A DNA stretch of 42,279 nt from Candidatus Cloacimonadota bacterium (GTDB lineage Bacteria; Cloacimonadota; Cloacimonadia; Cloacimonadales; TCS61). This document shows, piece after piece, positions 1 through 42,279 of the stretch. Location of the stretch: NCBI GenBank assembly GCA_021157525.1, contig JAGGWK010000078.1, forward strand, positions 1 to 42,279, read 5' to 3'. A program made the translations under genes and the position numbers. A model generated the notes under the pieces. The model was not told where the DNA came from. It saw only the letters and a program-made list of their open reading frames with translations, and made no database searches. Every line of letters starts with the position of its first letter. Position 1 is the stretch's first letter.

Positions 1-798
1 AATGGAAAAAGCACAGTGTACGCCAAGTCTATGCCCTATACCAAGATCAACTTTTTCAACAACACTCTTATCGATAATGTCTCACCCTATGGGTGCGAAT
101 TTGAGGGGAACATTTATTGTCGCAACAACATTATGCGCAATATCGGAGACTATGAAATCGCCCTGTTTTACGATCCGGAGATAACCAGTTATCTCTGGTG
201 TTCGCACAACAACATTTTGGGTGGTGAAGATGCGATCTTCAACCAGTTTGGAGCCAATGTGGTCTATTGGGAAGAGGGCAATATCGATGTGGATCCGCAG
301 TTTGTGCTTGTCGGTGATGATCCGTACCAGTTGGCCGCCGGTTCGCTTTGCATCGATGCCGGCACGCCGGATACCACGGGGATGTTTTTACCACCCTGGG
401 ATATGTTGGAGAATCATCGAGTATGGGATGGCGATGGCAATGGCGAAGCCCGCATCGATATGGGATGTTATGAGTTTGATTCAGAGCCCTGGGCGTATGC
501 TCATCAGCCGGTGGTGCCGGCGGTAGATTACCAGATCAGCAACTATCCCAATCCTTTCAATCCCAGCACAACCATTTGTTTTACCGTACCACAGCAGGGA
601 GCCGTAAAGTTGCATGTGTACAATATCCGAGGTCAGAAAGTGGCAACTCTGGTGGATTGTGTCTCTGCGCCGGGAAGTTATAACGTTCAATGGGATGGCC
701 GGGATGCCGACAATCGGCCGGTGGGTGGTGGCGTCTATTTTGCTCAGCTGGTTACGCCTCAGCGTACCACAGCCCACAAGATGATCCTGATAAAATAG
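1..798 (+). CDS. Secreted right-handed beta-helix protein with C-terminal sorting tail (5' truncated)
   Basis: The reading frame is open from the first base, so the N-terminus lies outside the window and the true start is unknown. The visible 265 or so residues begin with Asn-rich strands (NNTLIDN, RNNIMRN, HNNILGG) typical of parallel beta-helix repeats. The next block reads DPQF, then AAGSLCIDAGTPD, DGDGNGEARIDMGCYEF, as at the end of many secreted beta-helix proteins. The last 90 residues form a FlgD-like beta-sandwich tail starting NYPNPFNPSTTI and ending KMILIK, the form used as a type IX secretion sorting domain in FCB bacteria. Inferred role: an exported or surface-attached protein whose ligand cannot be told from this part. 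It converges on kdsB across a 432-base gap. The family call is firm; the function is unknown. Confidence 0.85.
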   Translation, partial: NGKSTVYAKSMPYTKINFFNNTLIDNVSPYGCEFEGNIYCRNNIMRNIGDYEIALFYDPEITSYLWCSHNNILGGEDAIFNQFGANVVYWEEGNIDVDPQFVLVGDDPYQLAAGSLCIDAGTPDTTGMFLPPWDMLENHRVWDGDGNGEARIDMGCYEFDSEPWAYAHQPVVPAVDYQISNYPNPFNPSTTICFTVPQQGAVKLHVYNIRGQKVATLVDCVSAPGSYNVQWDGRDADNRPVGGGVYFAQLVTPQRTTAHKMILIK

Positions 799-810
799 GA
801 TTTTCGGCCT

Positions 811-838
811 CCTGGCAGGTTTTTACTAACCTGCCAGG
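811..838 (+). terminator. Perfect 11-bp hairpin after the beta-helix protein gene
   Basis: CCTGGCAGGTT (811-821) pairs exactly with AACCTGCCAGG (828-838) around a 6-base loop, beginning 12 bases after the stop codon. No T-run follows, so it is either a terminator of non-classical type or a repeat palindrome that stabilises the 3' end. The hairpin is certain; the terminator role is inferred. Confidence 0.5.
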
Positions 839-863
839 TGTTGCCGAAAGTGAATCCGTCCCC

Positions 864-888
864 CTTGTAAGGGGGAATAAAAGGGGGT
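864..888 (+). repeat. 25-base direct repeat, copy 1
   Basis: Identical over 25 bases to 1168-1192. The copy sits inside a small palindrome, CCCCCTT (860-866) with AAGGGGG (869-875), followed by a short A-rich link and a second run of five G. Such G-run words are a common look for dispersed intergenic repeats in many bacterial genomes. Confidence 0.75.
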
Positions 889-1167
889 TTTTCCTTCTGG
901 TCGCAATGCTGCGCGTGCGATCAGATGTGCGGCTCCGTGCCGCAGACATGGAGAACAGTACGAACCTGTTGTCATTTTGTCATCCTTCGTCGATTGCCTT
1001 TGTGAGAAAGTCTCAGGAAGACGAAAAATGCCGTCTCTCTGAGGGATTCTTACAGAGGCCTGTTCGACGAAGAGCGGATCAAGTATTTCAGAGAAGAAGA
1101 TTAAAAACCTCTCTGATTTGCTACGCAAATCTTTCTCCCCTTTCAAGGGGAGCATGGATCAATCCCT

Positions 1168-1192
1168 CTTGTAAGGGGGAATAAAAGGGGGT
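1168..1192 (+). repeat. 25-base direct repeat, copy 2
   Basis: Second identical copy of the word at 864-888, about 300 bases downstream and in the same orientation. Here the left palindrome arm is imperfect (CCCTCTT from 1164). A related CTCCCCTT/AAGGGGAG inverted repeat lies just before it at 1135-1152. Confidence 0.75.
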
Positions 1193-1223
1193 GCTGACTA
1201 TCAGCTTTGGGGCATGAAAAAAC

Positions 1224-1250
1224 AGGCCGGTTAATTCCGGCCTTTTTTGA
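1224..1250. terminator. Bidirectional terminator overlapping the kdsB stop codon
   Basis: AGGCCGG (1224-1230) pairs with CCGGCCT (1237-1243). On the plus strand a run of T follows (1243-1248). On the minus strand the hairpin is followed by TGTTTTTTC. The kdsB stop codon (1231-1233) lies in the loop, so the hairpin includes the last codons of kdsB. It can end transcription from both convergent genes. Confidence 0.8.
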
Positions 1251-1956
1251 TATATTCTTCCGCTGCCGCCAAGTCTTGGGGAGTGTCGATGCCAATGGCA
1301 GTGTAGGCGGTTTTTATCATCCTGATGCGATAGCCGTGTTCCAGCAGCCGTAACTGTTCCAGTTTTTCCCACCGTTCCAGAGGTGTTGGTGCCAGCCGGG
1401 TAAAGGCCAACAGCACATCCTTGCGATAGGCATACACGCCTATGTGCTTGAAATAAGCAGCAGAACCGGCTGCATCCCGATCGAAGGGAATGGCAGCCCG
1501 GGAAAAATAGAGAGCATTTCCATCGCAATCACACACCACTTTTACGGCGTTGGGATTCGCCACATTATCATGTATTGGATGCATCAAGGATGCTACATCC
1601 ACGGCGGGATCGGCAAATACCGCCACCAGTTCTTTCAGCGGTTGGGTGGCGATAAAGGGTTCATCCCCCTGCACATTTACCACCACATCCACTTCCATAT
1701 CCTGCACCACTTCGGCGATGCGATCGGAGCCGCTGGGATGGGAAGTTCGGGTAAACACCGCTTCGCCACCAAAGTTTTTTACCGTATCAAAAATCCGCTG
1801 ATCATCGGTGGCGACGATGACGGCGTCGAAAAAATCGCATCCTGTCACCCGCTGAAAAACATGTTGGATAATGGGTTTTCCATCCAGCAAAGCAAGGGGC
1901 TTTCCGGGGAAACGGGTTGAAGCATAACGGGCTGGAATAACGGCGATAACTTTCAT
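1231..1956 (-). CDS. kdsB: 3-deoxy-manno-octulosonate cytidylyltransferase (CMP-KDO synthetase)
   Basis: Activates KDO with CTP to CMP-KDO and pyrophosphate in the cytoplasm, the step that supplies KDO to the lipopolysaccharide inner core. The 241 residues match the usual family length. The N-terminus carries the nucleotide-binding signature PARYASTRFPGKPL, followed by the conserved HVFQRV, VATDD, RTSHPSGSDRIAEV and VNVQGDEPF blocks. The ATG start overlaps the end of the upstream lipoprotein gene by 4 bases, implying translational coupling. It is the last gene of a mnmG-lipoprotein-kdsB unit and ends inside its own terminator hairpin. It indicates that the organism makes a KDO-containing outer membrane. 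Confidence 0.97.
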   Translation of the reverse strand: MKVIAVIPARYASTRFPGKPLALLDGKPIIQHVFQRVTGCDFFDAVIVATDDQRIFDTVKNFGGEAVFTRTSHPSGSDRIAEVVQDMEVDVVVNVQGDEPFIATQPLKELVAVFADPAVDVASLMHPIHDNVANPNAVKVVCDCDGNALYFSRAAIPFDRDAAGSAAYFKHIGVYAYRKDVLLAFTRLAPTPLERWEKLEQLRLLEHGYRIRMIKTAYTAIGIDTPQDLAAAEEYIKKGRN

Positions 1957-2747
1957 TTACGATCCATCACGACTTCTACATACACAAAGTACGAGAGCAG
2001 AGAATTGGCGATCTGAGCTTCCACATGAGAGCGGGAGACGCACATTTTTCCTACCCTTATCCGGGTTTCCACGGAGATCTTTTTTTCAACCTTGGTGCCG
2101 GTGGATATCACGCCGCCCATCACCTCTTTCTCCAGATATTGGGCGATATTTTGCCGGGCTGCATCCATGGCTTTGTCCCACGCCAAAATCATATCGGAAG
2201 AGCGCCCGAAGGCCCGGGAAATTACCTGAGTGTCGGTGAGTTTCAGCCCCAGATCATCAGCCCAGGATGGTCGTGGTTGGGTGGTTTCTGCAGTCCATTG
2301 TTCTCCCACAGATGTTGCGGTGGTGGAGTAAAGACCAATATAATTTTCGTAGTAGGTGCATTCGTCCACCAAGTTGAGGGCGTTGAATTTTTGTTTGAGT
2401 AATTGGGGAGAGGCTGATACCACAAGATTGAAGTGGGCACTTCCGCTGGAAAGCATCTGAGAGCTGTTTGCCGTGGCGGTGTTTACTATGGCGATAGCAT
2501 CGGTATTGCGGCTGAGATTTACTGCTGCGCTCTGTTTGGCTGCATCCTGCATGGCGGCGGGGTTTTTGGTTTTGTGGGAGAGGCCGATCACATAGTTACC
2601 AGTTGGCCGCTGATACATCCAGCGGGGGAGGGGCATGGTTTTCATCTGCTTGAGGGCGAGCTCGTTTTTTTCTTTGTACGAGCCCTGATGGGTGATGCAT
2701 CCTGCCAGAAGCAGCAGGCAAAAAGCGCCGAAGAAAATTCGTTTCAT
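1953..2747 (-). CDS. Outer-surface lipoprotein, LPP20-like, unknown function
   Basis: The first residues MKRIFFGAFCLLLLAGC form a lipoprotein signal peptide with lipobox LAGC, so the mature protein should be a lipid-anchored envelope protein of about 248 residues. An ATG six bases upstream (2751-2753) is also in frame, but the AGAGG Shine-Dalgarno abuts it and sits six bases from the ATG at 2745-2747, so the latter is chosen. The body has a stretch IGLSHKTKNPAAMQDAAKQSA and a second Ala-rich segment WDKAMDAARQNIAQYLEKEV, resembling LPP20-type lipoproteins. It overlaps kdsB by 4 bases and follows mnmG without a gap. The lipoprotein nature is sure; the LPP20 relation is tentative and no function is proposed. 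Confidence 0.85.
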   Translation of the reverse strand: MKRIFFGAFCLLLLAGCITHQGSYKEKNELALKQMKTMPLPRWMYQRPTGNYVIGLSHKTKNPAAMQDAAKQSAAVNLSRNTDAIAIVNTATANSSQMLSSGSAHFNLVVSASPQLLKQKFNALNLVDECTYYENYIGLYSTTATSVGEQWTAETTQPRPSWADDLGLKLTDTQVISRAFGRSSDMILAWDKAMDAARQNIAQYLEKEVMGGVISTGTKVEKKISVETRIRVGKMCVSRSHVEAQIANSLLSYFVYVEVVMDRK

Positions 2748-2749
2748 AA

Positions 2750-4597
2750 TCATCCTCTGTTATTTTTTTTCAGATATACCATCAATGCTGTGACGTCTGT
2801 ATGGTTGATGCCCGGGATGCGTGCGGCCTGGCCCAAAGAGCGAGGCTGGATGCGGGTAAGCTTTTCCCGTGCTTCCCATGCTATCGACTGGATGCTCATA
2901 AAATCGACATCCGGCGGGATGGCCATTGTTTCCATTTGTTCAAATTTCTCGATATCTGCCAATTGCCTTTTTATGTAGCCTTCGTACTTCAATGCTAACG
3001 TGAGCTTTGTGGCGATATCAGCCGACATATCTGGTGGGACTTGGTACCCAAAGTCTGCTAAATCGTCAAATGTAATTTCCGGGCGCTTGAGGATATTGGC
3101 CAGTTTGGTGGGCTCGCTCAGGTGTTGGTTGGGACTCGTTTTCTGGGTGCGCAGGAGGTGCAACTCCCGCTTTACCACGGCCTGTTGTTGCAAATATCTT
3201 TGCCAGCGAACATCTGACACAAGACCCAATTTGTAGCCCAGAGGCATCAGGCGCTCATCCGCATTGTCTTGACGCAGAAACAGACGGTATTCCGCCCGGG
3301 AAGTAAAGAGTCGATAGGGCTCGTTTGTGCCTTTGGTCACCAGGTCATCCAACAAAACCCCCATGTATGAACTGGAACGATCGAAGATCACGGGGTCGGC
3401 GTTATCCAGGGATTTCACTGAATTGATGCCGGCTGCCAGGCCTTGAGCGGCGGCCTCTTCGTAGCCGGATGTGCCGTTGATCTGCCCTGCCAGATAAAGT
3501 CCGGTGATGATCTTGCTTTCCATGGTGGGGCAGAGGGCATCGGGGATGATGTAGTCATATTCTATGGCGTAGGCATAGCGGATGATCTGCGCTTTTTCCA
3601 ATCCCGGGATTGTGGCGATGAGCTGTTTTTGCACGGATGGCGGTAGGCTGTTTGATACGCCGTTTACGTAGGCTTCGTGGGTGGTGAGTCCCTCGGGTTC
3701 CACGAATACCTGGTGACGGTCTTTGGTGTGAAATTTTACTATTTTATCTTCTATGGATGGACAATAGCGGGGGCCCACTCCTTCGATAAATCCGCCGTAG
3801 AGAGATGAGCGGCTGAGGTTGTCTTTAATGATTTTATGGGTAGCGGGATTGGTAAAGGTGAGATAGCAACTTACTGAATTTTTGAGCTGGATGTCCCTGA
3901 AATAGCTGAATCCCATGGGAGGTTCGTCCCCGGGTTGCTCTTTCATTTTGTGGGTATCTACGGTACGTAAATCTACTCGTGGCGGGGTACCTGTTTTAAA
4001 GCGGGCCAGTTTCAAACCTGCTTTTTCCAGGGATGCAGAGAGTTTTTCGGCGGCGGGTTCGCCGGCTCTGCCGCTGCTGTATTTCACATCCCCCACATGC
4101 ACGGTTCCCCGTAAAAATGTGCCGTTCGTCAAGATCACTCTGGGTGCGAAATAATGTTCTTTCAGGTGGGATGTTACTCCTTCTACTGCAGTGCCGTCAG
4201 AGCTCAGGATCAGTTCGTCGATGGTAGATTCCTTGATGGTGAGGTTGCTTTGAGATTCCAGGGCGGCACGCATCAGGTGGCTATAGAGCTCCCGATCATT
4301 TTGCGAGCGAGGTGCCCACACGGCAGGACCTTTTTTGCGGTTGAGCATGCGAAACTGGATGCCCGAGAGGTCTGCGGTTTTTGCCAGTTCGCCTCCCAAG
4401 GCGTCAATTTCTCTGGCCAGGTGACCTTTTGCCGGGCCGCCGACGGAGGGGTTGCACGACATTCGGCCAATGGATTCTATTTTGATAACAAAAATCAGCG
4501 TGTCGGCTCCCATGCGGGCGGCGGCGAGAGCTGCTTCTACCCCGGCATGGCCTGCGCCAACCACTATCACATCGTAGGTTTCTCTGTTTTGTGTCAT
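2750..4597 (-). CDS. mnmG: tRNA uridine 5-carboxymethylaminomethyl modification enzyme MnmG
   Basis: FAD-dependent partner of MnmE. Together they install the carboxymethylaminomethyl group on wobble uridine-34 of several tRNAs. The 615 residues are near the usual 620-630. The N-terminus has the dinucleotide-binding fold [20 protein letters not shown]. Downstream come the family blocks [51 protein letters not shown] and [18 protein letters not shown], with the helical C-terminal domain ending [19 protein letters not shown]. It is the first gene of the minus-strand unit and is divergent from proS. Confidence 0.98.
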
Positions 4598-4736
4598 TTT
4601 TTACCTTTCCTGCTTATCCTCATTTGTTCTTCCGGCCTGGATGTCAAGTACTCTCATTGTGGTTTTTTAAGATTGACAAGGCGGCCACACTGAAAAGCTT
4701 GGGAATCAGTTATCAAAAGTAATGGAGAATGCATCA
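4598..4736. promoter_or_regulatory. Divergent intergenic region between mnmG and proS, with -35-like TTGACA on each strand
   Basis: Both neighbours are transcribed away from this stretch. A TTGACA lies at 4673-4678 on the plus strand, 59 bases before the proS start. Another lies on the minus strand (plus-strand TGTCAA at 4642-4647), 45 bases before mnmG. No good -10 hexamer follows at 16-18 bases in either case, so only the -35-like half is supported. Confidence 0.35.
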
Positions 4737-6260
4737 ATGGCAAAAAAAGAAAAAACTGCAATTACGCCGACTCGCCAAGAGAACTATCCTGGCTGGTATC
4801 AGCAGGTGGTAAAGGCTGCAGATTTAGCTGAAAATAGTGAAGTGCGGGGATGTATGGTCATAAAGCCCTGGGGTTATGGGATTTGGGAAAACATACAGAG
4901 AACTCTGGACGATAAATTTAAGGCAACCGGACATGTGAATGCCTATTTTCCCCTTTTCATTCCAAAGAGTTATTTTGAAAAAGAAGCAGAACATGTAGAA
5001 GGCTTTGCCAAAGAGTGTGCGGTGGTAACCCATTCACGGCTGGAAGACGATGGCCATGGCGGCTTGAAACCGGCTGGCAAACTCACGGAAGAGCTCATCG
5101 TGCGTCCCACATCAGAAACCATTATCGGTGCCTCCTTTGCCAAGTGGGTGAGCTCCTATCGCGATCTGCCTCTGCTCATCAATCAATGGGCAAACGTGGT
5201 TCGGTGGGAACTGCGCACCCGGCTGTTTTTACGCACTACCGAGTTTTTGTGGCAAGAAGGCCATACCGTTCATGCATCCAGCCAGGAAGCTCAGGATGAA
5301 ACAATGATGATCTTGAAACTCTACGCCGATTTTGCCCGGGAATATCTGGCTATGCCGGTGATCGAGGGGCGGAAAACCGAATCGGAAAAATTTCCCGGTG
5401 CCGAAGCTACCTATACCTTTGAAGCGATGATGCAGGATAAAAAAGCACTTCAGGCCGGAACGTCTCACTTCCTTGGCCAGAAATTTGCCAAAGCATCCAA
5501 TATAAAATTTCAGAGCAAAGAGGGGGTTGAAGAATTTGCCTGGACCACCTCCTGGGGCGTAACCACCCGTCTGATCGGTGCCCTGATAATGACCCATGGG
5601 GACGATAACGGCGTTGTTTTGCCACCGCGGATAGCGCCGGTACATGTAGTAGTGGTGCCCATTTATCGCAATGAAGAAGAGCAGAAAACCGTGATGGCCT
5701 TTGTGCAGGAACTGGAAGATGCTCTCAAAGATATGCGGTATCACGAGCGGGCTTTGCAGGTGAAGGTGGATGACCGGGATCTGCGAGGCGGCGAGAAGGT
5801 GTGGGAATGGATCAAAAAAGGTGTTCCGGTCAGGTTGGAAGTGGGGCCACGAGATGTGGCTGCCGCATCGGTATTTATGGGACGGCGGGACATGGAGCCG
5901 CGGCAGAAATCCGGCATGAAAATGACCGACTTTGTGGAAAACGTCACCGGCATCCTGGACGAAATCCAGAACAATATTTTTAAAAAAGCAGAAACCTTCA
6001 TGAATGAAAACATCATTTCCATGGATGATCATGATGTTTTCTGTGACTATTTTACCCCCAAAAACGCAGAAAACCCCGAAATCCACGGCGGCTTTGCGTT
6101 GGCTCACTGGTGCGGAGATGCATCCTGCGAGGAGAACGTGAAAAAAGACCTGAAAGTGACGATTCGCTGCATCCCGCTGGCACAAGAAGCTGAAGAGGGA
6201 CGCTGCATCGTGTGCGGGAAACCCAGTACAAAACGCGTGATTTACGCAAAGAGTTATTGA
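4737..6260 (+). CDS. proS: Prolyl-tRNA synthetase, archaeal/eukaryote-like (type 3)
   Basis: Charges tRNA-Pro with proline. At 507 residues it lacks the inserted editing domain of the long bacterial enzyme and follows the archaeal/eukaryote-like plan. Class II motifs are visible: RPTSE near residue 123, motif 2 RTRLFLRTTEFLWQEGHT, and motif 3 TSWG followed by GDDNGVVLPPRIAP. After the anticodon-binding domain comes the extra C-terminal domain, with cysteines in WCGDASCEE and CIVCGK and a terminal Tyr, typical of this type. The ATG at 4737 is chosen over one at 4722 because GGAG lies nine bases before it. The S4-CinA gene follows at once. Confidence 0.96.
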   Translation: MAKKEKTAITPTRQENYPGWYQQVVKAADLAENSEVRGCMVIKPWGYGIWENIQRTLDDKFKATGHVNAYFPLFIPKSYFEKEAEHVEGFAKECAVVTHSRLEDDGHGGLKPAGKLTEELIVRPTSETIIGASFAKWVSSYRDLPLLINQWANVVRWELRTRLFLRTTEFLWQEGHTVHASSQEAQDETMMILKLYADFAREYLAMPVIEGRKTESEKFPGAEATYTFEAMMQDKKALQAGTSHFLGQKFAKASNIKFQSKEGVEEFAWTTSWGVTTRLIGALIMTHGDDNGVVLPPRIAPVHVVVVPIYRNEEEQKTVMAFVQELEDALKDMRYHERALQVKVDDRDLRGGEKVWEWIKKGVPVRLEVGPRDVAAASVFMGRRDMEPRQKSGMKMTDFVENVTGILDEIQNNIFKKAETFMNENIISMDDHDVFCDYFTPKNAENPEIHGGFALAHWCGDASCEENVKKDLKVTIRCIPLAQEAEEGRCIVCGKPSTKRVIYAKSY

Positions 6261-6261
6261 T

Positions 6262-7086
6262 ATGAAATTTTGGTTAGATAGAGGCGATTCGATTTTTTTG
6301 TATCAGCTGCTCAAAGCTGCTGGTGTGGAAAATGATTACACCAGGATAAAGTACATTATAGATCGGGGATTTGTGCAGGTAAACGGCGAAAATGTGTTTT
6401 CCCAACGGTATGAAGTAAAAAATGGTGATGTGGTTACCTATAAACAGCGGGTGGTCGAGGGGGAAGAGATAACCTTTGTTATGCATCACATCAAGGTGCT
6501 GGATCGGCGTCAGGAAAATCTGCCGGCCAGTGAAAAAGCCATAGGTAACGTGCGTCATGGCAAGATGAAAGCCTGGAAGGCAAAGCCTCTGACAAGCGAG
6601 CTGGAGTTGGATAAAAGCATTGAGCAAACCACTTTGAAAATCCATGCAAGTCTTCAGAACAAAAAGCTTACCCTTGCGCTGGCAGAATCTTGCACAGGAG
6701 GAATGGTTCAGGAAGTCATCACTCGGCATTCGGGATGCTCAGTCTATTTTCTGGGGGGCATTGTGAGCTATTCCAACGGCATTAAGCAGAATGTTCTGGG
6801 CGTGCCCGGTGAGATTTTGGAGCAACATGGTGCCGTGAGCATGGAAACCGCAGAAGCCATGGCGGCAGGATGCAAAAAGCTTTTTGGTTGCGACATCGCA
6901 GGAGCCGTAACCGGTATTGCCGGGCCCGATGGAGGCAGTGAAGAAAAACCGGTTGGTACCGTACATTTCGCCATAGCAGTGGAAGACAAAGTCATCTCCC
7001 GGATGGTAGAGCTCAGCGGAGATCGGGAATCCATCCGCAAACAGGCAACCTTGCGTCTTTTACGCTTTATTGCTTCCCGATGCTAA
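6262..7086 (+). CDS. Fusion of S4-like RNA-binding domain with CinA/PncC-type NMN amidohydrolase domain
   Basis: The 274-residue protein has two parts. Residues 11-62 look like a small S4 RNA-binding domain: FLYQLLKAAGV, TRIKYIIDRGFVQVNGE, YEVKNGDVVTYK. A linker of about 50 residues follows. Residues 120-274 are a CinA C-terminal domain with AESCTGGM (141-148), GGIVSYSNGIKQNVLGV, GAVSMETAEAMA and GIAGPDGG then KPVGTVHFA. That domain deamidates nicotinamide mononucleotide to nicotinate mononucleotide (PncC) in pyridine salvage. The usual N-terminal CinA pyrophosphatase domain is absent. The frame is continuous, with no stop or shift at the junction. The gene starts one base after the proS stop, so it is likely co-expressed. 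PncC activity is inferred; the role of the S4 part is unknown. Confidence 0.88.
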   Translation: MKFWLDRGDSIFLYQLLKAAGVENDYTRIKYIIDRGFVQVNGENVFSQRYEVKNGDVVTYKQRVVEGEEITFVMHHIKVLDRRQENLPASEKAIGNVRHGKMKAWKAKPLTSELELDKSIEQTTLKIHASLQNKKLTLALAESCTGGMVQEVITRHSGCSVYFLGGIVSYSNGIKQNVLGVPGEILEQHGAVSMETAEAMAAGCKKLFGCDIAGAVTGIAGPDGGSEEKPVGTVHFAIAVEDKVISRMVELSGDRESIRKQATLRLLRFIASRC

Positions 7087-7151
7087 TTTAACCTTGTCAA
7101 AAAACGAGCAATACCCCCAAATGCTCACCTATAAATTTGGAGAATATCAAC

Positions 7152-10100
7152 ATGTTGCGTAAGTGTCTTGTATTGTTGTCTTTGGCTCTTGTAGTATCTG
7201 TAGCGGCGCTGCCGGTAACAGTGGTGGATCAATCGGAATCACAACTGATTCTTCGCTTTGAATTACCCGAGTATCATCTGGAAAAGGTTATTTTTGATGG
7301 AAACGAATTTCAGCAGATAATCTGTGCTGATGCTGATTATTCCAGTGAACCGGGATATCCGCAGATGCCATTTTTCTCTGCATCTCTGGGGTTGCCGGTA
7401 GATGGTGATTTCAGGGTTACCGTTCAGGATGTCCATACCAAAGACGTCTCCTGCGGTACCATCGTGCCTGTTTCCCGGATGGTAGAGGATGGCGATGATA
7501 TCTCAACGGTCGTGGTTCCAGATCCCGCAGCATATCGCTCCCGTCAGTTGTACCCGGGGAAGCGCATCCGCAAAGGAACTGCGGCATTTTTGGGAGACCG
7601 CCATTTCAATTCCATCAATATCAATCCATTTCAATATAATGCCAGAGACGGCGTTCTTACCGTTACCACGGAGATGACGCTGCGGGTGAACATCATCGGT
7701 GTGGAAAATGCATCCAGAGGATATGCTGATGGCTCCAATTTTATCGATGCCATCGGCGATGATTTTTTCCTGAACAATCGATTTTCTTCTTTGTGGCGCA
7801 AACCACGGGAAAAAGCCACACAAACTGCTTCTACCCGCGAAACGACCATCACCCGGTTTCAGTTGGTGGTGGATACCGAGGGGGTGTACAAGATTACGCG
7901 CCAAGACCTGGAAGATGCCGCAGATGCCGATACTTCCGGGGTTTTGCTGGGTTTTGACTGGGATACCGTCGATCCCCGTAAGTTAGAGCTCACCGATTAT
8001 CGCGGCACGGTACCACTCTATTTTCCCGGTGAATCCGATGGGCAATTTGATGCCGATGATTATTTCGAATTTTTCGGTGATCGCCATTATGGTGATAATG
8101 AGTACACTGATGATTACACTGCCGAAAACGTCTATGTCCTTACAGTCACCGATCACTTGGGTAGCCGGCTGGCGGTTGAAAATGGCGGATTGGAAGTGAC
8201 TGATCCCGGGCTGTTTACCGTCCCGGAATCCTATCAGCAAACCTTGCATTTTGAAGAGCAAAATCTGATCGATCAGTTGGGGATTCAGACAACCTATAAT
8301 CCCTATTTTTACAAGGAAGACATCTATTTTTGGGATCGCATCTCCGCACCTGATTTGGCCACTTATTCCTTCAATCTGGAATATCCCGAGGATGTGGATC
8401 GCCGCAAATTTTCTGTGGATTGTTCCCTCTGGGGTGCGACGTACTCCTTATGGTATCCCGGCGGCCCGATTAACCTCAATGCGATAGACCACTATGCCAT
8501 CGTGCGGGTGAATGCATCCAGAGTGGATATACACCAATGGAACGGCCAGCGAGAACAGCGTTTTACCAGCGAAAATGAGCTTTCCAATAATTACCTCAAC
8601 AATGGAGAAAATCTGTTGTATGTGAGCCTTCCCGGGCTTCCCGATGCGCCTTATGAGCAGGTATTGCTGGATTATTTTGACCTTACCTATTGGCGCCAAT
8701 ATAAAACCGACAGCGATTATCTGCGCTTTACCAAGCCACAAAACAAGCCTGTGGGTCTGTTCCAGTTTGAACTGGAAAATTTTTCATCACCGGATATTTC
8801 GGTGTACAAACGTGGCTCGGGGATCATGGAAAACATCCAGATCGAACCCTTTTTCGAGCCCAATGGCGCTCCTTTCAAAGTGACGTTTCAAGATACGGTA
8901 ATCAGTCCCAATGCCGAATATATCGCCGTTACCGAGGCGCAGAAAAAGAAGCCGTTACGCATTATGCTGGATGTACCTTCACAGTTGCACGGTGCCATGA
9001 ATCAGGCCGATTATGTGATCATTACCATCCCGGAATTTGTGCAGGATGCCGGTACCCAGGCGCTGCGAGACATTTGGCAGCAGCAGGGAAAAGCCGTGGA
9101 AGTGGTGAGTGTGCAAGACATCTTCGATGAATTCAATGGGGGCGTGCGCTCTGCCGAAGCCATCAAAGATTTTATCTCCTATGCCTATAACAACTGGGCT
9201 GAGCCACGGCTTACCCATGTGCTTTTGTTAGGGGATGGCATCACAGACGAGCGGGACGACAGCCCGAATCGCAGCTATAATCTGATACCCTTCCACAAGA
9301 TTTGGGCGGATAAACGCGGAGCCATCGCCAGCGACAACTGGTTTGGATGCATCGTAGGGACAGACATGGTTCCCGATGTAAGCATCGGCAGGATAAATGT
9401 GTGGAAAGCGAGTCAACTTGAAGACATTGCCGCCAAAACCATTCAATACATCGAAGAGCCCAATTACGAAGATTTGTGGCACAGCAATATCACCTTTGCT
9501 GCCGGGGGAAATCCCAGTGAAGGTACCTTCTTTGCCAAGCAAAGTGAACGCGTGCGTAAGAACAATATTCCTTCCAGTTTCAATGCCACACGGGTGTATT
9601 GCAATACCGATGACTTACCTGCATCCTATGCCGGGAATACCACTACCCTTATCAGCACCATTAACGATGGCAGCATATACGTACAGTTTATGGGTCATGG
9701 CGGCGGCTATGTGTGGGCTGACTACAACCTGCTGAATAAAGCGGATGTGCAAACCATGAACAACGAAAATCTGCCTGTGGTAGCAAGTTATTCCTGTTTC
9801 GGTTCAGCATTTAACTATCCCCAGAGCTCGTGCATTGGCGAAGAATTGACACTTGCTCCCGGCAAAGGCGCTATCGGTCATATTGGTTTCACAGGTTTTG
9901 GCTACGCCAATTGGATTGATGATTTTGCCAAATATATTACCGAGGGGATGTTCCGGTACGGCGTGGAATCCATCGGTGAAATTGTGACCTACGCCAAAGC
10001 AAAATTCTATACCTCATCCAGTTCGTACGCGGTAAAAAATGCTCTGATAAACGGATGTGCTTACTTGGGCGATCCGATGATACATATGCTGATTCCCACC

Positions 10101-12194
10101 GAAGAACGGCAGGTACTGCTGAATGACTACACGGTTCAGGAGGGTGACACCCTTATCTTTAAATCCCCGGTGGGTGATGGGATAACCAAAGGAAAATTCA
10201 GAATTTATGATGATGATGACAGCCCCATTTCGGCAAATTTTTATTATCCCGAAACGATTTACGCCATCAACGACACCATCTCCATTACCAATGGCAATCT
10301 CTACAAAAATGGCTACACCATGCCCAACGCTACGTCAGATATTTACACCCGCAGAATCAAACTGTTTGCATCCGGCGATGATGGCGAAATTGTTGGAGAA
10401 ACCTATGTGACCGTTGGAAAAGGGAATGCGGCAAACATCGCTATCATTCCCGAACAGCCGACGGTGGCGGATTCCATCCAGATAGAAGCCGATATCTTTG
10501 ATGACGAAGGAGTGGCTGCTGTGGCATGCCAGGTGAAGGTGTGGAGCGTGTACGCCGATCCCTTCAATCCCGAACATACTCCATCGGGTATCTATACCAT
10601 TCCCATGACGCAGGTGGCAAATAATCGCTATCGCTTGCAGCAACCCATTTCCTCCGGGGCGCAAAACTACTCCAGCGGCTACAAATTGGAGATCGATTTC
10701 ACCATTACCGACGACCAGCAACAGGTGGAAACTACCACCTTCCGACGAATGATTCTCATCGAAGGCATCGACCTGACCCTGCAAAATCTGAACTTTGTAG
10801 AGCAGGATAATCAACCGGCAATCAAGGTGCTGGTAACCAATCTCGGCTCCGAGTCTGGCAGCGCCTGCATGCTGAAAGTGTACAACCAGGTGGGAGGTCA
10901 TACCCTTCTGGCACAAAAAGAAATCGCGCCACTTGGCACCTTCGAATCCCGCTGGGAAACCCTCATCATTCCGTTATTGAGCGGATCGGTGCAGTTCCAG
11001 GCCCTGGTGAATGACTCTGGCGAAAGCTTCCCGGAAATCAACCTTTACAATAACATCGTTACCGGCGTACATCAAGAAGTAAACCTGGTGTCCGCCGGCC
11101 TCGCAGCCTCCGCCTTCTCCAGTCTGGATGGTAACCTGGATGTGCAGATTCCCGCGGCAATCCTGCCTCAGGATGCAGTCTTTTCTCTGCAAAATATCGG
11201 GATGCAAACCCCGGTGAATCAGGAAGCGGTGAGCGGAATTATCCTGGCAGACAGCAGTCGCTCCGATGCGTATCAATTGAAGATTTACAACGAAGAGATG
11301 TTGGCCGATTCTACGGGATTGCTGCCAAACAACAACCGCATCGAGCTGACTTTTCACTACCATCCCACCGATTCCCTCACCCAGGTTGGCACCGATGCCT
11401 ATGCTGTTTATCGCTGGGAAGATGATTTTGATAAATGGATCTTTTACGGTGGCGAGGTGTACCCCGATGCCAAAACAGTGCGCTTCAATACCAACCGGCT
11501 GGGAACGTTTACCATCCTGAAAAATGCTGACGAAATCCCTCCCTACATCGACGCCAATGTGGAAGGCCAGGAATTCACCTACGGCGGGTACATCTCTCGC
11601 AACGGCATTATCTCGTTCCTCCTCTCAGACGCAAACGGTATCGACATGTTTAACAATAAGCTGCATCTTGCACTGGATGGTGAGACGGTGAGTGCAGAAG
11701 AGTATTCAATCTCCCTTTCTCAGGGAAATCTCACCAACATTCCCATCAAATATCAGTTGAACAATCTGGACAAAGGCAGCCACAAAATCAGTGTGGATTG
11801 CACCGATTGCAACGGAAATTATGCGGTGCGGGAAATCGATTTTGAGGTGAGCACCTCCTTCGATATTATCAATGTGGCCAACTACCCAAACCCCGTGAAG
11901 TCGAAAACCATCAAGGCGGTAAACGCCGGGCGAACCCGCTTTACCTACGTTCTTACCGATGATGCCGACGATGCAACGATAAAGGTGTACACTGTGAGCG
12001 GACGCCTGGTGAAGACCTTTAAGCATATTCCCTCCACCATCGGATATCATGAATTTCCCCGCACCGTAAGTGGCTGGGATTGTACTGATGAAGAGGGATT
12101 TAACCTGTCAAACGGTGTCTACTTTTACAAAATAACTGCCAAACGCGGCTCGAAGAAAATAGAAAAAATAAAAAAAATGGCGATCTTGAAGTAA
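7152..12194 (+). CDS. porU: PorU-like type IX secretion sortase, gingipain (C25) peptidase family
   Basis: A 1680-residue exported protein with signal peptide MLRKCLVLLSLALVVSVAALP. The ATG at 7152 has GGAG nine bases upstream; an in-frame TTG at 7137 includes that site and is rejected. The catalytic region resembles gingipain/PorU: His849 in FMGHGGGY and Cys882 in ASYSCFGSAF, 33 residues apart as I recall for RgpB and PorU. Other family blocks are VLLLGDG, SDNWFG, VSIGRI and GAIGHIGFTGFG. The end (from NVANYPNPVKSKT) is a FlgD-like sorting-tail domain. PorU cleaves the tails of type IX substrates at the outer membrane and attaches the proteins to the surface. The length is well above the roughly 1150-1300 of Bacteroidota PorU, with extra beta-sandwich domains after the protease. 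PorV follows directly. Function is inferred from motifs and context. Confidence 0.85.
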   Translation: MLRKCLVLLSLALVVSVAALPVTVVDQSESQLILRFELPEYHLEKVIFDGNEFQQIICADADYSSEPGYPQMPFFSASLGLPVDGDFRVTVQDVHTKDVSCGTIVPVSRMVEDGDDISTVVVPDPAAYRSRQLYPGKRIRKGTAAFLGDRHFNSININPFQYNARDGVLTVTTEMTLRVNIIGVENASRGYADGSNFIDAIGDDFFLNNRFSSLWRKPREKATQTASTRETTITRFQLVVDTEGVYKITRQDLEDAADADTSGVLLGFDWDTVDPRKLELTDYRGTVPLYFPGESDGQFDADDYFEFFGDRHYGDNEYTDDYTAENVYVLTVTDHLGSRLAVENGGLEVTDPGLFTVPESYQQTLHFEEQNLIDQLGIQTTYNPYFYKEDIYFWDRISAPDLATYSFNLEYPEDVDRRKFSVDCSLWGATYSLWYPGGPINLNAIDHYAIVRVNASRVDIHQWNGQREQRFTSENELSNNYLNNGENLLYVSLPGLPDAPYEQVLLDYFDLTYWRQYKTDSDYLRFTKPQNKPVGLFQFELENFSSPDISVYKRGSGIMENIQIEPFFEPNGAPFKVTFQDTVISPNAEYIAVTEAQKKKPLRIMLDVPSQLHGAMNQADYVIITIPEFVQDAGTQALRDIWQQQGKAVEVVSVQDIFDEFNGGVRSAEAIKDFISYAYNNWAEPRLTHVLLLGDGITDERDDSPNRSYNLIPFHKIWADKRGAIASDNWFGCIVGTDMVPDVSIGRINVWKASQLEDIAAKTIQYIEEPNYEDLWHSNITFAAGGNPSEGTFFAKQSERVRKNNIPSSFNATRVYCNTDDLPASYAGNTTTLISTINDGSIYVQFMGHGGGYVWADYNLLNKADVQTMNNENLPVVASYSCFGSAFNYPQSSCIGEELTLAPGKGAIGHIGFTGFGYANWIDDFAKYITEGMFRYGVESIGEIVTYAKAKFYTSSSSYAVKNALINGCAYLGDPMIHMLIPTEERQVLLNDYTVQEGDTLIFKSPVGDGITKGKFRIYDDDDSPISANFYYPETIYAINDTISITNGNLYKNGYTMPNATSDIYTRRIKLFASGDDGEIVGETYVTVGKGNAANIAIIPEQPTVADSIQIEADIFDDEGVAAVACQVKVWSVYADPFNPEHTPSGIYTIPMTQVANNRYRLQQPISSGAQNYSSGYKLEIDFTITDDQQQVETTTFRRMILIEGIDLTLQNLNFVEQDNQPAIKVLVTNLGSESGSACMLKVYNQVGGHTLLAQKEIAPLGTFESRWETLIIPLLSGSVQFQALVNDSGESFPEINLYNNIVTGVHQEVNLVSAGLAASAFSSLDGNLDVQIPAAILPQDAVFSLQNIGMQTPVNQEAVSGIILADSSRSDAYQLKIYNEEMLADSTGLLPNNNRIELTFHYHPTDSLTQVGTDAYAVYRWEDDFDKWIFYGGEVYPDAKTVRFNTNRLGTFTILKNADEIPPYIDANVEGQEFTYGGYISRNGIISFLLSDANGIDMFNNKLHLALDGETVSAEEYSISLSQGNLTNIPIKYQLNNLDKGSHKISVDCTDCNGNYAVREIDFEVSTSFDIINVANYPNPVKSKTIKAVNAGRTRFTYVLTDDADDATIKVYTVSGRLVKTFKHIPSTIGYHEFPRTVSGWDCTDEEGFNLSNGVYFYKITAKRGSKKIEKIKKMAILK

Positions 12195-12195
12195 T

Positions 12196-13224
12196 ATGAA
12201 AAAAATCATAATCAGCTTTTTCTTTCTGGTTCTCCTTTTACAGGTTTGGGCAGGACGCTACGCCGGTGATTTTATTGCCATCGGTAGTGGTGTGCGGCCT
12301 ATCGGGATGGGTGGGGCATTTGCCGCTATCGCAGATGAAAGCTCCGCAATTCATTGGAATCCCGCAGGCATAGCGCAGTTGCGAGACCCTCAGGTGATGC
12401 TGACCCGCGCCTTTCTCTATGAAGGTCTTGCATCCTACGACAACATCACCTACTGCCAGCCCCTGCCCAATGATGTGACTATCGGCTTTGGCTGGACGCG
12501 ACTCACCATCGATAACATCCCGGTGTTCAATGAAGAACATCTGGTGGGTACAGTGGATCAGCGAGCTGCATTTCCATGGCTCAACCTCACTGCCATCCCG
12601 GATGATAAATTTACCAGCACCGATGATCTGTTTCAATTTGCCTTTGCCAAACATCTGCACAAAGACATCGATATCGGATGGCTCTTCTTTGAAATTCCGG
12701 TGGATATGTATTTTGGCAGCAGCATGAAATACATCAAACGAACTCTGTATAAAAATGTGGGAGATGGCACCGGATTCGATTTTTCCCTCTTAGGCCGCAC
12801 CAATCTGGGGATGCTGGTGGATGTGGACTGGTTGGGCGATATAGCCGTGGGTGTTAATTTTCAGAATGTGGGGAACACGTCGATTACCTGGGATGTGGCT
12901 TCGGAACATACCGATGATATTTTGCAAAATACAAAACTCGGCGTGATGGTTGAGCAACCGATTCCTGCGATTAAATCGACCCTTATTCTGAGCTCAGACT
13001 TTGAATATGTTTACAATGGCACCGATCGTTTTGGTTGCGAATTTGACTATCAAGGGAAGGTTCAGGCCCGCTGCGGCTATGTAAATAATCAATATTTTGA
13101 TGACAATGGGGATGAAGTTTCCGCAGGCCTTTCGGTGCGGATTTATCGTGTTCTCGTGGATTATGCCTTTGTCACAAATACCTTGGGCAACACCAATCGG
13201 GTTGGATTGCGTGTGAGCTTCTAA
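12196..13224 (+). CDS. porV: PorV/PorQ-family outer membrane beta-barrel protein
   Basis: 342 residues with signal peptide MKKIIISFFFLVLLLQVWAG and the family opening GRYAGDFIAIGSGVRPIGMGGAFAAIADESSAIHWNPAG, written here in one frame across residues 20-58. The rest alternates polar and hydrophobic residues as in a FadL-like barrel and ends in a strand closing with Phe (RVGLRVSF). PorV is the outer membrane partner that hands type IX substrates to PorU. In Porphyromonas gingivalis the two genes are also adjacent, which supports PorV over PorQ. It starts one base after the porU stop, so the two are co-translated. Confidence 0.82.
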   Translation: MKKIIISFFFLVLLLQVWAGRYAGDFIAIGSGVRPIGMGGAFAAIADESSAIHWNPAGIAQLRDPQVMLTRAFLYEGLASYDNITYCQPLPNDVTIGFGWTRLTIDNIPVFNEEHLVGTVDQRAAFPWLNLTAIPDDKFTSTDDLFQFAFAKHLHKDIDIGWLFFEIPVDMYFGSSMKYIKRTLYKNVGDGTGFDFSLLGRTNLGMLVDVDWLGDIAVGVNFQNVGNTSITWDVASEHTDDILQNTKLGVMVEQPIPAIKSTLILSSDFEYVYNGTDRFGCEFDYQGKVQARCGYVNNQYFDDNGDEVSAGLSVRIYRVLVDYAFVTNTLGNTNRVGLRVSF

Positions 13225-13240
13225 CCCAAAGGAAGATGAT

Positions 13241-14101
13241 ATGAAAGTAATATGGATTTTTCTCAGTCTGGCCGTTTTGCTTTTTGCTGGATGCTCAGGC
13301 GATAGTCCCAGCGAAGCTGATACTACTCCACCATCCCAACCCCACATGATTCATCATCTGGGCGATACTGGCGATATGGTGAATATGGGTACCTTCATAG
13401 ATACTATAAACTACTACAATACCAATGATCCCGATTTGGAAAATAACGGTATTGATGCATTGAGTGATAACAACTGGATTCAGTTGCAATGGAGCGTTAT
13501 CCTGGATGACGATGTGGATTATCTGGAAATATTCCGGTTCAATCTCAGCGATTATCAGGCCTACGAGCAGTATCTGCAAGCCAATGGTGAGGAATACGAT
13601 TTTGCGACGAAAATAGATTCTATTGCATCCCCCACCCAAACCCGCTATGTGGATCACTTCAGCTCACTTTCAGGGACGTCCCTCGCCACCACGTGGTTTT
13701 ATTACATCAAGGCCGTGGATGTTGCGGGAAACTGGGCAAAGTCTGATACTGTAGGGTACAAACTCACGGAGAAATTGGTAACCCTCGAGCCCTATCCCTA
13801 TGAGATAGTCAATAGCCTGGATAACGTTACTTTTCAGTGGAATCTGGATGGAAGCGGTTCTGTTGCCGCCTATCGTCTGCTCCTTTTTGATCAGTATCAT
13901 CACCTGTTGTGGTGCTACACACCTCTGGATCTGGAGTACCCCATAAAAGAGTATGATGGTCCATCCTATACCGAGGAAACCTATTTCTGGCGAATTGATG
14001 CCTTTGGAGCGGGTCCCGAAATTATAACGTTGTTTAACAAAACCTATCAGGTTTACTCTGGCTCAGAATCTCATGAAACTGAATTTTCTGTGATGCCATA
14101 A
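13241..14101 (+). CDS. Lipoprotein with fibronectin III-like repeats, unknown function
   Basis: 286 residues with signal MKVIWIFLSLAVLLFAGC and lipobox FAGC, so a lipid-anchored envelope protein. GGAAG lies five bases before the ATG. After a Ser/Thr/Pro linker (DSPSEADTTPPSQP) the body looks like two beta-sandwich units: the first from WIQLQWSVILDDDVDYLEIFR to FYYIKAVDVAGNWAKSD, the second from YEIVNSLDNVTFQWNLDG to YFWRIDAFG. These resemble fibronectin type III domains. It sits 16 bases after porV and before the SLBB gene. It may be an accessory of the secretion or polysaccharide machinery, but that is only neighbourhood inference. Confidence 0.8.
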   Translation: MKVIWIFLSLAVLLFAGCSGDSPSEADTTPPSQPHMIHHLGDTGDMVNMGTFIDTINYYNTNDPDLENNGIDALSDNNWIQLQWSVILDDDVDYLEIFRFNLSDYQAYEQYLQANGEEYDFATKIDSIASPTQTRYVDHFSSLSGTSLATTWFYYIKAVDVAGNWAKSDTVGYKLTEKLVTLEPYPYEIVNSLDNVTFQWNLDGSGSVAAYRLLLFDQYHHLLWCYTPLDLEYPIKEYDGPSYTEETYFWRIDAFGAGPEIITLFNKTYQVYSGSESHETEFSVMP

Positions 14102-14106
14102 AGTGC

Positions 14107-14136
14107 TTGACGCCAGGTAGCCTCACGAAATATGTG
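14107..14136 (+). promoter_or_regulatory. Possible promoter before the SLBB-Wzc genes
   Basis: TTGACG (14107-14112) and TATGTG (14131-14136) are separated by 18 bases and end 22 bases before the ATG of the SLBB gene, leaving room for the AGGAG site. This would let the SLBB and kinase genes be read separately from porU-porV. Sequence resemblance only; the sigma-factor preference of this organism is unknown. Confidence 0.4.
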
Positions 14137-14158
14137 CAAAATCCCAAAAGGAGAAGAT

Positions 14159-14674
14159 ATGAAACGAATTGCCCTGATTTTATCTGTTCTTTTATTGGCA
14201 GGACAGGTGGTATTTGGCGAGACACCGGATGCTGCATCCAGTGTTGCGCCCACCATGACCTCCCCCGGATCTTTTAATAATGGCTCGGTATATCTCTATT
14301 CCGGAACCCTTTCCGGTTCTGAGCAGCTGAAGATTATCACCTACATCTGGGGACAAGTGCAAAAACCAGGACTCTATGTTGTTCCTGATGATACCGATTT
14401 ACTCACGCTGCTTTCGTCGGCAGGAGGGCCTACCGAAGATGCTAAGCTGTCGAAAGTCCGCATCATCCGTCCCACCGAAGATGGTGAGAAGATCATCTGG
14501 GTAAATCTGAAGAAGTACATGGAAACGGGAGACAGTCAGCTGATCCCTCAGATGAAACCGGGAGATACGGTAATTGTTTCCGGATCGATTTTTTATGCTT
14601 TCACCCGTACGGCAGATTTCTTATCGAAAGTGGCATCGGTCATTAGTGTGTATATATTAATTAACAACATATAG
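14159..14674 (+). CDS. SLBB-domain polysaccharide export-type protein
   Basis: 171 residues starting with signal peptide MKRIALILSVLLLAGQVVFG. The ATG at 14159 has AGGAG five bases upstream; a longer frame from 14132 would bury the signal peptide and is rejected. Residues 60-140 form one SLBB (beta-grasp) domain: YIWGQVQKPGLYVVP, LLTLLSSAGGPTEDA, VRIIRP, MKPGDTVIVSG. The N-terminal Poly_export domain of Wza-like proteins is missing. A hydrophobic C-terminal stretch VASVISVYILI could be a membrane helix. Immediately upstream of the Wzc-like kinase, it is likely the periplasmic or outer-membrane partner in polysaccharide export, but too short to form a full Wza channel. Confidence 0.83.
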   Translation: MKRIALILSVLLLAGQVVFGETPDAASSVAPTMTSPGSFNNGSVYLYSGTLSGSEQLKIITYIWGQVQKPGLYVVPDDTDLLTLLSSAGGPTEDAKLSKVRIIRPTEDGEKIIWVNLKKYMETGDSQLIPQMKPGDTVIVSGSIFYAFTRTADFLSKVASVISVYILINNI

Positions 14675-14686
14675 CTGAGGTAGTAG

Positions 14687-16984
14687 ATGGATCAGAATTA
14701 TCAAGAAACCTATGACGAGCAGGAAATAAAACTCAGTGATTATCTGCATATAATTCAGCGATTTAAATGGCTGTCTCTAACGATATTTGTGTTGGTTTTC
14801 CTGGCTGCGGTTATTTATACGTATCGTGCACCCCGTATCTATCAGGCCTCGGCCAAGATATTACTGGAAACCAGCAAATCCACCGATTTCCTTTTTTCAC
14901 CTATGGGCAATCAGGGTACCTCGATAAACAACAATATTCAGATAATCCAGAGTACTCCTGTGATGAAGATTGCTCATGAAATTATGGAGAATGATGTCTA
15001 TTATTCTACGTTTCCCATAAACGGAACCGAAGAAGAACCGGTGAACCCGATTGGATACCTGAAGAGCAGAATCTCCATAGATAATGAGCGGGAAACCGAC
15101 ATTCTTGCCATCAGCTATGAATCCACCAATCCCCGGGAAGCTCAGGCAATGGCTAACGCAACAGCCTACGCTCTTATTCAGGATGACACCAATAACGCCC
15201 GGACGGAATTTCGTAAAACCCGGGAATTTCTGGAAAACCAGCTGGATGAAAAAGAGCGGTTACTCCGATTGGCTGAAGAAGACTTGCGGGCCTACAAAAT
15301 CGATAACAAAATCTCCATACTTTCTGAAGAAACAACGAAGCTCATCGAGCAGTCGTCCGAACTGGAAAAACTGCTGGCTGAAGCTCAGACGGATTATGCG
15401 GTGGCATCTAATCATCTGGCCTTTTTGAAAAAAGAACTTACCAGGCAAGACACACTTCTGTCTGATGTGAATGCCGTATTGACCACGCCACTGCTGGAAC
15501 AGCTCCGTCAGGAGATTGTGCAAAATCAGACACGGTATGTCAATTTGCTCACCAAATCCGATTACCCGCCAGACCATCCCGAGCTAGTGAATCTTAATCG
15601 CTCGATAGAGAGTGCAAAGAAGCAACTGAATACAGAAATCCAGCGCGTTATTCTGGTAAAAGCCGGTACCACCGATCCATTGGTGTATCGCAGTGACCTG
15701 ATAGCGAAAATATCTCAGGGAGCAATCGAAGAGAATATTAGCCACTCCAAAGTAACCAGTTTGGAAATGGCTGTTGATGAGTACAACAAGAAGATGGCTG
15801 TATTGCCAGATACCGAGATTCAGTTAGCTCGTTTACAACGGAATTTCAGGATTAATGAGAAAATCTACTCCATGTTAATGGAAAAATATGAAGATGCAAA
15901 GATCGCTGAGAAATCCAAGATCGGTAATGTTCGTATCATAGAAGAAGCCAATATACCAGGTCGCCCAATTAAGCCCAATAAAAAGATGAACTATCTTATC
16001 GGATTGGTACTTGGCTTGGGTTTGGGATTCGGAGCGGCATTGCTCATACATTCTCTGGATACAAAATTACGCACGTTTGACGATGTGAAGCAGAATGTGA
16101 CGATGAAGGTACTCGGAACGATACCCTTCATTCATGTGTTTGACGCAGACATCGAAACGATAGAAAAGCAATTAAATGCCGAAAAAGATCCCCAAATTAA
16201 AGGGAAAATAAAAGACCATCTGCAGTATGTGCAGTCGCGACTGATCTCTTCTTACGCTCCCAAAGCCTCGGCTTCGGAAGCCTTCAGAACGTTGCGTACC
16301 AGTATCGTTGCCGTAAGAAAATCCGGTGGTTCACAAACAATTCTTGTCACCAGCTCAGGTCCAGGAGAAGGGAAATCGACGATCCTCTCCAATCTGGCTA
16401 TCACATTGGCTCAGATGGATTCCCGCGTTATTGTTGTGGATCTTGACCTCCGCCGTCCTGTGTTACACAGTTTCTTTGGCTATGATAAAGAGAACGGTAT
16501 CAGCGATTTCCTGATGGACCGTTCTATGGAATTAGAACCACTGATTCGTAAAACCACAATTCCGAATCTGGACCTCATTACCAGCGGGCTGATACCTCCA
16601 AACCCGTCCGAATTGCTCGCATCATCCAGACTGGATGAAATGATAACTCTACTGAAACAGCACTATGACTATATCCTGTTGGATGCGCCTCCCGTGATCG
16701 CGGTTACCGACGCCCTCATTCTCAGCGCAAAAGTGGATATCCGGACTTTGGTGATTCGTATAAATCAGGCTGACAAGGCAGCGGTGAAACGGGCTGAAGA
16801 ATTGTTAGACAACATCAGCATCGATATCGATGGCTGTATTGTAAACGGGGTCATTCCTCAGAAATACTACAGTGCAAGTGAATACTACTATTACTATTAC
16901 TATTACTACTACAATGAAGGCTCAAAGAATAAACGCAGAAAAAAATCTGAGCAAAAAAGCTATATCAACAACAGCAAACGCTAA
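14687..16984 (+). CDS. wzc: Wzc-like polysaccharide copolymerase with bacterial tyrosine kinase domain
   Basis: 765 residues. The N-terminal Wzz-type chain-length domain starts at KLSDYLHIIQRFKWL, with membrane helix LSLTIFVLVFLAAVIYTY. A long coiled coil (about 160-420) follows, then a second helix LIGLVLGLGLGFGAALLI. The cytoplasmic BY-kinase domain has Walker A SSGPGEGKS (from residue 556), Walker A' VVDLDLRRP and Walker B LLDAPP (from 664). The tail holds ten consecutive Tyr (733-742) and a basic end, KNKRRKK. Such kinases phosphorylate their own tyrosine clusters to control assembly and export of capsule or exopolysaccharide. The upstream SLBB gene is the likely partner, 12 bases away. 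No glycosyltransferases lie in the window, so the polymer is unknown. Confidence 0.93.
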   Translation: MDQNYQETYDEQEIKLSDYLHIIQRFKWLSLTIFVLVFLAAVIYTYRAPRIYQASAKILLETSKSTDFLFSPMGNQGTSINNNIQIIQSTPVMKIAHEIMENDVYYSTFPINGTEEEPVNPIGYLKSRISIDNERETDILAISYESTNPREAQAMANATAYALIQDDTNNARTEFRKTREFLENQLDEKERLLRLAEEDLRAYKIDNKISILSEETTKLIEQSSELEKLLAEAQTDYAVASNHLAFLKKELTRQDTLLSDVNAVLTTPLLEQLRQEIVQNQTRYVNLLTKSDYPPDHPELVNLNRSIESAKKQLNTEIQRVILVKAGTTDPLVYRSDLIAKISQGAIEENISHSKVTSLEMAVDEYNKKMAVLPDTEIQLARLQRNFRINEKIYSMLMEKYEDAKIAEKSKIGNVRIIEEANIPGRPIKPNKKMNYLIGLVLGLGLGFGAALLIHSLDTKLRTFDDVKQNVTMKVLGTIPFIHVFDADIETIEKQLNAEKDPQIKGKIKDHLQYVQSRLISSYAPKASASEAFRTLRTSIVAVRKSGGSQTILVTSSGPGEGKSTILSNLAITLAQMDSRVIVVDLDLRRPVLHSFFGYDKENGISDFLMDRSMELEPLIRKTTIPNLDLITSGLIPPNPSELLASSRLDEMITLLKQHYDYILLDAPPVIAVTDALILSAKVDIRTLVIRINQADKAAVKRAEELLDNISIDIDGCIVNGVIPQKYYSASEYYYYYYYYYYNEGSKNKRRKKSEQKSYINNSKR
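16883..16912 (+). repeat. TAC/TAT codon repeat encoding ten tyrosines
   Basis: Ten consecutive Tyr codons (TAC and TAT mixed) near the 3' end of the tyrosine-kinase gene. The tract is a trinucleotide-like repeat that could expand or contract without shifting the kinase frame, changing the number of autophosphorylation sites. It ends two bases before the likely ispE start codon. Confidence 0.85.
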
Positions 16985-17789
16985 GATTAATCTCTTTTTA
17001 GATGTTTTAGGAAAACGTCCGGATGGATATCATTCCATTCGGACTATTTTTGCTGAAATTGATCTCCATGATCAACTAAATTATACTTTGACAAAAAATC
17101 GGGACATCAGGATTTTGGCCAACAGAGACTTTGTAAATACAGAGGATAATTTAATTTACAAAGTCGCGTTCTTTATACAACAGCAATATAACGTGAAATA
17201 TGGTGTATCGATAGAACTTACGAAACGGATTCCTGTTGCCGCCGGTTTGGGTGGTGGATCCAGTGATGCAGCAGCAACCATCAAAGCGGTTTCTGCCCTG
17301 TGGAGGCTCGATTTGTCTCAGGATGCAATGCATGAAATTGCTTCCCGTTTTGGGAGCGATATCAACTTCTTTCTGGATGGAGGTACTTCCCTGGGTGTGG
17401 GCCGCGGCGAGAAGCTGAGTCCTCAGGATGACCTGGATGTATCCCATATCTTCTTGGTCAACCCCGGCTTTGGCATCCCCAGTGGAGAGGCCTACGGCAT
17501 GGTGGAAGACATGCATCCTGAAGAAAGATGGAAAAACCTGCTACAGACTCATGATATGCGCTATGCATTTAACAGGTTGCAAATAGGGATTTGTAAAGCG
17601 TACCCGGAAATTATGACCATTATCCGCCATTTGGAGAATAATGGAGCAGAAAAAGCTATTTTATCGGGTAGTGGACCTACCATTATTGGTTTTTGCCCCG
17701 ATAGGGCTACCGCAGAAAGTCTTTCCGAGTTCTATTCCAATCAAGGCTATTGGAACTACATAACAAAGACAAAAAGGAGAACAAGATGA
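16914..17789 (+). CDS. ispE: 4-diphosphocytidyl-2-C-methyl-D-erythritol kinase
   Basis: GHMP-family kinase that phosphorylates CDP-methylerythritol with ATP in the non-mevalonate route to isoprenoids. From the ATG at 16914 it is 291 residues, close to the usual 280-300. Motifs: NAKINLFLDVLGKRPDGYHSI at the N-terminus, the ATP loop VAAGLGGGSSDAAA, and ILSGSGPTIIGF near the end. The frame is open upstream with GTG codons at 16872 and 16878, but those would translate the kinase's repeat as a Thr/Ile stretch unlike the family. There is no clear Shine-Dalgarno at any candidate, so coupling to the kinase gene, which it overlaps by 71 bases, is likely. It overlaps spoVG by 4 bases. The enzyme is sure; the exact start is not. 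Confidence 0.93.
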   Translation: MKAQRINAEKNLSKKAISTTANAKINLFLDVLGKRPDGYHSIRTIFAEIDLHDQLNYTLTKNRDIRILANRDFVNTEDNLIYKVAFFIQQQYNVKYGVSIELTKRIPVAAGLGGGSSDAAATIKAVSALWRLDLSQDAMHEIASRFGSDINFFLDGGTSLGVGRGEKLSPQDDLDVSHIFLVNPGFGIPSGEAYGMVEDMHPEERWKNLLQTHDMRYAFNRLQIGICKAYPEIMTIIRHLENNGAEKAILSGSGPTIIGFCPDRATAESLSEFYSNQGYWNYITKTKRRTR

Positions 17790-18076
17790 ACATTACTGAT
17801 GTTAAGGTTTTTATCAGGGAAAGTAACCAACTAAAAGCTTTTGTTAACATTGTGATTGACGACGCATTCATCATCCGCAACATCAAAGTTATCGAAGGAC
17901 AGAATGGATTGTTTGTAGCCATGCCAAGTCGCCGGGTAAGCAATGGTGAGTATCGAGACATTGCTCATCCCATAAATACCGATACTCGGAACACGGTAGA
18001 AAAAATCATCATCGAAAAATACAAAGAAACGTTGCAGGAAGCGTTGAGCGCTGCCGAATCAACGGTAGAACCGTAA
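17786..18076 (+). CDS. spoVG: SpoVG-family regulator
   Basis: 96 residues starting MNITDVKVF, with AGGAGA five bases before the ATG at 17786. Conserved blocks include AFVNIVIDDAFIIRNIKVI, GLFVAMPSRR, YRDIAHPIN and a C-terminal helix IIIEKYKETLQEAL. SpoVG proteins bind nucleic acid and act as pleiotropic regulators in Firmicutes. In a non-sporulating Gram-negative the role is unknown. The ispE-spoVG-prs order here resembles that of Firmicutes. Confidence 0.95.
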   Translation: MNITDVKVFIRESNQLKAFVNIVIDDAFIIRNIKVIEGQNGLFVAMPSRRVSNGEYRDIAHPINTDTRNTVEKIIIEKYKETLQEALSAAESTVEP

Positions 18077-18095
18077 GGGGTGAAGCAGTAAACAA

Positions 18096-19043
18096 ATGTA
18101 TTCTAAGTTAAAAATATTTACCGGAAACGCCAACAAAGAGTTGGCTTCGGAAGTCGCAAAATTTGCCGGCATCCCAATAGGGGATGCTGATGTGTTTAAG
18201 TTCTCGAACGATAACAGCTTTGTGAAGATCAACGAGAATGTGCGCGGCGCAGATACCTTCATCATTCAGCCCACCTGCTATCCAGTGAATGATAGCCTGA
18301 TGGAACTTTTGATAATGATTGATGCGCTCAAACGTGCCTCGGCCCAGCGCATAAATTGTGTAATCCCGTACTTTGGCTATGCCCGATCTGATAAAAAAGA
18401 TCAGCCAGGTGTGCCGATAACGGCGAAGCTGGTGGCAGACCTGCTCACAACAGCAGGCGCCCATCGGATAGTGGCGATGGACTTACATGCGGATCAGATT
18501 CAGGGATTTTTCAACATTCCGGTAGATCATTTGGATGCAATTCCTACCTTTGCCCGATACTTTAAATCCACCTTCGATCTTTCGGATGTGGTGGTGGTAT
18601 CACCAGACACTGGCGGAACGGCACGGGCGCGGAAATTTGCAAAACGCCTCAATTGCTCGCTGGCAATAGGGGATAAACGCAGAACCGGCAACGATGGGAA
18701 TGCAGAAATTCTGAACATCATCGGTGATGTGGAGGGAAAAACAGCTATCCTGTTTGATGACATCATTGATACTGGAGGGAGCTTGACCAAGATGGCGGAG
18801 CTCCTGTCCAAAAAAGGGGTGAAAAAAGTATATGCAGCCTGTGCCCACGGCATCCTTGCCGGCAAAGCAGTAGAACGCATAGAAAATTCACCAATAGAAA
18901 AACTCTTTATAACCAATTCGATTCCATTGAGCGCGGAAAAAGCTTCTTGCGAAAAGATCGAGCAGCTTTCCATTGCAGAGATGCTGGCTCTTTCCATCAA
19001 GAAAATCCACATCGAAGAGTCGTTGAGTGTTTTATTTAGATAA
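18096..19043 (+). CDS. prs: Ribose-phosphate pyrophosphokinase
   Basis: Makes phosphoribosyl pyrophosphate from ribose 5-phosphate and ATP for nucleotide, His, Trp and NAD synthesis. The 315 residues fit the class I enzyme. Visible motifs are YFGYARSDKKDQPGVPITAKLVA, the metal-site segment MDLHADQIQGFF, VVVVSPDTGGTARA, and the PRPP loop AILFDDIIDTGGS. Only a weak GGGTGA precedes the ATG at some distance. The following prs-rplY-pth order is widely conserved in bacteria. Confidence 0.97.
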   Translation: MYSKLKIFTGNANKELASEVAKFAGIPIGDADVFKFSNDNSFVKINENVRGADTFIIQPTCYPVNDSLMELLIMIDALKRASAQRINCVIPYFGYARSDKKDQPGVPITAKLVADLLTTAGAHRIVAMDLHADQIQGFFNIPVDHLDAIPTFARYFKSTFDLSDVVVVSPDTGGTARARKFAKRLNCSLAIGDKRRTGNDGNAEILNIIGDVEGKTAILFDDIIDTGGSLTKMAELLSKKGVKKVYAACAHGILAGKAVERIENSPIEKLFITNSIPLSAEKASCEKIEQLSIAEMLALSIKKIHIEESLSVLFR

Positions 19044-19073
19044 TCCACATGAGTGGTATACAACGGAGGAGAA

Positions 19074-19688
19074 ATGAACTTAAAAATCAAAGCTGAACCA
19101 CGTACAACTGAAAGAAAATCAGATGTGAAGAACGTGCGTAACAGTGGATTAATCCCCGGAATCATCTACGGTGCCGGTAAAGAAGGTATCATGATCTCCC
19201 TTCCCGAGATTGCGTTTTTGAAATTAGTCAAAAAATCAATCGGCGAGGTTGCAATATTTGATATTGAACTGGAAGGAAAGAACTACAAGACCTTCTTGAA
19301 AGACCAACAGATTCACCCAGTTACAAGAAAATTCAGACATCTGGATTTTATTGAGCTGCATGCGGGGAAACCCATAACTATCGATATTCCATTGCATTAT
19401 GTAGGAAAAGCTGAAGGCATCAAGGCCGGTGGTTTGATGGAAATCCTGCATCATACCCTGGAGCTTACCTGTCTGCCAAAGGACATCCCTGACGAAATCG
19501 AAATCGATGTGACCAACCTCCAGTTGGGGCAAGCGATTCATTTCGGGGATATCCAACTTGCTGATGGACTTCAAACCAGTATGAGCAGTGCTACCACACT
19601 GGTTGCTGTTCGTGTTCCACGGGGATCCGATGAGGAAGAAGTGGCTGAAGAAGACGAAGAAGTTGTAGTAGAAGAACCGGCAGAATAA
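19074..19688 (+). CDS. rplY: 50S ribosomal protein bL25 (CTC/TL5 type)
   Basis: Binds 5S rRNA in the large subunit. The 204 residues comprise an N-terminal L25 domain (AEPRTTERKSDVKNVRNSG, then IPGIIYG) and the C-terminal TL5 beta-domain (LEITCLPK-like segment LELTCLPKDIPDEIEIDVT). The protein ends in an acidic tail of Glu and Asp. The ATG at 19074 directly follows GGAGGAG; an upstream in-frame GTG at 19053 lacks such a site. It lies between prs and pth, as is usual. Confidence 0.96.
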   Translation: MNLKIKAEPRTTERKSDVKNVRNSGLIPGIIYGAGKEGIMISLPEIAFLKLVKKSIGEVAIFDIELEGKNYKTFLKDQQIHPVTRKFRHLDFIELHAGKPITIDIPLHYVGKAEGIKAGGLMEILHHTLELTCLPKDIPDEIEIDVTNLQLGQAIHFGDIQLADGLQTSMSSATTLVAVRVPRGSDEEEVAEEDEEVVVEEPAE

Positions 19689-19708
19689 GAGAAAAAAACG
19701 ATAGAGTG

Positions 19709-20287
19709 ATGAGATTAATTGTTGGCTTGGGCAACCCGGGAAGTAAGTACGAACGAAACCGGCACAATGTGGGTTTTCATGTACTGGATGCCTTTGCTGC
19801 TCAGCAGAATGTGCAATTCAGGAAGCACAAGCTCTATGAGGTGGCCCAGTGTGGTGATGTGCTCTTGATGAAGCCGACAACCTACATGAATCTCAGTGGA
19901 AATGCGGTGACATCTGTGAAAACCAGCTACGCGATAGAAGAGCTGCTGGTGGTTGTGGATGACATTAACCTGCCTCTGGGAGAAATCCGCCTGCGTCATC
20001 GCGGTGGATACGGTGGTCATAATGGCCTCAAATCCGTGGGAAATTCACTGGGCTCTGGTGAATTCAAGCGGTTGCGAATTGGGATAGATGTACCGACATC
20101 GTCTGAACTTCGTAATTTTGTTCTTTCTAATTTTTCTGCAGAAGAGTGCGGTATATTGAGCCATACTTATGCATTCACTACAGAATTACTCACTGTCTAT
20201 GTGGAACAGGATTTCACCGGGATGTTGAGTGAGTTCAGCAAAAGGAAGCAGTCCTATTCTGAACAGATAACCGTTCAGGATCTATGA
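19709..20287 (+). CDS. pth: Peptidyl-tRNA hydrolase
   Basis: Releases peptides from peptidyl-tRNA that has dropped off the ribosome. 192 residues from the ATG at 19709; the GTG just before it would only add one residue. Motifs: VGLGNPGSKYERNRHNVGF, with the catalytic His in RHN; LMKPTTYMNLSG; and the VVDDINLPLGEIRLR then GGHNGLKS blocks. The end of the gene precedes rpsF by 39 bases. Confidence 0.97.
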   Translation: MRLIVGLGNPGSKYERNRHNVGFHVLDAFAAQQNVQFRKHKLYEVAQCGDVLLMKPTTYMNLSGNAVTSVKTSYAIEELLVVVDDINLPLGEIRLRHRGGYGGHNGLKSVGNSLGSGEFKRLRIGIDVPTSSELRNFVLSNFSAEECGILSHTYAFTTELLTVYVEQDFTGMLSEFSKRKQSYSEQITVQDL

Positions 20288-20326
20288 AAAGAAAACTCTT
20301 TTCAGCAAAGACCAAAGGAGGAAACC

Positions 20327-20614
20327 ATGATTCGTAAATACGAAAGCATGATTGTTATTGCATCTACACTGGGTGAAGATGCAGCGAAGAAAGAAAATGA
20401 GAAAGTTCTCACTTTCGTGAAAGAAAACGGTGGTGAAGTAATCAGCACCGATGAATGGGGCAAACGCAAGCTTGCCTATCAGATAAAAAGAAATACCGAA
20501 GGATACTACTTCATCAATAACTTCAATCTGGATGCCGATGCTATTCTGGAGCTTGAACGTATCTATCGGCTCAGTGAGAGTATCATTCGGTCAAATGTCC
20601 TGGTGAAAAGCTAG
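20327..20614 (+). CDS. rpsF: 30S ribosomal protein bS6
   Basis: 95 residues with the family pattern: RKYESMIVIAS at the N-terminus, ending in strand IIRSNVLVKS, with the conserved WGKRKLAYQIKRNTEGYYFI core. A strong GGAGG site lies five bases before the ATG. First gene of the rpsF-ssb-rpsR cluster that is found in most bacteria. bS6 binds 16S rRNA together with bS18, encoded two genes downstream. Confidence 0.97.
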   Translation: MIRKYESMIVIASTLGEDAAKKENEKVLTFVKENGGEVISTDEWGKRKLAYQIKRNTEGYYFINNFNLDADAILELERIYRLSESIIRSNVLVKS

Positions 20615-20628
20615 TTAAGGAGGAGTGT

Positions 20629-21078
20629 ATGACTCAGCAACTTCGATTTCCCCGTATCAATGTAGTGATCATCAGCGGCCGCCTTACTCGCGACGTTGAA
20701 TTACGTTATCTTCCCAATGGCACACCGGTAGCAAAACTACCGATTGCCTTCGACCGCAGCTATCAAAAAGACGGACAATGGATGAAGGAATCGAGCTATA
20801 CCGATATAACCGTATGGGGCAAACGAGCCGAGCAATGCGGCGAAGAGCTGCACAAAGGCAGCCCTGTATTAATCGAAGGTTACCTGAGAACCCGCACCTA
20901 TACCGACAGCAATAACCAAAACCGGAAAATCACCGAAATTGTTTCAAACAAGGTCAGTTTTCTTGAACGCGCAGCGCAACCTGCTGCTCCTGCCAGCCAA
21001 CCGGATGATCACCATGATTCATATCAGTCCACATCCAAGCCGGCGGGACAGATCAGCGATGATGACGTTCCCTTTTAA
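20629..21078 (+). CDS. ssb: Single-stranded DNA-binding protein
   Basis: 149 residues: an OB fold (INVVIISGRLTRDVELRYLPNGTPVAKLPIAF, split over residues 9-41, to the VSFLE strand), a Gln/Ser/Pro-rich linker, and the acidic C-terminal tip SDDDVPF that recruits replication and repair partners. AGGAGG is five bases before the ATG. It coats single-stranded DNA during replication, repair and recombination. Its place between rpsF and rpsR is the usual one. Confidence 0.97.
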   Translation: MTQQLRFPRINVVIISGRLTRDVELRYLPNGTPVAKLPIAFDRSYQKDGQWMKESSYTDITVWGKRAEQCGEELHKGSPVLIEGYLRTRTYTDSNNQNRKITEIVSNKVSFLERAAQPAAPASQPDDHHDSYQSTSKPAGQISDDDVPF

Positions 21079-21097
21079 ATAATAGGAGATAGATAGA

Positions 21098-21448
21098 ATG
21101 GAAGAAAAAAAAGTAACCCCGGAAATACAAAAAAAGGAAGTAACGAGAGAGTACAAACCTCGGGACAGACAGACAAAACCAGGACAGCGTTCTGATGGAA
21201 ATCGCCGTTTTCGTCCCCGTCGCGGTGGCTCTTTCTTCCGCAAAAAAGTATGCTTCTTCTGCAAAAATAAAGAAGTTGCTATCGATTACAAAGATGTAAA
21301 TCTTATGAAACGATTTGTTGCAGAAAGTGGAAAGATTTCTCCTCGTCGTTTTACCGGAACCTGCGCCAAACATCAGCGCAAACTGTCGGTGGAAATCAAG
21401 AAAGCACGCCAGATGGCGCTTATCCCCTTTACGGATAAACACAAGTAG
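21098..21448 (+). CDS. rpsR: 30S ribosomal protein bS18 with basic N-terminal extension
   Basis: 116 residues versus about 75-85 in most bacteria. The bS18 core begins near residue 48: [21 protein letters not shown], then [28 protein letters not shown]. The CxxC pair and later Cys and His suggest the zinc-binding form. The extra N-terminus (residues 1-45) is rich in Lys, Arg and Pro. GGAG precedes the ATG. bS18 pairs with bS6 on the 30S platform. Confidence 0.96.
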
Positions 21449-21450
21449 CC

Positions 21451-22317
21451 TTGGTTATTATAGCGGTTTTGGCAGCTATCTTAACTGCCTTTTTCCCCTT
21501 TGTGGGAGTGATCTTTACAAGCTCATTAGGTGCCAAACATCTTAATGAAGATGGCTGGAAATCCTTCGCCGGTATCATGCTGGCCGGATGCATCCTGCTC
21601 TTTGCCTTTCAGGTGATTACAGCCGAGATGCTGCTCAGCGCTCTGTTTTCTATGACCGGATTGCTGCTCTTTTTGCAGCTCTGCCGCAAAGGATTCAAAG
21701 CCGAAATAGCTCTCAGCCTTGTAGCACTGTTAGAAGCAGCTTATGCCCTGGTGCGTACGTTGCTGTTTAAGAGCGCATTTCAACAATCCATCCTGGATGC
21801 AGAAACCAGTGCCCAGGATATGCTGTTGTCGCTGATGCCCCAACAAGCCATCACTCCTCAGATGAACGAACAGATCGCCACGATGACGAATCTGATGATG
21901 GATCTCTTTACTGCCACATGGATGATTCAGACAATGATCGCCATCTATCTGGCTGCATTAATTCTGCGGAAAAAAGGATTGATCTCCTGGGACCACGCCC
22001 GCACGCGCTTTCCCTTCGAAACGACCTATGTCGTTATCGCCGGAATGGTTGGTGCACTGGTTCCTGCCCTGCGCATCTACGGAATTAATCTCCTTGTAAT
22101 GATGGGAAGTCTCTTCCTTATCCAGGGTATCGCAGTTATCGATTTTGTAGCTGGAGCAGTACTGAGGCGGATGCGATGGCTTACCACCGTCCTGATATTT
22201 ATCGGTTTGTTAAATGGCTTTTTTCTGTTTGTCGCAGCAATAGGCTTGTTTGATGTATGGTTCAATTTTAGAAAAATCACAGATAGGGAGGAATCTCATG
22301 AAAATTATTCTGACTAA
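21451..22317 (+). CDS. DUF2232 (YybS-like) multi-pass membrane protein
   Basis: 288 residues, mostly hydrophobic, with about seven or eight predicted membrane helices (for example VIIAVLAAILTAFFPFVGVI at the start, and repeats of Leu/Ile/Ala segments through the end). The start is a TTG at 21451, two bases after the rpsR stop, with no visible Shine-Dalgarno, so translation is probably coupled. A YybS/DUF2232 gene at this position between rpsR and rplI is also known from Firmicutes, which supports the family call; the function is not established. It overlaps rplI by 20 bases. Confidence 0.8.
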   Translation: MVIIAVLAAILTAFFPFVGVIFTSSLGAKHLNEDGWKSFAGIMLAGCILLFAFQVITAEMLLSALFSMTGLLLFLQLCRKGFKAEIALSLVALLEAAYALVRTLLFKSAFQQSILDAETSAQDMLLSLMPQQAITPQMNEQIATMTNLMMDLFTATWMIQTMIAIYLAALILRKKGLISWDHARTRFPFETTYVVIAGMVGALVPALRIYGINLLVMMGSLFLIQGIAVIDFVAGAVLRRMRWLTTVLIFIGLLNGFFLFVAAIGLFDVWFNFRKITDREESHENYSD

Positions 22318-22741
22318 AGATATAGAAAAACTTGGTGCTGCAGGCAGCGTTGTGAATGTAAAAGACGGGTATGCACGGAACTACCTGGTGCCCAAAGATT
22401 ATGCCATCCTGGCAACAAAGCACAACCTTACCAAGGTTGAAGCAATTATGAAAGTGGCAGAAGTTGAGCGCCTTGAGCGGGATAACCAACTGAAAGCCTT
22501 TGCAGCCAAAATCGATGGCACTGAGCTCTCATTCATCCGTAAGGTTGATGAAAATGAACATCTCTTTGGCTCTGTCTCCGATGCCGATATCGTGACAGCC
22601 TTAGCCGAAAAAGATATTGACGTTCATAAATCGACAATAAAGATCGACAAGCCCTTGAAAGAGCTTGGTGAATTTGATGTGGAAGTAGTTCTTGGACATC
22701 AAATTACAGCATCTTTGAAAGTGAAGATAGACAAGGAGTAA
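22298..22741 (+). CDS. rplI: 50S ribosomal protein bL9
   Basis: 147 residues. The N-terminal rRNA-binding domain reads MKIILTKDIEKLGAAGSVVNVKDGYARNYLVP, spread over residues 1-32. It is followed by a connecting helix and a C-terminal domain with FGSVSDADIVTAL and IKIDKPLKELGEFDVEV. The ATG at 22298 has GGGAGG a few bases upstream, lying inside the end of the DUF2232 gene. The length is as usual for the family. Confidence 0.97.
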   Translation: MKIILTKDIEKLGAAGSVVNVKDGYARNYLVPKDYAILATKHNLTKVEAIMKVAEVERLERDNQLKAFAAKIDGTELSFIRKVDENEHLFGSVSDADIVTALAEKDIDVHKSTIKIDKPLKELGEFDVEVVLGHQITASLKVKIDKE

Positions 22742-22756
22742 TGCACGGAGGTTGCA

Positions 22757-23332
22757 GTGAAAAAAAAAATTAAAGCGGTAGTGAATGTAATTAGTTGGCT
22801 GGTTGTATGGTTTGCCTTTGGATCATTAGGTTTTGCAAGCGAAAATCCAAGATTCGGCGTTCCATTCTTCCTGATCGTGTTCTTAGCAGCTTTCATCGGA
22901 TGCTACCTTTACCTGCGTTTTCACCAACGCCGGGAAGAGCCAAATAGAAAATTGATCGCCATGATGTATCGAGCTTTTGGCGTAGTGCTTTGCCTTATGG
23001 TGTTTATCGTGCCATTGCGCATGTTGCCCACCATCATCGGCGAGTCCATCGTACTGTCCTTCTTTAACGGCCTTCTCATCGTCGTGGGATTGGCTGTGTT
23101 GCTGGCTATTGCGATTTTGGCTATAAACATTATTAACAACGCAAAAGGGAAAAATTTCCTGCCTACTCTGCTGGGATACATTATCCTTATTGCTGTTTCT
23201 TCTGTTCCCGCATTGGTGGTTTCCAAGTATAGCGGCACCTATGATGCGCTGGGCCGTACATACTGGATGACCCTTACCATTGCCATCTTGGCTTGGTGGG
23301 GCTTATCGCTGGTAGGTACCAAAGAAGCATAG
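22757..23332 (+). CDS. Hypothetical six-helix membrane protein
   Basis: Not recognised. 191 residues from a GTG start with CGGAGG five bases upstream, so translation is well supported. About six hydrophobic helices are visible (roughly 7-28, 34-52, 71-91, 98-124, 134-155, 168-186), with a basic loop RFHQRREEPNRK after the second. In Firmicutes the gene after rplI is often dnaB or gdpP; here this small protein takes that place, 15 bases after rplI and abutting the DciA-like gene. No motif suggests a function. Confidence 0.75.
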   Translation: MKKKIKAVVNVISWLVVWFAFGSLGFASENPRFGVPFFLIVFLAAFIGCYLYLRFHQRREEPNRKLIAMMYRAFGVVLCLMVFIVPLRMLPTIIGESIVLSFFNGLLIVVGLAVLLAIAILAINIINNAKGKNFLPTLLGYIILIAVSSVPALVVSKYSGTYDALGRTYWMTLTIAILAWWGLSLVGTKEA

Positions 23333-23623
23333 ATGAAAATATCCAGAGCCGGCAATGCAATCCAGGCATTGATCTATCGCATTGCCGGTGCTGAGCATAA
23401 AGAGCTGGTGACAATTGCCTGGAGCTGGAACCGCATCGTGGGCCACCTTTTGGCTGACCGCACAGAGATACAAAAGCTGGAAAATGGTGTGCTCTTCATC
23501 AGCGTAACAAATAACGTCTGGATGCAGGAGCTCATCTTGCAAAAGTATCGTATTGTGGGGGCGATCAAAAGGCATCTGGGAATTTCCATCAAAGATATCG
23601 TGTTTTACATTCGAACCGGATAG
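23333..23623 (+). CDS. DUF721/DciA-family protein
   Basis: 96 residues with the DUF721 pattern: an N-terminal helix, then WSWNRIVGHLLADRT, ENGVLFISVTNNVWMQEL, and a C-terminal LGISIKDIVFYIR. DciA proteins help load the replicative helicase in bacteria lacking DnaC/DnaI-type loaders. Whether this short form does so is inference. The ATG follows the preceding stop codon directly, implying coupling with the membrane protein gene. rpe follows after eight bases. Confidence 0.8.
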   Translation: MKISRAGNAIQALIYRIAGAEHKELVTIAWSWNRIVGHLLADRTEIQKLENGVLFISVTNNVWMQELILQKYRIVGAIKRHLGISIKDIVFYIRTG

Positions 23624-23631
23624 GGCAGATC

Positions 23632-24282
23632 ATGAGAAAAATACTGATTGCACCCTCGCTTCTTTCTGCAGATTTTATGCATCTGGAGCGGGAGATACAG
23701 AACATAGAGGCAGCTGACGCAGACATCTTGCACCTGGATGTGATGGACGGGCATTTTGTGCCGAACCTTACCTTTGGGATGCCGATTATACGCCAGATAC
23801 GCGCCCTTACCAAGCTTCCCCTGGATGTGCACCTCATGGTGCAAAATCCGGGAGATTATTATCAGCCTCTGGCTCAATGCGGCGTGGAGTATGTTTCCTT
23901 CCATCAAGAAGCAGTTACCCATATTCATCGGCATATCTATGTGCTACGGGATGCAGGAATTCAGGCTGGGATTGCTCTCAATCCGGCAACGCCGATCAGC
24001 ACCATCCAGCCTGTTTTGCCCGATCTGGATTTTGTGCTGTTTATGAGCGTGAACCCCGGTTTTGGCGGCCAGAAATTTCTCCCTCTGGTGTATGATAAAA
24101 TCACTCAGGCACGACTTCTGACATCCAATATAAATCCTACACTGAAGATCGAGATCGATGGAGGGGTAACCGATGCCAATGCAGAGGCTCTGATCGATGC
24201 TGGCGCCGATATGTTGGTGGCCGGTTCCCATATCTTTGGCAATCCCGATTATACCCGGGCAATCGCATCATTACGACAATAA
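23632..24282 (+). CDS. rpe: Ribulose-phosphate 3-epimerase
   Basis: Interconverts ribulose 5-phosphate and xylulose 5-phosphate in the pentose phosphate pathway. 216 residues, a TIM barrel with APSLLSADF, HLDVMDGHFVPNLTFG (metal and catalytic Asp), LDVHLMVQNP, FMSVNPGFGGQKF and IDGGV then AGADMLVAGS. Length and blocks are typical. It lies nine bases before ffh. Confidence 0.97.
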   Translation: MRKILIAPSLLSADFMHLEREIQNIEAADADILHLDVMDGHFVPNLTFGMPIIRQIRALTKLPLDVHLMVQNPGDYYQPLAQCGVEYVSFHQEAVTHIHRHIYVLRDAGIQAGIALNPATPISTIQPVLPDLDFVLFMSVNPGFGGQKFLPLVYDKITQARLLTSNINPTLKIEIDGGVTDANAEALIDAGADMLVAGSHIFGNPDYTRAIASLRQ

Positions 24283-24291
24283 AGAGGAAGC

Positions 24292-25614
24292 ATGTTTGAT
24301 AGTCTCTCCGAACGCTTTGATACAATTTTTCGTAAACTGAAAGGCCGCGGAAAACTCACAGAAGATAACATAAAAGAGTCCATGCGGGAAGTGCGCAGAG
24401 CGTTACTGGAAGCTGATGTTAACTTTAAGATAGTGAAGAATTTCATCAACGAGGTTTCTGCCAAAGCAGTGGGAACCGAAGTGATGAAGAGCCTTACTCC
24501 CGGGCATCAGGTGGTGAAAATTGTTCACGAACAACTCATCCATCTTATGGGAGATACCAATTTTTCCATTCGTCTGCATGATAACCGGATGACCAAAATC
24601 CTGCTGGTTGGTTTGCAGGGATCAGGAAAAACAACCACTTGCTCAAAACTGGCAAATAAGCTGCGGAAGAAAGGGATAAATCCCATGCTGGTTGCCTGCG
24701 ACGTCTATCGTCCGGCAGCAATTCACCAGCTGGAGGTGCTGGGTAAACAGCTCTCGATTCCGGTATTTAGCGATCCGAAATCGAAGAACGTGGTGAAAAT
24801 TGCCAAGAAGGCGATGAAGCGGGCTGAAGTTGATAATGTGAATCTGATGATCTTTGATACTGCTGGCCGTCTGCATATCGACAGCCTTTTGATGAAAGAA
24901 CTTCGGGATCTTAAAAAAGCTGTGGAACCCGATTATATCTTCTTTGTAGCCGATGCCATGACCGGGCAGGATGCGGTGAATGTCGCCAGGGAATTTCATG
25001 ATCAGCTGGCGTTTTCCGGGGTGATCCTTACAAAGATGGATAGTGATGCCCGCGGCGGTGCTGCTCTTTCAATCAAAGCGGTAACCGGCAAACCTCTCTG
25101 TTTTGTGGGTACCGGAGAAAAAGTCTCTGACTTTGAAGAGTTTCATCCCGACCGGATGGCAAACCGCATCCTGGGGATGGGAGACGTTCTGAGCTTGATT
25201 GAAAAAGCCGAAGCTTCTATGGACATGGAAGAAGCCGAAGCCATGGCAAAACGGATGCAGAAAAATCAGTTTACCTTCGATGATTTTTTGAAGCAATTAC
25301 AGCAAATTCGTAACATGGGGCCGTTGGATCAGTTGATGGGAATGATCCCGGGAATGAACAACAAAGCCATGAAAGGAATGCAGGTGGATGACGGTCAATT
25401 ACAACGGGTTGAGGCAATTATATTTTCTATGACACCTCGGGAACGAGATAAGCCATTATTGATAAATGGTAGTCGGCGCAAGCGCATAGCGGCAGGGAGT
25501 GGAACCTCGGTGCAGGAGGTAAACCGCCTGCTGAAACAGTTTGAGCAGATGAAAAAAATGATGAAGAAATTCAGCAATCCTAAGTTTATGAAAGGAAATA
25601 TGTTACCTTTCTAA
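24292..25614 (+). CDS. ffh: Signal recognition particle protein Ffh
   Basis: GTPase that binds signal sequences and 4.5S RNA and targets membrane proteins to FtsY and SecYEG. 440 residues: an N domain (LSERFDTIFRKLKGRGKLTE), a G domain with P-loop GLQGSGKTTTCSKLA, DTAGRLHID and TKMDSDARGGAALS, and a Met-rich M domain (LMGMIPGMNNKAMKGM and RKRIAAGSGTSVQEVNRLLKQF). GAGG precedes the ATG. As in many bacteria, rpsP follows. Confidence 0.98.
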   Translation: MFDSLSERFDTIFRKLKGRGKLTEDNIKESMREVRRALLEADVNFKIVKNFINEVSAKAVGTEVMKSLTPGHQVVKIVHEQLIHLMGDTNFSIRLHDNRMTKILLVGLQGSGKTTTCSKLANKLRKKGINPMLVACDVYRPAAIHQLEVLGKQLSIPVFSDPKSKNVVKIAKKAMKRAEVDNVNLMIFDTAGRLHIDSLLMKELRDLKKAVEPDYIFFVADAMTGQDAVNVAREFHDQLAFSGVILTKMDSDARGGAALSIKAVTGKPLCFVGTGEKVSDFEEFHPDRMANRILGMGDVLSLIEKAEASMDMEEAEAMAKRMQKNQFTFDDFLKQLQQIRNMGPLDQLMGMIPGMNNKAMKGMQVDDGQLQRVEAIIFSMTPRERDKPLLINGSRRKRIAAGSGTSVQEVNRLLKQFEQMKKMMKKFSNPKFMKGNMLPF

Positions 25615-25696
25615 AAATATGCTTGACGAGATAGGCATAGAAAAAATTAGTTCTTTTTGGATAAAAAATGTGTTTAATTTATAATAAGGAGTTGGA

Positions 25697-26023
25697 ATGG
25701 TAAAACTTAGGCTGACAAGAATGGGTGCAATTAATAAACCCTTTTACCGCATTGTCGCTGTGGATTCACGCGTCAAAAGAGATGGAAAATATATTGAGTC
25801 TGTTGGATATTATGATCCCAAAACTGACCCGCTGACCCTGAAAGTGGATATTGACAAATCGATCGAATGGCTAAAAAAAGGTGCTCAACCCACCGATACC
25901 GTTCGTTCATTATTGAAACGGGCTGGCGTACTTGAAAAATGGCATATGATTCGCACAGGAAAAGATGTTACCGAGACTGAACCTGTTGTGGAATCTGAGC
26001 AACCGGAGGAAATCTCCTCCTAA
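25697..26023 (+). CDS. rpsP: 30S ribosomal protein bS16
   Basis: 108 residues. The core [24 protein letters not shown] through [23 protein letters not shown] is typical. An extra acidic tail follows ([17 protein letters not shown]). AGGAG lies five bases before the ATG. It opens the rpsP-khpA-rimM-trmD-methyltransferase-rplS run. The 82-base gap before it, with TTGACG at 25623-25628, may contain a promoter. Confidence 0.97.
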
Positions 26024-26038
26024 TTGAAGGAGTCACGT

Positions 26039-26269
26039 ATGAAAGAACTTATTGAATTCATCGTAAAGGCACTGGTCGACGATCCGGGCGCTATTGATAT
26101 CAAAGAAATCAGTGGCGATAAAATTACCATATACGAGCTACGGGCCGATAAAGGCGACATCGGTAAAGTCATCGGTAAACGCGGTCGCACAGCCGGTGCT
26201 ATCCGCACAATCATCAACGCTGTTTCTGCCCGTAAAGGCAAAAGGGCGGTGCTCGAAATTATCGAGTAA
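26039..26269 (+). CDS. khpA: KH-domain RNA-binding protein KhpA (YlqC)
   Basis: 76 residues, a single KH domain with the RNA-binding loop GKVIGKRGRTAGAIR and the usual N-terminus MKELIEFIVKALVDDP. AGGAG is five bases or so before the ATG at 26039; an upstream TTG in frame covers this site and is rejected. The gene between rpsP and rimM is commonly KhpA, which with KhpB binds many RNAs. It overlaps rimM by one base (TAATG). Confidence 0.95.
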   Translation: MKELIEFIVKALVDDPGAIDIKEISGDKITIYELRADKGDIGKVIGKRGRTAGAIRTIINAVSARKGKRAVLEIIE

Positions 26270-26781
26270 TGCAACTATCTGATTTAGTTGCAATTGGGAC
26301 ACTGGGAAAGGCTCTGAATCGCGATGGATCTGTTGCATTTCGCGGTAACGCATCCTTTATCTCTGCATTCCTCAATGTCCCCAAAGTATTCCTGGTCTTT
26401 AAAAGCCATAACGTGCGGTATATGACGATTACCGGCATCAGGAATGATGCCGGATATGCAATTACCTTTGCCGAAAAAAACGATGTGTTGGAAGCAATAG
26501 AACAGGGTCCTGCGGAAGTGATGCTGGCTCGAGAAGATTTCGAGCGAGTACAAAAAGCCGAAGGTCTCTTCGATTTTGTTGGGATGCAAGTATCCTACCG
26601 GAATGCGATCATTGGCACCGTGGACGATGTGATGGAAACCAAAGCTCATGATATTCTGGTGGTCTGCAGAGATGATGATACCGAAGTTCTCATTCCCGTT
26701 GTGGAATATTACCTCGAAGCCATTGACCCAGACCAGATGATTATCTACGCAGTAAATCTGGAAGGATTGCTGGAGCTATGA
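26269..26781 (+). CDS. rimM: Ribosome maturation factor RimM
   Basis: 16S rRNA processing and 30S head assembly factor. 170 residues: an N-terminal beta-barrel (LVAIGTLGKALNRDGSVAF) and a PRC-barrel C-terminal domain (FVGMQVSYRNAIIGTVDDVME, then EVLIPVVEYYLEAIDP and VNLEGLLEL). The N-terminal region is more divergent than the C-terminal. Its ATG shares one base with the khpA stop, and its stop overlaps the trmD start by 4 bases. Confidence 0.93.
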   Translation: MQLSDLVAIGTLGKALNRDGSVAFRGNASFISAFLNVPKVFLVFKSHNVRYMTITGIRNDAGYAITFAEKNDVLEAIEQGPAEVMLAREDFERVQKAEGLFDFVGMQVSYRNAIIGTVDDVMETKAHDILVVCRDDDTEVLIPVVEYYLEAIDPDQMIIYAVNLEGLLEL

Positions 26782-27464
26782 ATATTCATATTCTCACCCT
26801 CTTCCCGGATATGTTCAAACACTTCCTCACAGAAAGTATGGTAGGGATCGCATTGCGCCAAAACGCCCTTTCGGTTTCCCTTTCCAATATCAGAGATTTT
26901 GCCACTGATAAGCATAAACAGGTGGACGATTATCCCTATGGCGGCGGCGCCGGTATGGTGATGAAACCGGAGCCAATCTACGCTGCTGTGCAAAAGGTAC
27001 AATCTCATCCCGGGATTCCTGTGATATACTTTACTCCGCAGGGACGGCTCCTCACGCAGCAGATTGTACAACAATACGCCGCTGCGGAAGAGATTATCCT
27101 CCTCTGTGGACATTACAAAGAGATCGACCAGCGAATTCGTGATTCCGTGGTGACCGATGAAATATCTATCGGTGATTATGTGCTTTCGGGTGGAGAAATA
27201 CCTGCCATGGTGATGGTGGATGCCATTGCCAGGCTGCAGGAAGGTGTACTGGGTGATATAGAATCTGCTCTCACAGATTCTCATCAGGATGGCCTGCTTG
27301 GATGTCCACACTACACTCGTCCATCAGAGTTTATGGGCAACAAAGTCCCCGATGTGTTACTCTCTGGAAATCACAAAAAAATCGACCATTGGCGTCATGA
27401 AAAAGCGCTGGAGAAAACTCGGCAAATAAGACCGGATCTACTCAATAAAGAGGATCGATCATGA
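26778..27464 (+). CDS. trmD: tRNA (guanine-37-N1)-methyltransferase
   Basis: Methylates G37 next to the anticodon to prevent frameshifting. 228 residues of the SPOUT trefoil-knot family: ILTLFPDMF, IRDFATDKHKQVDDYPYGGGAGMVMKPEP, ILLCGHYKEIDQRI, and the knot segment ISIGDYVLSGGE followed by MVMVDAIARL. The C-terminal domain ends GNHKKIDHWRHEKALEKT. Its ATG overlaps the rimM stop by 4 bases, and its stop overlaps the next gene by 4. Confidence 0.98.
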   Translation: MNIHILTLFPDMFKHFLTESMVGIALRQNALSVSLSNIRDFATDKHKQVDDYPYGGGAGMVMKPEPIYAAVQKVQSHPGIPVIYFTPQGRLLTQQIVQQYAAAEEIILLCGHYKEIDQRIRDSVVTDEISIGDYVLSGGEIPAMVMVDAIARLQEGVLGDIESALTDSHQDGLLGCPHYTRPSEFMGNKVPDVLLSGNHKKIDHWRHEKALEKTRQIRPDLLNKEDRS

Positions 27465-28012
27465 AGGCCCCGCTTTACGTCGGGCTGGTTCATTACCCGG
27501 TAACCAATAAATTTGGTGATCTGATAACCACATCCATCACAAATCTGGATGTTCATGACATCGCCCGAAGCTGCAGGACCTACGGCGTGAAAGGATTTTT
27601 TATCATCACACCCCTGGAATCTCAATCTCAGTTTCTGGATCGAATCCTCACCTTTTGGCAGAGCGATGTTGCACATACCTATAACCCACATCGGGTTGAT
27701 GCTCTCTCCATCGTGAGCCACCAGAAAACGATAGATTTCGCGCTACAAACAATACAAAATCAGGAAGTAGAATGTCCGTTAGTAATAACGACAACGGCTG
27801 CTACCATCCCCGACCAAATGACCTTCGGGGATTGTAAATTACTCAACGCACCAGTTCTGATGCTATTTGGAACAGGTAATGGGTTAACTCAGGCAGTTCA
27901 TGACAACGCAGATTATACTTTAATGCCGATTGCAGGGGTTAACAATTACAACCATCTGTCGGTACGAAGTGCAGTAGCAATTGTCTTGGACAGGCTTACT
28001 TCCGAAAAATAA
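27461..28012 (+). CDS. SPOUT-type RNA methyltransferase (Methyltrn_RNA_4 family)
   Basis: 183 residues: [38 protein letters not shown], spread over residues 6-43, is the family opening, followed by FFIITPL, and near the end the knot-like [19 protein letters not shown] and [16 protein letters not shown]. This is the RNA-methyltransferase family that sits beside trmD and rplS in Thermotoga and related bacteria. The target nucleotide is unknown. It overlaps trmD by 4 bases and precedes rplS by 10. Confidence 0.87.
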
Positions 28013-28022
28013 AGGAGGAAGA

Positions 28023-28370
28023 ATGGACATAGTTCAGCAAATCGGAAAAGACCAAATGAGAACTGATCATCCGGAATTCAGAGTTGGCGACACCATCAAG
28101 GTTTACTATAAGATCAAAGAAGGTACCAAAGAACGTATTCAGGTGTTTCAGGGCATCGTTATTCAACGCCGTGGAATGCAAATATCCCAGACTTTCACTG
28201 TTCGCAAATCAAGCAGTGGTGTTGGTGTTGAACGTATCTTTCCGCTTCACTCACCGAATATCGACAAAATCGAAGTGGTTCGCTTCGGTCGTGTTCGCAG
28301 AGCAAAACTCTTTTACCTGCGTAAAGCAACAGGTAAAGCCGCACGTGTTAAGGAAAGAAAAAGATACTAG
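28023..28370 (+). CDS. rplS: 50S ribosomal protein bL19
   Basis: 115 residues: [33 protein letters not shown], spread over residues 19-51, then [21 protein letters not shown] and [25 protein letters not shown] is four bases or so before the ATG at 28023; an upstream ATG at 27981 lies inside the preceding gene and is rejected. bL19 sits at the subunit interface. A strong terminator follows. Confidence 0.97.
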
Positions 28371-28380
28371 AAAACATATT

Positions 28381-28408
28381 GGGAGCCTTTTGGGCTCCCT
28401 TTTTTTTT
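28381..28408 (+). terminator. Rho-independent terminator after rplS
   Basis: GGGAGCC (28381-28387) pairs with GGCTCCC (28393-28399) around a five-base loop and is followed by nine T (28400-28408). It begins ten bases after the rplS stop. On the minus strand the hairpin follows the VWA gene, but only a broken T-tract comes after it there, so it is weaker in that direction. Confidence 0.93.
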
Positions 28409-28410
28409 GC

Positions 28411-28419
28411 CAGGATGCA
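28411..28419 (+). repeat. Intergenic copy of the CAGGATGCA word
   Basis: One of 16 exact copies of this 9-mer in the window (both strands) and one of two not clearly explained by coding. It follows the T-run of the rplS terminator after two bases. See the finding on this word for all positions and caveats. Confidence 0.6.
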
Positions 28420-28456
28420 CTCCCTGACGTTGTCTGACTTGTGCTACACCTTCGCC

Positions 28457-30427
28457 TTACAAAAGCCCCCAGCGCTTACGCAAAAGCCACTCACCAGAAA
28501 ATCCACCGATAAACAACAGGATGATATACCACTTTCGGTATAGCGGTATCCTATGCTCCCTTTGTGATGAGCTGATCTCCGCCTGAGGAAATGATGCATC
28601 CTGCAAGACACGACCACCGGTTGTGGTAGCGATAAACCGCAGCATGGCGTCATTGATACCCATATCCCGTACTTCAGGACTCTGGGGTAAAATAACGAAG
28701 GCAGTACTGTCGGAAGCACCAGAAGCATCGTCTGTGGCCGTCACGCGATAGGAGCCAGCCGCCAAATCCCTCAGGGAAATACTATATCCATCGGCGGAGG
28801 GAACAAAATAATCAGCCACCACAAGGGAGTCACCGCGACATATCTCTGCCAGAGCAGTGATGTTCTTTACTGGCTGCAATGCTTCATTATAGGCATGCAA
28901 TGTGATATCAACAGACTCGCCTAAAAAATAGGCTGGCTGTGATGCTTGCACGGCAAAACGCTGGGTTGATGTCGCTGCCAAATATTGAAACAGGCCATCA
29001 ATCAGGGAGGAAAAACCACTGTCCCCTTCACGCAATTGCCACCGCCACAAATCCACAAAACAAAACTGCATTATGGTGCCTTGACCAAAGACGCGCCGGA
29101 CTATCGCCGGGCTTCGCCGGTCGTTGTTTATGGTAGCGAGGAGGGAGCTTTCCAGACGAGGACGAGTGTACCAGTAGGTAACGGGAGGAATGGTTTCAGC
29201 AGCAGAAAAGGCTGAGAAAATATCGATCTCTTTGCCAGCTGAACTGATGGTGAAGGTAGATGAAAAGGCACGGGAGATCCCCGACATAGTTGCTGGATTC
29301 AGTTGATCCAGACTGGGAACCGGTTTACCACAAAGCATCAGTCCGGTACCCTGTTGAACTCGTTGCGAGAGCAGTGAAACCTGCGATGCATCAAAGTTGA
29401 GATCCTGTGAGTTTACAACACAAATCACGGCAGCAGACGCGATATACGATGCCAGCTCAACCGATGTATTTCCCAGCCACCAGCCCTTATGATATCGCAG
29501 CACAGTGGCATCCCAATGGGGATTTTTGCCAATGGCATCCTTGATAAATTTAACATCCCACTGCAATTGATCGGTAAGGATAAGCATGTTTTCCCTGGCG
29601 GTGATCACCTGAATTGCACCGGAATAACGGTTGTTATTCACCGAGGCTTCCTGAAGAGAATCTGCCCAGATACGAGCAGTAAATTGCTGTAAGCCGGAAG
29701 TGATAAATTGTGGTGACAGTAAGAGTTGCTGAATCGGATTTTGAGAAAAATCGACCTTCTGAGAAAGCTCCTGCGCTGCAGCCCACTGCAGGGTAACGGT
29801 GGCTTCTCCCCGGTAATTTTCTGCAGTGAGAGTGAGTGCAATAGGCGTCTCGTCCTGCTGATAGGTGGTCTGATTATACTGCATGTCGTCGATGGCGAGA
29901 TCCGCCTGAGTTGCCGGATTTTCCGGAATAATCACATCGATGGGAACCGGTGACGTGAGGATAGCATCCAAATTTTCGTCTTTGAGGTAGCCATCTGAAG
30001 CCAGCAAAATGCGGGAAAGGGGCTGCAACTTTTCATCGGTCAGGATGCTCTGTAATGTCGGCACCAAAAGAGTTGACTGGCCATAGCCGGGCTCAGGAAA
30101 ATCCCGGTATGTAAGGGTATAGCCAGCATCTTGAGCTGCTTTAGCGGCCAGGTTGGATGCATCCTGCCAAAGGTTGTACTTGGGTTTGCCTGCAGTGATG
30201 ATAACCATACTTTGGGAACGGTCTTGCAAAAACACCATCTGCTCCGGCGTGCGGGACGTGGTGAAAAAATGAAGGATCGGATTGAACAAAAGTATGAGTA
30301 AAATGGCAAGGCTCAGTCCCCTGAGACCAGCCAGCGCCAAGCGCTGTCTGGTAGAAACGGGTGGCTGAGTACTGCGATAATACCACCATGAAACAACGAT
30401 GGCAATGACGATAAAAATCAGAATCAT
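28457..30427 (-). CDS. VWA-domain membrane protein (BatA/glutamine-amidotransferase-like architecture)
   Basis: 656 residues. Two N-terminal membrane helices (ILIFIVIAIVVSWWYY and LRGLSLAILLILLF) are followed by a von Willebrand A-like domain with the metal-site motif DRSQS (MVFLQDRSQSMV). Beta-rich periplasmic segments come next, then a stretch resembling the class I amidotransferase-like part of related proteins (VSLLSQRVQQGTGLMLCGKP). A last helix YIILLFIGGFSGEWLLRKR lies near the C-terminus. Proteins of this plan are common in Bacteroidota and Planctomycetota, with no firm function. It overlaps the radical SAM gene by 4 bases and ends the minus-strand fab operon. Confidence 0.8.
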   Translation of the reverse strand: MILIFIVIAIVVSWWYYRSTQPPVSTRQRLALAGLRGLSLAILLILLFNPILHFFTTSRTPEQMVFLQDRSQSMVIITAGKPKYNLWQDASNLAAKAAQDAGYTLTYRDFPEPGYGQSTLLVPTLQSILTDEKLQPLSRILLASDGYLKDENLDAILTSPVPIDVIIPENPATQADLAIDDMQYNQTTYQQDETPIALTLTAENYRGEATVTLQWAAAQELSQKVDFSQNPIQQLLLSPQFITSGLQQFTARIWADSLQEASVNNNRYSGAIQVITARENMLILTDQLQWDVKFIKDAIGKNPHWDATVLRYHKGWWLGNTSVELASYIASAAVICVVNSQDLNFDASQVSLLSQRVQQGTGLMLCGKPVPSLDQLNPATMSGISRAFSSTFTISSAGKEIDIFSAFSAAETIPPVTYWYTRPRLESSLLATINNDRRSPAIVRRVFGQGTIMQFCFVDLWRWQLREGDSGFSSLIDGLFQYLAATSTQRFAVQASQPAYFLGESVDITLHAYNEALQPVKNITALAEICRGDSLVVADYFVPSADGYSISLRDLAAGSYRVTATDDASGASDSTAFVILPQSPEVRDMGINDAMLRFIATTTGGRVLQDASFPQAEISSSQREHRIPLYRKWYIILLFIGGFSGEWLLRKRWGLL

Positions 30428-31413
30428 GACAACAATTCTCCCGGTTCTCGATTTTGGATTCGAATCTCCAGAAGTGAGAGGTCGGGATCGACAAAAATCC
30501 CCAATTCATTGCACGCAAATGTGGTTTTAAGGCGATTGATGAGGCTGCGTCCATAACCAAAGAAAAGGGGGCGTGCCGCTGGTGAGATGCACAGTGTGGT
30601 GCTTGGTATGTAGTTTTGGATAATCCTCTGATAGAGCCTGTGAATGGTTACCAGTTCGCCAAATCCCGGATGAAACGGGCCGGCAACGACATCCTGTGGT
30701 GAAATATCTGCATGGAGTCCGGTTTTAATTACCTTGATGGTGCTTTGGGAAAAAGCCTCCTGCCACTGGGCGGAGATGTGGATGGCTTCTTCGAGGCTCA
30801 ATGGAGTATAGGAACCTTCGTTGAATAGCGTAGCCAGGGCGGTATGGGCCAAAACCAATGTGGGATAGATGCGAACGTAGGATGGCGAAAGTGCCAGGGT
30901 TTGTTGGAGTGTCTCCCCCCGATAGAGGGCAGAATCACCTGGTAAACCGGGCATTAGCTGTATGCCCAGATCAAATCCGGCGTCTTGCACCATGCGACAG
31001 CCGTCTATCGCCTGGCTGGCAGAATATCCCCGTTCGGAGGCGCGCAATACTTTGTCTGAAAAAGATTGGATGCCCAGCTCTATGGTGCGCACTCCGGCCT
31101 CTTTACATCGGGAAAGGATGGAGAGAGAAAGGGCGTCTGGGCGGGTGGAGAAGCGGATATGCGTGTTTGCATCCATGTGGGGAGCCACCAGAGAAAAAAA
31201 ATGCTCCTGCTGCGCCACCGTCATGGCGGTAAAGGTACCGCCAAAAAAAGCGATTTCCTTATCAATGGCTTTGTGGCGCTGGCAAAAATGCTGTATCATC
31301 AAGGCGATGGCGGGGAAATCGATGGCATTGGTGTGGGTGATGCTGTGTTGTTCGCAATAAATGCAGCGAAATGGACATCCCAGATGGGGGATAAAAATCG
31401 GGAGAATTTTCAT
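30424..31413 (-). CDS. Radical SAM protein, Elp3/HemN-like
   Basis: 329 residues from MKILPIFIPHLGCPFRCIYCEQ, which carries the CxxxCxxC iron-sulfur signature (CPFRCIYC). Further radical SAM blocks are EIAFFGGTFTAM, IRFSTRPDAL and TIELGIQSFSDKVL. Upstream in-frame codons to 31497 lie inside rnc and are rejected; the ATG at 31411-31413 overlaps the rnc stop by 4 bases. A radical SAM gene of this type directly after rnc is also seen in clostridia. The substrate is unknown, though Elp3-like tRNA modification is one possibility. Confidence 0.87.
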   Translation of the reverse strand: MKILPIFIPHLGCPFRCIYCEQHSITHTNAIDFPAIALMIQHFCQRHKAIDKEIAFFGGTFTAMTVAQQEHFFSLVAPHMDANTHIRFSTRPDALSLSILSRCKEAGVRTIELGIQSFSDKVLRASERGYSASQAIDGCRMVQDAGFDLGIQLMPGLPGDSALYRGETLQQTLALSPSYVRIYPTLVLAHTALATLFNEGSYTPLSLEEAIHISAQWQEAFSQSTIKVIKTGLHADISPQDVVAGPFHPGFGELVTIHRLYQRIIQNYIPSTTLCISPAARPLFFGYGRSLINRLKTTFACNELGIFVDPDLSLLEIRIQNREPGELLS

Positions 31414-32147
31414 AGCAGCTGCAAAGATTCGCAGGCTGCTTTGGCGGCCGCTTGCTGTGCCGCCTTTTTGTTGGGCCCTGTACCGGTGCCCAGGCACTGA
31501 TCATCCAAAAATACACCAACCACAAATTCCTTATGGTGGTCTGGGCCGTGTTCTTCAACAATGCGATATTGCGGCAATTGATGGGATTGGCCCTGAAGGT
31601 GCTCCTGCAGCGTGCTTTTAAAGTTTACCAGCGGATCTTTGGTAACCAGGGAAAGATAATCTTTCATGATACACTGGGTGATGAAGGTGCGGGCGTCTTT
31701 GATGCCGCCATCCAGATAAATAGCGCAAATGATGCTTTCCATGGTGTTTGCCAAAATGGAAATGGATGTTTTTCCTCCGCTGGAGGATGCCTCTTCACTG
31801 AGAAAAATGTACTCACCCAGATCAAATTGTCGGGCGATCATGGCCAGGTATTTGCGGGAAACGATCTTCGCTTTGAGTTTGGAAAGTTGCCCTTCATTGT
31901 AGAAAGGATAGCGAATAAAGAGCTCTTCCGAAACCACCAGGCCAAGGATGGCATCGCCTAAAAATTCCATGCGCTCAAACACCGAGACCTCTTCATCGGC
32001 GGGTGCCAGAGAGGTGTGAGTGATGGCTGCAATGAGAATGTCGGGTTTTTTGAAGTTGTAATTGAGACGCTTTTCAATCTCTCGGATGGAAGGGATATCA
32101 CCTTTCAGTCGCGTGTTTGCCAGAATGAGATTCAGTATTTTTTTCAC
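31410..32147 (-). CDS. rnc: Ribonuclease III
   Basis: Cuts double-stranded RNA in rRNA and mRNA processing. About 245 residues: an endonuclease domain with the signature ERMEFLGDAILGLV, and a C-terminal dsRNA-binding domain (KSTLQEHLQGQ, ending GPNKKAAQQAAAKAACESL). The start is ambiguous: a TTG at 32154-32156 has no spaced Shine-Dalgarno, while the GTG at 32145-32147 has GGGA about ten bases upstream and is chosen. A perfect hairpin lies 14 bases upstream. The radical SAM gene overlaps its end by 4 bases. Confidence 0.94.
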   Translation of the reverse strand: MKKILNLILANTRLKGDIPSIREIEKRLNYNFKKPDILIAAITHTSLAPADEEVSVFERMEFLGDAILGLVVSEELFIRYPFYNEGQLSKLKAKIVSRKYLAMIARQFDLGEYIFLSEEASSSGGKTSISILANTMESIICAIYLDGGIKDARTFITQCIMKDYLSLVTKDPLVNFKSTLQEHLQGQSHQLPQYRIVEEHGPDHHKEFVVGVFLDDQCLGTGTGPNKKAAQQAAAKAACESLQLL

Positions 32148-32155
32148 AGGATGCA
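32147..32155 (+). repeat. Copy of the CAGGATGCA word at the 5' edge of rnc
   Basis: Exact copy lying just upstream of the chosen rnc GTG start (it would be within the first codons if the TTG start were used). It belongs to the over-represented word family described in the findings. Confidence 0.55.
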
Positions 32156-32161
32156 ATTCCC

Positions 32162-32185
32162 GGCAGGCAGCGAATGCTGCCTGCC
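32162..32185 (-). promoter_or_regulatory. Perfect 10-bp hairpin between fabF and rnc
   Basis: GGCAGGCAGC (32162-32171) and GCTGCCTGCC (32176-32185) form a full 10-bp stem with a four-base loop. It begins seven bases after the fabF stop and ends about 14 bases before the rnc start. No T-run follows on the minus strand. It may be a processing site, a partial terminator, or an RNase III autoregulatory stem as known before rnc in Escherichia coli. The structure is certain; the role is inferred. Confidence 0.55.
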
Positions 32186-32192
32186 AAAGGAG

Positions 32193-33437
32193 TTATTGAT
32201 ATTTTTTAAAGATGAGTACGCCGTTGTGTCCACCAAAGCCCAGGGAATTGTTCAGGGCATAGGTTACCTCTTTTTTTACAGCGGTGTTTGGCGTGAAATT
32301 CAGATCACAATCGGGATCTGGCGATGTCTGATTTGTGGTAGGATGGATGATACCCGTGTTGATGGTTTTGCAGCAAACAATGGCTTCCATACCGGCGGCA
32401 GCTCCCAGAGAATGACCTACCATCGACTTGGTCGAATTGATGGATACCTCTTTGGCATGGTCGCCGAAAACGGATTTTATAGAAGCTGTTTCGTTTTTGT
32501 CATTGAGTGGAGTAGATGTGCCGTGAGCGTTTATGTAGTCAATATCTTCGGGTTTGATGCCAGCATCTTTGATGGCCATCTGCATGGCTCGTGCTCCGCC
32601 TTCTCCGCCAGGTGACGGTGCGGTGATGTGATAGGCATCACAGGTGGCGGCATATCCTACAATCTCGGCATAGATTTTTGCGCCACGAGCCCGGGCGTGT
32701 TCCAGCTCTTCCAATACCAATACGCCGGCACCTTCGGCCAACAGGAAACCATCCCGTTCCTTATCGAAGGGTCGGCAGGCTGCTGTGGGGTCGTCGTTTC
32801 TGGTACTCAATGCTTTTAATGAGCAAAAACCAGCCAGGGTGAGAGGTGTGACCGAAGCTTCTGCGCCACCACTCAGCATGATGTCGGCATCGCCATATTG
32901 AATTGCACGGAAGGCAGTACCCATGGCATGATTTGCCGAAGCGCAGGCAGAGGTGACATTGAAATTCATACCCCGGAATTGAAACTCGATAGCAACTTCA
33001 GCTGATGCTGCGTTGGAGATCATCTTTGGAACGAAAAATGGGCTTACGCGTCGGGGGCCGGAAAGGGCCAGTTTAACGGCTTCGGTTTCATAGGTAAACA
33101 TCCCACCTATACCGGAGGCAATGATCACACCAGCGCGGTCGTGATTAAACTCAGCATCTATCAGGGCTGCATCCTGTACTGCCTGACGTGCAGACACAAG
33201 TGCAAACTGGGTATAGCGATCAAGCTTTTTAATTCGTTTCTTTTCGAAGTGTTCACGAGGGTCAAATCCCTTCACTTCACCGCCTATGCGGCTACTGAAG
33301 TCATTAGTTACATCAAAGGATTTGATGTGATCTATGCCTGATGTACCGGCAACGAGCTTTTCCCATGATTCTTCTACGGAATTTCCTACCGAAGACAGCA
33401 TACCTAATCCCGTGATGACAACTCTTCGCTTACTCAT
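32193..33437 (-). CDS. fabF: 3-oxoacyl-ACP synthase II
   Basis: Elongating condensing enzyme of fatty acid synthesis, joining malonyl-ACP to acyl-ACP. 414 residues. The catalytic triad is visible: Cys165 in TSACASANHA, His305 in NAHGTSTPLND and His342 in KSMVGHSLGAAAGM. The N-terminus RRVVITGLGMLSSVG is typical. GAGG precedes the ATG. It lies after acpP, separated by a hairpin with a T-run. Confidence 0.98.
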   Translation of the reverse strand: MSKRRVVITGLGMLSSVGNSVEESWEKLVAGTSGIDHIKSFDVTNDFSSRIGGEVKGFDPREHFEKKRIKKLDRYTQFALVSARQAVQDAALIDAEFNHDRAGVIIASGIGGMFTYETEAVKLALSGPRRVSPFFVPKMISNAASAEVAIEFQFRGMNFNVTSACASANHAMGTAFRAIQYGDADIMLSGGAEASVTPLTLAGFCSLKALSTRNDDPTAACRPFDKERDGFLLAEGAGVLVLEELEHARARGAKIYAEIVGYAATCDAYHITAPSPGGEGGARAMQMAIKDAGIKPEDIDYINAHGTSTPLNDKNETASIKSVFGDHAKEVSINSTKSMVGHSLGAAAGMEAIVCCKTINTGIIHPTTNQTSPDPDCDLNFTPNTAVKKEVTYALNNSLGFGGHNGVLIFKKYQ

Positions 33438-33463
33438 TTATAAACCTCGTTTGTAATCTTTTT

Positions 33464-33495
33464 AAAAAAGGATGGTGGAGCGGTATGCTCCACCA
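33464..33495 (-). terminator. Terminator-like attenuator between acpP and fabF
   Basis: On the minus strand TGGTGGAGC pairs with GCTCCACCA (33473-33495, five-base loop) and is followed within three bases by six T (plus-strand A-run 33464-33469). It begins about ten bases after the acpP stop and leaves the fabF start about 25 bases beyond. It probably ends most transcripts after acpP and allows partial read-through into fabF, fitting the high need for acyl carrier protein. Confidence 0.75.
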
Positions 33496-33505
33496 CGATA
33501 TTCGA

Positions 33506-33739
33506 TTAACCTACTTTGCTGGTAAGATAATCAACAGCTTTGCCTACGGTGGTAAGCTTTTCTGCCTCTTCGTCTGCGATGTCGATTTCAAATTCTTCTT
33601 CGAATTTCATGATGAGTTCTACTGTATCAAGTGAGTCAGCACCAAGATCTTCGATGAAATTTGCTTCGAGAGTTACTTCGCTTGCTTCTACACCAAGTTC
33701 TTCAATGATGATTTCTTTTACTTTTTGTTCGATATCCAT
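33506..33739 (-). CDS. acpP: Acyl carrier protein
   Basis: 77 residues, acidic, with the phosphopantetheine attachment motif [10 protein letters not shown] and the usual helices [12 protein letters not shown] and [21 protein letters not shown] precedes the ATG. It carries growing acyl chains for the neighbouring Fab enzymes and PlsX. The order fabG-acpP-fabF is common in bacteria. Confidence 0.98.
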
Positions 33740-33769
33740 TTGTTCCTCCTATTGTTCCAAATGACTTTT

Positions 33770-34507
33770 TTACATTATAAGGCCACCATCCACCTGGATG
33801 GTTTGGCCGGTTATATAACTTGCCAGGTCTGAGGCAAGAAATAGACAAGTGTTAGCTACATCAACCGCTTCTCCCATGCGAGACAGAGGAATGGCTTTGG
33901 CGTAGCTCTCTACCACTTCGGGCTTTAAAGTATCTGTCATCGGGGTGCGGATAAATCCCGGTGCGATGGCATTAGCCCGTATATTTCTGGATGCCAGCTC
34001 TTTGGCCGTGGATTTTGTAAGGGCAATGATGCCGCCTTTGGAAGCTGCATAATTTGCCTGACCGCTATTACCCATCAAGCCAATAACCGATGCGATATTG
34101 AGGATGACGCCGTGCCGTTGTTTCATCATATAGCGACTCACTTTTTGCGTGCAGATGAAGGTGCCTTTCAGGTTTACGGCGATAACCGCATCCCAGTCAG
34201 ATTCTTTCATCTTCATGATGAGGCCGTCTCGGGTGATGCCAGCGTTGTTTATCAGGATGTCTATGGCACCAAAACGCGCATGAATTGTTTTGAAAATCTC
34301 TGCCATTTGCTCGCCATTTACCACATTACCAGCATAGCCGGCTGCGGAAAAACCATCTGTAGTAAGCTGAGCAACAGCTTCATCTACGGCATCCTGAGCC
34401 AGGTCGATGATGATAACCGTGGCGCCTTCCCCGGCAAAACGCCGGGCTATGGCAAAACCAATGCCCCGGGCTGCGCCGGTGATAATTGCAATTTTATCTT
34501 TAACCAT
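33770..34507 (-). CDS. fabG: 3-oxoacyl-ACP reductase
   Basis: NADPH-dependent reductase of the fatty acid cycle, short-chain dehydrogenase family. 245 residues with GAARGIGFAIA (cofactor loop), NNAGIT, the active-site Ser in NIASVIG and Tyr/Lys in YAASKGG, and the C-terminal ITGQTIQVDGG. GGAG lies seven bases before the ATG. The start overlaps the end of fabD by eight bases. Confidence 0.98.
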   Translation of the reverse strand: MVKDKIAIITGAARGIGFAIARRFAGEGATVIIIDLAQDAVDEAVAQLTTDGFSAAGYAGNVVNGEQMAEIFKTIHARFGAIDILINNAGITRDGLIMKMKESDWDAVIAVNLKGTFICTQKVSRYMMKQRHGVILNIASVIGLMGNSGQANYAASKGGIIALTKSTAKELASRNIRANAIAPGFIRTPMTDTLKPEVVESYAKAIPLSRMGEAVDVANTCLFLASDLASYITGQTIQVDGGLIM

Positions 34508-35447
34508 TATTCTGCTCCAGATATTCTTTTACCGCAACAACATCCGCTGGGGTGTCGATGCTGAGGACTTTTGCTTTTCTATCGATTTTTTTCATCATAC
34601 CGGCCAATACACGATTTGGGCCAAACTCGATAAAGAGTTCAATGCCCTGAGCCAGCATAAATTCCATGGTATCCACCCATAAAACCGAAGAAGTAACCTG
34701 TTTCACCAGGTTTTCTTTGATGGTTTTAGGATCGGTTTCCGGTTTGGCATGAACGTTTTGTACCACTGGGATGGTGGGGGTGGCGAAGTTGATGTTTTCC
34801 ATTTCTTCCCGGAGCCATGTTCCGGCTTTTTGTACCAGAGGTGAATGGAAGGGGCCACCCACGGTGAGGGGAATCACCCGTTTTGCACCAGCTGCTTTGG
34901 CCAGCTCAGATGCTTTGGTAACGCCGGCAAGGGAACCGGAAATCACGGTTTGCACAGGAGTGTTAAAATTGGCAGCGATCACGATTCCTGCATCCTGTGC
35001 CTGGACGCAAATCTCTTTTACCGCCTGAGGTGTGAGGCCAACGATAGCGGCCATCCCAAAGGGAGTATCGCCATTAGCATTCATCATAAATTCACCCCGT
35101 TTGTGTACCAGATGCATGGCATCTGGCAGAGTGAGAGTGCCGTTTGCAACCAAGGCAGAAAATTCTCCCAGGGAATGACCTGCCACGAAGGCGGGCTCGA
35201 AATCGATGGCATCCTGCAGAGCTGCATAGGCGACAGCACTGTGAAATAAAATGGCGGGTTGTGTGAATCGGGTCTCTTTTAATGCTTCTTCAGGACCCTG
35301 GAGCATGATGCTTTGCAAGGATGTTCCGTGGGCCTGGTCAAAAGCTTCCATTACCGCTTTCAGCCGGGCATTACCAGCGATGTAATCGGCTGCCATGCCT
35401 ACATATTGGGCGCCTTGACCAGGGAAAATACAGGCTATTTTCTTCAT
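34500..35447 (-). CDS. fabD: Malonyl-CoA:ACP transacylase
   Basis: Loads malonyl groups onto ACP. 315 residues: FPGQGAQYVGMA near the start, the active-site serine in AGHSLGEFSAL (Ser92), and the His motif GGPFHSPLV. The ATG has a weak AGGA upstream, directly after the fabH stop. It overlaps fabG by eight bases. Confidence 0.98.
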   Translation of the reverse strand: MKKIACIFPGQGAQYVGMAADYIAGNARLKAVMEAFDQAHGTSLQSIMLQGPEEALKETRFTQPAILFHSAVAYAALQDAIDFEPAFVAGHSLGEFSALVANGTLTLPDAMHLVHKRGEFMMNANGDTPFGMAAIVGLTPQAVKEICVQAQDAGIVIAANFNTPVQTVISGSLAGVTKASELAKAAGAKRVIPLTVGGPFHSPLVQKAGTWLREEMENINFATPTIPVVQNVHAKPETDPKTIKENLVKQVTSSVLWVDTMEFMLAQGIELFIEFGPNRVLAGMMKKIDRKAKVLSIDTPADVVAVKEYLEQNNG

Positions 35448-35456
35448 GTTTTTGTC

Positions 35457-36452
35457 CTAATACCGGATCAGGATACTTCCCGAGGTAAGCCCTGCACCAA
35501 AGGATGACATCAACACAATATCGCCTCTACGGATTTTTCCGTTGCGAATTGCTTCGTCTAATGCGATAGGGATCGTTGCTGAGGAAGTATTTGCATATTT
35601 TTCTATATTGATAATTACTTTGTTGGGGTCGATTTTTAGTTTGCGACCCAAGGCGTCTATGATACGGAGATTTGCCTGATGGGTGAGCAGCCAGTCAATA
35701 GAGCTGATGTCCATGTTGTTGCGCTTCAACACCTTATCACAGCTGTCGTACATTGAGCGTACAGCCAGTTTGAATATCCGATTGCCATCCATGTACACCG
35801 TGTGTTTCTTAGCATCCACCGTTTCGTGGCTGGCGGGCATACGAGAGCCTCCTGCCGGTTGAATCAACAAATCCCAGTAGGTGCCGTCGGCGGTGATGTC
35901 ACTATCGATAATGCGCGAGATGTCTGAGCTTTCGGCCCGAGATATCACCGTAGCTCCAGCGCCGTCACCAAAGAGAACGCAGGTGCCGCGATCTTCATAA
36001 TTCAAAATCTTGGTAAGCAGTTCTACTCCGATGGTCAGCACATTTTTGGCGATACCGTTTTCCACATATTGTTTGGCAATATTGCTGGCATATATCCAGC
36101 CAGGGCAGCCTGCGGAGATGTCGAAGGCCGGAACATGTTTGATTCCCAGCTTATTTTGTACGATGCAGGCGGTTGAGGGAAATGCGTGGTCCGGGGAGAT
36201 GGTTCCCACGATGATAAGATCGATATCTTTTGGGCGGAGCCCGGCATGGTCTATTGCCTGGAGGGCAGCTTCAAGAGCCATATCGCTGGATGCCTGTTCT
36301 TCTGATGCCACGCGGCGCTCAGACATTCCGGTGCGGGTCTTTATCCATTCGTCAGAAGTATCGACGATTTTCTCCAAATCCTGGTTGGTCATTACTTTGT
36401 CTGGCAGGTAACGACCGGTTCCTGCTATTTTTGCTGAATATCTTTCAATCAT
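35457..36452 (-). CDS. fabH: 3-oxoacyl-ACP synthase III
   Basis: Starts fatty acid synthesis by joining acyl-CoA to malonyl-ACP. 331 residues. The active-site Cys is Cys116 in DISAGCPGW, where most FabH have ACSGF, so the local context differs slightly. The His (HQANLRI) and Asn (NTSSATIPIAL) of the triad are present. Other blocks are TRTGMSERRVA and the C-terminal FGAGLTSGSILIRY. It overlaps plsX by 4 bases. Confidence 0.97.
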   Translation of the reverse strand: MIERYSAKIAGTGRYLPDKVMTNQDLEKIVDTSDEWIKTRTGMSERRVASEEQASSDMALEAALQAIDHAGLRPKDIDLIIVGTISPDHAFPSTACIVQNKLGIKHVPAFDISAGCPGWIYASNIAKQYVENGIAKNVLTIGVELLTKILNYEDRGTCVLFGDGAGATVISRAESSDISRIIDSDITADGTYWDLLIQPAGGSRMPASHETVDAKKHTVYMDGNRIFKLAVRSMYDSCDKVLKRNNMDISSIDWLLTHQANLRIIDALGRKLKIDPNKVIINIEKYANTSSATIPIALDEAIRNGKIRRGDIVLMSSFGAGLTSGSILIRY

Positions 36453-37450
36453 GTTTTATACTCCTCAAAATATTCCTGCGAATGTTTGATGAAACCGGAA
36501 GCTCCGATCTTTGCAGCGAAGCGGACAGCATTTTTGATGGCTTTGGCATTTGATCTTCCATGGGAGATCACCGAGAGGCCATTGAGCCCAACCAAAAGAG
36601 ATCCACCATATTCGGAATGATCCAACTTCTTTTTGAGGTAGCTGTACACTGGATAAGAAAGAAGTCCGCCAATCTTGGCAATCCAGTCTTTTTGCATCTG
36701 CTCTCGCATCATATCAAATATTGAGAACGCAACGCCTTCCACTGTTTTCAGCATGACATTGCCGACAAAACCATCACAGACGACGACGTCCACAACACCC
36801 TTGAGCAAGTCTTTGCCTTCTATATTACCAATAAAATTGATCGCTTCGTCTGCGTCCAATAAGGGATATACTTTTTTTACCACGGAATTTCCCTTCTTAC
36901 TCTCTTCACCGATATTCAACAGGGCAACCTTTGGACGTTGGATATTATATAAGAAGTGTGAATAGAGGGATCCCATAACGGCAAATTGATGCAGGTTTTC
37001 CGGCGAACAATCGACGTTTGCCCCTACATCCAGAATGATCTCGGGATGTTTCGTAGTGGGGAAAGTGATGGCGATGGCCGGACGCAAAACGTTGGTGATG
37101 CGCCCATAACTAAACAGAGAGGCCGACATGGCGGCACCGGTATTTCCCGCGCTTACCATGGCATCTGCCAAACCATCCCGATGCAAAGCTACAGCCCGTA
37201 CCATGGAAGAGTCTTTCTTTTGTTTCACCACCTTGGCAGGTGAGTCGTCCATGGTTATCACTTCCGAAGCTGGTACAATTTCAATGCGGCTTCGATCGTA
37301 GAAGTATTTGTCCAGTTCCTTTTTCAGTTGTTCTTCCCGACCTACCAGGAGGATTTTTTTACAAACGTCCTCCTTAATAGCAAGAATTGCACCCTCCACT
37401 TCCGGGAAAGGTGCATTATCACTGCCAAAGGCATCTAAAGCTATACGCAT
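36449..37450 (-). CDS. plsX: Phosphate acyltransferase PlsX
   Basis: Makes acyl-phosphate from acyl-ACP for phospholipid synthesis. 333 residues with IALDAFGSDNAPFPEVEGA at the N-terminus, MVSAGNTGAAMS, DVGANVDCSPENL and GFVGNVMLKTVEG. It begins directly after the rpmF stop with no gap. The rpmF-plsX-fabH-fabD-fabG-acpP-fabF order is the classic bacterial arrangement. Confidence 0.98.
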   Translation of the reverse strand: MRIALDAFGSDNAPFPEVEGAILAIKEDVCKKILLVGREEQLKKELDKYFYDRSRIEIVPASEVITMDDSPAKVVKQKKDSSMVRAVALHRDGLADAMVSAGNTGAAMSASLFSYGRITNVLRPAIAITFPTTKHPEIILDVGANVDCSPENLHQFAVMGSLYSHFLYNIQRPKVALLNIGEESKKGNSVVKKVYPLLDADEAINFIGNIEGKDLLKGVVDVVVCDGFVGNVMLKTVEGVAFSIFDMMREQMQKDWIAKIGGLLSYPVYSYLKKKLDHSEYGGSLLVGLNGLSVISHGRSNAKAIKNAVRFAAKIGASGFIKHSQEYFEEYKT

Positions 37451-37630
37451 TTATTCCTGGATATCTATCACTTTTTTACCAGCATAATGACCACATTTCT
37501 CACAGATGTTATGTGGACGAACTGGTTCACCGCAATGTGAACAGGTGGAAATGGTAGGCATTGCCGCTTTGTAATGGGTCCTTCTTTTATCTCTGCGCGC
37601 CTTTGATGTTTTTCTTTTTGGTACTGCCAT
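37451..37630 (-). CDS. rpmF: 50S ribosomal protein bL32
   Basis: 59 residues: [19 protein letters not shown] at the N-terminus, then a zinc-ribbon with Cys pairs CSHC (30, 33) and CEKC (43, 46). It ends VIDIQE directly before the plsX ATG. GGAG lies six bases before the ATG. All four cysteines are kept, so this is the zinc-binding form. First gene of the lipid operon. Confidence 0.96.
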
Positions 37631-37702
37631 CTTTTGCTCCTTTATCTCCTATAACTCTTTTATTATCAGCATCTTACGTAATATCACAGGTAAGATTCGA
37701 CC

Positions 37703-37730
37703 AAAGTATTTTCGGTAGTTGAAGTGTCAA
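37703..37730 (-). promoter_or_regulatory. Possible promoter of the rpmF-plsX-fab operon
   Basis: On the minus strand TTGACA (plus positions 37725-37730) is followed after 16 bases by TACTTT (37703-37708), about 70 bases before the rpmF ATG. The -35 is perfect for a sigma-70 type; the -10 is weak. An imperfect 8-bp hairpin without T-run lies between the pdp stop and this site (about 37738-37760). Confidence 0.4.
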
Positions 37731-37758
37731 GTTTTTTGAAACTGAATGAGGCTCAGTC

Positions 37759-39060
37759 TCATAGCCGATCAAGAAGCATAACTTCTCGCTTCTTGGGGAC
37801 TTTGCACACTTTAAAAGATTCTGCAATTTTTCGAGCCACCATCTCTCCCTGGCTGACATCCGATGAGTAAACCGTACCAATGGTTTCCCCTTTTTGGATG
37901 GAGTCTCCAATCTTCAGGGGAAGGTAAGCTCCCGAACCGTAGTCCAGTGCCGTATCCAGGGTTCGCCGACCTGCACCGATATCGATGAGGGCGTAACCGA
38001 TTTTCTGGCTGTCGATCTGTTCGATCCATCCGGTACCCTCGGCGTAGATAGGTATTTGATGGGCTGCCCGAGGGAGAAGTGAAAGATTTTCGCAAACCCG
38101 GGGATCCCCTTCTTGGGCAGTGATAAAATCTTGCAATTTACCCAATGCTGCGCCAGAATTTATGGCGTGCAGAATCTTGGTTTCAGCTTCTTGCTTGGAT
38201 GCAGCAATGCCTGTCATCAAGAGCATTTCCACGGCCAGTGCGGTGGTGATTTCGTGGATGCCTGACTGCGGTTTACCCTGAAGATATTCAATGCACTCAA
38301 AAATCTCTAAACCATTGCCAATGAAGTTTCCCAGGGGAGAATTCATGTTGGTGAACACCACCGAGACCTTCTGATTCAGATTGTTGCCGACGGTTTTTAG
38401 CATGACGCCCAAATCCCTGGCCTGCTGGATGGTTTTCATAAATGCGCCACTGCCTACTTTCAGATCGATTACCAGGTTCTGTGCCCCTTCGGCAATCTTT
38501 TTGCTCATGATGCTGGCGGTTATCAGAGGCAGACTCTCCACCGTGCCAATGACATCTCGCAAGGCATAGATACGGCGATCTGCCGGAACCAGCCGCTCCG
38601 ATTGGCTGATGATGCTGAAACCCACATCTTCTACGATGGAGCGAAAAGCTGCATCCGAGAAATCGGTACGTAATCCCGGGATAGATTCCAGTTTGTCCAG
38701 CGTGCCACCGGTATGACCCAGACCGCGACCGGAGATCATGGGTATAATGCCGCCGCACGCTGCAACAATAGGCGCCAGAACGATGGATATCTTGTCGCCA
38801 ACGCCACCGGTGGAGTGCTTATCTACCGTATGCCAGTCTTTGGGAAAAGTGATGCGATCTCCAGAAGCAATATACACTTCCGTAAGGGTCTGAATCTCAT
38901 CGGGCTCCATGCTTTTATGAAATATGGCCATTAATAGTGACGCCATCTGATACTCGGGGATGCTGCCGCTGAGGTAAGACTCAATAAAAAAAGTGAGTTC
39001 TTCACGGTTCAGGCTTTCACCATTACGCTTCTTGATTATCAATTCTACGGGATTCATCAT
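37759..39060 (-). CDS. pdp: Pyrimidine-nucleoside (thymidine) phosphorylase
   Basis: Splits pyrimidine nucleosides with phosphate to base and (deoxy)ribose 1-phosphate. 433 residues with the family signature SGRGLGHTGGTLDKLESIPG, DKHSTGGVGDKIS, LPLITASIMSKKIAEG and the phosphate-binding VGSGAFMKT. Full-length Pdp/DeoA type. Two adjacent ATG codons begin the frame; AGAGG lies nine bases before the first. It overlaps the AroD-AroE gene by 38 bases, so it is co-transcribed with aromatic synthesis genes, an unusual pairing. Confidence 0.95.
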   Translation of the reverse strand: MMNPVELIIKKRNGESLNREELTFFIESYLSGSIPEYQMASLLMAIFHKSMEPDEIQTLTEVYIASGDRITFPKDWHTVDKHSTGGVGDKISIVLAPIVAACGGIIPMISGRGLGHTGGTLDKLESIPGLRTDFSDAAFRSIVEDVGFSIISQSERLVPADRRIYALRDVIGTVESLPLITASIMSKKIAEGAQNLVIDLKVGSGAFMKTIQQARDLGVMLKTVGNNLNQKVSVVFTNMNSPLGNFIGNGLEIFECIEYLQGKPQSGIHEITTALAVEMLLMTGIAASKQEAETKILHAINSGAALGKLQDFITAQEGDPRVCENLSLLPRAAHQIPIYAEGTGWIEQIDSQKIGYALIDIGAGRRTLDTALDYGSGAYLPLKIGDSIQKGETIGTVYSSDVSQGEMVARKIAESFKVCKVPKKREVMLLDRL

Positions 39061-40423
39061 TTTCTAATACCTCTAAAAAAAGTTCTTCCTGGCGTTGGGC
39101 CTGCCATTGCCAAAACTGTTTTCCATCTACGCTGGGCACCCTCTGTGCCCGAGCCCACGTTATCAGGGGAGTTGGTTTTTTACTGTACGGCACGTCAATG
39201 ACTTTTTGCGGAGCATTGATGTGAAGCAGGGTGAGAAGGTCTTCATTCCGCATCCCTACCGGTGTGCAGTTTATCAATAAATCAAATTTCCTGTGGGGCA
39301 AAGCCTCCTGGGAAATTCCCCGGCAGGGATACTCGTTGCAAAGAGCCTGTCGACGGAATTTGTTTCGTGCAGCCAGATAGAGGTGCGGGAAATGAGATGC
39401 TGACCGGATAGCCGTCTCTGCCACGCCACCACTGCCATAAATCAAAATGGAGTCTGAAGGCTGCACGTCCAGCTCCACAAAGGCTCTGGCAAAGGCGTCG
39501 GCATCGGTATTATATACTTTGTTGTGTTGCGGAATGATGCAGTTGGCAACGCGCAAGCTGCCGGAAGAAACATAGGCAAGCCGATGTTTGAAGGGCATGC
39601 TACAGGAAAATCCATACACGGAAAAATGAAAATTGCTCCACTCCATCCAATGGAGAAATTCATTGAAATTCTCAACAGGAAAAGGCATATACACTGCATC
39701 GATGCCGCGCTTTTGAAACAGGTTATTGTAATGAGCCGGGCCAAGAGAGCCGTTCACCTGGGGCCCACCGATAACGCCACCGATAGCGGTCTGGGTGGTG
39801 CGTGAAAGCAGGTTGTACTGAGTAGCTTCGGTCTCGCTGAGCTGCCCCGATGCGGTTTCATGGCCATCCAGTCCTACATAGGTGCCGATTGAACCCAAAA
39901 AAGGATACAGGATGCGCGAAATTTTGCCCAGCCGGCCCATGCCAACCACCAGGGTCGGTTTGTTTGATTGTCGGATGTAGTAGGGCAGCTTGATTAAATC
40001 GGAATAGTTATTTATCGGTAGCGCCAGTTTCAGAATACGGGCTTTGAGCCGGTTGCTGAGAAATAGCACGTACTCCAGCTTTTTCAGATTTATCCGCTCA
40101 TCGGTTTCGTGGTAGGAAAGTATCAGATTTTCTGCCGGCAACATATCATCGGGATATTGCATTATCTCACAATCTACCAGACAATTACAGTGTTCGATTG
40201 CATGTTGGTAAATCCGCATTTTTTCATGATAATCGATACTATGAACACCTCCTTCTGCCGGATCACGCAGAGTGAGGATTGTCTTCTCATCCACCAGCTC
40301 AAAGGGGAATTCCAGTGGGTTTGGTGAAAAATCCAGACGAAATTCCTTCCACCATCCGGTTTTGCTTTTGCCATGATGATGCACAAAATCACGGCTAAGG
40401 AACGGTATCGATCGAATGATCAT
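39023..40423 (-). CDS. aroDE: Bifunctional 3-dehydroquinate dehydratase (type I) / shikimate dehydrogenase
   Basis: 466 residues joining steps three and four of the shikimate pathway. The N-terminal half is type I dehydroquinase: ILTLRDPAEGG (49-59), DCEI, His105 in ILSYHET, Schiff-base Lys132 in LKLALP, Arg170 in GKISRI, and Gln194 in ASGQLS. The second half is shikimate dehydrogenase: GGVIGGPQVNGSLGPAHYNN (215-234), GFSCSMPFK with the catalytic Lys279, NTDADAF, nucleotide loop IYGSGGVAETA and INCTPVGM. The substrate segments deviate from the usual SxS and NVT forms. The ATG at 40423 overlaps the aroC-type stop by 4 bases; a longer frame to 40459 is rejected. The domain order matches plant and chlamydial AroDE. 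Confidence 0.92.
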   Translation of the reverse strand: MIIRSIPFLSRDFVHHHGKSKTGWWKEFRLDFSPNPLEFPFELVDEKTILTLRDPAEGGVHSIDYHEKMRIYQHAIEHCNCLVDCEIMQYPDDMLPAENLILSYHETDERINLKKLEYVLFLSNRLKARILKLALPINNYSDLIKLPYYIRQSNKPTLVVGMGRLGKISRILYPFLGSIGTYVGLDGHETASGQLSETEATQYNLLSRTTQTAIGGVIGGPQVNGSLGPAHYNNLFQKRGIDAVYMPFPVENFNEFLHWMEWSNFHFSVYGFSCSMPFKHRLAYVSSGSLRVANCIIPQHNKVYNTDADAFARAFVELDVQPSDSILIYGSGGVAETAIRSASHFPHLYLAARNKFRRQALCNEYPCRGISQEALPHRKFDLLINCTPVGMRNEDLLTLLHINAPQKVIDVPYSKKPTPLITWARAQRVPSVDGKQFWQWQAQRQEELFLEVLENDESRRIDNQEA

Positions 40424-41721
40424 TGGTGGGCTTTGCTTTCCCACAGGATGGCGTGCCATATAGCTTCTACCGTGGTGGGGCTGAGGTTGAGCAAGCGAGC
40501 TTTTTCATGCAGGGATGCAAACAGCATTTCCTCCCGGGTGCCATCGAAGATGGGTGCGCCGGTAGCAGCTTTCAGGGCGCCGATGTGGGCCGATATCTGC
40601 ATCCGCCGATACAGTGCCATGAGGATGTCTTCGTCTATTTTATCGATGGATTCCCGCAATTGTGCCAGTGTGGCCGATTCGCCGGAAATCAGACGTTGGT
40701 GCGCGATGGCATCTGCCAAAACCAGTTTGCACATGGCTTCGATCACCGGGATGATGCGGGGAATGATGCAGGTGTCGTGGCGGCCATTTATCTGGATGGA
40801 AACAGCGTCTCCCTGGCGGTTTGCGGTACGCTGGGGTATGCCGATGGATGGTGTGGGTTTTATCACGCACCGAAAGACGATTTTTTCCCCGGTGCTGATG
40901 CCTCCCAGAATGCCGCCATTGTGATTACTCAAAAATCCACCATCGTCCATCTGGTCGTTGGCCTGTGAGCCATGAAGTGCGCCTAGAGCAAAACCGTCAC
41001 CAAACTCGATCCCTTTGATGCTACCGATGGAGAGCACCGCTTTGGCAAGATTTGCTTCCAGCTTTTCAAATACCGGGTCTCCCAATCCGGCGGGTACACC
41101 GGAGATGACGCATTGAATAATACCTCCCACAGAATTGCCCTGAGATTGTAGTTCTTCCAGATACTGCAGCACATCAGGCAGCGTGTCGGCATCGGGCCAA
41201 TGCAGTGGGTTTGGAGTGTATGCATCCTGATACGATGACGCGTATGAACCGATGCGAAGGGTGGCAAAATGAAAGCTGACAGCGCCGAGGAAGGAATCGG
41301 CAAGGGACGCTGCGGCTACCCGTGCCAGAGTTTCGCGTCCAGAGGCGCGACCGCCTCCCCGATGATCAAAAATCTTAAATTTACTAAACCACGAGAAGTC
41401 GCCGTGGCCGGGGCGGAAGATCTCTTCCAGGGACTGATAATCCCGGGGGTGGGCATCGGTATTTTGAACCAGCAGGCAGATGGGGGTGCCGGTGGTTTTG
41501 CCTTCAAAAACGCCGCTGAGCACCTCTACGGTATCGGCTTCATGGCGAGATGTTGCACCGGGTTTACCAGCAGACTTTCTGCGATTTACTGCATCCTGTA
41601 TGGCGGTAAGGGGGAAGCGGATGCCCGGTATAACGTCATCCAGCACCACGCCCACAGCTTTTCCATGGCTTTCGCCAAAGGTGGTAATGCCATACCACGA
41701 TTGCCAATAATTTGATCTCAT
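40420..41721 (-). CDS. aroC: Fusion of chorismate synthase with AroQ-type chorismate mutase
   Basis: 433 residues. Residues 1-345 are chorismate synthase: ITTFGESHGKAVG, SRHEADTVEVLSG, FDHRGGGRASGRETLARV, EFGDGFALG, NHNGGILGGISTG and IKPTPSI. Residues 350-433 are an AroQ-type chorismate mutase: LAQLRESIDKIDEDILMALYRRMQIS, split over residues 352-377, then IGALKAATGAPIFDGTREE and ALHEKAR-like ASLHEKARLL. The fused protein would turn EPSP to chorismate and then to prephenate, toward Phe and Tyr. The frame is continuous. The ATG at 41721 has GAGG five bases upstream; the open frame to 41799 is rejected. The aroDE gene overlaps its end by 4 bases. Confidence 0.92.
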   Translation of the reverse strand: MRSNYWQSWYGITTFGESHGKAVGVVLDDVIPGIRFPLTAIQDAVNRRKSAGKPGATSRHEADTVEVLSGVFEGKTTGTPICLLVQNTDAHPRDYQSLEEIFRPGHGDFSWFSKFKIFDHRGGGRASGRETLARVAAASLADSFLGAVSFHFATLRIGSYASSYQDAYTPNPLHWPDADTLPDVLQYLEELQSQGNSVGGIIQCVISGVPAGLGDPVFEKLEANLAKAVLSIGSIKGIEFGDGFALGALHGSQANDQMDDGGFLSNHNGGILGGISTGEKIVFRCVIKPTPSIGIPQRTANRQGDAVSIQINGRHDTCIIPRIIPVIEAMCKLVLADAIAHQRLISGESATLAQLRESIDKIDEDILMALYRRMQISAHIGALKAATGAPIFDGTREEMLFASLHEKARLLNLSPTTVEAIWHAILWESKAHQ

Positions 41722-41736
41722 GTGTACCTCTGATTG

Positions 41737-41765
41737 CAGAGAATATGAGGAGTGAAAATTGTCAA
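41737..41765 (-). promoter_or_regulatory. Possible promoter of the aroC-CM operon (TTGACA)
   Basis: On the minus strand a TTGACA (plus positions 41760-41765) directly follows the T-run of the terminator upstream and lies 39 bases before the aroC ATG. No clear -10 follows at 16-18 bases. Only the -35 half is supported. Confidence 0.3.
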
Positions 41766-41797
41766 AAACAAAAAAGCCGCCAGAGATTTCCGACGGC
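41764..41797 (-). terminator. Rho-independent terminator of the right-edge secreted protein gene
   Basis: On the minus strand the 22 bases at 41776-41797 fold into a 9-bp stem (two G-T pairs) with a four-base loop, then TTTTTTGTTTTT (plus-strand 41764-41775). It begins about 21 bases after the stop of the secreted protein gene and separates it from aroC. Confidence 0.85.
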
Positions 41798-41818
41798 AAT
41801 TTGTATCATGAGATGTAC

Positions 41819-42279
41819 CTATTTAATCAGCATCATGCGGCGGGTAAAGGTATCTTTCTCCGTCTGCAATTTATACAGATAAATGCCCGATGCCACTTCT
41901 TTGCCAAAGCTGTCAGTGCCATCCCAGGTGAGGGTTTGCACTTCTTTGGCAGGAACGATGCCCTGGAAGAGAGTGGTTACTTTGGCGCCGGTCTGGTTGT
42001 AGATCGTCAGCGTTGCGCGGGTAGTCGAGGGTACGCTGAAACTAATGGCAGTGGTGGGATTGAAAGGATTCGGGTAGTTTTGATACAATCCAAATGCGGT
42101 GGGCACTGCCGGAGAACCGGGATTGTTGTTTGGGATGTACAATTGTACCGGGCCGTGGTTTTCAGTCACACCAGAAATGCTCACACTTTCCAGCCAATAG
42201 TAATAGGATGTATTGGTTGAATAGACATATTCATCGGTAAAGGTGTAATTGGTGGGCTCGCTGGTGGTGCCGGCGCCAT
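41819..42279 (-). CDS. Secreted protein with C-terminal type IX-like sorting tail (5' truncated)
   Basis: The frame is open to the window edge on the minus strand, so only the last 153 or so residues are visible. The part before the tail reads YYYWLESVSISG then VTENHGPVQLYIP, a Fn3-like ending often seen in large secreted proteins of this kind. The tail runs from NYPNPFNPTTAISFSVP to RRMMLIK, about 85 residues, like that of the first gene of the window. Inferred: exported by the type IX system and anchored or released after PorU cleavage. The main domain lies outside. Confidence 0.85.
   Translation of the reverse strand, partial: GAGTTSEPTNYTFTDEYVYSTNTSYYYWLESVSISGVTENHGPVQLYIPNNNPGSPAVPTAFGLYQNYPNPFNPTTAISFSVPSTTRATLTIYNQTGAKVTTLFQGIVPAKEVQTLTWDGTDSFGKEVASGIYLYKLQTEKDTFTRRMMLIK

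Follow-up and report, generated by a model that had tools for sequence, protein, structure and literature searches.

What does the word CAGGATGCA do in a Candidatus Cloacimonadota genome, where it recurs far more often than expected along one contig (C27; 42,279 nucleotides, hereafter the window)? In the gonorrhoea bacterium and in influenza-type bacteria, a short word marks a cell's own DNA so that it is recognized at uptake, and the original prediction for this locus was a signal of a DNA-uptake-like or other genomic kind. We followed the word from the window to the genome and the phylum, and weighed the uptake reading against its rivals.

Occurrence of the word in the window and the genome

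The window contains 16 CAGGATGCA sites against 0.56 expected (sd 0.76), and none of 100 dinucleotide shuffles reached 16. All 16 sites of the original prediction are present, and one of them, given as 17513-17521(-), lies at 17512-17520(-). The shorter CAGGATGC occurs 25 times instead of the 24 counted earlier, the copy at 30041(+) having been overlooked, and a copy placed at 1838 is at 1837. The over-representation of GGATGC was confirmed, with 90 copies where about 80 had been estimated.

The genome (2.23 Mb in 87 contigs, 98.5% complete) is the only one available for its genus (n = 1). It carries 374 copies of CAGGATGCA (192 forward and 182 reverse), compared with three of the control word read backward. 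For CNGGATGCA, the genome total was 1,151, or approximately one per 1.9 kb, and that of its backward-read control was 16. CNGGATGCA is the more general word and a better core than CAGGATGCA; the form first proposed, CAGGATGC(A), is replaced here by CNGGATGCA plus a pyrimidine tract on its 5' side.

In the window, CAGGATGCA is read in sense frame 0 as Gln-Asp-Ala (QDA) at 2541..2549(-), 11169..11177(+), 28595..28603(-), 30158..30166(-), 33168..33176(-) (ketoacyl-ACP synthase gene), 34989..34997(-) (acyltransferase gene), and 41221..41229(-) and 41590..41598(-) (both in the chorismate synthase gene). The site at 17319..17327(+), also in sense frame 0, lies in a GHMP-kinase ORF (16872-17789) that was missed by the gene caller, yet it is counted among the in-frame sites; including it, QDA is encoded by 9 of the 16 copies, where about 13 in-frame copies had been reported. 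Sense frame 1 holds the sites at 2696..2704(-) and, in a CinA-domain gene, 6866..6874(+). Antisense copies are found in the ProRS gene (6119..6127, -), in the GHMP-kinase ORF (17512..17520, -), and at the 5' end of the RNase III gene (32147..32155, +), where a T tract precedes the site. The only intergenic CAGGATGCA site (28411-28419, +) has convergent genes on either side and a T run directly before it. CNGGATGCA sites of the form CGGGATGCA lie in sense frame 0 at 1471..1479(-) and 23947..23955(+), in sense frame 2 at 11198..11206(+), and antisense in the ProRS gene at 6168..6176(-). Those of the form CTGGATGCA are antisense in the ProRS gene (5273..5281, -), twice in the C25-peptidase gene (7709..7717 and 8513..8521, both -), and at 14233..14241(-), and are in sense frame 0 (Leu-Asp-Ala, LDA) at 21793..21801(+) and in sense frame 2 at 23518..23526(+). 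A CCGGATGCA site is antisense in the C25-peptidase gene (10367..10375, -), and an overlapping inverted double site, CCGGATGCATCCTG, occupies 21584..21597 with no strand.

Some genes of the window were noted in addition. The C25-peptidase gene (7137-12194, +) encodes a large gingipain-type enzyme with a propeptide and a FlgD/Por-secretion C-terminal domain. In the product of the gene at 6262-7086(+), an S4 RNA-binding domain is combined with a competence-damage (CinA) domain, to our knowledge an unusual fusion. The chorismate synthase (40420-41721, -) carries a fused type II chorismate mutase domain, and its gene adjoins that for a DHquinase-shikimate dehydrogenase fusion (39023-40459).

Codon and protein bias

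Bias in codon, dipeptide, or base composition might make such a word by itself, as the nine in-frame QDA copies of the window and the presence of some CAGGATGCA copies (2-62) in the other genomes of the order could suggest. The genome was read in stretches (1.72 Mb, later 2.0 Mb), genes were called by a simple hexamer method, and synonymous codons were shuffled genome-wide, keeping every protein and the codon usage. Coding DNA contained CAGGATGCA 258 times compared with 44.6 in the shuffle, and CNGGATGCA 938 times compared with 193, corresponding to 4.9-5.8 times the null. The enrichment of CAGGATGCA extended across all six reading frames (4-20-fold), with observed/expected counts of 101/25, 16/2.0, and 33/1.6 in the sense frames and 26/5.6, 31/7.7, and 51/2.5 in the antisense frames. 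In strict intergenic DNA, defined as DNA without any ORF of at least 60 codons, 24 copies of CNGGATGCA were found against 2.3 expected (approximately 10-fold), and site densities were similar in intergenic and genic DNA. The enrichment outside coding frames that the original prediction called for was thus seen in all six frames and between genes, and the counts did not agree with the codon-aware null, agreement with which would have counted against that prediction.

Among all tripeptides in the proteome, over-representation was strongest for LDA (543 vs. 323) and QDA (259 vs. 125), and 119 of the 259 QDA occurrences are spelled exactly CAGGATGCA. It appears that the DNA word shaped the proteome, and not the reverse. 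Codon or dipeptide bias was rejected on the synonymous-shuffle excess and the enrichment in every frame and in intergenic DNA; in addition, GGATGC-type words occurred at compositional expectation in four relatives (60-140 kb sampled from each), which also argues against such bias. We regard bias of any of these types as a highly improbable source of the word.

Some words without GGATG also exceeded the same synonymous null in coding DNA (2.0 Mb read), namely GCAAAAAGC (104/32), GGTGAGCAA (59/14), GGTAACCAC (61/15), and CCCGGGAAA (80/24).

Anatomy of the core and its flanks

GGATG is near-invariant, its one-base variants occurring at 0.45-1.8 times the shuffle expectation. The flanking C, C, and A are more tolerant, with variants at 1.3-3.3 times the expectation compared with 4.9 times for the consensus. 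A or T is preferred at the second base, and K followed by C C is favored on the 3' side of the core. On the 5' side, positions -11 to -3 are rich in T/C and poor in A/G. The T excess was observed in all six coding classes (0.31-0.38 vs. 0.24-0.28 in the matched background) and was strongest in intergenic sites (0.46-0.47 vs. 0.29).

Overlapping inverted double sites are enriched approximately ten-fold, and the palindromic double site GGATGCATCC occurs 99 times against 7.5 expected in CDS and 12 times against 0.3 in intergenic DNA; double sites are nevertheless a small minority among the 1,151 copies of CNGGATGCA. Inverted-pair terminators of the Neisseria type were not found, as close inverted pairs were almost all overlapping palindromes, and convergent intergenic regions showed no special enrichment of sites.

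Genomic distribution and conservation of the encoded residues

Even spacing of the sites was not seen (CV of 1.10 vs. 1.00 for random placement, i.e., slight clustering), nor was enrichment at both gene ends, the within-gene deciles being weighted to the first half. Relative to composition, site density was 6-7-fold in core DNA and 0-2-fold in windows below 38% GC. The motif-poor low-GC stretches include a polysaccharide locus at the end of contig C16 (glycosyltransferases and a flippase-type protein), a segment of contig C24, possibly a defence island, in which a gene for a caspase-domain protein with WD40 repeats (168-3272) has a DUF4384 gene as its neighbour, and a part of contig C59 with an HsdM fragment close to the contig end. 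A 12.4-kb run of 25 small genes including that for ribosomal protein L2, evidently a ribosomal-protein operon, has no sites at all.

Conservation was compared using 400 kb from four relatives. In alignable proteins, the residues encoded by the motif were 38% identical to those of the relatives compared with 50% elsewhere, and the gene-matched difference in identity between motif and other residues was -0.119 +/- 0.034 (73 alignments). The sites lie where proteins tolerate change, as expected for a word that accumulated in the source lineage.

Occurrence in the phylum

The word is confined to the source genome among the 125 phylum genomes compared, as the largest count of CNGGATGCA in the 124 others was 226, in a 4.1-Mb genome. 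No dominant word or dialect of a comparable type was found in the four relatives sampled. In the first 140 kb of one relative (G040), CATTGCTTAC, TGCTTACCCA, and GCGTAAGCCC were over-represented (12-16 copies); these words overlap one another, which suggests longer dispersed repeats, a different kind of element from single words. A search of mostly open-access literature found no uptake sequence in this phylum, and we know of no culture of the source organism.

Competence genes and type IV pilus

The competence genes that an uptake sequence would call for were found in the same genome. ComEC is encoded by a 771-aa frame (contig C23), DprA is encoded on contig C72, and a ComEA-like protein of 202 aa has two HHH domains (contig C35). 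A type IV pilus operon on contig C82 encodes a pilin, PilT (matching TIGR01420 above the cut-off), PilM, a PilQ-like secretin, PilB, PilC, and the prepilin peptidase PilD. Between the genes for the PilQ-like protein and PilB lies a gene for an Invasin/Big_1 Ig-domain protein (8224-10275, -).

Two further products of the operon are small and basic (pI 9.5 and 9.2) and start like prepilins; judged from these features, they are candidate sequence-specific receptors. Genes for prepilin-like proteins of the operon lie at 16566-17264, 17264-17728, and 18797-19225 of contig C82. The major pilin is acidic. Its match to the ComP_DUS profile is weak, lies below the cut-off, and recurs across the order, in 38 of 105 genomes counting the source; as relatives without the word have the same match, it was set aside as non-specific. 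ComEC is present in 29 of 39 relatives and similar pilins are found across the order in genomes without the word, so that these genes alone fail to explain the specificity. The competence machinery is necessary, not specific.

Proposed explanation and its rivals

The word is real, is a feature of the DNA itself, is genome-wide and orientation-free, and coexists with competence genes. The excess over the codon-aware null, the enrichment in all frames and in intergenic DNA, the competence genes, and the confinement within the phylum agree, and the uptake-like reading of the original prediction is therefore the best one; its uptake function, i.e., preferential uptake, a receptor, and accumulation by biased uptake, is what we infer. 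From the sequence, we consider it fairly probable that this lineage has a DNA-uptake sequence specific to it, CNGGATGCA preceded by a pyrimidine/T-rich tract (approximately 3-11 bases upstream), which works by receptor binding at the pilus, uptake, and accumulation. DNA carrying the word would be bound by a part of the type IV pilus that has a sequence preference, for which a basic minor pilin is plausible, and retraction driven by PilT would draw the DNA through the secretin. The ComEA-like protein and ComEC would then bring it in, and DprA would shield the incoming DNA for recombination. Because tagged fragments would enter preferentially, any mutation that yields a new or better copy of the word would spread by recombination wherever proteins tolerate it.

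The main rival is a HIP1-like repeat, in which the word owes its origin or upkeep to DNA methylation or to mismatch repair with a sequence bias, and not to uptake. The function of the cyanobacterial HIP1, likewise a dense word found genome-wide, is unclear, and HIP1 is linked to methyltransferases (PMC4390886). In the genome studied here, the fully palindromic GGATGCATCC is strongly enriched, and an HsdM fragment and one N6_N4-type methyltransferase are encoded. For a GGATG enzyme such as M.FokI, however, a D12-type methyltransferase would be expected, and none was found in the genome. The core is asymmetric with few double sites, its one-base variants include no single strongly depleted counterpart, unlike what directional repair would leave, and the T/C tract beside it would be unexpected. 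We therefore judge methylation or repair an unlikely origin of the word, although it is the alternative that deserves most attention.

A role as binding sites of some abundant protein of the nucleoid or condensin type, or a different genome-wide function, would suit the frequency of approximately one site per 1.9 kb, the partly palindromic form, and the lack of orientation, and the absence from islands would suit foreign DNA that is still unadapted. No nucleoid protein is known to us to mould a genome so far that tripeptides of its proteome become enriched, however, and intergenic and genic densities are alike; this function is improbable. Still somewhat less probable is a recombination signal like Chi or a polar segregation signal like the KOPS of FtsK. 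Such signals are likewise over-represented short oligomers in coding and non-coding DNA, but they are strongly polar relative to replication and have no T-rich flank. Here, orientation bias was absent, with ratios of 226:234 on the G-rich strand and 137:123 on the dominant gene strand, which is a moderate test as the contigs are unordered and their GC skews weak. Chi/KOPS polarity was rejected on this basis.

Only in two proteobacterial families has a strong uptake preference been described that relies on a genome-wide word (PMC7811141). If the DNA-uptake reading is right, self-DNA tagging would have arisen a third time and would extend beyond Pasteurellaceae and Neisseriaceae. How uptake sequences originate would become a comparative question, with the same selection acting on a different word through a different pilin, and transformation in this organism would be frequent enough to reshape its proteome.

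Comparison with known uptake sequences and HIP1

The word shares several genomic features with the Pasteurellaceae uptake signal sequence (USS) and the Neisseriaceae DNA uptake sequence (DUS): a codon-aware excess, enrichment in non-coding DNA as well as in every frame and in either orientation, restriction to a lineage, absence from islands, tolerant positions, and a competence machinery (a pilus with PilT, ComEC, DprA, and a ComEA-like protein). Its overall anatomy matches that of known uptake sequences and, by this analogy, the word probably acts like one.

HIP1 (GCGATCGC) is likewise a dense genome-wide word of lineage-specific occurrence in cyanobacteria. HIP1 is, however, GC-rich, perfectly palindromic, and tied to orphan methyltransferases, whereas the core described here is asymmetric and has a T/C flank.

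With the DUS (GCCGTCTGAA and its dialects), the word shares hundreds to thousands of copies, lineage specificity, accumulation in permissive core DNA, and a type IV pilus with minor pilins. The words themselves are unrelated, the inverted-pair terminators are peculiar to the DUS in this comparison (compare PMC2346458), and the ComP_DUS similarity in our genome is sub-threshold and belongs to an acidic major pilin common to word-free relatives.

The USS consists of a AAGTGCGGT core and AT-tracts, and in Haemophilus the inner core is crucial while AT-tracts aid uptake (PMC7811141). AAGTGCGGT itself was not enriched in the CDS of our genome (14 vs. 10.7 expected), and the word is unrelated to it and occurs in a different phylum. 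It also differs in having one weak T/C tract instead of two, in lacking even spacing and a bias to both gene ends (compare PMC2346458), and in its palindromic overlapping double sites. In both, nevertheless, the core is on the 9-bp scale, near-invariant at its center and tolerant at its ends, and has an AT/T-rich tract to one side (here T/C, 3-11 bases away in the 5' direction). Both occur about once per 1-2 kb in either orientation, within and outside coding DNA, and are accompanied by a type IV pilus and ComEC. On the best explanation of these data, both the word and the phylum are new for DNA-uptake sequences; it is likely, on balance, that this single genome of a candidate phylum carries an independently evolved uptake sequence with its own core, CNGGATGCA, and its own T/C tract.

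Follow-up and report, generated by a model that had tools for sequence, protein, structure and literature searches.

An S4_2 domain fused to a PncC-type NMN deamidase domain behind proS in one family of Cloacimonadota

The fusion gene and its locus

An S4_2 domain and a complete CinA C-terminal (PncC) domain are joined in a single 274-aa protein encoded in the window, a stretch of 42,279 nucleotides from a Cloacimonadota genome. The S4-PncC protein is a real, lineage-conserved combination of two known parts and is undescribed in the literature searched. It is, by a little better than an even chance, a bifunctional protein in which an ordinary NMN deamidase and a YbcJ-like RNA- or ribosome-binding factor are combined. 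The features of the locus, in window coordinates, are:

4722..6260, + strand: proS (prolyl-tRNA synthetase); Pfam ProRS-C_1, tRNA-synt_2b and HGTP_anticodon
6262..7086, + strand: S4_2-PncC fusion gene, 274 aa; fused in this way in 36 of the family's 40 genomes, the window's included
6280..6456, + strand: S4_2 domain, residues 7-65; PF13275 E=1.8e-8, S4 fold match, YbcJ 1p9k profile match
6448..6483, + strand: insertion of 12 residues (63-74) within the S4 domain; by alignment, in the window's protein only, among 36 fusions
6556..6588, + strand: tail/linker motif H99-G100-x4-W105-x2-K108-P109; conserved in fusions, low model confidence
6631..7074, + strand: CinA C-terminal / PncC NMN deamidase domain, residues 124-271; PF02464 E=1.6e-53, 2a9s fold match Z 28.2
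6688..6690, + strand: predicted catalytic serine S143 (S31 of AtCinA) in AESCTGG; 36/36, by alignment to 2a9s
6784..6786, + strand: predicted catalytic lysine K175 (K63 of AtCinA); 36/36
7137..12194, + strand: C25-family peptidase, downstream; Pfam Peptidase_C25 E=1.9e-79, synteny

The fusion gene is one unbroken frame from ATG to stop. It begins at 6262, a single base after the proS stop at 6260, just as the original prediction had placed it, and proS lies immediately 5' of the fusion in all 36 loci with gaps of -1 to 314 nt. A promoter and terminator scan of the locus stayed within chance and supported no separate promoter for the fusion. The C25 peptidase is a recurrent downstream neighbour of the locus across families, with purD standing between the two in other families. 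The window's peptidase is a 1685-aa, gingipain-like protein with a propeptide and a C-terminal FlgD-Ig-like domain; its sorting-domain match is under the cut-off. Elsewhere in the window (14687-16984) a 765-aa protein carries Wzz, GNVR and AAA_31 domains and, going by the family names, resembles tyrosine-kinase-type chain-length regulators of polysaccharide export.

The predicted union of an S4-type module with a complete PncC domain was borne out, since both parts score over their Pfam cut-offs and the first has an S4 fold match. The S4_2 model (PF13275; cut-off 24.6 bits) matches residues 7-65 with 34.6 bits (E=1.8e-8), and the classic S4 model (PF01479) reaches only 14.9 bits, under its cut-off of 22.8. 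S4 similarity had been placed at residues 11-62; the similarity is there, but its type is S4_2, and in the predicted structures the domain spans about residues 1-82. CinA (PF02464) is complete over residues 124-271 with 180.9 bits against 23.5 (E=1.6e-53), and the NCBIfam PncC_domain model scores 150.3 bits, above its cut-off of 68.9. The usual N-terminal COG1058/MoCF_biosynth domain of CinA (PF00994) has no Pfam match in the protein and none anywhere in the window's genome (98.5% complete), in agreement with the claim that the pyrophosphatase part is missing. Pfam gives no KH-type match in the protein either. The fusion holds the only CinA-domain match in this genome.

Conservation within the phylum

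The window's protein finds matches in 109 of 124 genomes of the phylum. The window's own family (f1) is represented by 40 genomes; 37 have a match, and in 36, belonging to 17 of the 18 genera, the fusion is complete, so that the conservation in the lineage that was to be checked is borne out. The 37th match (G069) lies at a contig end that cuts the locus after the S4 part, and three genomes that are 80, 82 and 73% complete (G071, G074, G095) have no match. Outside the family, no match among the 124 genomes covers S4 and PncC in one frame.

Two other explanations were rejected. A frameshift or an assembly chimera is ruled out by the intact frame in 36 of the 40 family genomes. The original prediction would have been overturned by separate genes in relatives together with a frameshift here; the genes are indeed separate in sister families, but the frame is intact. 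An internal start that would make a separate PncC protein was also discarded, as a start-like codon occurs at any given linker position in at most 8 of 36 fusions.

Compared pairwise, the 36 fusions are on average 47% identical in S4, 32% in the linker and 53% in PncC. In 19 close pairs dN/dS has a median of 0.050 in S4 and 0.082 in PncC, and of 0.101 in the linker (18 pairs); the pairs are not independent, 16 of the 19 lying within one genus, and in parts dS reaches values of about 2. Strong purifying selection acts on the S4 part, which is constrained about as much as the enzyme part.

Predicted structure

AlphaFold models have a mean pLDDT of 89.6 for the whole protein and 88.3 for the S4 part alone. 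The whole-protein model has a pTM of 0.60, with an uncertain mutual placement of the S4 and PncC parts. The stretch between them (residues 85-106) has a pLDDT below 50 in this model and of about 60-75 in the S4-only model. With such low linker confidence, the models predict no rigid coupling of the two parts.

In structure comparison the PncC part matches AtCinA (2a9s) with Z 28.2 and an rmsd of 2.0 over 162 residues. The S4 part matches TyrRS (6hb6; Z 9.2, rmsd 1.9 over 69), RsuA (1ksk; Z 9.0, rmsd 1.8 over 61), Hsp15 (5z81; Z 8.8, rmsd 1.7 over 64) and RqcP (7aqc; Z 8.6, rmsd 1.4 over 62). S4-domain matches, ribosomal proteins included, range from Z 8.4 to 9.6 with the whole model and from 8.1 to 9.1 with the S4-only model; they are tied among themselves, and a Z near 8 is modest. 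YbcJ (1p9k), the best match by sequence, is absent from the 50 rows listed in either structure comparison.

The PncC half

Described NMN deamidases are single-domain, COG1058/MocF-fused or N-terminally extended proteins (PMC3855486). The S4-PncC protein differs from these described forms by its N-terminal S4_2 domain; the same source mentions occasional fusions of the CinA domain to other domains, which were left out of that study. It shares with AtCinA and with E. coli YgaD PncC the complete domain, the Ser/Lys dyad and the phosphate-binding residues, and with full-length CinA (TtCinA, 4ct8; COG1058, KH-type and PncC parts) the same PncC domain. In contrast to full-length CinA, it lacks a COG1058-type domain, as does the genome, and the protein has no KH match.

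Seventeen conserved positions of AtCinA are listed in PMC5384747. Fifteen are identical in 36/36 fusions, and the M88 position is kept in 35/36, with one Leu. By gapless alignment the window's residue number equals the number in that paper plus 112, and the 2a9s chain file counts the paper's number plus 2. Accordingly numbered, S143, K175, S160, Y170 and T217 match AtCinA Ser31, Lys63, Ser48, Tyr58 and Thr105 in every one of the 36 fusions. The phmmer alignment to 2a9s stops before the position of R145; its counterpart is R255 or R259, each an arginine in 36/36. In AtCinA, S48, Y58 and R145 hold the NMN phosphate (PMC5384747), and the conservation of these residues, with one of two arginines for R145, fits free NMN as substrate. 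Conserved residues are not proof of activity, as E. coli has inactive paralogues (PMC3855486). Even so, the PncC half is very probably active as an NMN deamidase. The window's genome has an NAD-dependent DNA ligase (ligA), nadD and nadE, with which ordinary recycling of NMN by way of NaMN can proceed.

S4 domains bind structured RNA, and NMN is a product of NudC. Both facts are general and not specific to this protein, and both would agree with an RNA-directed chemistry, in which the S4 half would guide the deamidase to RNA that is NAD-capped or bears NMN, or to NMN freed by decapping. A role on NAD-capped RNA had been proposed in the original prediction. However, the NMN phosphate is not free in NAD-capped RNA, yet the residues that would hold it are kept, and a NudC-type zinc ribbon was found in 1 of 39 genomes of the window's family (G066; 5 of 14 control genomes have one) and not in the window's genome. 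The proposal fares poorly on both counts, and such chemistry is most improbable.

An RNA-binding module on this enzyme had also been called unexpected. The S4 module is real, but in TtCinA a KH-type domain, with a fold thought to close the pyrophosphatase site, already lies between the COG1058 and deamidase parts (PMC4246079), and cinA operons with RNA-repair genes are known (PMC3680494). The novelty of an RNA-binding-like fold is softened by these two precedents.

The S4 half

The solved structure that best matches a profile built from 18 S4 parts (11 of the fusion family and 7 stand-alone) is that of E. coli YbcJ (1p9k), with E=7.8e-9. The NCBIfam YbcJ model (NF008561) gives the fusion 14.4 bits, far under the equivalog cut-off of 95. 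By sequence comparison, then, the fused S4 is a relative of YbcJ at the domain level and not a YbcJ: the two have the S4_2 domain (PF13275) in common, whereas the fused S4 has a longer tail with an H...W..K motif and is joined to an enzyme. RqcP/YabO and Hsp15 have the S4 fold in common with the fused domain. The window's genome encodes another S4 protein elsewhere (L004, contig C38, 464-724, - strand), of 86 aa and RqcP/YabO size, and it is therefore improbable that the fused domain is the genome's RqcP.

The tail motif is nearly uniform in the fusions, with H99, G100 and W105 in 36/36, K108 in 31/36 and P109 in 32/36. Seven stand-alone S4 proteins have the W and K in 7/7, the H in 6/7 and the G in 1/7, and an eighth (G058) ends in ...KWVEKPIK, which puts the tail W in 8/8. 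This distribution suggests that the H...W..K part predates the fusion and probably belongs to the S4 protein, and that the G is fusion-typical.

The net charge of the fused S4 has a median of 0 (range -3 to +7) and that of the linker a median of +2 (range -4 to +8); the stand-alone forms, at -2 to +7, overlap the fused ones. With a net charge near zero, strong RNA binding by the fused S4 is not evident from charge. YbcJ is reported to associate with the 50S subunit (PMC11066096, citing Jiang 2007) and to interact physically with RluB, DeaD, SrmB and RNase E, and its deletion to lower protein synthesis and fidelity (PMC2672614). From fold and conservation, the S4 half probably binds RNA.

Origin of the fusion

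In six genomes of sister families a stand-alone S4 gene (106-146 aa) lies directly before a full-length cinA. Five of them (G054 and G055 of family f5, G056 and G057 of f6, G061 of f10) have the order proS, S4, full-length cinA (407-424 aa), so that cinA occupies the same place behind proS as the fusion does. Judged from the first start codon, three genomes (G054, G055 and G061) have a 4-nt overlap of S4 with cinA and G056 a 1-nt overlap; in G057 a gap of 9 nt separates the two genes. In the sixth genome (G058, f7), whose contig starts just ahead of S4, the 146-aa S4 gene extends 37 nt beyond the first cinA start. Two further genomes (G050 of f3, G062 of f10) retain proS-S4 with cinA on a different contig.

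Other arrangements occur at the same locus. In G001 and G011 (f2) cinA comes next to proS with no S4 between them, and purD (GARS domains) and the C25 peptidase follow; the full-length CinA of G011 consists of MoCF, a CinA_KH match just under the cut-off (25.7 vs 27 bits) and CinA. In G052 and G053 (f4) the order is proS, a plain PncC of 190-194 aa, and purD. The plain PncC genes of f4 are at L084 2946-3518 (G052), L085 47-592 (G051) and L086 5464-6048 (G053); they encode 181-194 aa beside purD, proS is upstream in both loci that reach that far, and PF00994 is absent from the f4 genomes. In f4, the COG1058 part of CinA was lost without S4 fusion. The proS locus presents an evolutionary series: full CinA alone, separate S4 plus full CinA, plain PncC, and fused S4-PncC.

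PF00994 is absent from 38 of the 40 genomes of the window's family. The other two have frames of 193 aa (G063) and of 390 and 160 aa (G091), which from their sizes we take to be MoeA/MogA and not CinA. In the simplest history, cinA apparently lost its COG1058 and KH parts, and the fusion arose as S4 was thereby joined to PncC.

In the PncC tree (136 rows) six non-fused proteins from within the phylum fall together with the 36 fusions, in a group of 42 rows with support 91/83; the tree is weak, this support being below the program's star, the bootstrap unsettled and many forks weak. The fusions never form one clade: 3 label changes are needed, and 0% of 200 bootstrap trees need only 1. Fourteen of the 20 other same-phylum proteins fall outside the fusion-containing group. 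Two of the f4 proteins (G052, G053) go with the window's protein (88/78) and the third (G051) with f2 (99/93), so that COG1058 loss or fusion may have happened more than once. The tree does not show a single fusion event. Transfer of a single-domain PncC is not favoured: the locus is syntenic, and the fusions are grouped, in this weak tree, with same-phylum proteins only.

The S4 part might be a structural substitute that no longer binds RNA and serves folding, dimerisation or stability in place of the lost KH-type/COG1058 half. The near-zero charge of the fused S4, the position of the KH-type domain in TtCinA and the near-threshold CinA_KH of G011 are in line with this idea. However, single-domain PncC proteins such as AtCinA work without an extra domain (PMC5384747), f4 has a plain PncC at the same locus, an S4 with the same tail exists as a separate protein in sister families, and the low-confidence linker predicts no rigid coupling. 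A structural role of this kind is unlikely.

It is equally unlikely that the fusion is neutral, coupled neighbours in an operon having been joined by chance so that the halves act independently and their linkage is meaningless. The overlap of S4 stop and cinA start by 1-4 nt (G054, G055, G056, G061) is a place where a deletion could join the two genes, and f4 demonstrates that the N-terminal CinA part can go without any fusion. Against neutrality, 17 genera have retained the fusion, and its linker motif is invariant; since most of this motif predates the fusion, the motif itself is no argument for coupling.

A proposed bifunctional protein

In the favoured explanation, the C-terminal half would be an ordinary active PncC that converts NMN and water to nicotinate mononucleotide and ammonia. 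The NMN would come chiefly from NAD-dependent DNA ligase and be returned to NAD through NadD and NadE. The N-terminal half would be a complete YbcJ-like S4 protein, formerly a separate gene between proS and cinA, and would keep working as an RNA-binding factor, probably at the ribosome, by means of its S4 fold and H...W..K tail. The two would have been brought together when the downstream cinA lost its COG1058 pyrophosphatase and KH parts. The S4 half would then most likely hold the deamidase on ribosomes or other structured RNA and leave its reaction unchanged.

The value of the physical coupling is a separate matter, and a functional benefit from it is somewhat doubtful. Tethering near ribosomes, raised in the original prediction, may occur and is the preferred reading. 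In its full form, an NMN salvage enzyme would be docked on the translation machinery via the YbcJ-like S4 and the H-G...W..K tail, linking NAD recycling to the state of ribosomes or RNA; this is a tentative proposal, a shade less probable than a benefit of any kind. If the S4 does keep the enzyme on ribosomes or other RNA, the protein would tie NAD recycling to translation physically and directly, which would be unusual. If there is no RNA docking, it would be a clean example of fusion by loss of a domain between two adjoining genes.

The combination outside the phylum

The combination was also sought in other bacteria, starting from at least 588 confirmed PncC matches (at least 596 stretches). 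Among the best 80, a sample and not a census, with none titled as the window's phylum, none covers the S4 part; the earliest start is at residue 59. Flanks of up to 3 kb around these 80 loci contain no S4 relative at E 1e-3 (0/80). A profile of S4 plus tail found matches in 12 of 49 genomes from among the same best-80 set, with no PncC in the flanks covered around those S4 loci (0/12). The same profile had no match at E 1e-6 in 132 genomes of the phylum of G152, a set without a positive control.

No paper on S4 with CinA was found among the open-access papers searched, and the term 'S4 domain' is absent from the main text of PMC3855486. An automatic listing of the S4_2 and CinA combination in domain-architecture databases may exist.

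An S4_2 domain occurs in another company in the genome of the Shewanella mangrovi locus L154. A 215-aa protein encoded there (L187, 1114-1761, - strand) combines S4_2 (E=1e-23) with RraB, the regulator of ribonuclease activity B (E=8.5e-23). Taken with the YbcJ-RNase E interaction reported in PMC2672614, this protein gives a hint that S4_2 proteins may act close to the degradosome.
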